DNA of 64,000 bases. It comes from Macrocystis pyrifera (taxonomy: Eukaryota > Sar > Phaeophyceae > Laminariales > Laminariaceae). Position numbers and translations under genes: made by a program. The stretch is taken from contig JASSKH010000016.1 of the NCBI GenBank assembly GCA_031763025.1, forward strand, positions 5,518,001 to 5,582,000, read 5' to 3'. Under the pieces are notes generated by a model. The model did no database searches. It saw only the letters and a program-made list of their open reading frames with translations, and had not been told where the DNA came from. Below are positions 1 to 64,000 of the stretch, piece by piece (the first letter of the stretch is position 1; the number at the start of each line of letters is the position of its first letter).

Positions 1-1344
1 GGCGTTATGCTGAAATTGTACGGGATTTGTTTCTCTCTTCCTCAATTGCACCTCGCACGGTGTTGATATTGAGATTGGTACGTATACAGAAGTAGAAATT
101 AACTTGAGCTATACGTAAATGACGGGAAATTGTGATGGGTGTGATATGTGCCGGCCGCGACGAGGAGGAGGACGAGCAAGGAGGAGACTTATTTCTTCAT
201 GGTGCTTTCGCGGGTTGTACATGTGTTTCCGTCCCGTGCTTGCTTTTGCTTGCTTGCTCGGGAGTGGGTGGAGGGAAGAAGCAGCGTGTTGGTGTTGGCG
301 GTGATGTTAAGCGTTAGCATCGGCGTCGACACGGACGTTGGCATTAGTGTTGGTGCTAGCGTTGGTTCCTTCGAAGCTCTAGAGGAGCGTTCTTTTTTCG
401 CTGGTGTGTCTTTCGCTGAGGCGCGAACTCATTGATTGATTTGATCGATTCGATCGATTGGTTGGTTGATTGATTGCAGGCTTGCCCGCTTGATTGATGG
501 AGTGTGCTTGGTTGTTGGATTGGTTGACTCTTGAGCCCAGTCTGCGCTTTTTCTCAGCAGGGCAAACTGTTGTCATTGTCTGGAATTGGGATTGGGATTT
601 CCACGTTTTCGTGAGATGGATATATATATATGGTTTGGTTTGGTCAAAAAGCTCTGGAGGCAACAAACTCCACACATAAAGTATGTAGATTATCTATGGT
701 GAGGGTGGTCGAGAAGAAAGTTCTTTCTAGAGGGACAAAAAAAACAAAACAAAATTCTTGTCATGGAGTAATTAGAACTCCTTACGGTCAATAAGTTTTC
801 ACTATGCTGATAGACGACCAACGTGATTTGTATGTTTTGTGTCAACACTCGCGGAGTTTCGATGAAAAAAAATGTAGCCCGTTTGGTGTTGCAAACCGCT
901 TGCATGTGCCGGCCACCAGGGTCGAAGGAGGGGACAAAACTAGCTGAAAGCACGAGTGGGGTAATCTCTGCAGCAGAAAAAGGTCCTTCCTGAAGTTACA
1001 GTATGATATCAGGGCGCGCGCGGTCTTCTTGCCCTATGTCGTAGCTGAATGTGGCATGCCATCGTAACGCGCTGTTGCAGAGCGCTGACGCATTCCGTGT
1101 TAGCGGTAGGAGTTCTAGCCGGTGTTGGAGGCGGAACACAAACATTATGCAAAGGGTGGGTGTGTTTGGTAGGGTATATTTTGTTGTATATACACTCTGG
1201 ATCTACACGGGTATCTACCGGAGTTTGACCAACCTAGCCAGATTTGGCTCCCGGGTATTCGCGGGTATTCAAGAGTATACGAGTCAAAATTTGCCTTTTT
1301 TCCCACCGAAAACGTGTTGTCGAAATTTGGCCATGCACCTCTCG

Positions 1345-1590
1345 AATGTTTGGAGTTAGGACCTGAAATTTTGACACGTGATTGAGAAGCTCGCCACAAA
1401 ACGTATGAAAGGACCTTTTGATTTTTTGGATGTTTTTTTTTGTCACTTACTCTCCGATTTTCTATATCCGGAAAACTTTCGGTTGTTCGTATGTCGGCAA
1501 AAAAAAAAAAAAGGTTAAAAGGGTCCAAATGGTATTTCTTTGGCGAGATACTTCTGAATCACATGTTAAAATTTCAGGTCCTAACTCAAA
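1345..1590. repeat. Foldback (inverted repeat), about 90-base arms
   Basis: GGAGTTAGGACCTGAAATTT at the left is the complement of AAATTTCAGGTCCTAACTC at the right. Pairing continues through the GCTCGCCA / TGGCGAGA and the A/T tracts. No ORF with family features lies inside. Confidence 0.68.
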
Positions 1591-2927
1591 AAATTGAGCG
1601 GTGCGTGACGATATTGGTGAGTCCCGGATTTCTTGCCCGGCCCAGCTCGTATGCAGAATTGCACCCTACATTGCTCGGGTAGTACACTGTAGTACGACAA
1701 TAATGTGTGCACCGCGACGAACACGGATGGGTGCTGCGTAGAGGGGGGAAAACAAAAATTGGCGTGGTCTTGGCACGACGGTCGCCAGGAATGTGAACGG
1801 ACGTGCTGTGTAAGCATCAAGGTCTAAAAGATAAGGCAAGTGCATACAGCACCAGTACGTAGTAAGCGTATGAAAAATAAAAATAAAAATGTGGACAGCA
1901 GCGACCTGCATGGTGGATGTATGTGTGTTTTCATAACAAAAAGCAATGGAATGCTTGATATATTTTTGTTGTCGGCGGTCACATCAGGAACGTGCGGGAT
2001 CGTCACCAGGTCCCAAGGGAAAAAAGTAGAGTAAAGCTCGTGCGTACGTAGTTGTATTCTTGAGAGTTTGATCTCTTTCGGTTTTGCTTCTTCTGCGGCA
2101 AATCTTAGATCAGTTCGTATGTACTCGTAATAAGAAAATAAGATCCCCTTTTTTTGAAGCAAAATATTGAAAGCGAATTCTGGACGCATTTTCTCGACCA
2201 GCTAAGCCCATCAAGCGTACGAAACTCCCGAAAGTTCGATGATACGTGGTATGCATCACTGCACAGCAGGGCATTGATTTGTAGCTGCTGCGTGTGTCAG
2301 AATTGCGGCTTATTACCGCAACAGCCGCCGGAGGTCATGTCCGGCTTTTGCCGAAAAGTGGGCTTCGCGCGTCGCAGCGAAAAAATTGTTGCGGGTGTGT
2401 TTTTCGCCGGGCGGGGGCGATTTTGTTTTTAGGCACCTTTTTATCCCTTTTCGGAATTCTGGGGGCGTCTAAACGCTCACTTTGTGAATATGTTCATGCA
2501 TACCTGGAATATGTTCGTATGTATCTCAAAATCTGGCATGAGCGGGGGGGGGGGGCTGCAACACGCCGTTCGCTGTCGGAGTCGTACGTAATGCCCAGTG
2601 CTCGGGTACACCGCAAACAAGGCGGCGTTTCATTCAAAAAGAAGAAGCTGGCTTGTTCTTGTACGACGGTCACCAGACATACACATACCTGGTACATGAA
2701 GGATAGCAAATATCGCAACAAGGGACCAGCGTCAACTAAATGTAACCACAAGCACGGTAAATAAAATAGAAGCAGAAAATACGACTTTGAACAAAATGTA
2801 TACGCAGCGACCAACCAAGCCGGGGGGTGGGTTCACGTACCACTCAGTTTACCAGGTGTTCCTAAGAACGGTTTACTCTTTGGTTTTCCCTCTGTGGAGT
2901 AAAACAAAAAAAAGAAACCGGCTCGTA

Positions 2928-3081
2928 TAATTTTTTTGGTACCTGGTACCAGGCAGCAATTATAATATACGCGCGCCTTTTGAAGGGCTCCCTTTCCTGC
3001 CGGCTCGTATAATTTTGTTGGTACCTGGTACCAGGCAGCAATTATAATATACGCGCGCCTTTTGAAGGGCTCCCTTTCCTG
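2928..3081. repeat. Tandem duplication, 72-base period, two copies
   Basis: Each copy contains the palindrome GGTACCTGGTACC and ATATACGCGCGCC; they are nearly identical. Confidence 0.85.
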
Positions 3082-3296
3082 CGCGATTATTGAAGCATGC
3101 GGTTGGCTATCGGTAGTCGTAGCGTGAAGGTTTGACGCAACACATTGAGTGAAGATCGTGTGAGTCAAGCTTGGCACTGAACTCGTTCGTTCGAATATAT
3201 CCTAAATGCGCCAAAAAAAAGACGTTTGTTTCAGATTCTGCTCCGAAAAAGGTGTGTCATCACAGCGCGCGAAATCCCCACAAAATTATGTATCGG

Positions 3297-3908
3297 TTTT
3301 TAATTTTTATTAATTTATGAAATACGTCAGCTGTGAGTTCGACTGATTAAATAGTTGATACTCAACTTTGCAAGCTGCGTAATACGTCCCGTCTATATTC
3401 AATTTTTACCGAATTTTAGAAGTATTGTAATAAACCGAACGCGCGTATTCTATATGTAATTCCTTGTCAAAGATATACGCCAGCGGCTCCCTTGGATGCT
3501 GCCCGGGTCAACAGGACAATTTAAAATCATCATTCTGCGCACTGATAATATATAACCCGAACAAGGGAGAATGATATGATGTTGTTGCAACATGTCGAAA
3601 CCTTTTTAATTTTTATTAATTTATGAAATACGTCAGCTGTGAGTTCGACTGATTAAATAGTTGATACTCAACTTTGCAAGCTGCGTAATACGTCTCGTCT
3701 TTTTTTCCATTTTTACCGAAATTTTACAAGTATTGTGATAAAGCGAACGCGCGTATTCCAGATGTAATTCCTTGTCAAAGATACAGGCCAGCGGCTCCCC
3801 TGGATGCTGCCCGGGTCAACAGGACAATTTTAGATAATCATTCTGCGCACTGATACTATATAACCCTAAGAAGGGATAATGATATGATGTTGCAACATTT
3901 GAAACCTT
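3297..3908. repeat. Tandem duplication, 306-base period, two copies
   Basis: Both begin TTTTTAATTTTTATTAATTT, share GGATGCTGCCCGGGTCAACA and end with TGATATGATGTTG then GAAACC. Over 90 percent identical by eye. No coding capacity seen. Confidence 0.82.
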
Positions 3909-5284
3909 TTCATTTCACAAATATTTATAGATTGATTGAGTGTTATTGATTTTTTAATTGTAGTGGCGATGGACGACCAAAGAGTTGAATTGAAATCTTA
4001 CGAATTCGTACTGGTTCCTCGATCTCGCCGCGAATCGGCTCGATCTAGTGCCGATGCGAGCGTTTCGCAGCTACCTCGATAGGTGCGACCTAGTAGCATC
4101 TCGACCTCGCTGCCATCGGCTCGAACGTCGGTGCGAGCTCACCGTTTGTAGCTCGATAATATACTTGGAAGTCGCGCGTTTTGGACACGTTACGTCTTAG
4201 AAAACAAAGCCGGAGCTCCCGCTTTGTGACGCAATAAATACAGCTGGAACTCCCCTATGATGTACGTATATCATAGAACGAGCAACGCTTTGTCAAAGCA
4301 CCCCGAGGTGACCACACACATGATGAGAATATCGACAAAAAAACAAACTCTTCGGGACCAATGCGCGGGGCCAATCACCCCGCGCACTCGCGATCGAAGC
4401 GTTTCCCGCAGCTTGCACAAACATGAATTTCGACGAAGTCCTTGATCTCACAGCTGATCGAGGTAATTGTTTTTTCTTGTTTTCAAAGGCGCTACCACTG
4501 GTACGTACGTACAAGAAGACAAAGCACACACGACGCAACAAGTACAGTGTTCGCTACTTTGCAAGCTGAGATGCAAATGAAAGAACGATAGATACACGCC
4601 ACAGTTGCACCACCTAACAAGGTCCTGAGCGTCCGTTGCCTTGCAGCCGAGACGCGTGTGCTCAACGATTTTTGGAAGACTTGCAGAGGGCAAAACACTG
4701 ACGGAATTACAACAAATAAATAACCATCACAAGTATTATGAACAGTACAGCACAAAATTGTCGGCGGCACGAAGCGACACGTACGGGCTGCTGCGCCATG
4801 GGGACTACAAAAAAAAACAAAGAATCCGAATGAACTACAAGGCATACGGCATCCGCGCAGCGTGGTTCTATTCGTACATATACATACTGCTTGCTGCAGG
4901 CGCACACTCCCAACAGACGGTTGACAACATCGTGCTCCGAGCACGTTGTCATTTTACAACTTGCTAAACATGGGTCGCAAAAGGGTTACGAAAACACGCC
5001 CCCCGCCCTTGACAAAGCACGACAATGCACATGGGCCGCAAAAGGCTTAGGCTCGTGCATTGACTCGCCCTGCCCGGCTCCGCCCCGTCCCCCTCGGCAC
5101 AACACACTAGCCCCTTTCGATGGTCCAGATAGCCAACGATCCTTACATCTGTGCCCCACCAAATACTCAAACGTATCTCGCCCTTTCCGCAAATTTTTAA
5201 ACAGCTCAACGTCTCCCAACCCTCTCTCTACTTCGAATTTTGAAAGCAAGCGCCGCACAGGGGAGCTCTCGGCTAAGGTTATTT

Positions 5285-5410
5285 CCGAGACGCTGGCTAC
5301 CCCCCCACCCCCCCTCCTTGCATGATAATGGGTACACCCCCCCACCCCCCACTCCCTCTAGGGTCATACGCCTACGGTCATGCATGATGTAAGTACACCG
5401 CCCCTCCCTC
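5285..5410 (+). mobile_element. Two SINE-like terminal fragments
   Basis: GCATGATAATGGGTAC plus C tract at about 5320-5350 and GGTCATGCATGATGTAAGT plus AC and C at about 5380-5410 are the last bases of the SINE-like family. Confidence 0.45.
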
Positions 5411-5649
5411 ACAAGCGCTATATATCGGGCGTACCTTGCATTTTAGAGCGCTCTAACAGAACAAAGCCCGCTGGCTGAACTAAGCGTCTTCGCGACTAGC
5501 GCTTCTTACTGAATGCGGTAAAATATATACTGTACAGGTGTACGTGGTAAGTCCTACACGGTTCTTCAAGACGCTGCATACTTCGGCACTATTGAGTAGT
5601 GTGTGCCAGGTATCATTCCGTACAAAAAAAATGCAGCAAGCGCAAGTAG

Positions 5650-5790
5650 CCACAATGTTACCTCCCCAACCCGGCGTGCTCCGTCACAGCATCGTAGGGA
5701 TGCGAGGGTCTATGGTCATACGGCTACGGCCATGCATGATATCGAGTACACCCCCCGCGCGCGTGCAATGCCCCCCCCCCCCCCCCCCGC
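5650..5790 (+). mobile_element. SINE-like repeat, 5'-truncated, with C tail
   Basis: It contains CGGCGTGCTCCGTCACAGCA, ATGGTCATACGGCTACGGCC and ATATCGAGTAC followed by C runs. Confidence 0.6.
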
Positions 5791-6000
5791 TTCAGTCGCT
5801 GTATATCTACAGCCTCCTGTCACTATGAACTACGAATCGAAAGAGCCCATACATCGCTTGCCCCTTCGCAGCCACGTTTTCTCCCCACACCCCTGCCCAA
5901 CCCCTCCGCTCTCCTTCCCCTCACATCACTACAAAAATCGAGAGAGTCTATTCAACGCTTCCTCGTCGCTGCCTAACCCCCTCTCCCTCCCCCCACCTCA

Positions 6001-6050
6001 AGGATCAAATGTCTAAAGCAAGCAAAAAATGAGTACACCCCCCCCCCCGT
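6001..6050 (+). mobile_element. LINE 3' end remnant with C tail
   Basis: It contains AAAGCAAGCAAAAAATGAGT then AC and a C run, the last 40 bases of the LINE family. Confidence 0.5.
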
Positions 6051-6079
6051 CCGTATCCCCATCCCCCGTCCCCTACCGT

Positions 6080-6160
6080 CTCGATCGGGAATGCGTAGTC
6101 AACGGTCAAATGACTAAGGCAAGCAACAAACGAGTACGCCCCCTCCCACCCCCCTCTTAA
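6080..6160 (+). mobile_element. LINE 3' end remnant with C tail
   Basis: It contains GGTCAAATGACTAAGGCAAG, then AACAAACGAGTACG and a C-rich tail. It ends just before the stop codon of the minus-strand thioesterase. Confidence 0.65.
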
Positions 6161-6182
6161 TCCCTCGTGTCCTGGCGGGTGC

Positions 6183-6347
6183 TCATTGCCTGGGCTTGAT
6201 GAACAGAGCCTCGGCTGACGCGTACTGCAAGGCCCCGTCTAAGCTCTTCAGTCTTCCCGTGACGAACAGTTTTCGTCCCTCCTTCCTATCGATCGTCACG
6301 TCCACGACCGTCGTCGTGAGGCAGGGTAGCGGGGCCTGGTAGTCCAC
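6183..6347 (-). CDS. Thioesterase exon 5 and stop
   Basis: The acceptor on the minus strand is AAATGCAG. It reads VDYQAPLPCLTTTVVDVTID, then RKEGRKLFVTGRLKS, and ends FIKPRQ with TGA at 6185-6183. The 'v.Y..PlPl...v.v.a.i....grk.fv.g.l.' pattern is the closing strand set of the hotdog fold. Confidence 0.93.
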   Translation of the reverse strand: MDYQAPLPCLTTTVVDVTIDRKEGRKLFVTGRLKSLDGALQYASAEALFIKPRQ

Positions 6348-9122
6348 CTGCATTTACAACGTTTGGTATTTTGTGTATTCATTTCGCGTTTTTTTTTTTT
6401 CGGTCAAAATTAAAAATCGGCACTCGTTAGATTTTGGAAGGATCGAAAAACGTTGCTTTTTGATTCACTATAAATTCGACGGGGTGTGTCCGGATGCCTT
6501 CCCTATAGCCAGTCGGGTCGATTTTGTAGTGGTTTGTGCTCTCTGGGGGCGTTTGATGAGAGGGTTCAAGACTGCTTCGTGTCCTGCTCGCGGGTTCTAT
6601 AGGTGGTACATACACCCTTCGACTGCTGCGCTGTGAGCAGCAGTAGGGACAGCGCAGCAGCAGTGTAATAGAGCAGTCGAGTCAGCATCAGAGGTGTTTA
6701 GGCTGCAGCTGTGTGGTGGTGTGACCGTGTGTTTGGCGAGGTGGTGAGAGATGAGGTGGGCTTCAAAAACGTTTCCGATCGAGAAATCCGATCCACGCAT
6801 CCCGTCGAACAACTCATAGAAAAACACTATTTTTCAACAGTGTAAGAAAGCCCGATTTTGTTTCCGATCGGAAACCGGCTTGTTCGATCCATGTATCCGA
6901 CTGCGTAAGGGTTAGCCTCATACAATGTAGCAAAAAAAAGAGAGAGTTTTAGTTGATCGAAGTACTTTCCCCCCCCAATATTATTGTTTTTTCTACGTTT
7001 TAATATTATTGTTTTTTTTTTACGTTTTACATCAATTCAGATTTGACACTACGGATGGAAACGTAAGGACAGGGTGAGTCTTTTTATTCTATTCATCAGA
7101 CTAGCAAAACAACAGCTATGAGATCGAGGATTTTCGTTGAAACCAATCTTTGCAAGATGTGCGTGATCCTTCGATCGCGCGTACTACTACGGTATGGGTT
7201 TTTTATGGCCTCATGCAGGAAACACAGTCCGTATATGAGGAAGGCCAAAATCTGAAGCTGCAAAATTCAAGGAGTGGGAGTGTCTACATTGGGGGAAATA
7301 ACAAAAAATAAACCTCCGAAGGTTGGTTGCACGTAGCTTGCCACACGTGGGGGGATTTCTCCGGTGACCTGAACGGTCCTCCAATTTTTGCCCGGCGTGG
7401 TACATCATCTAAAAAGCGTACATGTTTTTTCGCGTCGTGTATTAAAACATGCGCGTTTGGTTTTTCGAAAAGCGGTGGACGGGACGGGGGCGAAGACGCG
7501 CCACAGAGAGGAGGAAAGGTGCAGAGAGTACGGGGAGGGCAAAATATAGAATCCCCTTCATCAGGAGCTGCTATATACAAAAGAAACCCCTGACCAAAGA
7601 TATACAGCAGAAACCCTGATCAGGCGTTACAGTGGTCAGGGGTTTACAAACGGTGCATTGAACAATTTTGTGGGCCTCCCTGACGTCTGCTAGGGCAGGG
7701 TTATTGCGTATCTATTTTTTCTGACGCTGCCGAAAAAAACGGCTCAAGAAATAACCCGATGGAACAAATGACGCATGCCGAGGTAGAGGAGCACCAATGT
7801 TTCTCTGAGATTCTTCGCTTGAGGAGCTATGTACCAATACTAATTCACTAGCAGGTCACCAAAAAACACTAATTTCGATTCGAAAACGTATTTTTTTTAA
7901 ATGAAATGGTTGACGAACAATCCCAGGGCCTAGGTGTACAGGTACAAATACTAACATCGCGAAAAAAAAAAAAGCGTTTCGACGATTTTCGGGTTAAGGA
8001 GTTCCGTCATTCAGAAAATATTCTAGCCAAAAAGTGCTGCTCCTATCGTGTAGCACGCGTCCATATAAATATATCGCCAAAAAAATATTGTAAAAAAAAC
8101 AAAATCATATTCCAGCGATTTTGGGCAGAAGTACGTCTACGATACCTCCTGAGTCGAGGAGCTCCAGTCGTCATACACATTTTTGGCCAAAATGTGCTAT
8201 TATAGGGCATGCATCATGTCCCCATTATAGAACGCCTCACCTTGAGGAACGCCGTGAAGACGGAAGTGTTGCCTTGCATGAACAAGGTCATCCCCAGCAA
8301 GTTGTCGAACGCTAGCGCGGTGATCCCACCGTGCACGATCTGTCAAAAACAAAAAACAAAAAAAGTGCACAAAAAAGGAATAGTAGGAGAGAGGGGAAGG
8401 GGCGGGTAGAGGGAGGGGGGGGCACAACGGTACAGGGAAAGGAGGGAGGGGGGGGTACTCGTTTGTTGCTTGCCTTGTCCACGCATCCCTTTCGAGACGG
8501 ACCATCGTTCCTACTCCTAATAGTGGCAGCTCTAATATTTGGGCGCTCACTACGTTTTTTCCATATATTATAGAAAGGAGGGGGTACTTATGTCATGCAT
8601 GGCCGTAGTCGTATGACCATAGACCCTCTTATCCCTACATTGCCGGGACGGAGCACTTCAGGTTTTCACCGGCCAGGCAGACATTGCTTGCACCAAAGCG
8701 CGAAGCGCCGTGAGGTGTTCGGTGAGTCGCATGAAGGATTATTAATATTACGGGGGTCCATAGTTAATAGGACCTATGGTATACATAAAAACCTATATAT
8801 TCACGTAGTTTTACTAACAAAATTTGGTCCTGTTAACTATGGACCCCCGTAATAGATGCATCCTACAAAGAAGCGCCTGCGAGGCGGACTTTCTTGCATA
8901 TGGACGACAGCGTCGGGGGAGTTGAACGGCGGAAAAGGGGGATAGGGGTGGGGGAAGGGGTGGGAGTTCGTGGAAGCCGACAGCGCCTGTGGAACGTAGC
9001 ACGCAAGCGCACCGTACGCGCAGAGAACCGTTACTAAAAGCAACTGCCTCCCTCCTCACACCCTCATGTGTCTAATACTTGCCTCTAAAATATCGCTGTC
9101 TCTGTCCTCCCTCTCTCCCCTC

Positions 9123-9154
<32 letters not shown>

Positions 9155-10239
9155 ATCGGTGCTCCGTCTCGAAAGGGATGCGTGGTCAATGGTCAAATGA
9201 CTAAGGCAAGCAACAAATGAGTACGCCCCCCCCCCCCCCCCAATCGCCTCGTAACCAGCCTACCACGTACAACACAAAACACAAAACACAAAACACAACC
9301 GATAACAACAGCAGCAGAACGAAACAGCCACAAAAACGGGATACACCAACCCACCTTAGGATGCCCCGCAACCGACTCCCCGAAGCGCACGACGGCTTCC
9401 ATGCCCTCGACCCCCGGCCCAGGCTTGTTCAGCACGTACGGACACCTTATCCTGTCGTCCCCTGTCGCCAACATTAGAGAATGCATGCATCAAGACGAGC
9501 GAAATGTGGGGTAGTACCCGAGTCACCGGTAAGACACTGATTGGACCGATTGGTTGATGTGTTGGCTACAAAATTTGTGCGGTATCTGTTTTGTACGATA
9601 CTGCCTGATCACACCCCGGTGATAGGATTTCACCCTCGAAAGGGATGCGTGGTCAATGGTCAAATGACTAAGGCAAGCAACAAATGAGTACGCCCCCCCC
9701 CCCCCCCGCCCCCCCGGGTGTTGGGATAACGCACCTGCTGGGGCGAGCGACGTTTTTTCAGAGCCGAGTTTCTTAAGACTACATGGGGGGTACGTACTCG
9801 TACATACAACGAGAATGGTGGCTTTCGGAAATATGTCGTCGAGATGTTTAGATAGGCGCGTCGCTGGGCGTATTGAGTACGCCCTCCCCGTCGTGGAGAC
9901 AAACCAGCTTCGAGAATCGTCCGAGGGGGTGTTGTGCTATCGCTCCACAGCGTGGCTTGTACGGTGTTATGTCGTCACGCGGTGTTGTACGGCGGCATCT
10001 TGCCGCGCGTGTTCTATCATTCGGCGATGTTCAAACTTATTGGTTAAACCGATTGATGCTTGACAAACAAAAAAGTGTGAGGTCTCTGTCCGAGCGATAC
10101 GAACGTCGGACTGACGGGGGTTGACTAACCACTTGTGCGTCACTATGAATGGGGGTAATGTTGTATTGTGGATGAGACGGACATAGCTAACCCCAACCCT
10201 AATCGAACTAACAATGGTTACATGCATACGAACCGTTGT

Positions 10240-10277
<38 letters not shown>

Positions 10278-11993
10278 AGAGCGTTCTGTTTGACCCCGGA
10301 TCTGAGTTACAACCATTGTTAGGAGAGAGGGAGAAAAAAAGAGCGAGGACAATACATGGGCAAGCGGAAAACAAACAAACAAACAATTTGTACATGGGGA
10401 AGAGGAAAACAGACAAATAATTTGTAGGTACACAGCAGTGCGCCTTAACCGTTTTTGGGGACTGCAGTCCGATTTTGGGTACAGAACTACTTAGAATTAG
10501 AGTGGTTCGTCCCCAAAACGGAACCGCTGTACTAACAGTACTAAAAGGGTTTCAACACGTAGATGGCAAGCTCTCGTACGGGGTACTGATTGACGCTTAA
10601 CAACAAAAAATGGGGTGTCTGTCTGAACGGTAAAACACGCGAACTGATGGGTGCTCGACAGCAAAGAGTTGCGGCACCTCTTCGAATGATACTAACGTTG
10701 AAGTCGTCACTATTCGAACACCAAAAGCAAAAAAAAAAAAGTAACCGTTTCTGTCTGACCGGTAACGTTGAGCCGACGTTTGTGCGATATCCGTGTTTGC
10801 ATGTTACCACTCTGCTCGGAAATTTAAGGACCATTTGCTCGTTCATATTCACACCAAACGTCCCAGACGTTTCCGGACACAGTGGTATGAAGGTATCCGT
10901 AACTCAAAAATGGGGAAAAAAAACGCGCACACACATTTTGTTTGACACGGTACTCCAATTCGACCGAATACTGCGTACCGCAGAACTTGCAGAGACAGCT
11001 CTGATAAGCATTGGTACTGTGGCGGGGTGGAGGCCAAAACAATGGTGGCAGCATCGCCTGATAACGCCTTATTTCTCACTTGAAACCCTCCAAACGCATA
11101 GCATCATGACCCTAGCCCGGAAACCCCCATAAGCACTACAGACACACTAATGCATGCATTATATGATGACACCTTGGGAGGCATCCAGGGTGCGCGGAAT
11201 TGTATTTGCACAACCGCGGTCTGCATTGCGGTGTCACCGTATGATAAAAACGTACCATTCAAGGTGTCGTGGAAGGCGTTGCCAGCCTGGACCAGCGGAG
11301 TATTGGTTAGGACTCGGTCGAGGTCGTATACGTTGGTCGGAAGGGCGCCATTGTAATCGACACCGCCATCTTCTCGCCCGCCGCCTTGTCGAATTATCGC
11401 CGGGACGTCACCGCCGCCGCCGCTCCCGCTGTTCTCGTCGCTGCCGCTACCGCTACCGCCATCGCTACCACTGCCCTCGAGTTCTATCCTCACGCTGTCA
11501 CCATCGACCCTCGCAGCTTCGTCCTGTTGTTTCGGTGTCGTGCCACACAGGAAAAAAACGGAGGTTGGACGTGGGTTCGTGGGTGTCAGTCAGTTTGGGG
11601 GGGGGGGGGGGGGAGGGCAGCAGGAGTGGGATGGAAGAGAAAGAGGGCGGGAGAGAGAGAGCGATACAGTCGGAGAGAAAAGAGAGAGAGAGCGAGAGCC
11701 ACAACCTCTATCAACATCATCATTCTCTTTGACACCGCCATCATCATCGTCCTCTTTTGCTACCACCATCGCCGCAACCACCACCACCACCACGATTAAC
11801 ATTGCTATCATGACACCAAAACATCCCTCCGCTGTGCACCCACCGCTATCATGGAATTGGTCAGGTGCTCAAGCGCGACCCGCCTAAGCTCTTGCCTCTC
11901 CAACGACATCATAGTCGCGGCCTTAGCTTTACCTGTACGCGAAGAAACTGAAAGGTGGGGTGGCCAGTGGCGGTGGTGTCGGTGGCGTCGACG

Positions 11994-12034
<41 letters not shown>

Positions 12035-15000
12035 GGGGGAGGGGGGAGGGGGCAGGGGGAGGGGGAGGGGGCAGGGGGGGGAGGGGGGGGGTGTACTTGG
12101 TATCATGGGTGGCCGTAGTCATATAACATGGGGAGGGAGGAGGGGGGGGAGGGAGAAGGGGAAACGGGAGGGGGGGGGGGGGGTGGTTGTGATGGTGAGG
12201 TGAACTGCTCGACTTGAAAAAGAACGGGATCTCGACCGCGTTCAATCTCTTTTGCTCGGCCGATCTACTAAACTACTGCACTTTATCAAATGCCCGGCAA
12301 CGGAGGATTGATGAACGATCTATACACCAAATACTCGACAACAACGGACTACCTGGTATAATATTACGGGGGGCCGAAGTAAATAGGACCCACGTTACAC
12401 ACAAAAACCTACCAGATATATATTTACCTATTTTTACTAACAATATTTGGTCCTACTGTATTTGCCATGTATGCCTACCACTGTATGTATGTTCCCCCGT
12501 AATAGTATGTGGACACTCTCTACGCCACTATCAATATTAATAGTAACACTCATATATACAGCAGTAGTAGTGGTGATGTTCTCACGTTAGCTCACTTCCC
12601 TGAAATCCTATTAATACCTGTGGTCACAAAAAAGAGGCTGGAACAAAAATGCATCTCGATGGGAGAAGACAGACAAGTACGACATAGTAGTAGTGCGCAC
12701 GGCGGTATCATACCAGTCCGCAAGGGAAACACACTAATAATAACGACCTGCTGTTTTTTTTGTGGTATACCATCCCGTACCACTTGCAACCAAATGACGC
12801 CAGGAACATCTATCTATGCTATAACATGAACACTCGAATAAAATAGAAGAGGGAAAAGAAAAAACAAAAAGGATAACACGTACAGCAGTTATTACGGGGG
12901 TCCATAGTTAACAGGACCTATGGTGTACATAAAAACCTATATATTTGCCTATTTTTACAAACAAAATTGGGTCCCGTTAACTATGGACCCCCGTAATAGT
13001 AGAGTGAACAGAAAAAGAACAAAAGGGAAAAAATAAAAGGAAGAAAAACGGGAAAAAAAAACGGGAAAAAAAAAAACGAACACGAAGCCTACTAATAACA
13101 AGGAAACGAGCAATAAAAAAAAGCAGCCTGAGATTTGCAGGAAAACAAGAATTTCGGGAGTCGTTTTACTGAACATATTAGTATGGGGGTCCATAGTTAA
13201 CGGGACCAAATTTTGTTAGTAAAAATAGGTAAATATATAGGTTTTTATGTATACCATAGGTCCTATTAACTGTGGACCCCCGTAATAGTATGGAACGCAC
13301 CCATTCTTGAATAAGAAATCCATCCTTGATCATATTTCCTGTTTCTCCAATGGAGTACCGGTAGGTGTCCTGTCCTGTGCTGCAAAGGCCTCGGAAATTT
13401 CTTATTTCTGTGGGATAAATACACGCCGGCCTGCCTTTCTTGGGGTCGTTTTCTTAGTACACACGAGAGATGTCCTGTCCTCGTACTGCTCTGAACGTGT
13501 GGCCTCCCCCGTGACCTCCAATGATACCCTTCCTGAGCATCGACAGTCGAGGGTTATGCGTCTCTTTCGACCTACATCACTCGCGCCGGAATAACGTGAT
13601 GCATAGAAAGTGCCACACCAGACACTATTACGGGGGTACATAGTTAATAGGACCTATGGTATACACACAAAAACCTATATATTTAGGTATTTTTACTAAC
13701 AAAATTTGGTCCCGTTAACTATGAGCCCCCGTAATAGAATGTACCTGGGATGTGTGTGTGTGTTCTTCACATTAACCCGTTCTCCTACTCGTCGACATCC
13801 AGCAAGCCCAGTGTCCGTGCTGATTCTTCACCCTAGAAAGATACGAGCTCTGTGGTCACAGACTACGACACAGAGATAACACACCGTAATGCATTAATAG
13901 CCTACGCAATACCATGCCTTCGCACTATTAATAGGTGCGGCCGACACTACGTACGTACATACGCCAGCAACGAAAATACACCATAAAATAAAGAAAGAGA
14001 AGCAACGAAGAAACCAAACCGAAAAAGTGCTTTACTCGTAGGGTCAATGCTTGTTCGTGCTCCAAGGTCAATATGGACATTACTGCTCCTGTGACCTGTG
14101 ACTGCTTTGCACCGCTTCGACCGCTGTGTGTATCGCAGCCTATGGCTATGGACGGAACTTGCACATCCCTCTCTCTCCCGGAGCAACACCAACCCCGCCC
14201 AGTCCGAAGAACGGGACGCGCTGTGGTGCGCAGGCCTGTCCTACAAGCAAGCAGCAAGTACAAGCAGAAGCAGTGCACCACACCTTTACGTACCACCTGG
14301 GCGTACACATAAAGACCTTTTACACATTAATATCAACACTAAGCGGTTTTTATATTTCCGTCCAGAGTAGATTAAACACCAGGCGAGAAAATGTATAAGG
14401 AAAGCTGGCCTACAGGTTGCATTTCTTGTTTGAGAATGGGTGCGTTCCACACTACCACTGCTACTGCTACTGCTGTACTGTGAACTCCAGAATAAAGACT
14501 CCCGCATTTTTTTGCTCCGTGTAAATCGCAGTCTGCCGTTCTCATTGCTCGTTTTCTTACGTACCACGAATACATGTGCGGAGGTGGAGGTCTCCCGTGT
14601 CCTGGCACTGCAGTGCACGGGTGTAGGAAACCTTGCCCCTGTGCTGTCATGCTTACAGCACAGCCTTTCTATCATGACTGCTGACCGCTGTACGACAACG
14701 TACCCCGACAACTCACCTTGGACTGCTGCCTTGGCCCCGATCGGCTCGCACTGTAGTTCCCCAGCAGACCCTTCTCCCGATCCCAACAGCAAGCCTAAAA
14801 GCAGACCTCCCGATATCAGTGAGCACGCAGCGGAGACGCCGAAGGCACTGCCGCTCTGTTGGCCCTTCTTGCTATTAATAGACTGCAGAAGCAGTTGTTG
14901 AGAGTGGCCGCTGTTGTTGGCGGCGAAAGATGCTTCCCTGATGATTGTTAGATGTCGTCCGCCAAGCGAAATAGATCTCTGATTTTCTCGAAGAATGGCC

Positions 15001-15077
15001 CTCAGAACTGGCCCTCTTGGTAGGAAGACTCGCAGCTGTAGTAGTGACGATGTGTGCCGGAAGCATGGGGTCATCAT
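6183..15077 (-). CDS. Hotdog-fold thioesterase (PaaI/THEM4 type), five exons
   Basis: Gene-level entry; exons are listed separately. Five exons (15077-14717, 11516-11256, 9461-9355, 8339-8241, 6347-6183) join in phase to 330 residues plus stop. Residues 1-45 look like an organelle presequence (Arg, Ser and Leu rich, almost no acid). Residues 79-99 form a hydrophobic segment. A Gly/Ser linker follows, then the hotdog domain with the family motif VHGGITALAFDN (about 245-256). Such enzymes hydrolyse acyl-CoA thioesters; the substrate cannot be read from sequence. Mitochondrial or plastid membrane location is inference. It diverges from the cyclase gene. Confidence 0.85.
6348..8240. other. Thioesterase intron 4
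   Basis: 1.9 kb without a recognised element. It contains two short complementary blocks around CCGATCGAGAAATCCGATCC and TTCCGATCGGAAACC (6765-6900) and several A or T runs. Confidence 0.6.
8241..8339 (-). CDS. Thioesterase exon 4: HGG active-site motif
   Basis: Thirty-three codons, acceptor TTTTTGACAG, donor GTGAGG. It reads IVHGGITALAFDNLLGMTLF, then MQGNTSVFTAFLK. The HGG turn followed by the long hotdog helix with Asp is the catalytic signature of PaaI/THEM4-type thioesterases. A minus-oriented C-tailed repeat end lies just upstream of this acceptor. Confidence 0.93.
8405..8555 (-). mobile_element. LINE 3' end, minus orientation
   Basis: Read on the minus strand it ends GGCAAGCAACAAACGAGTAC followed by C runs, which lie about 70-130 bases upstream of the thioesterase exon 4 acceptor in the sense direction of that gene. 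Confidence 0.65.
8575..8740 (-). mobile_element. SINE-like repeat, minus orientation
   Basis: On the minus strand it shows the family order from CATGCGACTCACCGAACACC to GGCCATGCATGACATAAGT then AC and C. It abuts a minus-oriented LINE tail on the left and a MITE on the right. Confidence 0.65.
8746..8854. repeat. CGGGGG-type MITE, copy 1
   Basis: A 109-base foldback. Ends TATTACGGGGGTCCATAGTT and its complement; interior AAAAACCTATATATT and ATTTTTACTAACAAAATTTGG-like. No coding capacity. Confidence 0.85.
9160..9240 (+). mobile_element. LINE 3' end with C tail
   Basis: It contains CTCGAAAGGGATGCGTGGTC through AATGAGTACG and a 17-base C tail. It sits directly after a 30-base C tract (9125-9154), as if inserted into an older tail. 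Confidence 0.75.
9355..9461 (-). CDS. Thioesterase exon 3
   Basis: Acceptor TTGGCGACAG, donor GTGGGT. It reads DDRIRCPYVLNKPGPGVEGM, then EAVVRFGESVAGHPK. The pattern 'vrFg..v.GHpg' immediately before 'ivHGG' is characteristic of this hotdog subfamily. The phase-0 end joins exon 4. Confidence 0.86.
9630..9715 (+). mobile_element. LINE 3' end with C tail
   Basis: Near-identical to the copy at 9160-9240 over its last 75 bases, again ending AATGAGTACG plus C run. Confidence 0.75.
10230..10278. repeat. G homopolymer, about 45 bases
   Basis: Pure G in a thioesterase intron (C on the sense strand of that gene). No retroposon end was recognised beside it. Confidence 0.8.
10440..10552. repeat. GACTGCAGTCC-type MITE, copy 1
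   Basis: Inverted ends around GGGGACTGCAGTCCGATTTT and CCCCAAAACGGAACCGCTGT, with TTAGAATTAGAGTGGTTCG between them. Confidence 0.68.
11256..11516 (-). CDS. Thioesterase exon 2: Ser/Gly linker and domain start
   Basis: An acidic Ser/Gly run (GSGSDGGSGSGSDENSGS) is followed by NGALPTNVYDLDRVLTNTPL and NAFHDTLN. The donor is G|GTACGT in phase 1. The acceptor is GACGAAG at 11517 (an alternative CAACAG at 11524 breaks the phase), after a minus-strand pyrimidine region that includes a long C run. The linker is encoded by repeated GGYAGY codons. Confidence 0.68.
11990..12185. repeat. G-rich tracts, about 190 bases
   Basis: A pure G run, GGGGGA/GGGGCA units and a minus-oriented SINE-like end, all C-rich on the thioesterase sense strand. 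Confidence 0.8.
12080..12130 (-). mobile_element. SINE-like terminal module, minus orientation
   Basis: On the minus strand it reads ATATGACTACGGCCACCCAT, then GATACCAAGTAC and C runs that continue for over 90 bases. Confidence 0.5.
12362..12504. repeat. CGGGGG-type MITE, copy 2 (diverged)
   Basis: Longer (143 bases) with an insertion near the right end; the TATTACGGGGG and CCCCCGTAATA ends are kept. Confidence 0.75.
12890..12998. repeat. CGGGGG-type MITE, copy 3
   Basis: 109 bases, nearly perfect inverted termini, same orientation as copy 1. Confidence 0.85.
13176..13287. repeat. CGGGGG-type MITE, copy 4 (inverted)
   Basis: Same element in reverse orientation; the left terminus has a small change (TATTAGTATGGGGGTCC). 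Confidence 0.83.
13626..13736. repeat. CGGGGG-type MITE, copy 5
   Basis: 111 bases; fourth copy within 1.4 kb. Confidence 0.84.
13745..13925. repeat. Dispersed repeat pair, copy A
   Basis: ACCCGTTCTCCTACTCGTC, GATACGAGCTCTGTGGTCAC and ACACAGAGATAACACACCG match 26178-26350 in order. Confidence 0.6.
14717..15077 (-). CDS. Thioesterase exon 1: presequence and hydrophobic segment
   Basis: The start is the double ATG at 15077. It opens MMTPCFRHTSSLLQLRVFLP with further Arg-rich, acid-poor sequence, typical of a mitochondrial or plastid targeting peptide. A hydrophobic stretch (GVSAACSLISGGLLLGLLLG) lies near residue 80-99. It ends at CAAG|GTGAGT in phase 1. The frame is open further upstream without an ATG, so this start is the simplest choice. 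Confidence 0.72.
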
Positions 15078-15219
15078 TGCGGCACGCGGATAAATTTCTA
15101 GGACTCGTTCGAGTGGAGAATCGGCAAAATGCAAATTCTACAGCTGAGAGCGGAGAAAAGAATATGCGGCGTAATCTATCGTGACCCCGGAGTTCCGGAA
15201 TGATAAATTTGAAAACACG
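15078..15219 (+). promoter_or_regulatory. Likely bidirectional promoter of thioesterase and cyclase genes
   Basis: About 140 bp separate the inferred start codons of the two divergent genes. No TATA box, initiator or other core element could be recognised. If the first cyclase exon is wrong, the shared region could extend to about 15470. The call is positional. Confidence 0.45.
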
Positions 15220-15311
15220 ATGGAAACCCCTGAAACTCGACTTCTCACTTCTGGGATCAGCCATCAGCGAGCAGCAGGGACAGGAAACGGGAAGAGCGAT
15301 GGTTGCTTTCC
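15220..15311 (+). CDS. Cyclase exon 1 (tentative first coding exon)
   Basis: The ATG at 15220 opens a short frame beginning METPETRLLTSG and ending at a possible GTGTAA donor in phase 2, which fits the next exon. It lies just right of the divergent thioesterase start, where a promoter is expected. Nothing in the residues is diagnostic. The true first exon could instead be non-coding or use another ATG. Confidence 0.4.
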
Positions 15312-18300
15312 GTGTAATGGTTTGCAAGCGAAGCGCTACAGCTGATATGTACAATCGACGAACTTTGTGATAGTGTGAAGGACGGAAAACTTAAATAATC
15401 TGGCCTTCTGCGAAGTTCGGAAGTCCGCAACTTTTCAAGTTCCGTTTGGATATTTTCCGACGGTTTCAGATTACTGCTCGTAGCTTTGGTTCGAAAGATT
15501 GAGGGCTTCAGGCTTCGGGAGGACATCGACATCATCGGCCAAGCCAAGCTTTCTTATTGTAAGTGCGGTAGGGCCGGCTGGTTCGCAGCAAGAGGGACGC
15601 GCAGTAGATGAATCTAAGGAGCGACGCTTTCAAGAGGTAAGCTTCCATTCCTGTCTCAGCGCCAGCCGATACGCTCAGTGAAAACGATCTTTCCGCACAC
15701 GACCTGCACATATTTTGCGAGTACGAGTACGAGTACGAGTTCGAGTACGAGTACGAGTAGCAGTGGACGAAGGGCTCCTCCAGGTGTTGCCTCCGTCAGA
15801 AGCAAGCTTGATCGATCTGGTAGGAGGATGGTTAGTCCCTGCACACACTCCTGGTGCTTGCCACGTCCAAGCTACCTAGAGCGAGCGAGAAAACGCTTGA
15901 CTTTTTCCCCCGCGAAATACGTGCGCATTATGTACGTGTTTTTAATCTCCCGAAGGCTTGGCGTCTCCTGACCGTCTCACGTACTCGTAGAGCAACGTTA
16001 TTTTGGTGGCGAGAACGTCAAAGCGCGCCGACTACCCATTTGCGCTGACGGTATCATGCTACACGGGCCTGAACGAAGGAGGGACAACCAATCATGGATA
16101 TTAATAGGCGTTGCAGTCGATGCTGCATGAAATCCTCATAGAAGATTCCCTCCCTACGCGGCTTGGAAATTATCTCGACGAGCAGTCCCCAACCTGCACC
16201 GTGGGGGAATTCCCGATTAAAGTACTTGAAGTACCAGTTCTTTATGTACGTACATACGTAGTAGACGTATTGATGAGTACGAGTACCAGTACATGCGCTG
16301 CCGCGGAGTCTATCTCCACATCAAGTGGTGTAATAACGAACAGCACTTCACCGCGAGGAAGTATTCGTAGGTGTGTCGGGAGGGGTTAGCTGACGAAGAC
16401 AGATGGCAGGGTGTGGAGACTCCCGAGAAATCAAGGCACGAGTTTCTAGTGTTAGCGGTGGTGGCTTTCCCGTCACCAAACTAAACACTGCGGACATCAA
16501 TGTAGTCAAACTTGGTATTCGTACCAGGTCCCTTTTTTGTCGGGGGTACGTCGCGCGAATCTCGCCGGGCGTGCGTCACCCCAAAGAAGACTGTAGCACG
16601 CGCATGCCTGCACGATTAACACCTGGCGGAATTGCTGTGGGTAGATAGATGACAACCGAAACAACCGATCCTTCTCATTATTTAACTCCCTCAACTATTG
16701 AACCCCTAGGACCGCAAAAATCTATCTCGCAGTAACGACGGTGCCTGGCTCGATATGATATAACATGGAACCACACTTCGTGCCAGGTTTTTACCTCGAA
16801 TATCTGTTTTTCACCGTCTCGCTCAACTCCCGCGTTTCCCCTACACAGTGCGGCTGTGAGTTGGCTGGATTTCACGGGTAGTTAAGAGTTGAGTGGTGAA
16901 GTACGGTAAGCCACCTAACTAACTAATGTGCTTGTTGACAATGACACTCAATCCGCCCCATAAATTCGCCAGATACACTCCAACACGCAGAACTGAAAAC
17001 GCAATTTGCCGCACGCAACAACGTGATATTGACTGGAATACCGAAGATTTACGAGTAGCCAACGATAGAACAATTGCTGTAGCCGGCAACTTAAGCTAGC
17101 CAACTCACAGTCCGTCATACACTCGTTCCGATTCTTGACGAACACCGCGATGATCTCGCTGCCGCTGTCGTAACTCAGGCGAGGCAACGGCGCCTCGATT
17201 CCCTGCATGAAAGTACCGCACCCCTTCGCCACCATCATCTTCGCAAGCGCTTGCGGTGGATGAGTGTCGGTGCGCCGGTGCCACTGTGGGACAAGACTCC
17301 TGCGTCGCCGGAATTTTCGATGGTCACATCAATCAGCGAGGACCGAAGCACGGAAGATGACCGCTCAACCCTATCAACACTGCATGAGCCGCCGCACGAG
17401 GACGACCCGAACGCCCGGGTACCCAAGACCCTCACGACCAACGAGCCCCTCGCCGCTTCTGTCGACCTCAAGACGCCGGGAAATTCTACCGCCCCGCCGC
17501 GGCCGACAGGCCGCGTTGTCTTGGAAGCGCTCGACACGGGAAGCAGCGCGCTAGGCCCCTCCCCCTCCTCCGTGAGCTCGCACCCTCTGTCGCCTCAACC
17601 CTCTGCTCTCAACGGCCGCCAAGGCGGCCTGACCGAGGGAAATGTCACCACAAGTGGTGCCCCACCGGGGGGGAAGCGTTGGAAGGAGCCCCGTTCTCGA
17701 TATCCGTTTCGGCGTTGAAGGGGGCGGAAGGAGCGGATGCGGCATCGGACGCGACTACTGTCGGTGGCGGCGCCCCCGCCGGTGGGCTAGGGCAGCAGGG
17801 AGGTTCTTCGGGGCCTGCTGGTCACGGTGGAGGAGGTGAAGGGGATAACGCCATGGCGGATAAGCACCCGCCCGCTTTAAACGCTTCAGGGAATGATGAG
17901 CTGCTTCAGTCGGTCCCCGGGCTCTTGCAGCGAGAGACCGGCAAGGGCGGCTTATCGACGCCTGGCAGTCAAGGGGGCATGAGCGACGGAAAGTCCAGCC
18001 GATGGGACGGCCTGTCTTCGGGAAGGTCGTTCGCGAGCGGCGAATTTACAACAATGGATGGTTTCCCGAAGGGACACAACAGAGAGCGGGCACAGAGGCA
18101 CTGGAGGGTGCTGCGGGTAGTACTCATGGCCCTTGGTGAGCGAGCTATGGTAGAGGACGCATGCTACGTACAGTAATAGTTTTCCAACCGTGTCCGACAC
18201 GCGGCCCGGATTGGGAAGTATTTTATATTTCACGGGTCAGGTCAGGCCCGATCGGATCGGACCGGGTCAGCAGGTGTTCAAACTCTCACGAGTCGGGTCG

Positions 18301-21300
18301 GATCACCCTTTCCCGACCCGACCCGACCCGGCCTGGTCCGTGAGGTTTGGCTAGACCCGTGAAGAGCCCTGGTAATCTTGACCCGAGGAACGATACCAGC
18401 CGTAGATCCACAAAACGAATACGTAGTACTTTAGAACTAAAAAAAATGGGATTCAAACGATATTGGGTCGTAGTTCTTGGGTTGAGCGGCCTCGCCAGCT
18501 AAGAAGTGTTTTCGCCAAGACGTGCTACATGTCCCTATCTCGCAGCACGCCATGCGATCAGTACCAACGTAGTAGTGGAGGGGCGCTACGTATGACAAAG
18601 GGTACGTGCGATATGAGAGCGGGTACCACATACTGTTGAGAGCGTTGTGTTCACGCAGGGGCGCACGATCGGTTTTTCGTCGCTCGTTTTTCCCTTAACA
18701 GCAGTAAGGGTGCTACCAAACCCAACATCGTATTTTCGGATGACTCTCTTTTTCACCATTTTGCCGAAAACACCTTTGTTCGGTATATTGGCAACCTTCT
18801 CGTTCAGGAAAAATCGATGCGCTTAAAAGCGATCGCACCCTCTGTGCAAAGTAAACGCTCTTTACGGTACTACTATAGTATCTGGACAGGTGCTACATGT
18901 GGGCAAGGGTATGACACGAGAGCGAGTGCAATCGTGAAACGGCGGGCCCGTTCGAGATTTTCAGCCATAATAATAAATAGAGGAGGCAGGCAACACCGAT
19001 CGCTTTGAGCAGCTTCCAGGAGGAACCGTTGGAACGCCGCGGAACCCTTGACATTTTTGGGACTAAGGTAGAAGCCTGGGTATTAAAAGGACGACAAACA
19101 ACCTGGACGTTTGTATATGGAGTACGTGGGGTGGAAGTCCGGCACAGGCGCACGCAGATACGTAGCTTACAGCCAGAAGGATTTTCTCGCAACCCGGGGA
19201 CAAACTCTCACGGGTCGTGTCCGGTCACTGTTACCCGACCCGACCCGACCCGACCTAAACCCGCGAGGGTTGACAATACCCGCGAACAACCCAGACGTGC
19301 GGTCTCGTCAGCCTTCGAGAGTACGAGTATTAATTTTGGACCCAAAACCCGGTGTTTATTTTACCGGAGCAACTACTCTCTGCGACGAGATGCCGCGTTG
19401 ATTTCCCATCGAACCAAAGCGTGGGCAGTACATAGTAGCCCTGGGTGAGAATCTCCGGGCGATCGCATCAGAGAGGTCTCCGTGGTCCCAAGCTACGTGC
19501 ATACACGAGTTCAAGCAGCGACGGAATGTTACTGTGGTATCACCATGCGACCCGCGCGCGCTATTTTATTTTATCGCCCTGCAATCGTTGTTTGGACTCA
19601 AACTTTCGAAATCTCCTCTCGCCCATACCAGCAAAGCGAGCGGCCTGGGCTGCGCGCTATGTGGTCGATGCTGAAAGCGTTCCTTTAGTTTGCGTCCCCC
19701 CCTCTGAGTCCCGAAGGGTTTGGAGAATGGTACAGTAGATATTCCATTAAACTTAGAGCGGCGCGAGGTTGAAAGCCACGTCAGCGATGGGATGTGATGG
19801 ACCAGTCGGGTGCGGGTTGGGAAAGTTGTTTTGGTAAGTGCCGGAGTGCGAGGTGGCAAAACAGTTTTTTACAAGTGCCGGAAAAAGTTTTTTCCGTCAA
19901 TTTCACGTTGATGTAAGTGAGTGCACTAGAGGTATATAGATAAGCCCGAGTACTGCCTACGTTGCGAAAAAAAAACTGCGCGCCCCCCTCCCCAACCACC
20001 GCCTTGGAGCGCCACGACCGTCCGCAGCTATGAAGGAGTGCTCTTCGTATACATGGAACAATAATTGTTGTGTACTGCTTTTAATGGTACGACAGGTTTA
20101 AATTGACACGCGCCAGATTTTTTATATGGAGTATGTGGGAGTGTGTTGAGCTTAAGCGTTGTTTTTTCACCAACCTCCAGAGGATTGATTTTTGTTTTTG
20201 TTTAGTTACAAAATATGTAGGTAGCTCGGACGCCGCAACAAACATGGCACCCATTGTACCTGCTTTTGCTCCTTCCCATCAACCTCGGCCGATCGTTTGG
20301 GTGGAAAACCGAGCAGGCATGTTCCGAGTCGCGGGGCTCAACCGCTTGCGGGCCAAGCAGCTCAGCGCTGCGGAGGTCAAACGGGGTCTCCGGAGGAACG
20401 TGACGGGCGGGGGCCAAAATGTCATCCCCACCATGTCCTTCTACTCCCCGAAGGTACTGCAGTTGCTGATGACTAGTAGTGACGCCACGCATTAGCCCAA
20501 CGAAAGGCGCGCATCCCCTGCAACTTGTACTTGCAGGATTCGCGAACGTTTGTGTTCTTGGTCTCGTCAATGCTGTGTTTTTGTGTTTGCGTTTGTTTCT
20601 TGAATCGTGAATGACGTCTTGTATTACTAGCATGAGCTGAGCTTACGGGGCTATCACACTCGCTACAAGTACTCGTTGAACGTCCGGAACCGACCTCATT
20701 CACGTTTGCGCGCCGACGCGGGCGCACGGCTGCATGCAGGCGCAAAACGTTTAGTTTACGACAGTTTCCGTCGTCGAAATGTTTCATCATGTTTGAGGCT
20801 TTTCCCGTAAGGCTGCCGGTACGTTTTTTGTGTTTTTGTCTTCCATCTTCTGCCGTCTCGATTTTTAGCGAATGAAGCATCATATTTCCCCCCAAAAGGC
20901 TGACGGTGTTCCTGTTTTTTGTCATCTTTCGTCGTGACGAGTTTTTCTTGTCAGAGGTTTGTCCCCCGAATTGGGCTGGAGGTGTTTTGTATTTGTCATA
21001 CATCTGCCTTTGTGGTGATTTTTGTTGTTCTTCGTGATGGCGTGTCTATACACCTTTGAGGACTGCACTACCGGTTCGGGTAAATTTTACTCGGACACGT
21101 TGATTCTGTACATAAAATAGGGTAAGTTAAGTTTGTACATACATACATACGTACATTCCGCTTTTAGTTTCTTCTAAATTCCCGTTGTTTGCTTGTTTGT
21201 TTGTTCGCTTGTTTGTTTATTTGCATGTTCGTTTGCTGGTTTGTTCGTTGTTTTTCATCCTCCGTCGTCTCGATTGTTTTCGTGTTTCGATCGAAATCAG

Positions 21301-24300
21301 ACCGCCGGAAACGCTGATGCGTCGACGGCGAAGTACGAGACCCTTTGCAACCAGTGGGCGCGATTTTCTCCGGCAATAGTTCACCGCATGCTTCGGCAGA
21401 AATTTCTGGAGCACGACACGGTCGAACAGGAGTTCACCTGCGAGGCAAGAACGAGTACCAAACTGTGACAGGGCTGGAGCGGGTCGATGCCTCGGACGCC
21501 AATTGATCGATTGAGGAGAAAGACTGCCTGGTTTCTCGGGGGGGGAAGGGGTTGATCTAGTGTTATTCGCCCCTATCACGCGGGGCCGCAGCAGCAATCA
21601 GAACCCACGATTGACCCCGAAAATCATGTATTCTCCTATGTGTACACCCCATATTTTTGGTTATGAATACCGTGATCTCCCGTAAAAGTCGAAGGGGGGT
21701 AAAACCACGATGAAGGCCATGCCTGCCTCCAATGGGACATACTGGACTTCCACGTACTGGTGTAGGGTAGCGGACGCGTTCTACGATAGAGGTAGCACAT
21801 TTCCGCTAAACTGTTTTCTGAATGACGGGGTTCCTTGACCCAAAATCATCGGAATGCCAATCTTGTTTCGAAAAATGACGTTTTTCGTATACTTGGGTCA
21901 TGGGATTATTCATCGGGATGCAATTTGATTTTTGCTGAAGTCAGTTTTCGGGTGAGGTATGGAGCTCCTTAAGGTCAAGTGAGGAGCCTCAGAAAAATGG
22001 GGTGGACCTCTATCGTAGAACGCCTCAGCGGTGGGCTGCCTAGATTTCACACCTGGGGCAGGTAATCGGTTCTCAATCCATGATTTGGAACTTTTAGGAC
22101 AGAGAGATCCCTGATTTTTTTGTAGTTTAGCTGGCGTTGTCGGGGATGAGAGGCGTGTTATACAATCTGCATGGCCTCGGACATGTTTCCTGAGGGTTGG
22201 GTCTGTGCTGCTACAAAAAAATCCTGCACAACAACTCAGAACGGCAGGATAGCAGGATATAGGGTATACACGATCTAGATGATCGTGATCTGATCTGTAC
22301 GACGTGTGCTACAGTAAGATTCGATTGGCTCGGCCGAAACATGCTCGTTTGCCCCCTGCTGGGGTCCCCTAACTCTCCGTCCTGTCTGCTTCTCGCTACC
22401 ATCACCCTTAAAACAGAGATTCTCGACGACGCTGCTGTTCGCGGACATATCTGGCTTCACGCGTCTCAGCGCCCGGCTAAACGCGGAGCAGCTGAAGATT
22501 CACACGAACCAGTACTTCACGATGCTCATCGACGTGGTGAGCAAAAAAGAAAAAAATTAACGGGGTCGGCGAAGCTATTATAGCTCCATCCTCCCTGAAG
22601 TAAACAACGTCTGACGAGCAGCTCTACGTATTGGCCCACGCTAAAGTGCATCAAACCATAGCGGTTGGTGTTCAGTGCGAAGCTCAATCGCGACGAAAGA
22701 TGATTGTAGGAATTTGGGAAAATGATGTCGGCGAAAGTATTTCATCCATGCTCCCTGAAAACTATGGAGTCCGGCGAGCTGCTATGTTGTTCCTCCATGA
22801 TCCCTGCAAAAAATGATGTCCGACGAACTCTATACTCATTGGTATAAACCAACATACATCACCAGCGATAGCGTTTGCCACTTGCCAAGCTCAGTCGTCG
22901 CAAACGTTGCTGTCGCGGGAATTTGTGAAACCGATGGACTCGCTGCTAGGCATTCGTGCCCCCCCCCCCCCCGCGCACGCGTGTATTGTGATGAGTGGGA
23001 GGCCGACTGTAAAAGGTTTCCTGCACTACCCGGCGGCGTGTGTACGTATCATGGTTTGCTGTCATGCGCCTTGGTACCTCTGGGTATATGCCTATTTACT
23101 TTTGATCATTGGTGTACGCGTGTGTGCATACTCAAACTCGCTGATACTTCGTGTACTTCCCTAGTAGTAGTGAACGATGTGTGTGTGTGTTTTATGCTTT
23201 TGACAGGTGGCACGGTACGGTGGCGATATCATCAAATTTTGCGGCGACGCGGTGATGATCATCTGGCCGTCCGAGTACGCGGCACCAAGAGGGGTGTTGC
23301 AGGTAAAACTTAAGCCGCTGAAAACGTCGACTAATATATAACAGGTACATGTTGCAGCAGCTCGCTTTCGATTAGGACCCCGTGACGCTTGTGTAGGTAC
23401 ACGCGTGCTGCTTCCAAGTTAACATCAGGTTTCGCGCTTGCAGCGGGATGCACGCAAGGCATGGCTTGTTTTGACGTTCTACTGCCGTACACGGCTGTAA
23501 AGTTTTCCTGTGCGAGTTGGTCCAAGATCGCAAGGATGGTTCCGCACTTCGACGCGCTATCCTCTGATCGCGGACATGTTTACGATCTAGTGAAGGTCGT
23601 TTAGATCCTAACTTTTGGTTCTGATATGATGCTGCGCATGATCTGTATACGTACCAAGTAGTACAGGTCCAGTAGAAGGAACACGTGCTGAATCATGCAG
23701 ATTATTCTTATACGGCCCCCACCTGGCCACATGAACTAGTAGACCATACAGATCATACTGATCAGGGATCTATCTGCCCTGAAATATCTAGATCATGAAG
23801 TGGGATCATGAAGTAGGAGTGATCTGTAGATGATCTGTAGATGATTTGTCCGAGGTGCGAAACATTTTGTGTGTGGACCGCTTTGCCGAACTAGTCAAGT
23901 ACCGCTCTTTATTCTACAAGTTTTTGGTATAACGCTGCGTGTGGTGCAAGTGTCGGAACAACGTGGATCTGCATGGTTGGAACCTGTGAGCAGCAGCAGC
24001 AGCAGCAGCCTGGAAGGACTGATCTAAGGGTCGCAATAGAACACATGTCTGCGTGTATGCGGGTGATGCCACAACTAGCTGTGGTTTCATCAGCAGTAGG
24101 GGTTAGATGCCTCTTTAAAACACGACGCCTTCATGCCTTCAATACCTCGGATATATCATGATGTAGATGATCTATTAATAGCTTCTCACCTGCCGTCGTG
24201 ACACGCTGTGCAGGACCTGCATAGTACAGATCCAACCCAGCAAATATTTGCAGAGAATGCAGATTGTACGATTCTCACCCAGCAACATGAGCTCTGCAGA

Positions 24301-27300
24301 TCACACAGATCAGGAATGTATGTATCTGCCCTTAAATATCTGTATCATGAAGTGGGAATCGATTATCTGTAGATGATCTGTCCGAGATGTGATGTCTCCT
24401 TTCCCACATTGTTGCGACATCAAGCACCCTGCATTTTTGGTACATCAGGTCTTCCAGCCGCGGACGATTCGTCTCTCAGATCGCGGTTTCCGCGTAGGGT
24501 GGCGTATGACACTGCTACATACAAACAGGCTGTATGGGAAATCAACAGGCATCAGTTTCACGTGTCGTCCACAAACAACGACGACATACATTGCATCCGT
24601 TGAAAGCCATGAGCGACGACGACACGTATTGTATCCGTTGAAGGCCACGCGCAACGACGACACGCAGGATATCGGTTGGAAGTCGCGAGCAACGACGCCA
24701 TGTATCATGACCGTTGAAAGCCACCAGCAACGGCGACACGTACTACATCCGTTGAAAGCCACGCGCAGTGACGACACATGTTTATATCCATTGAAAGCCA
24801 CGCACGAGGCGACTGCCCGTAAGGGAATACGTTGGAGGAAACAACGGGACGGTCGCCCCCCTCCTCCCGACAGGAGTTCCTCAATATATACCCGCAGTGC
24901 ACATGCATTAGTTCCACGGCAATACCGTCCAGCTGATATTTACGGTTTCGAAATGTTTAGACTGTACTTAGCTACGGAATGTCACGCCGACTATATTTTA
25001 TCAACCGCGGCATAACCACACATGAAACAACCGACCAATGGAGCATCCCGAAAGGTCAAAATCAGTGTTTTACCAGAGAATGGGCATCCCATGGACGCAT
25101 CCGACAGATCACTTATCCCCACTTAACTGAGATTTTTCAGAGCAGATGCGTTTTCCGATCTGTATGATCTGGACGTAGCCCATGTTGCCAGGTGGAAGCC
25201 GTATAAATCTGCATGATCTCGCTTAGCACATGTCTCCTGGGCTGGATATGTACTATCAATACTATATACAGATCCTGCACACTGTCTCAGAACGGCAGGT
25301 TAGGATCCTTATGATCTAGATGATCTATCCGTAGATGATCTGTCTGATCCGTCCGATGTGTGTTGTTTCCGAAAAGCACACCCCACGACTACCGCACCGT
25401 CCTGAACGACGGCCACAACGATGACGGCAGCGACAACAACCCTAACCCTCATGCCAACCATTACATCGACCAACAAAAAACGGTCCTAAGCTCTCTAAAG
25501 CGTCTCCTGTATATCGCCTTCTTCAGTGCGTGAACGATTGGTTCAAAAAAATAATCCATTGTTTCACCCATACTCCCCTACACAGTATACCAGCGGGCAG
25601 TACAAGACCTGGTACTTACAGCAGTATCGTGTAGACTGCTGTAAGCAGTGGCACAACATAAAAATATATAACGTGCACATAATATATAGTATATAATATA
25701 ATCATATATATGGCCTACACGGTCAACATTTTGAGACTAAACAACACATACATATTATTATGTATGTCATGTATACATTTGCAAAACCAACAGGCGAACG
25801 CGATGCAGGCATCGGCGTGTGCACTGTCCATGCTGAGCGAGTGCGGCAAGTACGACGTGGGGAAGGGGGAAGAAGCGGTGGCACTACGGCTTCACTGCGG
25901 CATGGGGAGGTGGGTTCTTTTGAACGGATATATTTGAACGAGACGAGTTGCAACGGAAATATTTTAACCCACCAAACTTACTAAAATACTCTAATTCCAA
26001 ATCCGACGGGGACGAAGCGAGACACCATGTTTGTCATCGATTACTTTCTTTGATCGTAGATTTTTTTTTGCCCCATTCTAGTACGATGTGAACATCCAAA
26101 TTCATTTATTGATAAGCGAAACGTCAGTGTTGGAAACTCGCCTTTTTTTAGGATTTTTTTTCAGATATACTTGGTAATGTGTGGGTTTCTCACATTGCAC
26201 CGTCTTTCTACCCGTCAACGTCCAGCACAGCCTGTGCCCGTGCCGATTCTTTCAATCCTAGAGAGATACAAGCTATGTGGTCACAAAACTACGCCACAGA
26301 GACACTACATTGTCGCTACAGTAAGCAGAGTAGACAATGCAATGGCTTAACATGGCCCTTCCGTCATCAAACCAACCTGGAACGAATGAACCCTCAGGAG
26401 CCCTGGCTGCTCCCTGACGCTAGTCCTAGCCCTGTGGCTGCCTGCTGACAATAGGGCTGTGAGAGGCATACATTGGCGGTCTTGTTTGTTCACCAAATAA
26501 ACCCACGTCAAGCCTCAAAACTTGCTAGTCACAGGTACACAAAAATATGCAGAAACTTCGCAACATTGTTGGGATTATGGACGTTGAAGGTCCATATCGC
26601 ATATTATTAATATTATTAATATTTTTATATCTATATCTCCTCATAATAGTTGACGTTGCAGTCACTACTATTAATATGATACGCGCGAATATGAGCATAC
26701 AAGTATCTCAGTCGGGATGGTCGGATAAGTGTAAATTATGCGGGGAGATTCCCCCAAGCAATTTCAGCGACAACCGCGCCTATATACTCGTACATAGAGC
26801 TACCAACAACGAAAATTACCGCGTGCAACTAGACTATAATTTTTACCTAGCCGTTCAACTTAAACTGCGTCGTCGGTGACTTACAATGAGCCAACACAAA
26901 CAGCCCTACCACTGCTGACGCGAATGCTAACCCCTCACTCAGCCCCGATGCCCGACGCTAACAATGACTCCCACAATCTCGCTTTCAGCGGCAACATGTA
27001 CGGGTATTTGGTGGGAGCCGAAGACCGATGGGAGTACCTGGTTGCAGGAGATCCCCTCCGTCAGATAGGGTCGGCGGAACCGGAGGCGAAGCAGGGAGAG
27101 GTGCGTGTTTGCGTTCTTCCTAAAAAACAAAAAAAAATTGTCCCTTATGTTTTCTATTGTACGACAGGGATATGGTACAGCAGTATTACTAGCACTTTTT
27201 TTACTCATGAGGCAGATTGTGACTGAACCGTGTTTCTTAACTGAGGAGTAACCCAGCATATCGCTGGTTGGAGTTCCATAGTTTTTCGCTGCACACAAAT

Positions 27301-30300
27301 GTTCGTAATTCAACCTACTTGGCCCCTTTCGGACTGCAGCCCCGTTTTGGGCTCAAAGCACTTGAAAATAGAGTGGTTGGTCCCGCAACGGGACTGCAGG
27401 GCCAAAAGGAACGACACGCATCTGGATGTATCATATGCCAGGTAATGGTTCATACGTGGTACCAGGTAATTTGGGGCAGTCTCTCCTGAATTACTCGTAC
27501 GTGAAATAATATACAAGAGTCACGGTGGGGGAAGATACGGTGTCGGGATTGATGTTTGTGGATGACTTCGTGGGGATATCAGAAACACCCGGAGGATTTC
27601 AGAAATGAGTAGAAAGGCGCTAGAATACACTAGGAAGTGGAGGATGACGGCGTGCGCAAGGAAGGGCGCAATAGTTGCGTGTAACGAATATAAGGTGAAC
27701 CCGGTAAATTCCAGTTGGAAGTGGGGAGAGATGAATCGCAGATCGTAGATCAGTATACTTACCTTGGCGTAGAGAGCTCGAAAGACTGCTCTTACGATAC
27801 ACATATAGCGAAAGTAATAGGAAAGGGTAAAGCACACGCAGGCAAGATGGATGCGATCCTAACAGACTCGCACCTGGACACTAGCATTAAGAGATGTATC
27901 CTGATGAATGTGATTGTACTAAAGCTAGAATATGCAGGAGAAATATGGAAAGGGAACGCGAAGTTCGTAAAGCAACATTGGCACAGATGGCGGAAGCTAA
28001 AAAAAAATTAAGATGCTCAAGTACGATGGGTAATACCGTATTAAGAGCAGAACTGGGAATGTACCCGCTTGAGACAAATAAAGACATGAGAAAGTTGACA
28101 TTAGGAACACGCTAAAAGAAAGGTTGCCAGGCATAGTTAATAGAGCTGTACGGGACAAAGTGACGAAAGGGCGAGCTGGAACAAGGTGGGATAGCGTAGT
28201 GGAGAAAGCATGGAAGGATATTGGAGGAAACAAAAAATAGATGATGTCCACCGATAGTTTTGGGAGGTACGAAACATAAAAAGAAGAAGGGATAAAAAGA
28301 AGGGAAAGGTTAGCGCTAAGAAACAAGATGAAATCGTAGAGAGCACTCAGAGATATACGGGGGATTAAGCGAAGGAATTAAGAATGAGAAATTATTTGCG
28401 CGGCCCAATGGATTTCACGAAAACGCTGACATTGCGATTTCGAGCAGGGGACCTGCACCTCCCAGAATGAAGTAAGAGGTATACGAGTAGCCGGGAGGAG
28501 GAGGAAGTAGATGCACAGGTGTGTCCGTGTGGCAAAGCAATAGAGAGTAGAGCTCACACAGTAGGAGAATGTGAAATGTGCAAGGAGCAACGGGATGTGC
28601 TAGAAGAGGGGATGAGGGAAATAGACGAATGTGACAGGGAGGAGTTTGATACACTAGTTAGCAGCGAGAAAACGATCGCTATCCTAGGAGATAGATGGTG
28701 GCCACAGGAGGCGAAACAGGAAGGCTAGCAAAAATTGTTTGCCAGGCATGTAGTAGATGAAAACAACGTAATGGGCGCCCAAACGTTGGAGGTGTCTCTT
28801 GAAGGAGTAGGAACGGTGCTTCGTCTCGAAAGGGATGCGTGATCAATGGCCAAACGACCGAAGCAAGCAACAAATGAGTACCCCCTCCCCCCCCCCCCCC
28901 CCCCCCCCCCCCCGGCCGCCCGCCCCACCCTTGAAAATGGCATCTCGTGCTGGAATAAACCCGACTCGAATGGAAGGTTATATTGTCTCCAGAGTCTTGG
29001 GATCTGGCCTCGACCGACTTCGTGGCGACCAAGACACCTCAGGTGCGGCAGGGTAGATGTATCCCTGACCTGATCTCCACCGTCTGGCTTGAAGTGGAAG
29101 CCGTGTATATATAGATAGTCTGCATTATCTACTTTTTTCAGTACACGTTTCCGGGGTTTTGATCTGTATGGAATATCGATTGCACAACATCTCGAAACGG
29201 CAGAGCGCGGGCTCAGATGATCCGGATCGTGACATGTTCGATGCGTGAAAAGCTTCATCATCTAAAAACTTCAAAGTGTGTTCGGATGCACTGGTGGTAC
29301 CACGTTTCCCTTCGTGCGCCCGACTGGACCCCTAGCGGTTGGATGAATCGTCGTCGTATAGTAGACATACTCTCGAGGAATCCTGCGCGAGGTTTGCGCT
29401 CGTCGTCACAGGCAACAACCCTCTTGTATACCAGGTTATCCAATTCTGGTGCGGTACTTGCGACTGATGGCTCGTTGCGTCCAGGGCCTAAAATATATAT
29501 ATATATACCATAGCCCGGACGTAGTACCGGCCCCTTGCGCACTGGTACTGACTACGGTGCATGTAGTAGTTTGTTTTTGTTTTCTTCGATCGGGATGCTT
29601 TGTTGTTTATAGCGTGTTTGTGACCATGGGCTAGGTTTCGAGCAAACGAGGCCTACATGTACAATATTTAGTAGTGCGAAAACATCATCATCACTATCAT
29701 CACCATCATCATCACCATCAACTGACTTACCGTAGTCCTATTTACCAACCGCACGAAGACATGCGAAACGTAACCCCTAAGCTCTAAGTGAGGGGATAAA
29801 GTAAGCCAAAATAGTCAACAACAAAAAACACATGTCGAGCCACACAAACAAACGGGCTAGTGAGATTAGATGGATGCCAAACATGCAGAACTCCGCCAAC
29901 AAAACTTAAAACAGCACTCAGCTCACTATAATTTACTACTGGTGGTATACACCAGCAGCCAACTAATCTACAGTCGGCGACTGACAGCACGCGGCTAAGC
30001 TATGTATACACCAGTAGCCAACTAGTGTCTTGGTCGGCATGTTCTCGTCAGCCAATTTCACACGCAGCCCTACGCAGTACTGAATATTGACTACGTACCC
30101 GGCATTGAAGACCTCACCCATCGGGCAGATTGCCTTTTCCCACCTCATGATCTAGACACTTCAGAGGGCGGGTAGATTCCAGATCTATATGATCTGATCT
30201 GCTGCTGTAGCGCATGTTTTCGGGTGGGAGCCGTACAACCTGGTTGATCTAACACCATGTTTCCAGATCCTGCACAACATCTGAAACGACAGATTAGGAT

Positions 30301-32921
30301 TTACAGTTGATGATTTAGATCATTTACAGTAGATCGTGATCTATCTGTGCGACATGTGGAATAGTTCTCCCTTCAGCTACTCGAAGTCAGTCACGACCAT
30401 TGCGCAAACGTTCCCCTCCCTGCCCCCCCGCTGCGCGAATCCCCCCTCCCCTATCCCCTATTATATATTGTATAGGTTGGGTTAGCGTCGGTTGGCAACG
30501 ACACTGTAAAACATGCCGCCCACTACGTGAGCTAGACATTCAGGGTACCGTTTTTTTTTTTTTTTTTGGCGGTTGCCCACAGCTGGTCGTCGAGTTAGAT
30601 CATTTGTGCGAAGTAAAGAACTTTTACTCTGCACAGGAGAATTGATCGTATCACGTAGTGTTCAAGGTAAGGCACCCAAGAGGCAGTTACATAGTACTCC
30701 CGTTGCTGTCTCTGGTAGTGGCCACACCGGAAATTAAACTAACTCATTGAAGCTGTCATCCATATGCAAGTCCGCCTCACAAGCGGTTCTTAGTAGGATG
30801 CAGCTCACCCTTCATGCGATTCGCCGGACACCTCACGGCGCTTCGCGCTTGGTGCAAACAATGTCTGCCTGGTCGGTGAAAACCCGACATGCTCCGTCCC
30901 GGCATTGTAGGGATGCGAGGGTCTATGGCCATACGACTAAGGCCATGCATGAGATCGAGTACATATCTCCTATCGAGTATACCCCCCCCCATGCATGAGA
31001 TCGAGTACATCTCTCCTATCGAGTACCCCCCCCCTCCCCTTTCCTCCCTTGCGCGCTTATCAAGGGCAATTGGCTGCTCAAAGAGCCGAAGGAAATGTAC
31101 GGGTCGCCCCCCCCGCAATTACCCGACTCTAGAGCGTCGTCTCCGACGAGAGAGTCCGGTGTAGGCCTGTCGGGTTCGGTTGCCGGAGCACAACCTCCGA
31201 AGCGGCAGCGCGGGTCTACTGGGGATACACCGTCACTCGCGGAGGGCACCCCCAGGCTTTCGCGCCGACACCGGGCAGGATGTGAGCTAATGTCCCTACG
31301 TAAGGCTGTGTGAGTGGGTTGGTTGAGTAGAGCTCGAGGACTACTGGGCTGTGAGCTTGACTGGGCTGTGAGTTTGGCTGGGCACAACGGTGAGTTTAGC
31401 TGACTACAAGTGACTGGACTGACCAAACTCGTTGTTGGTCCGGCTCGTATAGGAGTACACTGCGGTTAGCTGCGTCATGTGTATTGTTTGGCGGAATGAT
31501 TTGTTTTTTTGGGTGTATCTCGCTGAAACGGCTGTTTTGTGTGGCTCCGCACGTGTTTTTGTGGTCGTTGAGGAAGCCTAAGTCAACTACGAAAAATGAC
31601 TTGAATCACCACCCCACTAGTAACTACAATAGATGGTTCACGTCACCAACCAACTACCAGGTAATAACTAGTTGGTTAACCCCGCCACCCGACTACAACA
31701 GTGAGGCTTTCCCGAAAAGGGACCCACCCTGCGGGCGTCCCCTCTTTTCTGTTTCAGATCACTGTTGTAACATCGCGTCGTTGGTTAATTCGTACATAAT
31801 TTGGGATCAGTGAGGCCTCTCTGCTGCGGCATGAGATCACACCCATACTTGTCGACCCTTCTCGTGTCTCAATGTCGTCGCTCGCTTGACTCGTATCCTT
31901 TCTGCGGGTTCCCTCTCTTCCTTATTGTCCCCAAAATTATAGCCTAGCTGATTAGGGGTTCTTCTACCGTTGATTGTCCCTTGGGAACATCGTGTACGAT
32001 TTTCCAAAGCCCTTCGCGAGTGATAAGGCGCTTAGGTGTGCGATTGCGATGTGAGGCACCCGGGAACGTGTCTACCTGGTAGTCGGCACGTAGCCTTTCG
32101 TGGCGTGTCTCCATGTGGTTCTTCCGGAACTAACATACGCTCATGTCGTGCTTGAGGGGCGATAAATACGGAGCTTTCATGTCGGTGGTTTCCCAACACT
32201 GCCTTTTCCCAGATACCGCAGCCCGAAACCACCCTAGCTGCCGATCGGCTTCTCCGCGGAGAGGTTTGTGTCTGTACCTTCAACCCTCTCGTCGTCCCCT
32301 CATAAAAATACCACTTTTGAACTTGTAGGTGGCAGGTGTGGGTGGGTAGACACGCCCGGCCCACAGCCGAGACCAAACCGGTAGGGCTGTGGGCTAGCTA
32401 AGCTTGACGACTGATTGTTACGTGGGCAGAGAAATTAGCTAACCAATTTCCAAAATATACTTGGGGCTGTGAATCGGCCGTGTTCACCGATATGTTACAC
32501 GTCGGTTTTCAGCGCAGACGATATATAGATCCGATATGACGGCGACAGCGACTCTCAGTGGCTCCTTGTTCTGAATTCTGCTTTACGATTAGCTGGTTTT
32601 TACTGGCCAACGAAAAAAAAAAAATCATCCAGCGCTCCCTTCTGACGTACTGTACTGCTGAGTGACGGCAGAAATACGAGAACACACAAAAAATCTTAAG
32701 AGTTTACTCCTGAGAAAAATATCCCGCGTTTTGTCAAGTGTTTGTCTTTTTCTCCTGGTCAGCCGGTTTCCCTGGTCTTATCTCTGCTATGGCCTTGAAT
32801 CGGATGGTCTCAAAATGGGTACACCACCACTTTGCCAGGTATAGGTGCAGCCCCCTTTGTCGAAGCGAGCATGCGTCCAACTCGGAACCCCCCCCCCCCC
32901 CCCCCCCCCCCCCCGCCCCCC

Positions 32922-32952
<31 letters not shown>

Positions 32953-35900
32953 CACGATGCCCGTTCGGCCCAACACGTATGTAGCCGAGTCCCCTAGGCC
33001 TCATACGGCGTTTGCGGGGGAAAAGACCTCCCGAAATAGCAGCCCTGTGAGTGTTGGCGGTGGGGACAGTAGTTCTATGACAACGCCGGTCCGAAAGAAA
33101 GGAAAGAAGGACGTCTCCGGGCGGTGGGACAGGTCGACAACGGTGAGTGATGAGGCGCGAGATTGTTACTGTTTGATTCCGCAAAGAGCACATGCCAGCT
33201 TCTAATTTCCACCGCGCCAAAGAGAAGGTACTCAGTGCGTGCATATAGAGCAGTAGTTCCCCCTTCAAGATCGTTGTACCGTATGTATGTATACGTACAG
33301 CAGCACGTAGCACACTAGGTCTCCGTCTAAAAACCGCGGTACATACAAAGGCTCCGAAAAAACGAAATGAAGCCCAGGGCCCGGCGACTTTCGTTTGTTT
33401 TCGCGAAACAATAAAAACTTTTGCCAACGCATAGGTACAAGTTGGCGATTGACGACAGTTACACACATACGTACATAATAGCTTGCTGCGCGAGTTTCTA
33501 GCGAAAGCGCTCGTCGGTTCCATCGTGGATGAGCGTGGGGCGTTAAACGAGGGACAAGAACTGCCTCACCACTATTAATAGTTATAGTTGATACGTATAT
33601 ACCAGGTGCCGGTATCGTTTTGCTTACCTTTCCGACATCGGGCAGATAGATGACGATACAGCAGTAGATGACGATCTGTGATCTGCTGTACCCGGGTAGA
33701 TCCTACCGTATACCTGGTGTATCATGCGTTTGCCATTAAGAGATGTTGTACAGGATCTGTGCAATAAAGTACTTATCCACCCCAGGAACCAAGTATGTGC
33801 TATGTATGTAGATCGTGCACGTAGACGATACGGCGTCCGCCGTGAAACACGGTCTAGATCATACTGGTACGTACGGTACAACGTACAGGTCAGGAAATAT
33901 ATATCTGCCCCGAAATATGTACCTAATTGAGTGGCAATCGGTGATATCTGCGAATTTGTGGACACCTCAAATCTTCGGCGTTGTCCAGACCAAAACGCCT
34001 CAAGATCAACGATAAAAGCAATCCGCCGGTCAACAAGCTCTAGATGTTGCGCATTTCTCAAGTGTGCAGCAGGCAGCCTAGGACCTCGGACGCCGAGTCC
34101 TAAAGACCTCGGACGCCGAGTCCTAAACACCATTTATGAGCTACTGTGCACCCAATAACAGAGGGTGTAGCTTACTGGTATAGCTTAGCACGTTTGGAGA
34201 ATATGGTTGACACACAATGTGCACGAGACAAATAAACTACCCCGAGCCCTAACGCTATAAGCCAATCAGAGCAACCCTATCCCCGACCCTAAGCCAATCA
34301 GATCAAATCTCGAACAAGTGTTAGGCCCTACTAAACAAACAGCCCATTTTCCTAAATTGATAATTGCCTTTCCGACGAGACCGAGAGTCGTTTTTTTTAT
34401 TGTTTTAAGAGTTGCATTCCTGCCTTATAGTATAGTCATTTTGTTAATTTATTATAGAATATATGTGCATAGATAGGTATCGATTCCACTATAGAAACGA
34501 AAACGAAAATCAGCCTCTATGAGATTCGTGAAACAGGGGATGTGAAAGTTTTGGTACGTAGGGGGGCGGGGGGAGGCGCGTGTATGACGATTTTCTTGCT
34601 TCTTCGAAATCTCCAAGACTGCCAATGCTGATTTTGACTTTTATTGGTGTCGTGAGGGAAATACTTATCTTAAAAAACAACCTCAAACACAAAAACGAAA
34701 AACACGTTTTGTTTATCACCCTCGTCGTGACGGCAATTCTCAAAACTACGAAAATCGGTTGTTTACTTCTGAGAAAAAGCTCATGTGACCCCCCCCTCTA
34801 TGGTCATACGACTACGGCCATGCATGATGATGACTACACCCCCCCTCCCCCCCTCCCCCCCCTCCCCCCCCCCCCCCCCCCCGCCGGCCGCTTCCCGCGC
34901 GCAATGATGCCTTCCAACTCTCGTTTCTTTTGTGGACAACATTTGAAGGATGATGACGAATCAACGGTGACGGCAGACCGAAACCCTCGAGCTTTCTCCA
35001 TTTCACGCCAGGTCAGTTCGGCCCTTCGCAGGCTAGGCTGCCTCTGCGTTTTTACGACCGAACAACGAGATAGCGACTTACACGGCACTATTCCTTTTAT
35101 GACCGAGAAGCGAGTCGATATTTTTTCACGGAGAAAATTGATTAGAGATATCGGGAACCGTCAAGGAAAAAATCTGTTGTTTGTTGTTGTAGGGAGAATC
35201 AGGTGTTTGGTTCATGTCCTGTAGCCGAAGCTGCTTACGTTGGTGGTGTAGCAGCGTGGGCATTGTTCTTGTTCAACGAGAATGTTGCTAGAGATCGGGG
35301 AACCAGCTCGGGAATAATCTAGATTGTGATGTTTTGCTGGTGCAGATAAGTTTCGGCGTTTTTGGTCCATAGTCGCTTCAGAGTTCACTTTGATGACAAG
35401 CAACCACGCGCCATTTTTTTTTTGGTTGATATCGCGGCTTGGATGGGAGAGAATACCAAGTGGGTGCAGCACGGGACGATGCCGAGGCAGACTGGTACAA
35501 CTCGTGGACAGACAGAGCTGCTGCTTGTAGATGGCCGGCGGTAGCTGGGCCAGGTAATTCGTGATTTCTCGTCATTTTTTTTTAGTTTCATTGAATAATT
35601 GACCGACCCCCGGGGTATTAGTTTTTTATTACGAGCGAGAAGCGAGATGGTAAACTACACGCCACTGTTCAGTACGAGCCCTGGAATGGGGCTTCGTATA
35701 ATACGGTCGGGTGAAGTGGAGGAACTATTAACATGTAATTATCTCATAAAAGGGAGGACGAAGAAACCATTACACGCACGTAAGACAGCATGCAAGCTCA
35801 CTCCTGGACGAAAGCTCGAGTCCTTTTTTCTCGACAAGCAGGGAGAGGAGTAAAAGCCGAGCGACGATGCGCCTGTATGGAGATATCTCCACGCGATCTT

Positions 35901-38900
35901 TCTGGAAGCCATCCTTTCCGTTGTGTGTGTAGGTCTGCCCACCATGTTTGGGAGAAAATCGGCTCAGAAATTCGTTCCATTTTTTTTGCGTTGTTCCATC
36001 CCATTTAATATTTTCGTCCTTCCTGTTCGTCCCCTTCCTAGTCGTATCTTAGATCCGAGAGGTCACAAAGCAGCCTCTTCTCCCTTCTCCCCTCCCAATT
36101 ACGGTTCTTGCGTTAGATTTTTATCGCGAGAAGACTTCGACCCTTTCTTCCCTCGTCGACTAATCGAATTTCACCTACCCACCCTACTGTTACTAGGCGC
36201 TCTCAGCATTTGATTCCGTTTTTTCATCCAATGCGGGTGTATTATCTTGCGTGTTATAGCCGTAATATACCGCAGTAAGTTTTTGTTTTAGGATATTATT
36301 GGGGAAAATCTAAACATCGATAAAATGTGCAGGGGGGAAGGAAAGGAAATGTGAGCGCCTGTTCAGTCGCAAACACGGGATCCGCTCATGATGCCCCCCC
36401 CCCCCCCCCCGCCCCTCTCCCCATGGTCATACGACTATGCACGGCCATTGCATGACAATGAGTAGCCCCCCCCACTCCCTCTCTCCCTACCGCCAACGCA
36501 TGACAATGAGTACCCCCCTCCCTCCCTACCGCCCTACCTCCCTGTGTCACTTCGCCTTTGCTACGGCTTGTCCTTGCGCACCTCAGACACTCACGGTCAC
36601 CCATAACATCAGCACATCACCGGCTATCTCCGACAAACACCGGGCACAAGCTAGCGAATATCTGGCGAAATACATCAAGGTGAACGCCGACATCTAAAAA
36701 TGAGCCGTGCTGCGTAGCTTCGGTAGGGGTTGACCTTTGCGATCTGCACATTTCTCTGTGATGATGATCTAATCTCGTCTCCTCTGTCCAGCGTGTGATT
36801 TATGTTTTTATCTCAAAGCCTGTTGCATATGTCGGCCCCGTACGACGGAGGAGAGGTTGAGTCCTACAGTAGCAAAGTTTTGCAGACGAAGCAGATCTGT
36901 GAAACAGTCTGCGAGATGATCTGTGCGATCTATCTGCACAGGGATCTGATCTGATCCGATCTGATCTGATCTTTCCGACTTGTGAAACGTTTTTTTTTTC
37001 GTAAAACAAAACTCGTTACGCGTGCAGGCCCAGTACGACGGAGGGGTGGAGAAGTCCATGACCAACCTGAGCACCGCCCTGCGAGGGTACACGCAGGAGA
37101 GCGCCAGGTGGGCAAGAGGGCTCCACCTACGCTCCTTCTATTTGATATTTGTTTTGCGTTACAGTAGATAGCCCGCTCGGAGGGGCCTTATCCCCCTCTT
37201 CGGAGACCCTATTAACGGTGCGTTCGGGAATGGAACTCCCTCACATAGGTACCAAGGCCTCTTGTCAGAGGAGTTGGCACTAGCCCCTTGCAGCCGGCAG
37301 TAGCGGGCACAAATGGTGAAATTCGAACTCCATAACATACCTAACAAAAGGACTACCTGCTGTACACCTCCCATTGTCGCCGCCGTCTTGAGAACAATCC
37401 ACACACCGGACGGATGCGATAGATCATTCCTCATTGCACGATCTAGACCTTTCCGAGCAGATTTTGATCTGTATAGTCGGTATGATCTAGCTCGTGTTAC
37501 TGGCGGCCGAGAGCCATACAATCTACATGATCTTTAGGACATGCTTCCGGAGTTGGATCTGTGCTATGCAGATCCTGCACAGAACCTCATAACGGCAGGG
37601 TAGGATCTAGATGATCTATCTGTACGATAGACAGATGGTGATCTGTTCGACGTGCTTAGCGTTCTAACTGAGGTTAAACGCTTAAAAACCCTTGAGTCAC
37701 CCTCTGTTTTTCAGGTCTCTTTACGGGTCATGACCCCAACCTACGGGTCGGGTCAGGCACTTTTCGAAATCTCACGGGTCCAGTTGGGTCCGGTCCGGTC
37801 CGGTCGGGTCGGGCCGGGTCGGATCGGGTCGGATCGGGTAAGGAGGTTTTCAGTCTCTCTCAGATCGAGGCAGGTCACCCTTACCCGATCCGAACCGGCC
37901 TGGTCCGCGAGGTTTGGCCCGGCCCGTTAACCACCCTATTTGTGTAGTGTACCGCACAGAAACCTGTAGGGAACGGCGGTACAATAGATATACCAGGTAT
38001 AGCTTAGACACAAAAAGACAAAGCACGACGACTCACATCCGACGGTAGACGGCAGGCGGCATGCCCATCAAGGAAAGTTGTAGGGCCGAGTGTTTACACA
38101 CTAAAAACCTACTGGTACCCTTCTGTCCCGACAGATGAGGCCATTTTGTAGTAAACATCCAGATTTCATGGTAGTAAGTTTGGCGTCAGTCAAGGGAAAT
38201 CTTTGTGGCCTCGGATCCGAGCTACGACTACGAGGGGAGAACGAGAAATAAGGGCAAATGTAAGTAGTACCTGGTAGTTGGGAAGAAAAAGGAGAGAGGA
38301 AACAAAAAAAGGGAAATTATGTTGGGAAATATTTTGTCTTGTCAAAAAAAGCGGGCGAAAGTACCGTTCCTCTTGACATCTTTGCATCCAATCTTCTTCG
38401 TACCACCCGCCCGCCCGCCCGCCCTCTCGTGGACTCCTTCCCTCCTTACTCCCCTCCTCCCTTCCTTTCTTCCTTCCTTCCTTCCTTGGAAGGCACGCCA
38501 TCGAGAGCGATACGGTCAAGTATTTGGCCGAGATACGCTTCGTGACAACGATCTTCGTCAACATATACGGCCTGGAGGACCAGCTTAAGACCGGAGGGGG
38601 GTTTCTACTGCAGCAGGCATGTTAACATGTTAACCCCATTACAACTATTACGGGGGAGCGTACATAGTAGTCCAAACCGTAGCAGGGGTATTTTGGTGGG
38701 TAAACGAGTTCCTTAACGCCTTGAGTTAGTATTAATTATTGAAAAAAAAAAAGTAGAACATCATACGGTTTTGTAAACGTTGGGGGATGATGTGGTTTTT
38801 TGGGGTCATTCGCGGGTTTCGATTTAAATGCATGCCCCCCCCGTAGTAACTGCAGCAGGCGTGTTTTCGAGGACCAACTACTTAGGGTTAATGTGCGTTC

Positions 38901-41900
38901 ATTTTCTCGGTGTTTGGTATCCCAGTTGGGGACTTCACTAACTTGATTATAGTACGTAAGCAGGGGAAACTGAAGATGAAAAGTGACGGTTTCAGCAGTA
39001 GCGGCCACCGCGTGGTTGGGGGATGATACAATGGTTGATGTCCGAGTTACAATGGTTGAACGTTTTTCCCTGCCCGTACTTCTGGGCCCCTGACGCTGCT
39101 CGTAGGCGGTTGATGACTCCCAAAGTTATATGATGGTTGGTCGCTACGTACTCGGGGTCTCAAAGGGGTTCAACTTGATTGTAGTTCGTACAGAGAGGAA
39201 AACCGTGTCGGGGGGGGGGGAGTGACGATTCCAGCATCGATCACACGAGGTATCCTACCCATGCTGCCGGAAATAGGGAGTGTACCCAAGCTGCAAATGC
39301 GAGGACATGTGCGTCACGCACACACACGGCGGATACTTTTGTTGTTATCGTAAAAGGTGAAGAGGCGTTGAGTTTGCAAGGGCCTTGCGACCGTTTTTTG
39401 GCGCTCCATTTTTCCAGAACGGGAAGGTTAAGGAACCTTGCTATTACGGGGGTCTATAGTTAACGGGACCAATTTTTTTCAGTAAAAACAGGTAAATATA
39501 CAGGTTTTTATGTATACCATAGGTCCTATTAACTATGGACCCCCGTAATAATAATATGGAACAACCTTAAGGTGTTTTCGGGGGGGAAAATGGTCGAGAG
39601 TCTTCCAAAAAATGTTACGTTCGACTTTTTAGCATCTTCCCTTACCGTCCGTTGGTAGGAGTAATCGAGGCGCTGAAAAGCGATCGCACCCACCTCTGTG
39701 CGAAAATCAGCGCTCTTTTTATGGTAATAATCGTACGCATAATAATCGTACGCACAATTGCTGCGCGCTCCTACCCGGCTAAAATGATGAGACCGCACTC
39801 GGACAAAGCTTTGGTCGCTGCATCACCTAAGCTGGGCCCCAACGCCGGCTTATACAAAGGGCTTAATCTGCCTGCCACTTGAAACTTATGTTCAACTCCA
39901 ATAGCAGGTAGTAGTAACAGTTTGTTCTCGAAAGGTAAGGCGCGTGGGCACAGCTTTCACTAGAGACGTGTTACGGGGGACCATAGTACATAGAACCTAC
40001 GGTACACACAAAAACCTACAGTATGTATTTTCCTATTTTTACTAACAATATTTGGTCCCATTTTCTAGGGTCCTCCGTATCAGCACAACGCACCCGATTA
40101 TTGCGTCAAACACGTTTTTAGCCCAGGACGTGGATGTAGTAGTTGTGCAGGGGGGGGGGGGGGGACGACGAGTGGTACACGGAGTCGGGTAACATATATA
40201 GGTCGGCAGACATGGCTTTGAGTACAGACCACGCAAATGTTGACGGGAAGGGGTGGTGGGGGGTTGGAAAAAAACGTATGTGACGGGCATATACGTGACA
40301 CGCGTTGCTTCGTATGACACAAGAAGATACGAGTCTAGATACAGCGGATTTGCAGGGGAGTGTTTCAACTAGCGTACAACGAGAAATTATATGTAGTGCA
40401 GAAGAAGCGAGATTGCGGCGGAGGGGGGCAAGGAATGTATGTCGCGGCTGTTTGACGCAACACGGTAAAAACTATTTACGATCAAGTCGTGCCATACGGA
40501 ACGTGTGCTACGTACGTGTTTTGCCAGACCGGGCGGCTTTGGGTAGTGTCCTCCGAGCTTAAGCTGTAAAGCCGCCTTGCAGACCCCGCCAGGCACAGGT
40601 TCACAGGACAACTTCACTAGCTGTCTACGTACGAATCGAAAGAGCCCGGTCACAAGATAAAAAAAATCACGTGTAGGCTGTCTACATTCGAATCAGCAGA
40701 GACCACTATTATTTGCTCGAACCGCGGTCAGTTCGAGTGGCTCGAGTCGCACTCGACGAAACAACAACGAGTGCATACCGGATGGTGACACCTAGCCGTT
40801 CCGGTGACTCAACTGAGGGCCGGAATAACATCCGTGATTTTTTTTTTCCGCTCACTCTCTCCGAACGATTTTTTTTTTTCGTTAAAACTGTTCAAGAAAA
40901 GGCCAGGAACATGGACGATGAACATATGTTAGGGTGAACGAGGATTTGCCAAAGGAGGGGGGTGCAAGTAGGGGCCTACACAAAGCGATACGTGTTGATT
41001 CAGAGTGACAACGAAGAGAGAGACCACCGAACGAGTGTTTATTGCGGTATCAAGAGGATGTTCGGTTCGGTTCAAGTAGTGTCTGGTGGAACATGTACGA
41101 TTCATTGTCGGAGGGAAAAATAAAACAAAAAGTAGTAAGCCGCAAGGAGCGCTTTGCATGATCGTCGTCGCTGGGGATTCAAGCCTTAGCTAGCACACGC
41201 CGTTGTAGCAGACCTTTACCCCCACCGCTCGCTCGGTCGATCGATCACGCCGACGCTCCTCGCGCCGTCTTGACTGCCGCCCCCTTCCCCAACAGCTATG
41301 GTATAGCTTCTTCACGTGCAAAATCTAAACCTCGGACTAATCCTGATCTAGATCGTTTGGTTCCTGACCTGACTTTGCGAGTAGTTGTGCAGGATCTGCA
41401 TAGTACAGATCCAACAAAGGAAACATGCACTAGATCATGCAGACTATACGGCTCCGACCCGGCGACATCAACAAGGTCATACAGATCATACAGATCAGGA
41501 GTATATATGCCTTGAAAGATCTAGATCATAATTAAAGTGTGAATCGATCATCTGTCAGTGATCTGTTGGAGGTGATCACTGTGTACAAAAAACAAACTGT
41601 ACGAGCTGACCCCCGTACGTGTCCCATTTGTCGACGTTTTCGTCCACCTGTTTGGCGCCCGTTTTGCCGTTGCTGCCAGACAATGGACCTGGGCACGGGC
41701 TGCTTGTCCAAGTTCGGGGGTGTGCTTCGTCAATTCGTTGTCGACGACAAAGGATGTGTCATGATCGGGGCGTTCGGCCTCCCTCAGTACAGGTGAGTTT
41801 TTCGAATGAAAAGGTCATTCTTAACGAACAGACAAACAACAACAGCAAAAATGTCACGAATCGTGTCATGTTCACAAATAGTGATTTTTATCACGCAGCG

Positions 41901-44900
41901 CAAAGGGACCCGGAGAAAAAAAAATGTGAACCGTCCCGGATTTTTATTTCGCTAGACGAAAAGAGAGAAAAGGGGGGGGGGGGGGGGGTTACTAGAACCA
42001 AGTGAAAAAAAAAAAAAAAAAAAAAAAAAACATTATTCTTATTTCATCATGTGCTCACAACGGTTGCAACGTTTTTTTTTTCCATTCCGACCTCTGAGGG
42101 TGTGGTGTGTCGTTTTTCTCTTTTTCACGGACGCCCCTGCGCAGGGGGACATTGAACTTGAAAGTAAACATTATACGAGTAAAGGAAATGTCTCGATTCG
42201 AGGCGGAACAAACAGGGCTATTCACGAGACGGGTCAAAACTCGCGGGTCAGGTCGGGACGGGTCGGGACGGATCGGGCAAGGGTGACCCGACCGGACCCG
42301 TGAGAGTTTAATCACGTTCTGACCCGACCCGACCCGACCCGTGAGATTTCAAAATATTCCTGACTCATAAAGAGCCCTGAAAAAAGAGTACCAGGTACTT
42401 CATACCTGGTATGCGTTACGTTTTTTTTTATACACGTAACCAAACGCCTATTTAGCAATTGTAAAATGTCACGATCGTGATTTTTCGCGTTTGTTAGGAA
42501 CGACTCATAAATATTTGACGGAATAGTACAGTAGTCCGCTTGTAGTAAGAAACGTTCTTCAGTGTTTTCACAGAGCTGACTCGGAACATGGAAGCCATGC
42601 GAACTTGTGTTTATCACGTTCAGGTCGTATCGTTGTCGCGAAAGTCCAATCGGGGGGCGTGTGTATTAATTGCCGACACGGCTGTGTCATAGTTGATCTT
42701 TGCTCGCCAGTCGTAGTTGATACACCGCTAACTATTGCCGACAGGCTTCCAGGGAAGTGTCCATGTCGAAAATGAGGGAGGGAAGGGACGGAGGGGAGGG
42801 GGTGAGGTCGACTTCAGAACTCCCACCTAACCCCTTACTTTCTGCAAAAAAAAATGCCACTCTAATTCCACGTAAGTCATGCGCTCCCGAAAACGTAGAT
42901 GAAGTTATAAAGGGATTACAATGAGCACAGCTACGTTCTACGAATGTCCTCACACCTTCCACGCACGTACATCGCCGCAGCTACGAGGACAACGAGGTTC
43001 GAGCTATCTCTGCCTCCAAGGATATCATCGACGCGTTTCAAGGTCTCGACCTGGCGGCTAGCATAGGCATCACCACGGGACAGGCAAGGACGCGTTGATG
43101 TCGCACGTATTAGCGGTCTATGTACCCGGGGTACACGCATACTTTCTACACCTGGGAGGACAGGTCATCTACAGATCATCGATTGCCCCTTCATGATCTA
43201 GATATTTCAGGGAAAGATCGATCTATTCCTGATCTGTATGATCTGTATGAGCTGTATGATCTGTATGACCTAGCTCATGTAGCCGGGTGGGAGCCGAAAC
43301 ATCTGCAGGATCTATGTATGACATTTTTTTTCGGGTCGGGTAAGTACCTGGTACGTAACAGATCCTGCACAGCATTTCATAACGTCAGATCACGATCCAG
43401 ATCATCTACGTAGATATCGACACCTGTCCGATGTGTACGTTATTTTCCCTTCGGGAGTAGATCCAGGCGAAGAAAAAAATAGCGAAGCGGAGCTGGCGCA
43501 TCAAAGGAAAGGTGGCGGGAAACATTTACAGGTGTAAGAGTGGTACAATAATATACCAGGTAGATTTTAAGATTTAAGAGGGCGTGCATGGTTTGATATG
43601 TTATATGTAGATGGGACCTTAGCACACACGTCTCATGCAACACATTTGGGTCAACGATATGTACGCCGCTTCTTTGTTCCACTGCCTCCGATGTTTCAAC
43701 GAGTAGACTTTCGAGCTGAAGTTATCGCCTACTTTTAGTTGATGTTGAAAATTGAACTTCCCGCGAAGCTTAGGCCCGATTCGGAACACACAAAACACAC
43801 CCGCGCCCGATTTTGATGAGTTGACCTAAATAGCTCCTATGATACGATCAGAACGCTGACCCAGCAAACGAAAATACCAAAGTAAGCACCTTGTCAGCCT
43901 CGCTTCAAGCTGAGACATGATGACCTCTTCTCAGGCGGTCGATGGTCTCGGTTGATCACTCACATTGCCCCAACTTGAAACAAAAAACAAAACGCCTGGA
44001 GGAACGAACGGCCTTGCGGGCAAAAACAAAACAACAACAATGCGACGGTCGGACTCGCGATTTAATCACAATGCCGGGGGCGCCAGTACCACTCTTCCCT
44101 GGACCCTCCCCCCTCCGCCAACTAACACTACTCTGGACGAAATTGTAAGGGTTGTTCGGTCTTCGTTTTTGTGTACTCCAACATATCTTACATTTCAGTG
44201 CAGAGTGTGGCATGAAAAAAAGGATGTGGGTCTCACAAATTAACGGTGGACGCCAAATATCACATTTGTTGTCACCGCTTCGAACAACGATCGCTATTAA
44301 CTGCACAACAACAAAAAAAACTCAGGTGTACTGTGGGTTTGTGGGGGCTTCCAAGCGGTGCGAGTACGCCATGATGGGCTGCAGCGTCAATCTAAGCGCT
44401 AGGCTCATGGCGTCTGCGCCGAAGAACACTGTCCAGGTACGTACGAGCACGTACTTGACAAGTACGTACGAGCACGTACTTGAAAAATACATGGTCAACG
44501 CCGCGCCAAACGTTAACGACCGAAATATTTCCACTGCTGCGGACCTGACCTCCTTCGGTAAGCCTGTTTGCTCAGTAGAAGACGCCGACCCACCCCACGG
44601 AGGGGATCCTATTTTTCCGGCTCTGATGTTTTTTCTCGACCGGTTGAGCTCCTCCAGAGAGCACCTACCTGTAGAATGATACTTTTACTACTACTAAATA
44701 TACTTGAGTCAAAACTCGCGTTTATATGGGGGAAAATAATGGTCTGGTTTGCGCGAAACAAAGGATTCTTCGAAGCAATGTTTCGAGTGTGAGACAGTGA
44801 GCTCCCCACGGCGCGGACGTAACTCAGAATATTAGGCACCACCCCTGAAGGGAGATTTGCTGCTGCAAACACTCCCTTTCACGGCTGTGTATTACGGGGG

Positions 44901-46019
44901 GGCTAATGCAGTAATCAGAACCTACGATGGAGCGAAGAACCATGTGTCCCCCTCATGTGTCCCCCTAATGTTTACGCACTATATTTGGTTCTGATTACTG
45001 TGTCCGCCCGTAGAAATAGGAACCAGGAAACAAGTTTCAGGCTGGCTTTCATAGTTGAAAAGGCGTAGCGATGAGAAACAGGAATTTGTATTTTTCCGGG
45101 TGGATTTCTTGTTTGAGAATGGGTGCGCTCTACACGAGCTTCAGGATAGCGATCCTCCGAATCTCAGCCTACTTTTTTGTACTAGGTGTCTTGCGCTGTG
45201 CTTGGATGCGACTTGAAACCCATTTATGATTGCAAAACTTATCCCGCACCACAGTAATTCCAATTAGGATGCCCTCCTCAGAGTGTAGGCAAGCGTTTTA
45301 CGCACAAGGTGCCGAAGTGCGCCTCACAAGCGGTTCTAAGTAGGATGCAGTTGACCCTCCGTGCGACTCGCCGAACTACCTCACGACGCTTCGCTTGGAG
45401 CAAGTGGCAATGTCTGCCTGGTCGGTGAAAACCCGACGTTGCTCCATCCCGGCATTGTAGGGATGCGAGGTCTATGGTCATACGACTACGGCCATGCATG
45501 ACAATGATTTCCTCCCCCCCCAACGGTTAAAGGACTAAGGCAAGCAAATAATGAGTACGCCCCCCCCCCCCTCGAAAATAACTTAAATCATTGAAGCTGT
45601 CATCTATGTATAATTCCGGCTCACGAGCGGTTCTTAGTAGGCTGCAGCTCACCCTTCATGCGACTCGTCGAACACCTCACGGCGTTCCGCGCTTGGTGCA
45701 AGAAATGTCTGTCTGGTCGGTGAAAAACCGACGTGCTCCGTCCCGGCATTGCAGGGATGCGAGGGTCTGGTGATACGACTACGGCCATGTATGATAATGA
45801 GTACCCCCCCCCCTCTTGGCGATACTCAAACCTTCCCGGCTGCACACAAGCAGGTGGACTTCGAAGTTTGGTCACGCGCATGCAACTTCTTTAACTTCGA
45901 GACCTTGACCCCCATCAAGGCCAAGGGATACGTCGACCCGGTCCCGGTGTTTAGGCCGCTTGGGCAGGCGCTCACGGACGATGATAGCGAGGTACGTCGT
46001 AGCCACGTTTGCCATTTGT

Positions 46020-46054
<35 letters not shown>

Positions 46055-49000
46055 GCTGTTGCTGTTGCTGTTGCTGCTGTTGTGTGTTGTTTGTTGCTGT
46101 TGTGGTGTGTTGCGTGTTGCTTGTTGTCGTTGGTGCTGTTGGCCACGGTTTTGCTCATTCATTCATGCCATGGTACCTGGCAACAGGTCATCGCTCGGTC
46201 AGAGGAAAGGTGCCCTTGTTCGTAAAAGTCTGGATGCCCCGACCACCTTACGGTCGAATAAATATTATCGATTGTCGTTGTATTAGGGTAAAAAACGAGG
46301 AAGGTGCAGCCTTGATGCTCCAAACCTCAGGTCAAACATTCATGATAATGCCTGCGAAGGTATATAAATCCCCTACAACTTGTAACCGTCATTGCTAGAA
46401 CGATCCAAACGAACACCTTCCCTGGCTCTTCACAGCAGTAACGAGTTATGAGACCGAACGATATTCGTTTGGATCGTTCCAGCGATGACGGTTACCTGTT
46501 GTACGGAAGGTGCCATGTTTGTTCGGCGAGGTTGGTTGAGATGCGTGAATGACGTGCGTGAGGGTTTTTTTCTGTTTGTTTTTTTTTCTGTGAAGTCTTA
46601 TACACGAACAAAGATCATGATTCTAAATGAAGCAAGTCCCGCATTTAAACGACCATCGTCCCTTCTCCCCTCCTCGCCCCCTTTCTTCCTTCTCTTTCTT
46701 ATCCTCCCCCTGCCCCTTCTCCTCCTCCTCTCCATCCTCCTCCTCATGAACTGGTTCTGCGGTTGGCGCGGGTGAAGATGGAAGGGGAGGGTGATACAAG
46801 CCGCGACCTGATGGTCGGGGTCACTGCCGAGCTGGAAGCGATAGAAGCCGTGGCGAAGCGCCTGCAGTCCTCGGGGTTCACCAGGCCCGTCACTATCATT
46901 GGGCAGGTAAGTCGGAGGACGGCCGAGGCCCACGCTCGTACTGCCTAGCTTGCGGATGATGGTGAGCAGCGGGTGCTCGTGAAGGAAAAAGGGAGGTGCA
47001 AGTCGGAACCTTTCAAGAGGGGAAGTGGGATGCTTGTCGGTTCGGGGTGATGGAAGAGAGATTACTGTATACCAGTACGTACTACGGCACTAGAGGGTAA
47101 TCGATTCAAGTCGGGCTGGAACATGTATGTACGACGCGCATGCTTGTGTGGGAGGGAAAAATAAAGAATTTATCTCATATACGGCTGTTCCGCGACTTCT
47201 CTCTGCATATACTTCCGAATATAGACACGCACTCATTTTTTTGTACGTACGTAGCGGCGGAGTGTAGTTTCTTGTAGTGATCCTTGATTTTTAGCCGCTG
47301 GAACGACTGCTGTTGCAAGGCAGCTTGCACTCCTTGATAGAAGAAGGCACCACGTTCGAGTGCCCACGAAAACAATGGTTATGTACGTACCTGGCTCACG
47401 TAGGTAGAGTTTTGTCCTTTTTGTTACGGCGCACTCTGTGGTATTTGTACGACTACGACAAGAGTGGGCTCGTCCAAAGACCCTCAAATGCCAACCACCG
47501 GGAGCGATGTCGCACACGTAGGTCTGTGAGTAACAAGGCATGCCTTGGCTGTACTTGAAGGTTATGTACTAGGTAGCGAAACTCGCAAACCGACCGCCTT
47601 AGTATTTGTTCAAAGAAACAAAACCACCAACGCAGAAGTAACAAACGCGCCATACTAAGATACGATACGTACAACGACACATAATTCCGCACATTACCTC
47701 TCTAAACTACTGTAGCGGGGATAACTACCAAACTAGTAGCTTGACGGCGACTTGCCAGCGAGCCAACTTCACGTAGCCCACACACATAAGGCACCGATTC
47801 CCGATTCTCCCACTTTGTATCTGCCGACAATCTCTCATGCGTCAAGGCGGGATCCGGCAAGACACGCCTGGTAAGGTGTGCAGAGCTGCAGCGCATCTGG
47901 AGGGATACGGGACCGGGGGCGGGGGCGGGGGCAGAGGGGGGCGCGGGCGACGGGCGTGGAGAATCGACTTCGATCATCGCGGTCTGCCGAAACGTGCATG
48001 CCAACACGCCATATTTCGTCTGGAACTCCATTCTGTGCAAGATTTTCAACCTTCGATCAGGGGTACGGACAGGGAAACGCTACCAACCCACGACCACTTA
48101 ATTGTGTGTTGCTCGTCCCACTGAACGTATCAGGGAAACGCTTATCAGCACGTAGCGCGCTGCTTGCCGCACTGAACATGTGTTTAGGGGTGAGGTTGCG
48201 AACGCTCTCGCGAAATCATGAATGTCTACGAGGGGGCGCCAGGTGTAGCCAAGCGTATTTTGGGATCGGAATTAGCAAGCGTTAACCCGGGCAGATTTAT
48301 GTCAACGCCTTGAGTAAAAGCTTATACTCGCCGGACATATCACGATATAGACTATTTGGATTCCGAGCTGCCGGTATGAGATGTTGTGCGAGATATGTAT
48401 AGTACAGACTAAACCAAGAAACATATGTTACAGTAGGTAGGTCATGCAGAGCAATACGGCTCTCACCCGGCAACTATACAGCTCCGGAGTATTGTCTTCC
48501 CCCCTGATATATCTAGATCATAGGATTAAGGTATTGACCTTCTGTTCGAGGTGTGAGAGCTTCGTGCCGCTCATCGTTCGTTGTGTCGAGACCGTTCACA
48601 CCCAGCGCTCGTACCGCCATCGTAGCTCTCAACGTCCCCGCTCCCAACCCCTTCGTACCGCCTAAAATGCAAATATATATATATATATACCTGGTAAGTT
48701 GCTGCAGATACAACCCTCTACTTCGTACATCCAATCCGTCCGAAAGCCGAACCGTTTACGCGTCAGAACGTCGACGATCAGCCTTTGTCATGACCATCTG
48801 CTGTGGTCCACGACAGAGGAAAAGCTACGTAATGGGGTCGTGTTTCTGTGACCCCCGGCGCTGTTTCCAATCTCCGCCTTTTCCGATACCCTCCGTCCCT
48901 CCCTCCCTCCCCCATTTCCTTTATCCGTTTTGCTGCTGCAAAAACGAGCTTGGCCGATACCCTTCCTCCCTCCCTCTCTTCCCCTTTTCCTTGAACCTTT

Positions 49001-50236
49001 TTCACTGCTGCAAAAACGATCCTGTACTAATTCCCCGAGTAGGTGATCTTCAAAGAACGTCGGCGCTGTTCCAAAGCGGGGGGGGTAGATGTCTACAACG
49101 CCTCTCGCATGTGTCAATAGTTGCGCGATGATACAGGTGCGATGTGTTCCTTGTCTGGTCGCTGCCTAACGTGGAATGCATCTCCCCCTCTCCCTCCTTC
49201 CCTCTCTCCGTCCCTCCTCCCCCCATCCCTCTCTCTCGCGCCCTGTTTTCCCCTCCCGGCAGCCGTCAACAGAAAAGCCCGCCACCTCCCCATCCTCACC
49301 CAGAACGTTCAAAGTCTCCTCAAGACTCTTGAAGAAGGGATCCCCGAGCAAAAGTCAGCAGGCGCCCTCCCTGGCCGGCGTCACGTCCAGAACTCCGAGC
49401 GACGGGCTGAGCGACCGGGCGATATTGGGAGGCGGAGGAGGGGCTACTTCTTCACCCATCTCGAACGACGAAGACGACGGTAATGCTGGTAGTGTCGGTA
49501 ATATCGGCGTGAATGACGATTCGATGCGCACGAAGAACATTTTTAAAATTATGCCGGTAGAGACACATACTATTGTACCTGGGCGCACGTCGTTTCGAGA
49601 CTTGGGCATCCGAAAACGTACAGCTCGGAGCTCTCACTAGAAAATAAAGGAATGCATAGGGGCTGCAGTTTTGAACGTCGTTTATTTAGACCACGTGACA
49701 TCCTGGTAAAAAGTACACAGCCAGAGCTCTCGGTAGTAGGTTAAAAAAAAACAAATGCAAGCCTGAACTCCCTCCAAATCGCTATGGCTCAAGTCTTAAG
49801 TCTTGTTTTTAGAAGCGTGATATTCTATATAATGTACAGCCGGAACTCTAGGTAGAGTCTCAAACACGCGAATACAGCTGGAACTCCTCCATAACGCCAC
49901 GAACTAACGAATGGCTATTTTTGTTTTGGCTTGTCGGGGCGGAGGATGGACGACACACATGCATATTGTTTTTCTGGTTCCGGATACGATACGCAAACAA
50001 AAAAAAAAACTCCACCGTTAGAATTATATAAAACTCTAGAGAGGAAGATTTTTCCGAGCCTTTACGCCGAATTCAACATCGCGATGTTCGCACACGCAAA
50101 TCCCTCGATATAAAACTCAGTACCGTTTTTTTTTTTGGCCAGAAGAACGTGAGATATAAAACATGGGTAAAATAAACATAGTCAGCTAGTCCACACACAC
50201 ACATGTAGAACACCTCATGGACTGGAGGATGTGGCA

Positions 50237-50287
<51 letters not shown>

Positions 50288-53200
50288 ACCCTAGGTAGCT
50301 CGGCAGGCTACAGCGCCTGCGTACACCATGGACTTGGCTCTTGGCATAGACGAGGCCGCAGCGCGGACGCGTCTCGCACTCGTGCTGAGATACGTCCGCC
50401 GAAAACGACAGGCCCAGTTGGCGCTACCCACTTGTTCCCGGATAGGGTGAGGGGTGTGCCGCGTTGGGGACATGGGTTTGCAGCAAGTCCGGCAGAAAGA
50501 CGCTCCGGCGCACTGGATGCTGTGCTGGTGCCGCTGAACCCGGGCATCCCGGGCATCCACCCCTCCCCGACCACGGGAGCACCCGTCTGCCGTACTCATT
50601 CAACCAAGTCGTGGCGGCCACCGCTGCTGCTGTTCATGCTCAGCTGGCACGGTGATGATCGGATGGCCGAGTGGAGGGGACAGGCTGTTTTCAATTCTAT
50701 CTGCTATATTCGGCTATACCTACAAAAAGAGAACGCATATATCGCCGTGCGGTATTTTTTTTCCCCCAAGGAGATATTCGTGTTCTGCGGACCACGGAAT
50801 CGCGAGCATATCGCCATGCCTGACGTTTACATGAAACTCGAGACGCACATGATTTGGTTCTAAATGTCAAAATATCGCGATTTTCTTGAGTCTCCTATAA
50901 CTCTGTTTTGGGGGCGCGATCGTGGCCGTGACTGGAGGACGTGAGACCAATCAGACTATTGGAGGGGCTGGGTTTTACGGTAGAGGTGTTTATAGTGAGC
51001 ACTGCCACGGCATGCAGGGGCGGTGGCTTATTCTCTGAGCTCCTCGCATGAGGAGCTCGATCCTAAGAGCTTTTGTTCGCGCGACCCCTGAATTAACTAT
51101 ATTCAGCAGTGGTCCCTCTGCAGTGCCGTCTGCCCGCCATACGTAGTGCCTCTGAAATCGCTTTATGGACACATATGGGGATCAACCAATGCGGCAGTGT
51201 GCGAAGTAGTGCTGAATGTTGCCGCAGCGTATAGCGCCGCTGGCGCATACATACCGGCACTATATATAAGGGCCACTTGCCGTAACGGTAAAACTTATCG
51301 TACTGCCCGGCAATAGTTGGTAACTTGTCTTTCAACTCGAGGAACTCAGTCGGCCAGGGAAGTATTGCCTCAGAAGGCAAAAAGTTGCAATCCCTACCGC
51401 GGGGTGAGTCTACCACGGAGAACCCATTTTTTCTGACCCCGCCCATTACTTTTGGGGGGCCTTTTACAACAGACAAACCTGGCCTCACAACCGAATAGGA
51501 GAGAAATATGCCAAGTTAAGCCCGGTACACGATCCTGTAGCCTAGGTATCCAACGGCTACCGTGAAGAGTTAGGTTCGCCAACAGGGATGCGATCGTCTT
51601 TCAGAGCACTCGATTTTTTGTTTTCCCAGAATACGGGAAAGATTGCGTCAATAATACCGAACGACAGCCATGGTGTTTTCGTGAAGATTTGGCCGAGGGT
51701 CTTCCGAAAATACTTCGCATGTTCGACGTTTTAGGCACCGACCGCCCTTGCCGTTCAATGTCGAGAGAGAACGAGCGCTGAGAAAACGATCGCGCCCACC
51801 CCAGTGCGAACTCAACGCTCTTTTTCCGGTAATGTCATAAAGCATACCTGGCGCTGGCCAGGACATCCCACTGTCGTGAGAAAACGAGCAAAATGAGAAA
51901 GACAGGGTTGAGATTTGCAGAAAAAATATACTAAGAAACCCGGGAGCCGTTTGTACCGAAGTTTAGTTCGGACCGCACCCAATTCTCGATTAGGAAACCC
52001 CAAGCCTGAAACAGACCTCTTATTTCTTAACAGTTATCCGGCACCACTGTGCAACATCGGTGCCCAAATACGTTGGGTTGGCTCCCCACCCGTTTTCGAA
52101 TTTGAAATCCAAGTCTGAACCATATGTTTCCTTTTCCTTGTCAGTTGTTCGCCGGTGCCCACATATGCTGGGTGTTCGTAGCTTTTTCCCTACTGTAGTT
52201 GAGGAGGAGGTCCTTCCGTGAAAAAGGGTTCGTGCTCAAGAAGTGGGAACCTGACACCTGTATAAGCACGGCTCTCAGAGGGTTAGGTTAGATATCTACG
52301 GTAGATGATCTCAAACGATCTGCTGTAGATCGGATTAGTCTGTCCGTCAGGTGACAAATGTTTGGGCTCAAAAAGTGAAACCCCATTATCTGGCGTAGAA
52401 CGGCCCCACTGTGTTTTTCCCCCCTCGCGTTCGGCGTTTCCTGTCGTACATACGAAGGGGAACCGGCTTTATTTTGAGAGGGGGATCATTGATTCGCGAT
52501 GTATGTGACACAATACGAAGTACCCTATTAGTACCAGCCCCGTACCCGATTTGAACCGTTGGAATCGTTGGAAGAAATTTCCAAGAATATTCTCCACATC
52601 TGACAGATCGCCGATCCGCCACTTCATGATCTAGATCTTTCAGGACATGATATATTCTTGATCTGTACCGGTGTGACCTAGTTCCTATGGCTGGGTCGGA
52701 GCCGCACACTTTGCCATGATCTACGAGTAGCAACATGTTTTGGCGTTGGATCTGTGTAAGTTATACAGGGTCCTGGTCAATTGTCTAACTACGTGGGAGG
52801 AGAGTTTCCATCTGGTTCGGCATACAACCGACGCCACTTGACGGTTTCACATGCCTCATACCGACGCTGCTATTAGTGCGTGTCACCGCCCTAAATTACT
52901 CCGGTGAGGATCTGATCTAGGGGATCCATTAAGGTGCCCCATAAATAATATGCCCTCAAAAATAACGTTTGGAGTACATACTAAAATATATATATATATT
53001 GGTGCTTTTGTTTTAGTCCATTTTGTGAAAGAAGAAACTTTTGTCTCGAAGTAGCACATACGCAGGCAGACAGGGACGCTCTCTAAGCGTGGCTGGACTC
53101 TGCTGGACGCCAGGGACTTCAGCCTTCCAATGGTACTGCTATTTCGGGGGACCATAATAAATAGGGCCTATGGTACACACTACATACTTACCTATTTTTA

Positions 53201-56200
53201 CTACGAAAACTTGGTCCTATTTACTATGGTCCCCCGTAATAATAGACGATATAGATCATCTAGATGTTCTACCTGACCTATCTGTCCGATGCGTGAAAAA
53301 TTCGAACGCCCCCTCCCCCCTCCCTCCTCCCCCCTCCCTTGACCTAACACCCCCTTGCTGCAGCAGGCACCAACAGCCGTTCGCACAACCAAATGCGCGG
53401 GGGTGGCCGTCTTCCCCCAATACATTCGTTCGTGATGCCGCCGCTGGTGCGACGGGGGAAGGGAGTGGTGGGGATGGGGCGGGGGTGGACGCATCAACAC
53501 GAGATTCTGCCCTAAACCGGAAATCAACCCTCTCGAGGGAGGGCTCAAGTGAGGCCGCCCAGCTTAGCGACGGCGACGCGCTGTCGGGCTTGTCGCGCCA
53601 GAGCGCGCTAGACCGGACCAACCCCGATCAGGAGCAGCCGACGCTCCAGAAGATGGGAACGGGAGACTCGACAGGGTCGGGAGGCGGCGCTGAATCAGAA
53701 GGTCTTTTGGGTAGACCCGTCGTTTCCAAGCAAAGGAGGATGTCAAGGATTGGAAGGACGTCGTCCGAGGTCCCCGTCCCTGTTGCGAAGGAGGCGGGGG
53801 GGGGGGGGGGGGGGGGGGAGGAGACGTCCTTCTCAATATCTGGGTATGGGCAGTAACGGTGCCTCGTCGCCGTCCGGTGGGGATAGACGAAACTTGCGGG
53901 ATAATATCGGGAAAATGAGCGCACTAGCGGTGGCAAAACTTCGGGGGGGGGATCAGGACATGGCTTCATCGAGAAGGTCCATCGCTCCGAGAAGCGGGCT
54001 GACGCACAGAAGGTATGTATGGCCCTTTACCTCTACCGATATATTTTCGTTTGTTTGTTTGTTTGTTTGTTCGCTCGTTTGTGTACTTGTTTCGTATTGT
54101 TGTTGTTGTTTTTTTTTTTTTTTTTGCCTGTTTTTGCTTGTTTGTTCGTTGGCTTCTCCATCCCATCTAGTATTATCATCTTCGCCCCATGTACCGCTCC
54201 AGCTTTCTCTCCCTTTCGTAGCATAGCAGGCACTCCCCCCCCCCCCCCCCCCAACACTTAAAGGCGCTTCGCGCTTGATGCAAGCAATGTCTGCCGGTGA
54301 AAACCCGACGTGCTCCGTCCCGGCATTGTAGGGATACGAGGGTCTATGTTCATACGACTACGGCCATGCATGATAATGAGTACAAGCCCCCCCCTCTTAT
54401 AGTGGGATACAACTCACTCTGCATGTGATTCTCTGAGCACTGCAGGTTTTGCTTCGCGCTTGGAGCAAGCACCAATGCCTGCCTGGTCGGTGAAAACCCG
54501 ACGTGCTCCGTCCCGGCATTATAGGGATGCGAGGGTCCTATGGTCATACGACTACGGCCGTGCGTGACATGAGTACCCCCCTCCCCTCCCCTACGTACTA
54601 CGGTGCGCGTGTACTCCGTACACTTGTGTTGATAATTGTGTTGGCAGTCCTGATTTTTGCGGTTTTTTTACTCGGAACCGTTGTTTGTGCCGACGTTTCC
54701 TTCGTTACCCTTTACAACATAGGTGTGCTACTATAATGGTTGTTGCACATCTTGGCCGAAATATTTCTGACAGACTGGGGGGCTATCCTCGACTAGAGAA
54801 CTACCCAATGTCGCTGAGAATGCGAAGCATTATTGAGCGAAGCAGTTTATGTGCTTTTAATTCATAAAGGACGAACTTCATGGTTGATTCTCATGCTGAC
54901 GGAAGGGCGCACTGACGGAGATCTGGAACTAGTACACCAACATGCACGCGAACGAGCGAGTGTACTCCTCTGCCCCCAGTGTCTCACTCACAGCCACGTG
55001 GGCATAGCAGACACACACGGGCGAACGCCACGACACTACCTTCAGTTGGTGTAGATTGGCCTAGGAGCTAGGCTATCGCTGTAGACAGTTCTTGTGTTTA
55101 CACTATTTTTCGTAGGCTACGTATTGAAGGCCACGGGATCGTTCATGGGGTTAAGTTTTCGTTTTTTTAATCTCAAAATCAGTTTTCTAGGCGAAAGTAT
55201 ACAGCTCTCCAAGAGAGGAAAAGCCTCAGAATAAAAAAAGAAAGATAATAATCTTACCGTGGCACAGCAGCGTCTCATTCGTACCGAGTACCTTTTGGCA
55301 AGTTCCCCAATGAAGCAGTGTTACGGCAAAAACAAGTTCCAACCCAACCGGCCGTCTATACTCCCACCCACCCTCCCTCCCTCCCTCCCTCCCTCCACCG
55401 TTTAATCTGTAACAACAAAAACGCTATTAATAGGAATATGTGCCCCAAGGGTCGCGACCCCATCTGCATAGCTTGACCGCTTACATAGACATATCGCACC
55501 GAGCGCGTATGTGCACCATTTGCGAGTAGTCCTCCAATCTCCAATTTGAAACAGAGCGTGTTACGGAGAAACCAACCCAACCCACCGTCTACCCCCGCCC
55601 TCCCTCCCTCCCTCCCTCCCTCCCTCCCTCCCTCCGCTAACAACGTGCAACAAACAAAAAACACCACCCCAGGGGTCGAAACTCCATCTCGCTTGAGCGG
55701 TCTACCAGGGGAGTAATGTCGCGGAGGGATCCGGTTTCCCGAAGAGCTCCTATGACCAGGCGAGTCGCCCAGCGCTGTTGCTGCTCTCTCCCACTGTAGG
55801 TCCCAGAGCTTATAGACTGGACTAGATAGACTGGGCTAGATATACTGAACTACATAAGCTGGATAGACACCTGCATTTTTTGGGGGAACGTATCGATCGG
55901 GGTATACAGGCGTCGGCATAAATATAGACTTTAAAGTAGCTATTATTACGAGCCACAAAACGCGCCAGTCAGACGCAAAATACACAGAAACTCCGCTAAA
56001 TTCTACCGCGAGCGGCCGACCGTAGCACCTAGCCAAACTATATATTACGCCCACTTTTGCTCAAAAGTCAACTGACAGCCTTGGTTAGCGCTAGTATATA
56101 GTCCCCGTCTGGCACGAGCAGCATCCGTGTGGAACATTCTAAGCACCTTATTGGTGTTGTTTACCCTGCGCTGTGGGCATGTGTTTGAACGATCAGGGGT

Positions 56201-59200
56201 GGCTCCGGGGACGCGGGCCCAGCTGACGGGGCGGGACCCGTACTAGCGGCGCAAGTGCTGAAGGATAAACATGCCGTGAAGGTGAGACCGCGTTTATTCG
56301 GTTGGGGGGTGGGATGCGTACGTATCACCCATACCAGGTAAGGCTCATCCCATGGTAGCGCTTGCGCTTTCATAGCTCAACAATTTCCGGCCGGTTTAGC
56401 TTCATCAAGTGAGCATCTACCGGTTAGTACGATTGTCTTACTCTGCCTGGGGTTTCACGTAGAATATGTTTGTTTTACGTGTAGGACTATTGCGTAGCAA
56501 AGAGAAATGTTGGCCGCGGGTGGCGCGTGAACACAGACGTTGTTCGGATTCTTTTTTTGGGCGACGATATTAAGCTCCTTCTGGTGTGAAAAGCTCAGAA
56601 CATAAGACGCCGCCCCTGTATGCCGTGGTGGCATTGCTCGTATATTTCATAAGGCCTCCTCCCTTGAGGAGCGCCCTCTACCGTCCCCACCCAACACCCG
56701 AATTTTTTAAGGAAAAACCAAAAACGTACGCTGTAGAACGTTTACCTTTCGGAAGGCTTTTCGACGTGGGGGTGACGCAAGAATAACCCCGATGACTTTT
56801 ATTGGTGGAGCTAAAAACCAACCAAAGACCCGCCAACCGTTCCAATTTTGAAGCCTATACAGCCCGAACTGATGAAAAGTGCATAACGACCAGCGAAGGA
56901 AAATTGGCACATATACACAGATGTCTGGGACTTCCCCGCCCCCCTGCACAATGTAGGCGTAACGCAAAACCGTTCTCGTGGAGAGATACTGAACAAATGT
57001 AGCACACCATTAGGCGCACCGAATTGAGAGGTTGTCGACCGATACCTTTGTGGGAATTTGCTACGTTGTTCAATGTCTCCATAAGATTTTCTTCATGTTC
57101 GGCATTGTTCAGGTGGGCGGCACCTGTGTACCAGTATGTATACTACGCCCGATACACATTCCCACGGAATTGTACCCCTCTGAGAGTAAATATAAGGACT
57201 ACTTAGTTTTAGTAATAGTGTCTACACGGTCCTTATATTCCGGCCCAGAGTGGTTCTGCAGTTGAGGAGGCCTGATTTTTTTTTGCTTAAGGCCTTGAGA
57301 CCGCAGTCCCGTTTAAGGTGCAGATTACTTGGGATTGGAGTGGTATGAGTGGTTTGCCCCCAAAAAGGGACTGCAGTTCTTTAAAGGATTAAGTAAAAAC
57401 GAAATGTGACCCAAACCGTAGCACAAAAAACAAACTTCCGCATGTAAAGAAAAATATTATTAGGGATCGGGAACCGATATGGTAATAATCTGCAGTTCGT
57501 TGTTGTAGAGAGAATTGGGCCTCATGGTTCATATTCTTCAGCTGAGTGCGTATTAGTAGTAGCTCACTTTGACAGCAGCAGCTGGCATTGCATGGTTGAT
57601 CGCGTTTGTGGGAACACCAAGTGGATACCGCACGAAACGGTGCAAGCAGACTGGTAGAACACGCGAACAGACAGGGCTGTTTGCTTGCAGCTGGACAGCG
57701 GTCGCTCGCTGGGTCGGGTATTTCGTGAATTCTCGCGAGTTCAGGAGCTCATCTCTTGAGGTTGGCGAAAGATGAAAGCACATCGGAGTTGGAGTGCACA
57801 ATACAAACAACTTGTTTAATGTAACACATACGAAATCACACCAACAACAAAATGTAAGGAGCACACAAGTGTTGGACGTATCACTCTATCGAGAGCAGGA
57901 ACGATGCTTTCCGTCTCGAAAGGGATGATGCGTGGTCAATGGTTAAATGACCACTACGTAAGGCAAGCAACAAATGAATACGCCCCCTCCCTCCTGCCGC
58001 AACACGGGATCGTGAAGGGTTACAGACTAGGGTTGGAGCACGAGATGCTCTGTAACCAGACCCTAGGTTTGCATGCATGCATGTTGCTTTGTTCCAGCCT
58101 TGCTGCCGGCGCCCAACACTCGAAATATCGTACAGCAGCGCGGACACCGGTATGTATGTGTAACTCGGAAAGCCAGAGCCTAAAACGATTCGTCGTGCCC
58201 AAACTAAAACGACGGCACTTGGCCAAATTTCGAAAAGTGGTACCAGGTACATCATTACCGACCCAACGATGGTACATCGCAACCGGTCCAAAGGGAGTAC
58301 CTGGTACGTCGTAGCATGCTAAAAAATATAGTACCAGGTACACCAGTAGCGGTCCGCCTATAGTGCCGATTGAGCAGTGCCGGCTGCTCGCTGTAGTGGT
58401 GGTGAAATCGATTGACACACATGGAATTAACCATTACGTGGGACCATAGTAAATAGGACCAAATATTGTTCGTAAAAATACCTAAATATATAGGTTTTTA
58501 TGTATGCCATAGGTCCTATTAACAATAGACCCCCGTGATAGTGTGGCCTTGTGCGGAGTAGTGCCGGCTGCCGCTATAGTGCCGAGATTGTTGGCTGGCG
58601 CACACCGGCACTTTAGAGCAACTGTCGCTGTATGTCGAAATCGACCCAAGGACGGTTGAGGCAACCTCAACCCATCTCTACATGAGGGGACACGTACGAA
58701 ATCCGAGACGTGTTTATGACAACCGGTGCATCCACGCACACGCTTGTATCGAAATATCACTGAATTAAACAGTCGCGGGCGCTTTTCTGTCGAGACGAAC
58801 TCTTGCCCACTATGTATATACAGGGAGTACAGCTTTCTGGATGACACGCTTTGTACTGATGGCTGTGTGCCGGCCGGTCCATCAATCTTCTTGCCGCGCT
58901 GTGCGGGGGGCATGCCCTTACTCAGCGAGGACCGTCACCCCCTCGCCCTGCCCCCTCCCCCGCCCCGCCCTATGGCCATAAGACTTCGGCCATGCATGAC
59001 ATGAGTGCACCCAACCCACCCCCTCTCCTAAACCCCCGCCCATCCCTTCGCCCCCCATCCTCTTCCCCCTACCCCCTTTCCCCCCCCCCCTCCCCTTCCC
59101 TTCCTCCCATTCCCCCCTCCCCCAATTCTCCCCTCTTACCTCCGTCGCCCCCTCCCTCCATCCCTGCCCCCCCCTTCCATCACTCATCTCTCCCCCCTCT

Positions 59201-62200
59201 CTCTCCTCTCCCCCCCCCCCCTCCCCCGCCACTTCGCCCCCACCCCATCCTATTATCGTCCCCCTTCCCCCCATTGGTAAACCCGATGGTCAGATGGAGG
59301 GCTTGGAGGCAATGAGTGCTGAAGACGTGAGCGGAGTGGGCCAAGCCGCGAAGATCATCGCGTGGATGCGCCGAGAGTGCCCGGACTTGGTGTCCGTGGC
59401 CCCGCTGCTGAAGGAGCTCAGGTTCACTGGGTTTTCAGACTCGAGGTTTGTGCGGCGAGTTGTCCTTTTTTTTTTGACAAAATATCTGAAAATTCTTGCC
59501 AGTTCCACACATGGGAACAGATCAGATCAGATCAAGTCAGATCAGATCGGATTCCCGGTTATTCATGATCTATATCGTTCATTTGCAGTTGTCGTCTCCT
59601 CAACCTGTGTAATCTATGGTAGCTCATGTTGGCGCGGGTGGAAGCTGTGAATTCTGCATGATCTACTCTAGTAGCACATGTCTCCTGGGTCGATTGTGTA
59701 TTACATAACAGATCTTTGCACAGCACATCATGTCAGCAGGTTAGTACCGGCATCGTCTAGGTCATAATCTGTCCTATGTCATGATATGCCCGATGTATGG
59801 ATAGTTCGTCATATTATGAGTAATTTTTAATGGAGACGGTGCGGTCAGAGGAAAAACAAAAGCCAATTCGAGAAACAAAGTACAAGGAACTGATGGGGAA
59901 AATGTTTCGTGTGCGAGAGCGTGCCGAGTTGGGCGCGTTCGTTGGCGCTGGTAATCGAAGTGGGAAAAAGCTCTGGAAGGAACGATGTGAGAACGCCTCC
60001 ATTAGACTAGCGACTAGGATGCTTATTCGCTACGTGCAACGATTGCCAAACATGGTACAACCGCTACAGTATTTATCATCTTTGTCCCGTCCTCTTCCTG
60101 CAACCTGGAGCCCCCCCCCTCTCGCTGGGGGAGTTTGATACACCAGATAGCAGCGCGAAAACGATCGCTATCCTAGGAAATAGATGGTGGGCACAGGCGG
60201 CCAAACAGGAAGGGGGTAAGATTAGCGAAACATTTTCTATGTAGTATATAGAAATAAATCACCGCCCAGTTGTTGGAGGTGTCTCTAATAGGAGTAGGAA
60301 TGGTGCTCCGTCTCGAAAGGGATGCGTGGTCAACGGTCAAATGACTAAGGCAAGCAAGAAATGGGTACGCCTCCCCCCACCCCGCCCCCCTCTCGCTCAG
60401 GGCTCTAAACGGATGCGTGGCCAATGATCAAATGACTAAAGCAAGCAACAAATGAGTACGTCCCCCCCCCGCCCCCCTCCCCGCCCCCCGTGCCTCCTCG
60501 CGGGGATGGAACTCCGGAAGGGAAAATATTGAGCAAGAGACGCACGACACTTTAGTTGTGCATGTCCTCGTTTCGATTCGAAGCATATTAAAGTAGGGCT
60601 GTACGTGAGGTATGCCTCAGCTAGGCTTTACCGCTACTTGTTGTAGCACTTGGGTGACGAAGTAAGAGAACGACCTGATTCAGTCTTTATCAACTACGCA
60701 GCACGAGTCCCGACCCTGAAACGCGCTACGAGCGGTCAAGACTACGAAAAAAAAAAAGACGCACAAGTCAGCAAAACCTACCGCAAGCAAAATAAGCGTA
60801 ACAACCAACTACTATTACGCGGGGACCATAGCAAATAGGACCTACGGTACACACAAACTCTTAAATATATCCCTATTTTTACTAACAATAGTCGGTCGTT
60901 TTACTATTGTCCCCCGTAATACTAGACTAATAACATACCAGCTTACCAGGTAGGTGGTCGCTCGTAGTCAGCCAACTCCCAGCCCTCAAAACGTTCCACA
61001 CCTCGGGAAGACGATCAATGCTCAATTCATCATCTAGATATTTTTTTCGAGGCAGATCAGATCTATTCCTGATCTTGTCTGTATGTATGAACCCCGAGCT
61101 TGTTTTTTCGGAGGGGGGGGGGGAGACCCGAATGATCTGCAACTATCTACTGTCGCGTGTATCGATATATGCAGATCCTGCACAGCCTTTTGCTAGCGGC
61201 AGGAGGTGCGAGAACTACGGTACATATGCAGACGGTCTACAATAGGCCATGATGCGCCCGAGATGTGAAATATGTCTCCTTCCGATTTTTTACGCACAGA
61301 AAAATAGAACGCCTCATCTCGGTCGTTTTCCCAGAGCACCTCGTGGTCGGCCAGCCCACAGCTCAAACATGAACGTTTTCGTTCCCATGAAACGCCCCAA
61401 AACATGAAGTAAAAAAACGCCTCTTTTTCTCGCTCCCAGGGCAATTTCCGCCCTGCCCCCGGACGTGCGTCACCGCAACCTGGAGCGCCTGGTGGTGGAA
61501 GTGATACGGAGAGCACTGGGCCGACGAGGGGAAGCGGCTTCTGCTCATCATCGAGGACGCCCAGTGGATGAACCCGTACAGCATGAAGCTTCTCCTTAAG
61601 GCGAGAGAGGGAGAGAGGTCTTGTTAGGGGGGGGGTCCAGGGTTTGAAAAAGCAACCAAGCTGCTTCCTTAGCCACCTTGGTACTTGAGAGAGCGGGAGA
61701 ACTGACGATGAAAAAAAAATGCGAGTACTGCAGCGGCCATGCTGCGTGATCAGGGGGGTAGGGTTGGAGAAGTGAACAGCTGCTTCCTTAGCCAACTTGG
61801 GGGGACTTAAGAGAGGGAGAAAATCGATGATGAAAAAAATGACGATTTCAGCAGCGGCCATGCTGCGTAATTTGGATGGATGGTATTACATTTGGGCGTC
61901 CGAGTTACAACATGAGGAAGTCGTTTGTTGTACCCGTATTGCGGGACGCTCACGCCCCTCGTAGGTTGCTGCAGTAGCACCAAAGTTATCCTTGTCGCTA
62001 TCTCTCAAAAGGGCCCCCAGAGAGATAATGTTAGGGTCAGGGTTGGGGCACCAAGCGCCTCCTGAACAGGACTATCAAGGCCAAGAAGATTGATTGCTCA
62101 TCATTTTTTTTGTTTTGTTTCGTGCATCCACTTTTTTTCTCAACGTTACATACGAAGCTGTTTTTTGGGAGTGAGATTCGTGTGTGAAAAAAAAACAAAG

Positions 62201-63841
62201 GTAGAGCTCCTCCTCAAGCGAGGAGAGAGTCAAGACAATTCAGGTGCACCTCTACGTACCGTAGCCTTGCGAAGTGTGCTATTAGCGATGGGATAGCATT
62301 TGTTTTGCCCAAAACAGTTATGAGTGACTACCTAGCCATTATTGATACGACGGTGTTCCCTCAACCAAGTGACTACCCAACCATTGTATGCTTGAAAACC
62401 AACTTTGTTTTTTTACCATAATTCGAGAGAAACTCTGCGATAGGCCGAGGTTAATTAATCCTTTGAAGACTGTAGTCCCGTTTAGGGAACAAACTTCCTA
62501 TAATTTGAGTGGTTTGTCTCCAAAACGGGACAGTAGTCCGAAAGGAGTTAAGCGTCCATTTTCATCAAAAACAGTTTTGTTGGGAGAAACATGTACTGTG
62601 CATAGAGAGCTCTTTCAAGTGGGGGGCCTCAGGAAACAATAGTTGCTCGTACCCCTGCGGAAGCACACGTGATGCCTCGTTAGTGTTGCCGCCCGGCCGG
62701 CCCGGCCGCTCGTGCCCGTGTCCGTTGTAAAAATGCCGTGTGTCTCTCTCGTGCGCGCGCGCGCATTTTTGATCGAAACGAATAGCTAGCAAGAGCACAA
62801 CTGAAGGTGATGATCGTCATCTCCGCCAGGCCGTTCGAGGAGTACTTCGAGACCGTTCCTAATGTGAGTGCCTCATGTGGAGGAGTAAAAAAACATGAAG
62901 GAGTCGGTAGCAAGGGCTGTGAGTGAGCTGGCCAACTCAACGTCGCCCGCCATTAAGATAGGTGGAACTAGTTGGCTGTACAGAGGTATTTACGGCTTTT
63001 GCTGTGTGCTGTAGGTAAACGGATTTCTGCGTCTTTGCTTCTGACTACAGTTTTATTGGCGCATTTGTGGCTCATCATCATGTTATTGATTTTTTTGTGA
63101 AATATTATCTCAGCTGGTTGGCTTACTTCGACTACCCGGACAATCCAGCCCCGCTGACAGCCCTAAGCATTAGGTATAATCCGTGCGAGTAGCACACGTG
63201 TTTTGCACTCTTGACTCCTTTATAGCTGCACCACCCACGTTTTTGGGTAAAACTACTCAGGATTAGTGTGGGCTCACGTTAGCAGCATGTAATAGAAGGG
63301 TCTAGCTTGGTCGATCGCTCGTGCTAGGAAACACGGACTAGAGCGTCCAACAATCGGTTCTCCTTGAAGCCTCGATTGAACGGCATTGGGTGACCGCCGC
63401 GATAAAGTTGCGTATATTATACGCTGGCGGCGGAGGCGCTGGGCCGCTAGCACTAATAAAATACTATTACTGTATAGTAGAACGACTGACCAGGGCTCGC
63501 TGTGTGATGTTTGTATTACGTCCTACGGTACCCCGACAACAGCGACAACACCTCTTCGTTTGTTCTCTGAACCTGAACCGAACCGAACCGACGTGACCCA
63601 AACACGACACGCACGACACGACGCGCCACCTCAGGAGTTCACCCTGTACCGGGAGATGTCCACCACCATCGCGATGTCCCCGCTGTCCCCCGAGGACTGC
63701 CTCGTGTTGGCGCGGCACATCGTCGGAGAGGCCGTGTTCGCGTCGTACCCAGAAGCTGATCTGTTGCCGGCTGGGTCCGACGCAGTTTTGCACGAGAAGA
63801 GCGGAGGCGGGAACCCCTTGTTTGTGCGGAACATCGCCGTG
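15220..63841 (+). CDS. Soluble adenylyl cyclase (ADCY10-type), multi-exon gene, 3' end beyond the window
   Basis: Gene-level entry; exons are listed separately. The product should make cAMP from ATP, as bicarbonate-responsive soluble adenylyl cyclases do. The order matches that family: N-terminal extension (about residues 1-496), catalytic half C1 (497-644), linker (645-863), catalytic half C2 (865-1060), then an NTPase with Walker A near 1102 and Walker B near 1620. C1 has both metal-binding Asp motifs (LLFADISGFT and KFCGDAVMIIW). C2 has Asn in place of the first Asp (VTTIFVNIYGLED) but carries the Asn/Arg pair (CSVNLSARL), the asymmetric arrangement known for human ADCY10. Exon phases agree across the whole chain, and the exons sum to a multiple of three once three 1-base frame breaks are allowed. 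No transmembrane segment was seen. Identity is confident; exact exon ends and the first two exons are inferred. Confidence 0.88.
15470..15558 (+). CDS. Cyclase exon 2, N-terminal extension
   Basis: It follows a pyrimidine-rich TTTCAG acceptor and ends at a consensus GTAAGT donor. The frame reads LLLVALVRKIEGFRLRED and continues DIDIIGQAKLSY. It ends in phase 1, matching the 2-base start of the exon at 17111. I do not recognise the domain. The support is the strong donor, the phase and the protein-like composition. Confidence 0.55.
15718..15762. repeat. GAGTAC hexanucleotide repeat
   Basis: Seven imperfect GAGTAC/GAGTTC units in the intron before cyclase exon 3. A short GAGTAC pair recurs at 16275. 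Confidence 0.75.
17111..18135 (+). CDS. Cyclase exon 3, long N-terminal exon with a disordered region
   Basis: It begins after CAACTCACAG and ends at GTGAGC. The first 60 residues look ordered (VPILDEHRDDLAAAVVTQAR and onward, with many Arg and His). The rest is Ser/Pro/Gly/Asp-rich and probably disordered, and it closes with HWRVLRVVLMALG. The frame changes once, at a run of seven G at 17667-17673: the upstream reading uses one frame and the downstream reading (from about EGAPFSISVSALKG) another, as if one G were missing. The closing phase of 1 fits the next exon. The opposite strand is also open over 17109-17238 but is judged a shadow. Confidence 0.7.
18226..18372. repeat. CGGGT-rich TIR element, copy 1
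   Basis: Inverted arrays of GGGTC and GACCC units around ACTCTCACGAGTCGGG, ending ACCCGTGAAGAGCCCT. Confidence 0.65.
18700..18890. repeat. Dispersed 170-base repeat, copy 1
   Basis: It contains GCGCTTAAAAGCGATCGCAC and CTCTGTGCAAAG..CGCTCTTTACGGTA, shared with 39590-39745 and 51690-51840. Function unknown. Confidence 0.55.
19192..19295. repeat. CGGGT-rich element, copy 2 (partial)
   Basis: ACTCTCACGGGTCGTGTCC then CCCGACCCGACCCGACC; the left terminus is missing. Confidence 0.6.
20317..20453 (+). CDS. Cyclase exon 4, N-terminal extension
   Basis: Acceptor GAGCAG, donor GTACTG. It reads MFRVAGLNRLRAKQLSAAEV and ends FYSPK. The 2-base start completes a Gly codon with exon 3, and the phase-0 end joins the next exon exactly. 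It is rich in Arg/Lys, with no recognised domain. The frame stays open upstream to 20103, so the acceptor could lie a little earlier. Confidence 0.6.
21301..21444 (+). CDS. Cyclase exon 5, segment leading into C1
   Basis: It runs from a GAAATCAG acceptor for exactly 48 codons. It includes YETLCNQWARFSPAIVHRML and ends FTCE. The donor is GAG|GCAAGA, a GC donor with otherwise good consensus. There is no GT donor that keeps the frame, and splicing there joins directly to the first strand of C1. This is the region just before the catalytic core, where the family often has a helical segment. Confidence 0.75.
22195..22320. repeat. GATCT-rich TIR element, partial copy
   Basis: Right-hand part with TCCTGCACAACAACTCAGAA and the GATCTAGATGATCGTGATCT end. 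Confidence 0.6.
22417..22536 (+). CDS. Cyclase exon 6, C1 core with first metal-binding Asp
   Basis: Forty codons from AAACAG to GTGAGC. It reads RFSTTLLFADISGFTRLSAR, then LNAEQLKIHTNQYFTMLIDV. The Asp in FADISGFT is the first of the two metal-ligating Asp residues of class III cyclases, here in the C1 half. The pattern is very characteristic of the family. Confidence 0.92.
23207..23302 (+). CDS. Cyclase exon 7, C1 second metal Asp and substrate Lys
   Basis: Thirty-two codons between TTTTGACAG and GTAAAA. It reads VARYGGDIIKFCGDAVMIIW and onward to GVLQ. The GDA Asp is the second metal ligand. The Lys two residues before the Cys sits where ADCY10 has its C1 lysine near substrate and bicarbonate. 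Joined to exon 6 it gives an uninterrupted C1 strand-helix core. Confidence 0.93.
23630..23865. repeat. GATCT-rich TIR element, inverted copy
   Basis: It contains ACAGATCATACTGATCAGGG, GCCCTGAAATATCTAGATC and the AGATGATTTGTCCGAGGTG end. Confidence 0.68.
24180..24395. repeat. GATCT-rich TIR element, inverted copy
   Basis: It starts near TGCAGGACCTGCATAGTAC and ends TAGATGATCTGTCCGAGATG. Confidence 0.68.
24560..24835. repeat. Minisatellite, 38-base period, about 7 units
   Basis: Units start at CCGTTGAAAGCCA with spacings of 38, 38, 38, 38, 38 and 39; each contains a CAACGACGACAC-like core. The period is not a multiple of three, so it is not protein repeat coding. Confidence 0.8.
25130..25365. 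repeat. GATCT-rich TIR element, forward copy
   Basis: It contains TGCCAGGTGGAAGCCGTATA, ATCCTGCACACTGTCTCAG and a right end near GATCCGTCCGATGTGTG. Confidence 0.68.
25794..25909 (+). CDS. Cyclase exon 8, C1 helix and following strand
   Basis: Acceptor CCAACAG, donor GTGGGT, ending in phase 2. It reads ANAMQASACALSMLSECGKY, then an acidic loop and VALRLHCGMG. This corresponds to the helix and 'vkiGla.G' strand after the GDA motif in soluble cyclases. The split Ser codon is completed by the next exon. Confidence 0.88.
26178..26350. repeat. Dispersed repeat pair, copy B
   Basis: CTTTCTACCCGTCAACGTC, GATACAAGCTATGTGGTCAC and CACAGAGACACTACATTG; same order as 13745-13925, in the intron before cyclase exon 9. 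Confidence 0.6.
26989..27100 (+). CDS. Cyclase exon 9, end of C1 with the Arg motif
   Basis: Acceptor CGCTTTCAG, donor GTGCGT. It reads GNMYGYLVGAEDRWEYLVAG, then DPLRQIGSAEPEAKQGE. In C1 of soluble cyclases the segment after 'ylv.G' carries an Arg linked to bicarbonate sensing; an Arg is present here in GDPLRQIG. That link is inference by analogy, not alignment. The exon ends in phase 0. Confidence 0.9.
27318..27405. repeat. GACTGCAGTCC-type MITE, copy 2
   Basis: GGACTGCAGCCCCGTTTTGG and CGCAACGGGACTGCAGGGC flank GAAAATAGAGTGGTTGGTC. Confidence 0.7.
27510..28912 (+). mobile_element. Degenerate LINE (non-LTR retrotransposon), 5'-truncated, C-tailed
   Basis: Broken frames carry reverse-transcriptase remnants: SGLMFVDDFVGISETPGGF (FVDD in place of the F/Y-x-D-D box) near 27550, then YTYLGVESSKDCSYDTHIAK and the downstream thumb-like region to about 28010. 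Near 28520-28720 comes a C-terminal Cys/His motif (CPCGKAIESRAHTVGECEMC) and ILGDRWWPQEAKQEG. It has stops and frame changes and is not autonomous. The 3' end reads CAAATGAGTAC followed by a C run, lies in a cyclase intron in sense orientation, and is reused by many shorter copies in the window. Confidence 0.82.
29060..29250. repeat. GATCT-rich element, degenerate forward copy
   Basis: Recognisable AAGCCGTGTATATATAGA, CGAAACGGCAGAGCGC and GATCCGGATCGTGACATGT segments. Confidence 0.5.
30150..30365. repeat. GATCT-rich TIR element, forward copy
   Basis: TGATCTAGACACTTCAGAGG, GGGTGGGAGCCGTACAACC, AGATCCTGCACAACATCTG and the CTATCTGTGCGACATGTGG end. Confidence 0.68.
30583..30612 (+). CDS. Possible 30-bp cyclase microexon between C1 and linker
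   Basis: A 17-base T tract ending GCCCACAG is followed by ten codons reading LVVELDHLCE and then GTAAAG. The phase is 0 on both sides, so it would join QGE to the GNWLLKE exon and restore the 'GE-vvv' strand that normally follows C1. It could be chance. A competing candidate a few bases further on (GAATTGATCGTATCA, then GTAAGG) fits the neighbouring phases less well. Confidence 0.35.
30740..31035 (+). mobile_element. SINE-like C-tailed repeat (longest copy)
   Basis: A non-coding unit of about 250 bases including AGTAGGATGCAGCTCACCCT, GTCGGTGAAAACCCGAC (a hairpin), CCCGGCATTGTAGGGATGCG and an imperfect palindrome ATGGCCATACGACTAAGGCC. It ends CATGAGATCGAGTAC plus C runs; the terminal module is repeated twice. 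The tail supplies the C tract before cyclase exon 10. Confidence 0.7.
31065..31299 (+). CDS. Cyclase exon 10, C1-C2 linker
   Basis: It starts after a C-rich tract ending CTTATCAAG and ends at GTAAGG in phase 1. It opens GNWLLKEPKEMYG, comparable to the 'v.gnf.LK' strand after C1 in ADCY10. It then becomes Ser/Pro/Arg-rich (SPTRESGVGLSGS and so on), a probable disordered linker. The pyrimidine tract of its acceptor comes from the C tail of a SINE-like repeat at 30740-31035. Confidence 0.72.
32885..32953. repeat. C tract plus CT microsatellite before cyclase exon 11
   Basis: About 45 nearly pure C bases then ten CT units, ending 30 bases before the acceptor. Confidence 0.85.
32985..33142 (+). 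CDS. Cyclase exon 11, disordered linker
   Basis: The acceptor GTATGTAG follows a very long C tract and a CT microsatellite; the donor is GTGAGT. It supplies 52 codons, Ser/Thr/Lys-rich, ending with KKGKKDVSGRWDRSTT. The 2-base start matches the phase of the previous exon. Composition is the main evidence for coding, helped by the strong donor and correct phase. Confidence 0.62.
33640..33990. repeat. GATCT-rich TIR element, inverted, with extra sequence
   Basis: It contains GTACAGGATCTGTGCAATA and ATATATCTGCCCCGAAATAT; the right end has diverged. Confidence 0.5.
33991..34784. other. Part of cyclase intron 11
   Basis: It contains a duplicated 24-base block around GGACCTCGGACGCCGAGTCC (34080-34125) and otherwise AT-rich sequence with no recognised element. 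Confidence 0.5.
34785..34885 (+). mobile_element. SINE-like terminal module with long C tail
   Basis: ATGGTCATACGACTACGGCC then ATGATGATGACTAC and about 45 bases of nearly pure C. It lies 65 bases before the acceptor of cyclase exon 12. Confidence 0.6.
34949..35011 (+). CDS. Cyclase exon 12, short linker exon
   Basis: Twenty-one codons between CATTTGAAG and GTCAGT, reading DDDESTVTADRN then PRAFSISRQ, phase 0 at both ends. It lies downstream of a SINE-like C tail (34785-34885). The Ser motif RAFSIS resembles a basophilic kinase site; that is only a guess. Confidence 0.55.
35012..36386. other. Cyclase intron 12, proximal part
   Basis: No repeat family of this window was recognised. Part of 35270-35530 resembles 57460-57720 (shared AACAGACAGGGCTGTT-like and GGGAACACCAAGTGG-like blocks), a diverged dispersed repeat. 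Confidence 0.4.
36390..36525 (+). mobile_element. SINE-like terminal modules with C tails
   Basis: It contains CCATGGTCATACGACTATGC, then two AATGAGTA ends each followed by C-rich sequence. It lies 60 bases upstream of the cyclase exon 13 acceptor. Confidence 0.58.
36587..36679 (+). CDS. Cyclase exon 13, helix before C2
   Basis: Thirty-one codons from GCACCTCAG to GTGAAC, phase 0 at both ends. It ends SDKHRAQASEYLAKYIK. In ADCY10 a helix with a similar 'Lq.yv...i' pattern precedes the second catalytic half, so position and sequence agree. The acceptor tract is the tail of a repeat with C-rich runs. Confidence 0.72.
36885..36990. repeat. GATCT-rich element fragment before cyclase exon 14
   Basis: Tandem GATCTGATCTGATCCGATCT then CCGACTTGTGAAACG, the right terminus, about 40 bases upstream of the exon 14 acceptor. 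Confidence 0.55.
37028..37107 (+). CDS. Cyclase exon 14, segment before C2
   Basis: Acceptor GCGTGCAG, donor GTGGGC, ending in phase 2. It reads AQYDGGVEKSMTNLSTALRG, then YTQESA. It supplies exactly the phase required by the C2 exon. A decayed copy of its first 35 bases lies 195 bp upstream. Confidence 0.72.
37425..37665. repeat. GATCT-rich TIR element, forward copy
   Basis: GGCGGCCGAGAGCCATACAA, AGATCCTGCACAGAACCTCA and the GGTGATCTGTTCGACGTGC end. Confidence 0.68.
37722..37945. repeat. CGGGT-rich element, copy 3
   Basis: About 110 bases of GGGTC-type units on the left half (GGTCGGGTCGGGCCGGGTC) and CCCGATCCGAACCGGCC on the right half. Confidence 0.65.
38493..38616 (+). CDS. Cyclase exon 15, first strand of C2
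   Basis: It follows a CCTT-repeat pyrimidine tract ending GGAAG. It reads HAIESDTVKYLAEIRFVTTI, then FVNIYGLEDQLKTGG and LLQQ. The 'el R.vTi.FvN' pattern is the start of C2 in soluble cyclases, with Asn where C1 has the metal Asp, so C2 is not expected to bind metal. The donor is CAG|GCATGT, a GC donor; splicing there joins exon 16 in phase 0 with normal spacing. Confidence 0.88.
39442..39550. repeat. CGGGGG-type MITE, copy 6 (inverted)
   Basis: 109 bases in a cyclase intron, with matching TATTACGGGGGTC and GACCCCCGTAATA termini. Confidence 0.84.
39590..39745. repeat. Dispersed 170-base repeat, copy 2
   Basis: It carries GGCGCTGAAAAGCGATCGCA and CAGCGCTCTTTTTATGGTAA. Confidence 0.58.
39966..40083. 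repeat. CGGGGG-type MITE, copy 7 (degenerate)
   Basis: GTTACGGGGGACCATAGTAC start and GGGTCCTCCGTATCA end; the interior is recognisable but the termini have decayed. Confidence 0.6.
41325..41575. repeat. GATCT-rich TIR element, inverted copy before cyclase exon 16
   Basis: TGCAGGATCTGCATAGTACA, GGCTCCGACCCGGCGACAT and the CAGTGATCTGTTGGAGGTG end. Confidence 0.68.
41680..41792 (+). CDS. Cyclase exon 16, C2 core
   Basis: Acceptor TTGCTGCCAG, donor GTGAGT, ending in phase 2. It reads CLSKFGGVLRQFVVDDKGCV then MIGAFGLPQY. In ADCY10 the matching segment is a 'FDKGC.fl..FG.Pg' strand-turn-strand, which is very distinctive of the C2 half of this family. Confidence 0.93.
42002..42030. repeat. A homopolymer preceded by an 18-base G run
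   Basis: G18 at 41971-41988 then A27. It marks a retroposon-like junction, but no element was recognised. Confidence 0.55.
42213..42378. repeat. CGGGT-rich TIR element, copy 4 (both ends present)
   Basis: It starts AGGGCTATTCACGAGACGGG and ends ACTCATAAAGAGCCCT, so the outer ends are complementary (AGGGCT..TCA). The interior is GGGTC arrays in opposed orientation. Confidence 0.7.
42981..43083 (+). CDS. Cyclase exon 17, C2 helix and strand
   Basis: Acceptor ATCGCCGCAG. It reads YEDNEVRAISASKDIIDAFQ, then GLDLAASIGITTGQ. This is the C2 equivalent of the 'A..aa..i...l....vsiGi.tG' segment. The donor is ACAG|GCAAGG, a third GC donor, and splicing there gives the expected 'tGq-vycG' junction. 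Confidence 0.9.
43160..43440. repeat. GATCT-rich TIR element, complete forward copy
   Basis: Both termini are visible: GGACAGGTCATCTACAGATC on the left and ACACCTGTCCGATGTGTAC on the right. They frame CCGGGTGGGAGCCGAAACAT and AGATCCTGCACAGCATTTCA. It gives the element length as about 280 bases. Confidence 0.75.
44326..44436 (+). CDS. Cyclase exon 18, C2 with catalytic Asn/Arg
   Basis: Thirty-seven codons, acceptor AAACTCAG, donor GTACGT. It reads VYCGFVGASKRCEYAMMGCS then VNLSARLMASAPKNTVQ. The Asn and Arg of VNLSAR sit where class III cyclases have their transition-state pair. C2 thus completes the active site with the metal ligands of C1. Confidence 0.94.
44888..45016. repeat. CGGGGG-type MITE variant, copy 8
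   Basis: The termini GTATTACGGGGGGGCTAATG and CCGCCCGTAGAAATA frame a different interior (AATCAGAACC paired with GGTTCTGATT). It may be a sister family. Confidence 0.6.
45300..45520 (+). mobile_element. SINE-like C-tailed repeat
   Basis: It matches the 30740 copy from the GTGCGCCTCACAAGCGG region to CCATGCATGACAATGA, with a shortened C-rich tail. Confidence 0.68.
45525..45573 (+). mobile_element. Short LINE 3' end with C tail
   Basis: It holds AGGACTAAGGCAAGCAAATA then ATGAGTACG and a C run, placed between two SINE-like copies. Confidence 0.6.
45585..45815 (+). mobile_element. SINE-like C-tailed repeat before cyclase exon 19
   Basis: A full-length copy beginning TTGAAGCTGTCATCTATG and ending GTATGATAATGAGTAC with a C tail. 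It stops about 40 bases before the exon 19 acceptor. Confidence 0.7.
45854..45991 (+). CDS. Cyclase exon 19, end of C2
   Basis: Forty-six codons from ACAAGCAG to GTACGT. It reads VDFEVWSRACNFFNFETLTP, then IKAKGYVDPVPVFRPLG. The 'L.piKaKG....v.vf.p' pattern is the usual end of a class III cyclase domain. A SINE-like repeat with its C tail ends about 45 bp upstream of the acceptor. Confidence 0.9.
46018..46092. repeat. TGT/TGC trinucleotide repeat
   Basis: GTTGTT units change to GTTGCT units within a cyclase intron, shortly after exon 19. Confidence 0.8.
46381..46495. repeat. Foldback with 32-base arms
   Basis: GTAACCGTCATTGCTAGAAC on the left pairs with GTTCCAGCGATGACGGTTAC on the right. 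The loop is about 50 bases. It looks like a small MITE in the intron before exon 20. Confidence 0.75.
46778..46906 (+). CDS. Cyclase exon 20, NTPase start up to Walker A
   Basis: Donor GTAAGT. It includes DLMVGVTAELEAIEAVAKRL and ends RPVTIIGQ. A 'lvGr..El..i...l' segment followed by a hydrophobic strand precedes Walker A in STAND-type ATPases and in ADCY10. The acceptor (GTGAAG at 46777) is tentative; a long CT-rich tract lies 30-100 bp upstream. Confidence 0.8.
47847..48062 (+). CDS. Cyclase exon 21, Walker A
   Basis: Seventy-two codons from TGCGTCAAG to GTACGG. The exon opens AGSGKTRLVRCAELQRIW. With the GQ of the previous exon this makes a complete P-loop (GQAGSGKT). A Gly/Ala loop encoded by repeated GGGGGC follows, then IIAVCRNVHANTPYFVWNSI and LCKIFNLRSG. 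The GTAAGG inside the exon at 47871 could pass for a donor, but the open frame and the family pattern favour read-through. Confidence 0.85.
48310..48560. repeat. GATCT-rich element, inverted degenerate copy
   Basis: GAAACATATGTTACAGTAGG, CGGCTCTCACCCGGCAACT and CTGATATATCTAGATCATAG segments. Confidence 0.55.
49263..49479 (+). CDS. Cyclase exon 22, insert within the NTPase (part 1)
   Basis: It follows a 70-base CT-rich tract ending CCCGGCAG and stops at GTAATG in phase 1. It is Ser/Pro/Lys-rich (for example SSRLLKKGSPSKSQQAPS), then Gly-rich and acidic. It begins a long low-complexity insert between the Walker A and Walker B parts of the ATPase. The donor is less certain because the frame stays open to 49637. 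Confidence 0.65.
50231..50288. repeat. CTG trinucleotide repeat at the exon 23 acceptor
   Basis: About 19 CTG units end six bases before the inferred acceptor TAG. On the plus strand they form the pyrimidine-rich side of the acceptor. Confidence 0.85.
50295..50446 (+). CDS. Cyclase exon 23, insert within the NTPase (part 2)
   Basis: The acceptor ACCCTAG lies directly after a CTG repeat (50231-50288); the donor is GTGAGG. The chosen frame starts SSAGYSACVHHG and ends THLFPDR. It fits phase 1 before and phase 0 after. Another frame across the same bases (with MDLALGIDEAAARTRL) also looks protein-like and would begin at 50299, so the reading is uncertain. Composition fits a disordered insert. 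Confidence 0.5.
51690..51840. repeat. Dispersed 170-base repeat, copy 3
   Basis: It carries GAGGGTCTTCCGAAAATACT, GCGCTGAGAAAACGATCGC and AACGCTCTTTTTCCGGTAAT. Confidence 0.58.
52290..52360. repeat. GATCT-rich element end fragment
   Basis: GGTAGATGATCTCAAACGAT then GTCTGTCCGTCAGGTGACA, the terminal part only. Confidence 0.45.
52595..52780. repeat. GATCT-rich element, 5' part
   Basis: CATGATCTAGATCTTTCAGG, TTGATCTGTACCGGTGTGAC and GGCTGGGTCGGAGCCGCACA. Confidence 0.6.
53142..53241. repeat. CGGGGG-type MITE, copy 9
   Basis: 100 bases ending ATGGTCCCCCGTAATAA; its internal repeat differs (CATAATAAATAGGGCC). It lies in the intron before cyclase exon 24. Confidence 0.75.
53377..54012 (+). CDS. 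Cyclase exon 24, long Ser/Gly insert with a G23 tract
   Basis: It runs from CACCAACAG to GTATGT, about 212 codons rich in Ser, Gly, Asp and Arg (for example DRTNPDQEQPTLQKMGTGDS). A run of 23 G at 53796-53818 encodes poly-Gly. The upstream frame meets a stop at 53856, while the +1 frame after the run stays open to the donor (MGSNGASSPSGGDRRN). One G fewer would restore one frame. Phase 2 at the end fits the next exon only in the restored frame. Confidence 0.68.
54255..54395 (+). mobile_element. SINE-like C-tailed repeat, 5'-truncated
   Basis: It begins in the GGCGCTTCGCGCTTGATGC segment and ends ATGATAATGAGTAC with a short C run. Confidence 0.65.
54400..54595 (+). mobile_element. SINE-like C-tailed repeat
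   Basis: A second copy directly after the previous one, including TGAAAACCCGACGTGCTCCG and ending GACATGAGTAC with a C-rich tail. Confidence 0.65.
54600..56196. other. Cyclase intron 24, distal part
   Basis: Only the diverged duplication at 55325-55710 was recognised; the rest is unassigned. Confidence 0.5.
55325..55710. repeat. Diverged tandem duplication with CCCT microsatellites
   Basis: Two blocks, about 55325-55480 and 55555-55705, each with ACCCAACC, a CCCT repeat, an AACAAAAAC-rich stretch and GGGTCG..ACCCCATCT. Confidence 0.6.
56197..56281 (+). CDS. Cyclase exon 25, insert to helix transition
   Basis: Acceptor GAACGATCAG, donor GTGAGA. It reads GGSGDAGPADGAGPVLAAQV, then LKDKHAVK. 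A 1-base start completes an Arg codon from exon 24, and it ends in phase 0. Coding support comes from phase, GC-rich codons and the change from Gly-rich to helical residues. Confidence 0.62.
57281..57392. repeat. GACTGCAGTCC-type MITE, copy 3
   Basis: CTTAAGGCCTTGAGACCGC start and AAAGGATTAAG end; the central GGATTGGAGTGG matches the other copies. Confidence 0.7.
57885..57990 (+). mobile_element. LINE 3' end with C-rich tail
   Basis: It carries CGTCTCGAAAGGGATGATG through ACAAATGAATACG and a C-rich tail, with small insertions relative to other copies. Confidence 0.65.
58432..58541. repeat. CGGGGG-type MITE, copy 10 (inverted)
   Basis: CATTACGTGGGACCATAGTA start and AGACCCCCGTGATAG end. Confidence 0.72.
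58965..59015 (+). mobile_element. SINE-like terminal module before a 260-base C-rich tract
   Basis: TATGGCCATAAGACTTCGGC, then CATGCATGACATGAGTGC, then C-rich sequence to 59275 that leads to the cyclase exon 26 acceptor. Confidence 0.55.
59294..59445 (+). CDS. Cyclase exon 26, NTPase helical segment
   Basis: Acceptor GATGGTCAG after 270 bases of C-rich sequence; donor GTTTGT in phase 2. It includes VGQAAKIIAWMRRECPDLVS, then VAPLLKELRFTGFSDS. This resembles the 'la.pLLn..lplg.pes' stretch that precedes Walker B in ADCY10-like ATPases. Confidence 0.78.
59505..59800. repeat. GATCT-rich element, forward copy
   Basis: Repeated GATCAGATCA, then GGTGGAAGCTGTGAATTCTG, ACAGATCTTTGCACAGCAC and CATGATATGCCCGATGTATG. 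Confidence 0.6.
60130..60400 (+). mobile_element. 5'-truncated copy of the C-tailed LINE
   Basis: It matches the last 270 bases of the element at 27510-28912, from the coding end (ILG..RWW.Q.AKQEG) through the 3' untranslated part to ATGGGTACGC and a C-rich tail. It shows that the 3' sequence of the short copies belongs to the LINE. Confidence 0.8.
60405..60492 (+). mobile_element. Very short LINE 3' end with C tail
   Basis: It repeats the terminal segment (GGATGCGTGGCCAATGATC through AATGAGTACG plus C run) directly after the preceding copy, either a second insertion or a tail duplication. Confidence 0.65.
60814..60921. repeat. CGGGGG-type MITE, copy 11
   Basis: TATTACGCGGGGACCATAGC start and TTGTCCCCCGTAATAC end. 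Confidence 0.75.
60960..61275. repeat. GATCT-rich element, forward copy with G-tract insertion
   Basis: TCATCTAGATATTTTTTTCG, TATTCCTGATCTTGTCTG, a G-rich run replacing the GGGTGGGAGCC segment, then GCAGATCCTGCACAGCC and GATGCGCCCGAGATGTG. Confidence 0.6.
61440..61600 (+). CDS. Cyclase exon 27, Walker B, with a frame break
   Basis: Acceptor CGCTCCCAG. The first frame reads AISALPPDVRHRNLERLVVE then VIRR. A different frame continues with HWADEGKRLLLIIEDAQWMN then PYSMKLLLK, which is Walker B (IIEDAQW). The switch of one base falls around 61508-61512 and no homopolymer or intron explains it. It is either an assembly error or a real lesion. The exon ends at AAG|GCGAGA, a GC donor, which keeps phase 0 and normal spacing with exon 28. 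Confidence 0.82.
61630..61872. repeat. Tandem duplication, about 120-base period
   Basis: Two copies with GCTGCTTCCTTAGCCA, GACTTAAGAGAGGGAGA-like sequence, GATGATGAAAAAAA and CAGCGGCCATGCTGCGT. A related block lies at 38970-39140. Confidence 0.65.
62454..62552. repeat. GACTGCAGTCC-type MITE, copy 4
   Basis: TTAATCCTTTGAAGACTGTA start and GTAGTCCGAAAGGAGTTAAG end. Confidence 0.7.
62786..62863 (+). CDS. Cyclase exon 28, strand after Walker B
   Basis: Twenty-six codons, acceptor ACGAATAG, donor GTGAGT. It reads LARAQLKVMIVISARPFEEY then FETVPN. The hydrophobic strand (VMIVISARP) is the expected strand with its sensor-like Arg. The seven residues before it restore the length seen between Walker B and this strand in ADCY10. 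Confidence 0.85.
63635..63841 (+). CDS. Cyclase exon 29 (last in window), NTPase winged-helix side
   Basis: Sixty-nine codons from GCCACCTCAG to GTGAGT. It includes MSPLSPEDCLVLARHIVGEA and ends HEKSGGGNPLFVRNIAV. 'L....c..la...l' followed by 'i..ksgGNPLFv.e' is the standard motif pair of STAND ATPases in cyclase and LuxR-type proteins. The gene continues beyond the right edge, where TPR-like repeats would be usual. Confidence 0.92.
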
Positions 63842-63904
63842 GTGAGTATTACCGCAAACTCGACGATGGTTACTGTCTTCATGGGAAGTTCCGGGAGAAC
63901 GGGG

Positions 63905-64000
63905 AGAGGGAAGTGTGTGCGTGTGGCGTACTCATTTATTGCTTGCGTTATTCGTTTGACCAGTGACCACGTACTCCTTTCGAGACGGAGCACCGGTGGG
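63905..64000 (-). mobile_element. LINE 3' end, minus orientation, at the window edge
   Basis: On the minus strand it reads CTCCGTCTCGAAAGGAGTAC through GCAATAAATGAGTACG. The tail is no longer pure C. It continues to the window edge. Confidence 0.55.

Follow-up and report, generated by a model that had tools for sequence, protein, structure and literature searches.

The window, which here means the whole 64,000-nucleotide stretch of Macrocystis pyrifera DNA that was analysed, contains copies and fragments of two families, a LINE and a shorter non-coding family referred to as SINE-like (Table 1). The string AATGAGTAC, in which members of both families can end, occurs 11 times in the window compared to an expected 0.5 occurrences, and AATGAGTACGNCCCCC occurs 3977 times genome-wide compared to none for its reversed control.

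Table 1. LINE and SINE-like copies in the window, with associated C tracts and target-site duplications
Positions	Strand	Feature	Remarks
27510..28881	+	LINE copy, 5'-truncated, decayed	starts near position 3441 of 4829; ends AATGAGTAC; no upstream C run
28881..28913	+	C tract	at 3' end of LINE 27510 copy
9124..9154	+	31-nt C run	target-side, 5' of LINE fragment 9157
9157..9225	+	short LINE 3' fragment	C run on either side, the second at 9226-9241
9635..9692	+	short LINE 3' fragment	followed by C at 9693-9707; no upstream C run
5998..6036	+	LINE 3' tail fragment	then C run
6077..6138	+	LINE 3' tail fragment	
57851..57982	+	LINE 3' fragment	ends AATGAATAC; no upstream C run
60111..60126	+	target-site duplication, 5' copy	C9 + TCTCGCT, last T common with element
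60127..60369	+	LINE copy, 5'-truncated	with target-site duplication
60385..60397	+	target-site duplication, 3' copy	C6 + TCTCGCT
60403..60460	+	short LINE 3' fragment	
8455..8570	-	LINE 3' fragments	C run 8448-8455
63928..63995	-	LINE 3' fragment	then GCCACACG instead of C run
45521..45559	+	39-nt LINE tail	
30474..31025	+	SINE-like full-length copy	GGTTGGGTTAGCG... to TATCGAGTAC; last 46 nt tandemly duplicated
45315..45508	+	SINE-like copy, 5'-truncated	
45584..45804	+	SINE-like copy	ends AATGAGTAC + C10
54235..54252	+	C18 run	flush with 5' side of SINE-like copy 54253
54253..54383	+	SINE-like copy	between two C runs
54400..54576	+	SINE-like copy	ends CATGAGTAC + C
34789..34882	+	SINE-like 3' fragment (34797-34838)	C8 flush before, C-rich tract after
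8584..8737	-	SINE-like copy	ends ATAAGTAC + C
5668..5750	+	SINE-like 3' fragment	

The two families and their common 3' end

The LINE is of the autonomous type, is about 4.8 kb long (4829 positions) and encodes both an APE endonuclease and a reverse transcriptase (RT), with the APE located upstream of the RT but the two never found in one intact frame. The RT is identified by RVT_1 matches with E-values of 3.2e-29 and 1.2e-31, and in comparisons with solved chains it scores alike against R2 (best E 6.5e-20) and LINE-1 (best E 2.4e-19). The Exo_endo_phos domain is found above the cut-off in locus L075, which carries the 5' part of the LINE (E 1.8e-6), and below the Pfam cut-off of 24.5 bits in L074 (20.3 bits, E 0.0005); no solved chain in the PDB matched the APE piece at E 1. 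The copies combine a variable 5' truncation with a constant 3' end, and the same tail is present about 1.1-1.2 kb downstream in all 30 of the loci found by RT similarity (L039-L068), although in L055 it is partial.

Genome-wide, 3537 of the 4400 exact LINE ends are followed by one nucleotide plus CCCC, which is absent in the other 863, so the claim of the first-pass annotation that LINE copies end at a C tract is borne out. Its more specific reading, that the ends consist of AATGAGTAC followed by C, fits the LINE 27510 copy and several truncated copies but not the copy at 57851, which ends in AATGAATAC; the 27510 copy does run into C as described, but it has no G at this point, GAGTAC being followed directly by CCCCT.

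The SINE-like element is non-coding, dispersed and present in many copies, and it measures about 510-550 nt at full length rather than the 250 or so first proposed, the copy at 30740 beginning near 30474. Its exact core occurs 10,459 times genome-wide and its exact head 4190 times, with most of the reverse-strand heads located shortly after a C run, and the 40 scored copies are all at least 97% like the query. The copies at 30740, 45300, 45585, 54255 and 54400 and the minus-strand copy at 8590 do form one family, as had been proposed, but the ending AATGAGTAC attributed to all of them is found at 45584-45804 and is replaced by TATCGAGTAC at 30740, by CATGAGTAC at 54400 and by ATAAGTAC in the minus-strand copy at 8584. 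The AATGAGTAC at 45550 had been taken for the end of the SINE at 45300, but it is part of the separate 39-nt LINE tail, and the SINE has its own end, GACAATGATTTCCT plus C8, before that tail.

No tRNA was detected in the head of the element in 5 loci, no Rfam match came near its gathering score in 3 loci, and 2 of the 5 retained full-length copies contained no match to an A or B box (in the full-length set, L053 and L072 are one place and L051 and L052 are near-duplicates). A tRNA or other known RNA head was therefore dropped, and because these checks recognized no head of the RNA polymerase III type (tRNA, 7SL or 5S, with A and B boxes), the family is called SINE-like. The element also contains a long T run.

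The 90-nt consensus tails of the LINE and the SINE-like family align under strict scoring over 54 columns with 43 identities, yielding a score of 47 compared to a maximum of 29 in 5000 dinucleotide shuffles, and milder scoring extends the common tail to about 72 columns; the alignment of the SINE-b tail with the LINE tail covers 73 columns and scores 44 compared to a maximum of 31 in 5000 shuffles. Because the tails were chosen by their end motifs (36 LINE, 9 SINE-a and 24 SINE-b), their last letters are conserved by choice, and the alignment to the LINE tail was accordingly repeated for SINE-a without the last 9 nt; the score is then still 38, compared to a null maximum of 27. The two families thus have 3' ends that are homologous beyond a simple repeat, as in LINE/SINE pairs of the stringent type, over 54-73 columns with none of 5000 shuffles reaching the score. 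The link is considerably stronger than the 9-10 nt of common 3' sequence on which it was first based, and it does not depend on the terminal letters. A hairpin common to the LINE and SINE-like consensus tails is predicted; the proposal that covariation proves conservation of this stem-loop was dropped, as the signal in 18 tails, hand-picked from 42 unique ones, was at the level of shuffles.

The tails nevertheless mismatch at 11 of the 54 columns, which, together with a head that gave no tRNA, Rfam or A/B-box signal, is what might be expected if the SINE-like family were related to a different autonomous LINE whose 3' end is similar and were no parasite of the present LINE. This origin appears rather unlikely, since the SINE-like elements have not only the tail but also the C-tract target in common with the present LINE, and since most reverse-strand copies of the abundant exact head lie shortly after a C run.

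C runs at both borders of the insertions

Of the copies found, 113 retained a 3' end, and in 98 of them the sequence before the 5' boundary was 60 nt or longer; 2 of these were lost to short flanks and 3 to a missing 3' C run, leaving 93, and the removal of 2 duplicates of one insertion left 91. Since this set still counts one SINE of the window twice and L057 duplicates L049, at most 89 of the 91 are independent.

A run of at least five C on the element strand ends within 15 nt upstream of the insert at 75 of the 91 junctions, compared to 419 of 12,760 window positions (3.3%). When runs of at least six C in the 60 nt that precede the 5' boundary are counted, they are found at 76 of the 91 insertions and in 28 of 325 stretches located 300-600 nt further up, while the same 60 nt contain runs of at least six G, A or T at only 1, 3 and 4 of the 91 insertions, respectively. 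The upstream run recurs in every sampling subset (6/8, 34/38, 21/25 in the loci fetched by RT similarity, 7/10, and 7/10 in the window). Although 24 of 80 upstream C runs come after the end motif of an earlier element, the run is still present in 53 of 67 insertions once those into the tails of earlier elements are removed. Genome-wide, 1503 of the 2109 reverse-strand SINE-like heads have at least six C within 30 nt upstream, and 2 have a G run of this length. Both families therefore insert preferentially at C tracts on the element strand and have a C run on both sides; the 16 of 91 cases that have no C run within 15 nt upstream, the LINE 27510 copy among them, may reflect decay, rearrangement or true off-target insertion.

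The first-pass annotation regarded the C run as a tail belonging to the insert. On this view, the RNA would carry an untemplated or slippage-grown poly(C) tail for which a short CCCC in the target would be enough for pairing, by analogy with L1, in which poly(A) tails accompany A-rich targets. The 3' runs are in fact slightly longer than the 5' runs (medians 12 and 9), being longer in 43 pairs, shorter in 27 and equal in 5 (sign test p 0.07, Wilcoxon p 0.03), and some pairs differ strongly (9 and 42 in L044, 9 and 18 in L069), so some added C is possible. A genuine C tail is nonetheless improbable, because an upstream run with a median of 9, which exceeds the 3' run in 27 of 75 pairs, means that most of the C was in the target beforehand, and because a tail alone would not explain C ahead of copies that are truncated at the 5' end. 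The upstream runs, the strand bias and the target-site duplications that start with C rule a tail out as the principal source of the C. The idea that the RT adds non-templated C at the 5' end was also dropped: additions to the 3' end of the cDNA would read as G on the element strand, so by this reasoning the upstream C does not stem from them, and upstream G runs are nearly absent (the 2 reverse-strand sites above). The C run is thus mostly target sequence, which is in large part the outcome that the first-pass annotation had itself named as refuting its reading. What looks like a "C tail" is for the most part the site of insertion, and these families are unusual in their target rather than in their tail.

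Long homopolymers pose difficulties for assembly, and C lengths vary among the near-identical duplicates L049, L057 and L071, as they would if the runs were later microsatellite growth or assembly artefacts. This explanation is largely contradicted already and scarcely credible, because C lies at both borders despite differing 5' truncation points, in a strand-specific manner and genome-wide, and because the non-C flanks beside the C are also duplicated in some copies.

Target-site duplications and the proposed insertion cycle

Strings of at least 9 nt with at least 4 non-C letters are common to the two flanks in 11 of the 91 copies, compared to 0.53% of mismatched pairs (L011 is a doubtful member of the 11 and L026 perhaps another), and duplications of at least 7 nt are found in 14 of the 91, the weak ones being L011, where the string is an element end, and L017, L048 and L060, where it is either of low complexity or the start of an element. 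Among the 38 informative copies, in which 2-15 nt separate the C run from the boundary and no TATATA extension is present, 8 have a matching prefix of at least 5 letters immediately past the C run (0 of 2000 shuffles; null mean 0.18), while 28 match over fewer than 3 letters. In L005 (a LINE), L042, L048 and L068 the two sides have a flank in common but its spacing from the C run is unequal. The readable duplications begin with the C run. The flank comparison yielded no empty site among the fetched loci, but rather successive insertions into C tails: L073 and L066, which had been candidates, are 5'-truncated LINEs inside the C tails of earlier copies, and L014, which sits in a TA repeat, allowed no reading.

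The small number of readable duplications and the very broad range of run lengths accepted could also reflect endonuclease-independent capture by the LINE machinery at poly(G) breaks or exposed G-rich 3' ends, with no sequence-preferring nick, and G-rich tracts are known to be fragile. The near-absolute strand bias (1503 versus 2) is predicted by capture and nicking alike, but the LINE has an APE domain and the flanks are duplicated wherever the junction can be read, which makes capture at breaks very unlikely.

The observations are probably best explained by two non-LTR retroposon families with a common 3' recognition end and a preference for poly(C), forming a LINE/SINE pair of the stringent type that is primed from a nicked G strand. 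The position of the nick, the pairing between RNA and target and the mobilisation of the SINE-like family by the LINE are inferred from the junctions and tails. The APE endonuclease of the LINE would nick the G strand at a (C)n.(G)n tract, either inside it or next to it, and the G-rich 3' end would prime reverse transcription of an RNA ending in ...GAGUAC(G/A), which probably continues into C transcribed from the tract adjoining the source copy. Cutting of the other strand 0-15 nt past the tract would duplicate the tract and a few flanking bases, and the new copy, with C on both sides, would provide a fresh tract for the next insertion.

A more tentative extension of this two-family model, to which we give somewhat less than even weight, is that the LINE has neither a 3' UTR nor a tail of its own, its recognition end being its own coding end and its priming tail being borrowed from the neighbouring DNA, with the SINE-like parasite using the same cycle. 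Read-through RNA extending into the C tract of the source copy would then pair with a nicked G strand at the following C tract. If this is true, element and landing site propagate each other, producing chains of elements linked by C tracts throughout the kelp genome.

Comparison with known systems

Target-specific LINEs have been described, their targets reportedly being surveyed by Kojima and Fujiwara (2004), and so have LINE/SINE pairs. We know of no LINE/SINE pair with a joint preference for a C homopolymer, and none that jointly prefers plain C is found among the open-licence matches listed; the main text of the kelp assembly paper does not contain the singular "SINE" as a whole word.

In stringent pairs, as described for the eel UnaL2 and its SINE, for Bov-B and the Sauria SINE and for Chlamydomonas L1-1_CR and SINEX-3_CR, the 3' part of the SINE is homologous to the 3' end of the LINE (PMC3747384, PMC13295347). 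The 3' part of the kelp SINE-like family aligns with the LINE 3' end in the same way, but the described pairs terminate with A, TGTAA, CAA or another short repeat, whereas the kelp pair ends in GAGTAC(G/A) at a C tract owned mostly by the target. The common end of the Drosophila F element and the suffix SINE is, by the account in PMC1868783, coding in the LINE, and the common tail in kelp likewise lies in the end of ORF2 and includes the stop codon; suffix, however, supplies a poly(A) signal and site (PMC1868783), while the stop codon of the kelp LINE has only 4-5 nt after it, with a C tract next at 3537 of the 4400 exact ends.

Target-specific non-LTR elements are described in PMC4640811 as including some HERO families, Togen, which is specific for (TG)n and is grouped with RLE-type NeSL relatives, and members of the Tx1 and R1 clades. 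The kelp pair resembles the microsatellite-specific elements in inserting into a simple repeat, and the target-specific Tx1 and R1 elements carry, like the kelp LINE, an APE-derived endonuclease (PMC4640811); the kelp target differs in being a C homopolymer, the preference for which is common to the SINE-like family. RTE-clade LINEs and SINEs are reported to have a Tn-TA insertion signature in common, with a homopolymer near the nick (PMC13295347), but there a short T stretch lies some ten nt upstream of the duplication, whereas in kelp a longer C run lies inside it.

The kelp pair provides a natural case for asking whether the choice of target in reverse transcription is governed by primer-template pairing or by the endonuclease. 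It also cautions that a homopolymer at the 3' end of a retroposon is not necessarily the element's own tail, and it could account for the origin of many long C runs in the genome of a brown alga.

Target sequence at the element borders

The C tract at the borders of the LINE and SINE-like copies is mostly target sequence. The first-pass annotation had described the LINE as ending in a C tail, and a C run does follow most LINE ends, with any one nucleotide and then CCCC coming next at 3537 of 4400 exact ends (absent at 863); a run of this kind also lies upstream of most copies. In a set of 91 insertions (52 LINE and 39 SINE-like, at most 89 of them independent), a run of at least five C ends no more than 15 nt before the 5' boundary in 75, as compared with 419 of 12,760 window positions, and is missing in the other 16. 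Runs of at least six C lie within 60 nt upstream in 76/91 insertions and in 28 of 325 stretches taken 300-600 nt further up, while runs of at least six G occur in 1/91. The upstream run is found however the copies were retrieved (pattern-fetched 6/8, SINE-fetched 34/38, RT-fetched 21/25, other regions 7/10, window 7/10), and in 53/67 insertions once those into the tails of earlier elements are removed. Across the assembly (537,376,219 bases in 223 sequences; the giant kelp genome paper gives 537 MB, 35 scaffolds plus 188 contigs and 50.37% GC, PMC10498591), a run of at least six C lies in the 30 nt before 1503 of 2109 SINE heads, and a run of at least six G before 2 of them; only the reverse strand is counted, where each site gives one match, since overlapping starts inflate the forward matches. 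The assembly also encodes EsV_1_7 cysteine-rich domains, a family that is large in brown algae: 150 of 1585 candidates were scored and all 150 exceed the family cut-off, whereas 14 control genomes have none.

An end motif of an earlier element precedes 24 of the 80 C runs that lie within 40 nt upstream, so that copies form trains. In 75 pairs of runs, the 3' run (median 12) exceeds the 5' run (median 9) in 43 and falls short of it in 27, the two being of equal length in 5; homopolymer lengths in assemblies are uncertain. Comparison of flanks among the loci yielded no empty sites. Three loci (L049, L057 and L071) hold the same LINE insertion with both flanks alike (94-99%) and C runs of differing length; the similarity of the flanks indicates that the insertion was probably carried along by segmental duplication.

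Some insertions carry target-site duplications in which the C run is followed by further shared letters, although no non-C duplication is seen in most copies. Common strings of at least 9 nt occur in 11/91 own 5'/3' pairs (one, at locus L011, is element end, and another, at L026, is doubtful) and in 0.53% of mismatched pairs. Among the 38 copies with 2-15 nt between C run and boundary, 8 match over at least five letters directly after the run (against a null mean of 0.18, with none of 2000 shuffles reaching 8) and 28 over fewer than three. In four loci (L005, a LINE copy, and L042, L048 and L068) a flank is common to both sides at differing distances from the C run. In 36/91 insertions the run lies within 2 nt of the boundary, where a duplication consisting only of C is therefore invisible.

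Target-site duplications at four genomic loci and one window position; the final letters may be part of the element
Copy	5' copy	3' copy
L021	C14-TGCATAAAA	C10-TGCATAAAA
L024	C7-TGCATCGC	C7-TGCATCGC
L029	C10-TGGAACGGACC	C8-TGGAACGGACC
L069	C9-TCGTAACT	C18-TCGTAACT
Window 60127	C9-TCTCGCT	C6-TCTCGCT

The shared 3' end and the coding content of the LINE

The proposal that the LINE and the SINE-like family have a common 3' end is borne out by consensus tails of 90 nt built from motif-picked ends (36 LINE, 9 SINE-a and 24 SINE-b). The LINE and SINE-a tails align over 54 columns, 43 of them identical, with a score of 47 against a maximum of 29 in 5000 shuffles, and the alignment grows to 72 columns with milder scoring; the alignment of LINE with SINE-b spans 73 columns and scores 44, where the highest of 5000 shuffles scores 31. 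Removal of the last 9 nt of SINE-a leaves a score of 38 against 27, again in 5000 shuffles. The motif AATGAGTAC, previously put forward as the shared end, occurs 11 times in the window where 0.5 is expected, but several copies have other endings; genome-wide, the pattern AATGAGTACGNCCCCC is counted 3977 times and its reversal 0 times. Most copy coordinates of the first-pass annotation hold up, with the exception that the end credited to the SINE at 45300 belongs to a separate LINE tail of 39 nt. Folding of the LINE and SINE consensus tails predicts a similar hairpin; by pair counts, covariation in 18 tails is no greater than in shuffles.

When a 105-aa piece of the window LINE copy was used as query, the best 150 of 2727 candidate matches were scored, and in 30/30 loci cut out the same 3' tail follows some 1.1-1.2 kb after the point where the match begins (partial in one, L055). 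Two overlapping loci give a LINE length of about 4.83 kb. A frame of 856 aa at L069 holds RVT_1 (E 3.2e-29), and a second copy, L070, has a frame of 733 aa. An endonuclease domain of APE type is encoded in the 5' part (Exo_endo_phos; E 1.8e-6 for L075, under the cut-off for L074), and a search with it of the sequences of solved structures returned no chain; a 190-aa frame in the 5' part has no Pfam match. CCCC lies within 20 nt of the exact LINE 5' head at four places, a plain count rather than a fraction of all heads.

The ORF2 stop is a TGA within AAATGAGTAC; this leaves GTAC(G) as the 3' UTR and places the shared tail inside the coding sequence of the LINE. This TGA is kept in 26 of 38 LINE rows of at least 600 nt, and in 12/26 (two of these rows, L053 and L072, are one place) it closes a frame that is open over at least 100 codons, and up to 847, as against 2/26 for another frame. 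In two copies, L007 and L054, a long open frame lies out of register with the terminal TGA, as expected from frameshift in decayed copies. A C-x-C-x8-H-x4-C motif, spotted by eye, lies close to the protein C terminus.

The SINE-like family

Full-length copies have an A/T-rich stretch and GGTTGGGTTGGCGTCGG at the start, a long T run inside and GAGTAC(A) at the end. Of 1839 candidate places the best 40 were scored, and all match the query at 97% identity or more; the genome holds 4190 exact heads and 10,459 exact cores. The copies examined yielded no tRNA, Rfam or A/B-box signals, and the family is for this reason called SINE-like and not a strict SINE.

At its 3' end the SINE at 30474 carries a tandem duplication of the last 46 nt (window 30943-31034), with a short C run on each copy, and the end of a related subfamily resembles two successive GAGTAC ends (GAGATCGAGTACATCTCTCCTATCGAGTACA). 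Outside the window, five successive matches to the SINE head on the + strand are spaced about 11.1 kb apart (G000:C125:1,566,069-1,610,388, a contig interval), with more loosely spaced matches on either side, which suggests a tandem array of units of about 11 kb with one SINE copy each. The window also holds a 308-nt unit in two tandem copies (3297-3910, 91%) and a 38-nt unit repeated six times (24569-24802, 72% matches).

Known systems and a proposed route of insertion

Pairs of LINEs and SINEs with a common 3' end are known, and for suffix and the F element the shared end is coding in the LINE, as it is in kelp (PMC1868783). Target-specific LINEs are likewise known; some of them target microsatellites, and some carry an APE endonuclease (PMC4640811). 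RTE elements are known to have a homopolymer within an insertion signature common to LINE and SINE (PMC13295347). Repeat-masking fractions of LINEs and SINEs are given for another brown alga, Nemacystus decipiens (PMC6418280). The landing of both a LINE and a SINE-like family in C homopolymers is a combination that was not met in the open-licence papers searched.

Beside the observed shared end, target preference, strand, duplications in some copies and LINE coding content, a mechanism may be proposed in which the G strand of the target tract would be nicked, its G-rich end would prime reverse transcription, and C carried by the RNA would pair with the target. More boldly, since just 4-5 nt separate the ORF2 stop from the element end, an mRNA that has 3' sequence at all would run into the adjoining C tract, and might in this way gain its stretch of C.
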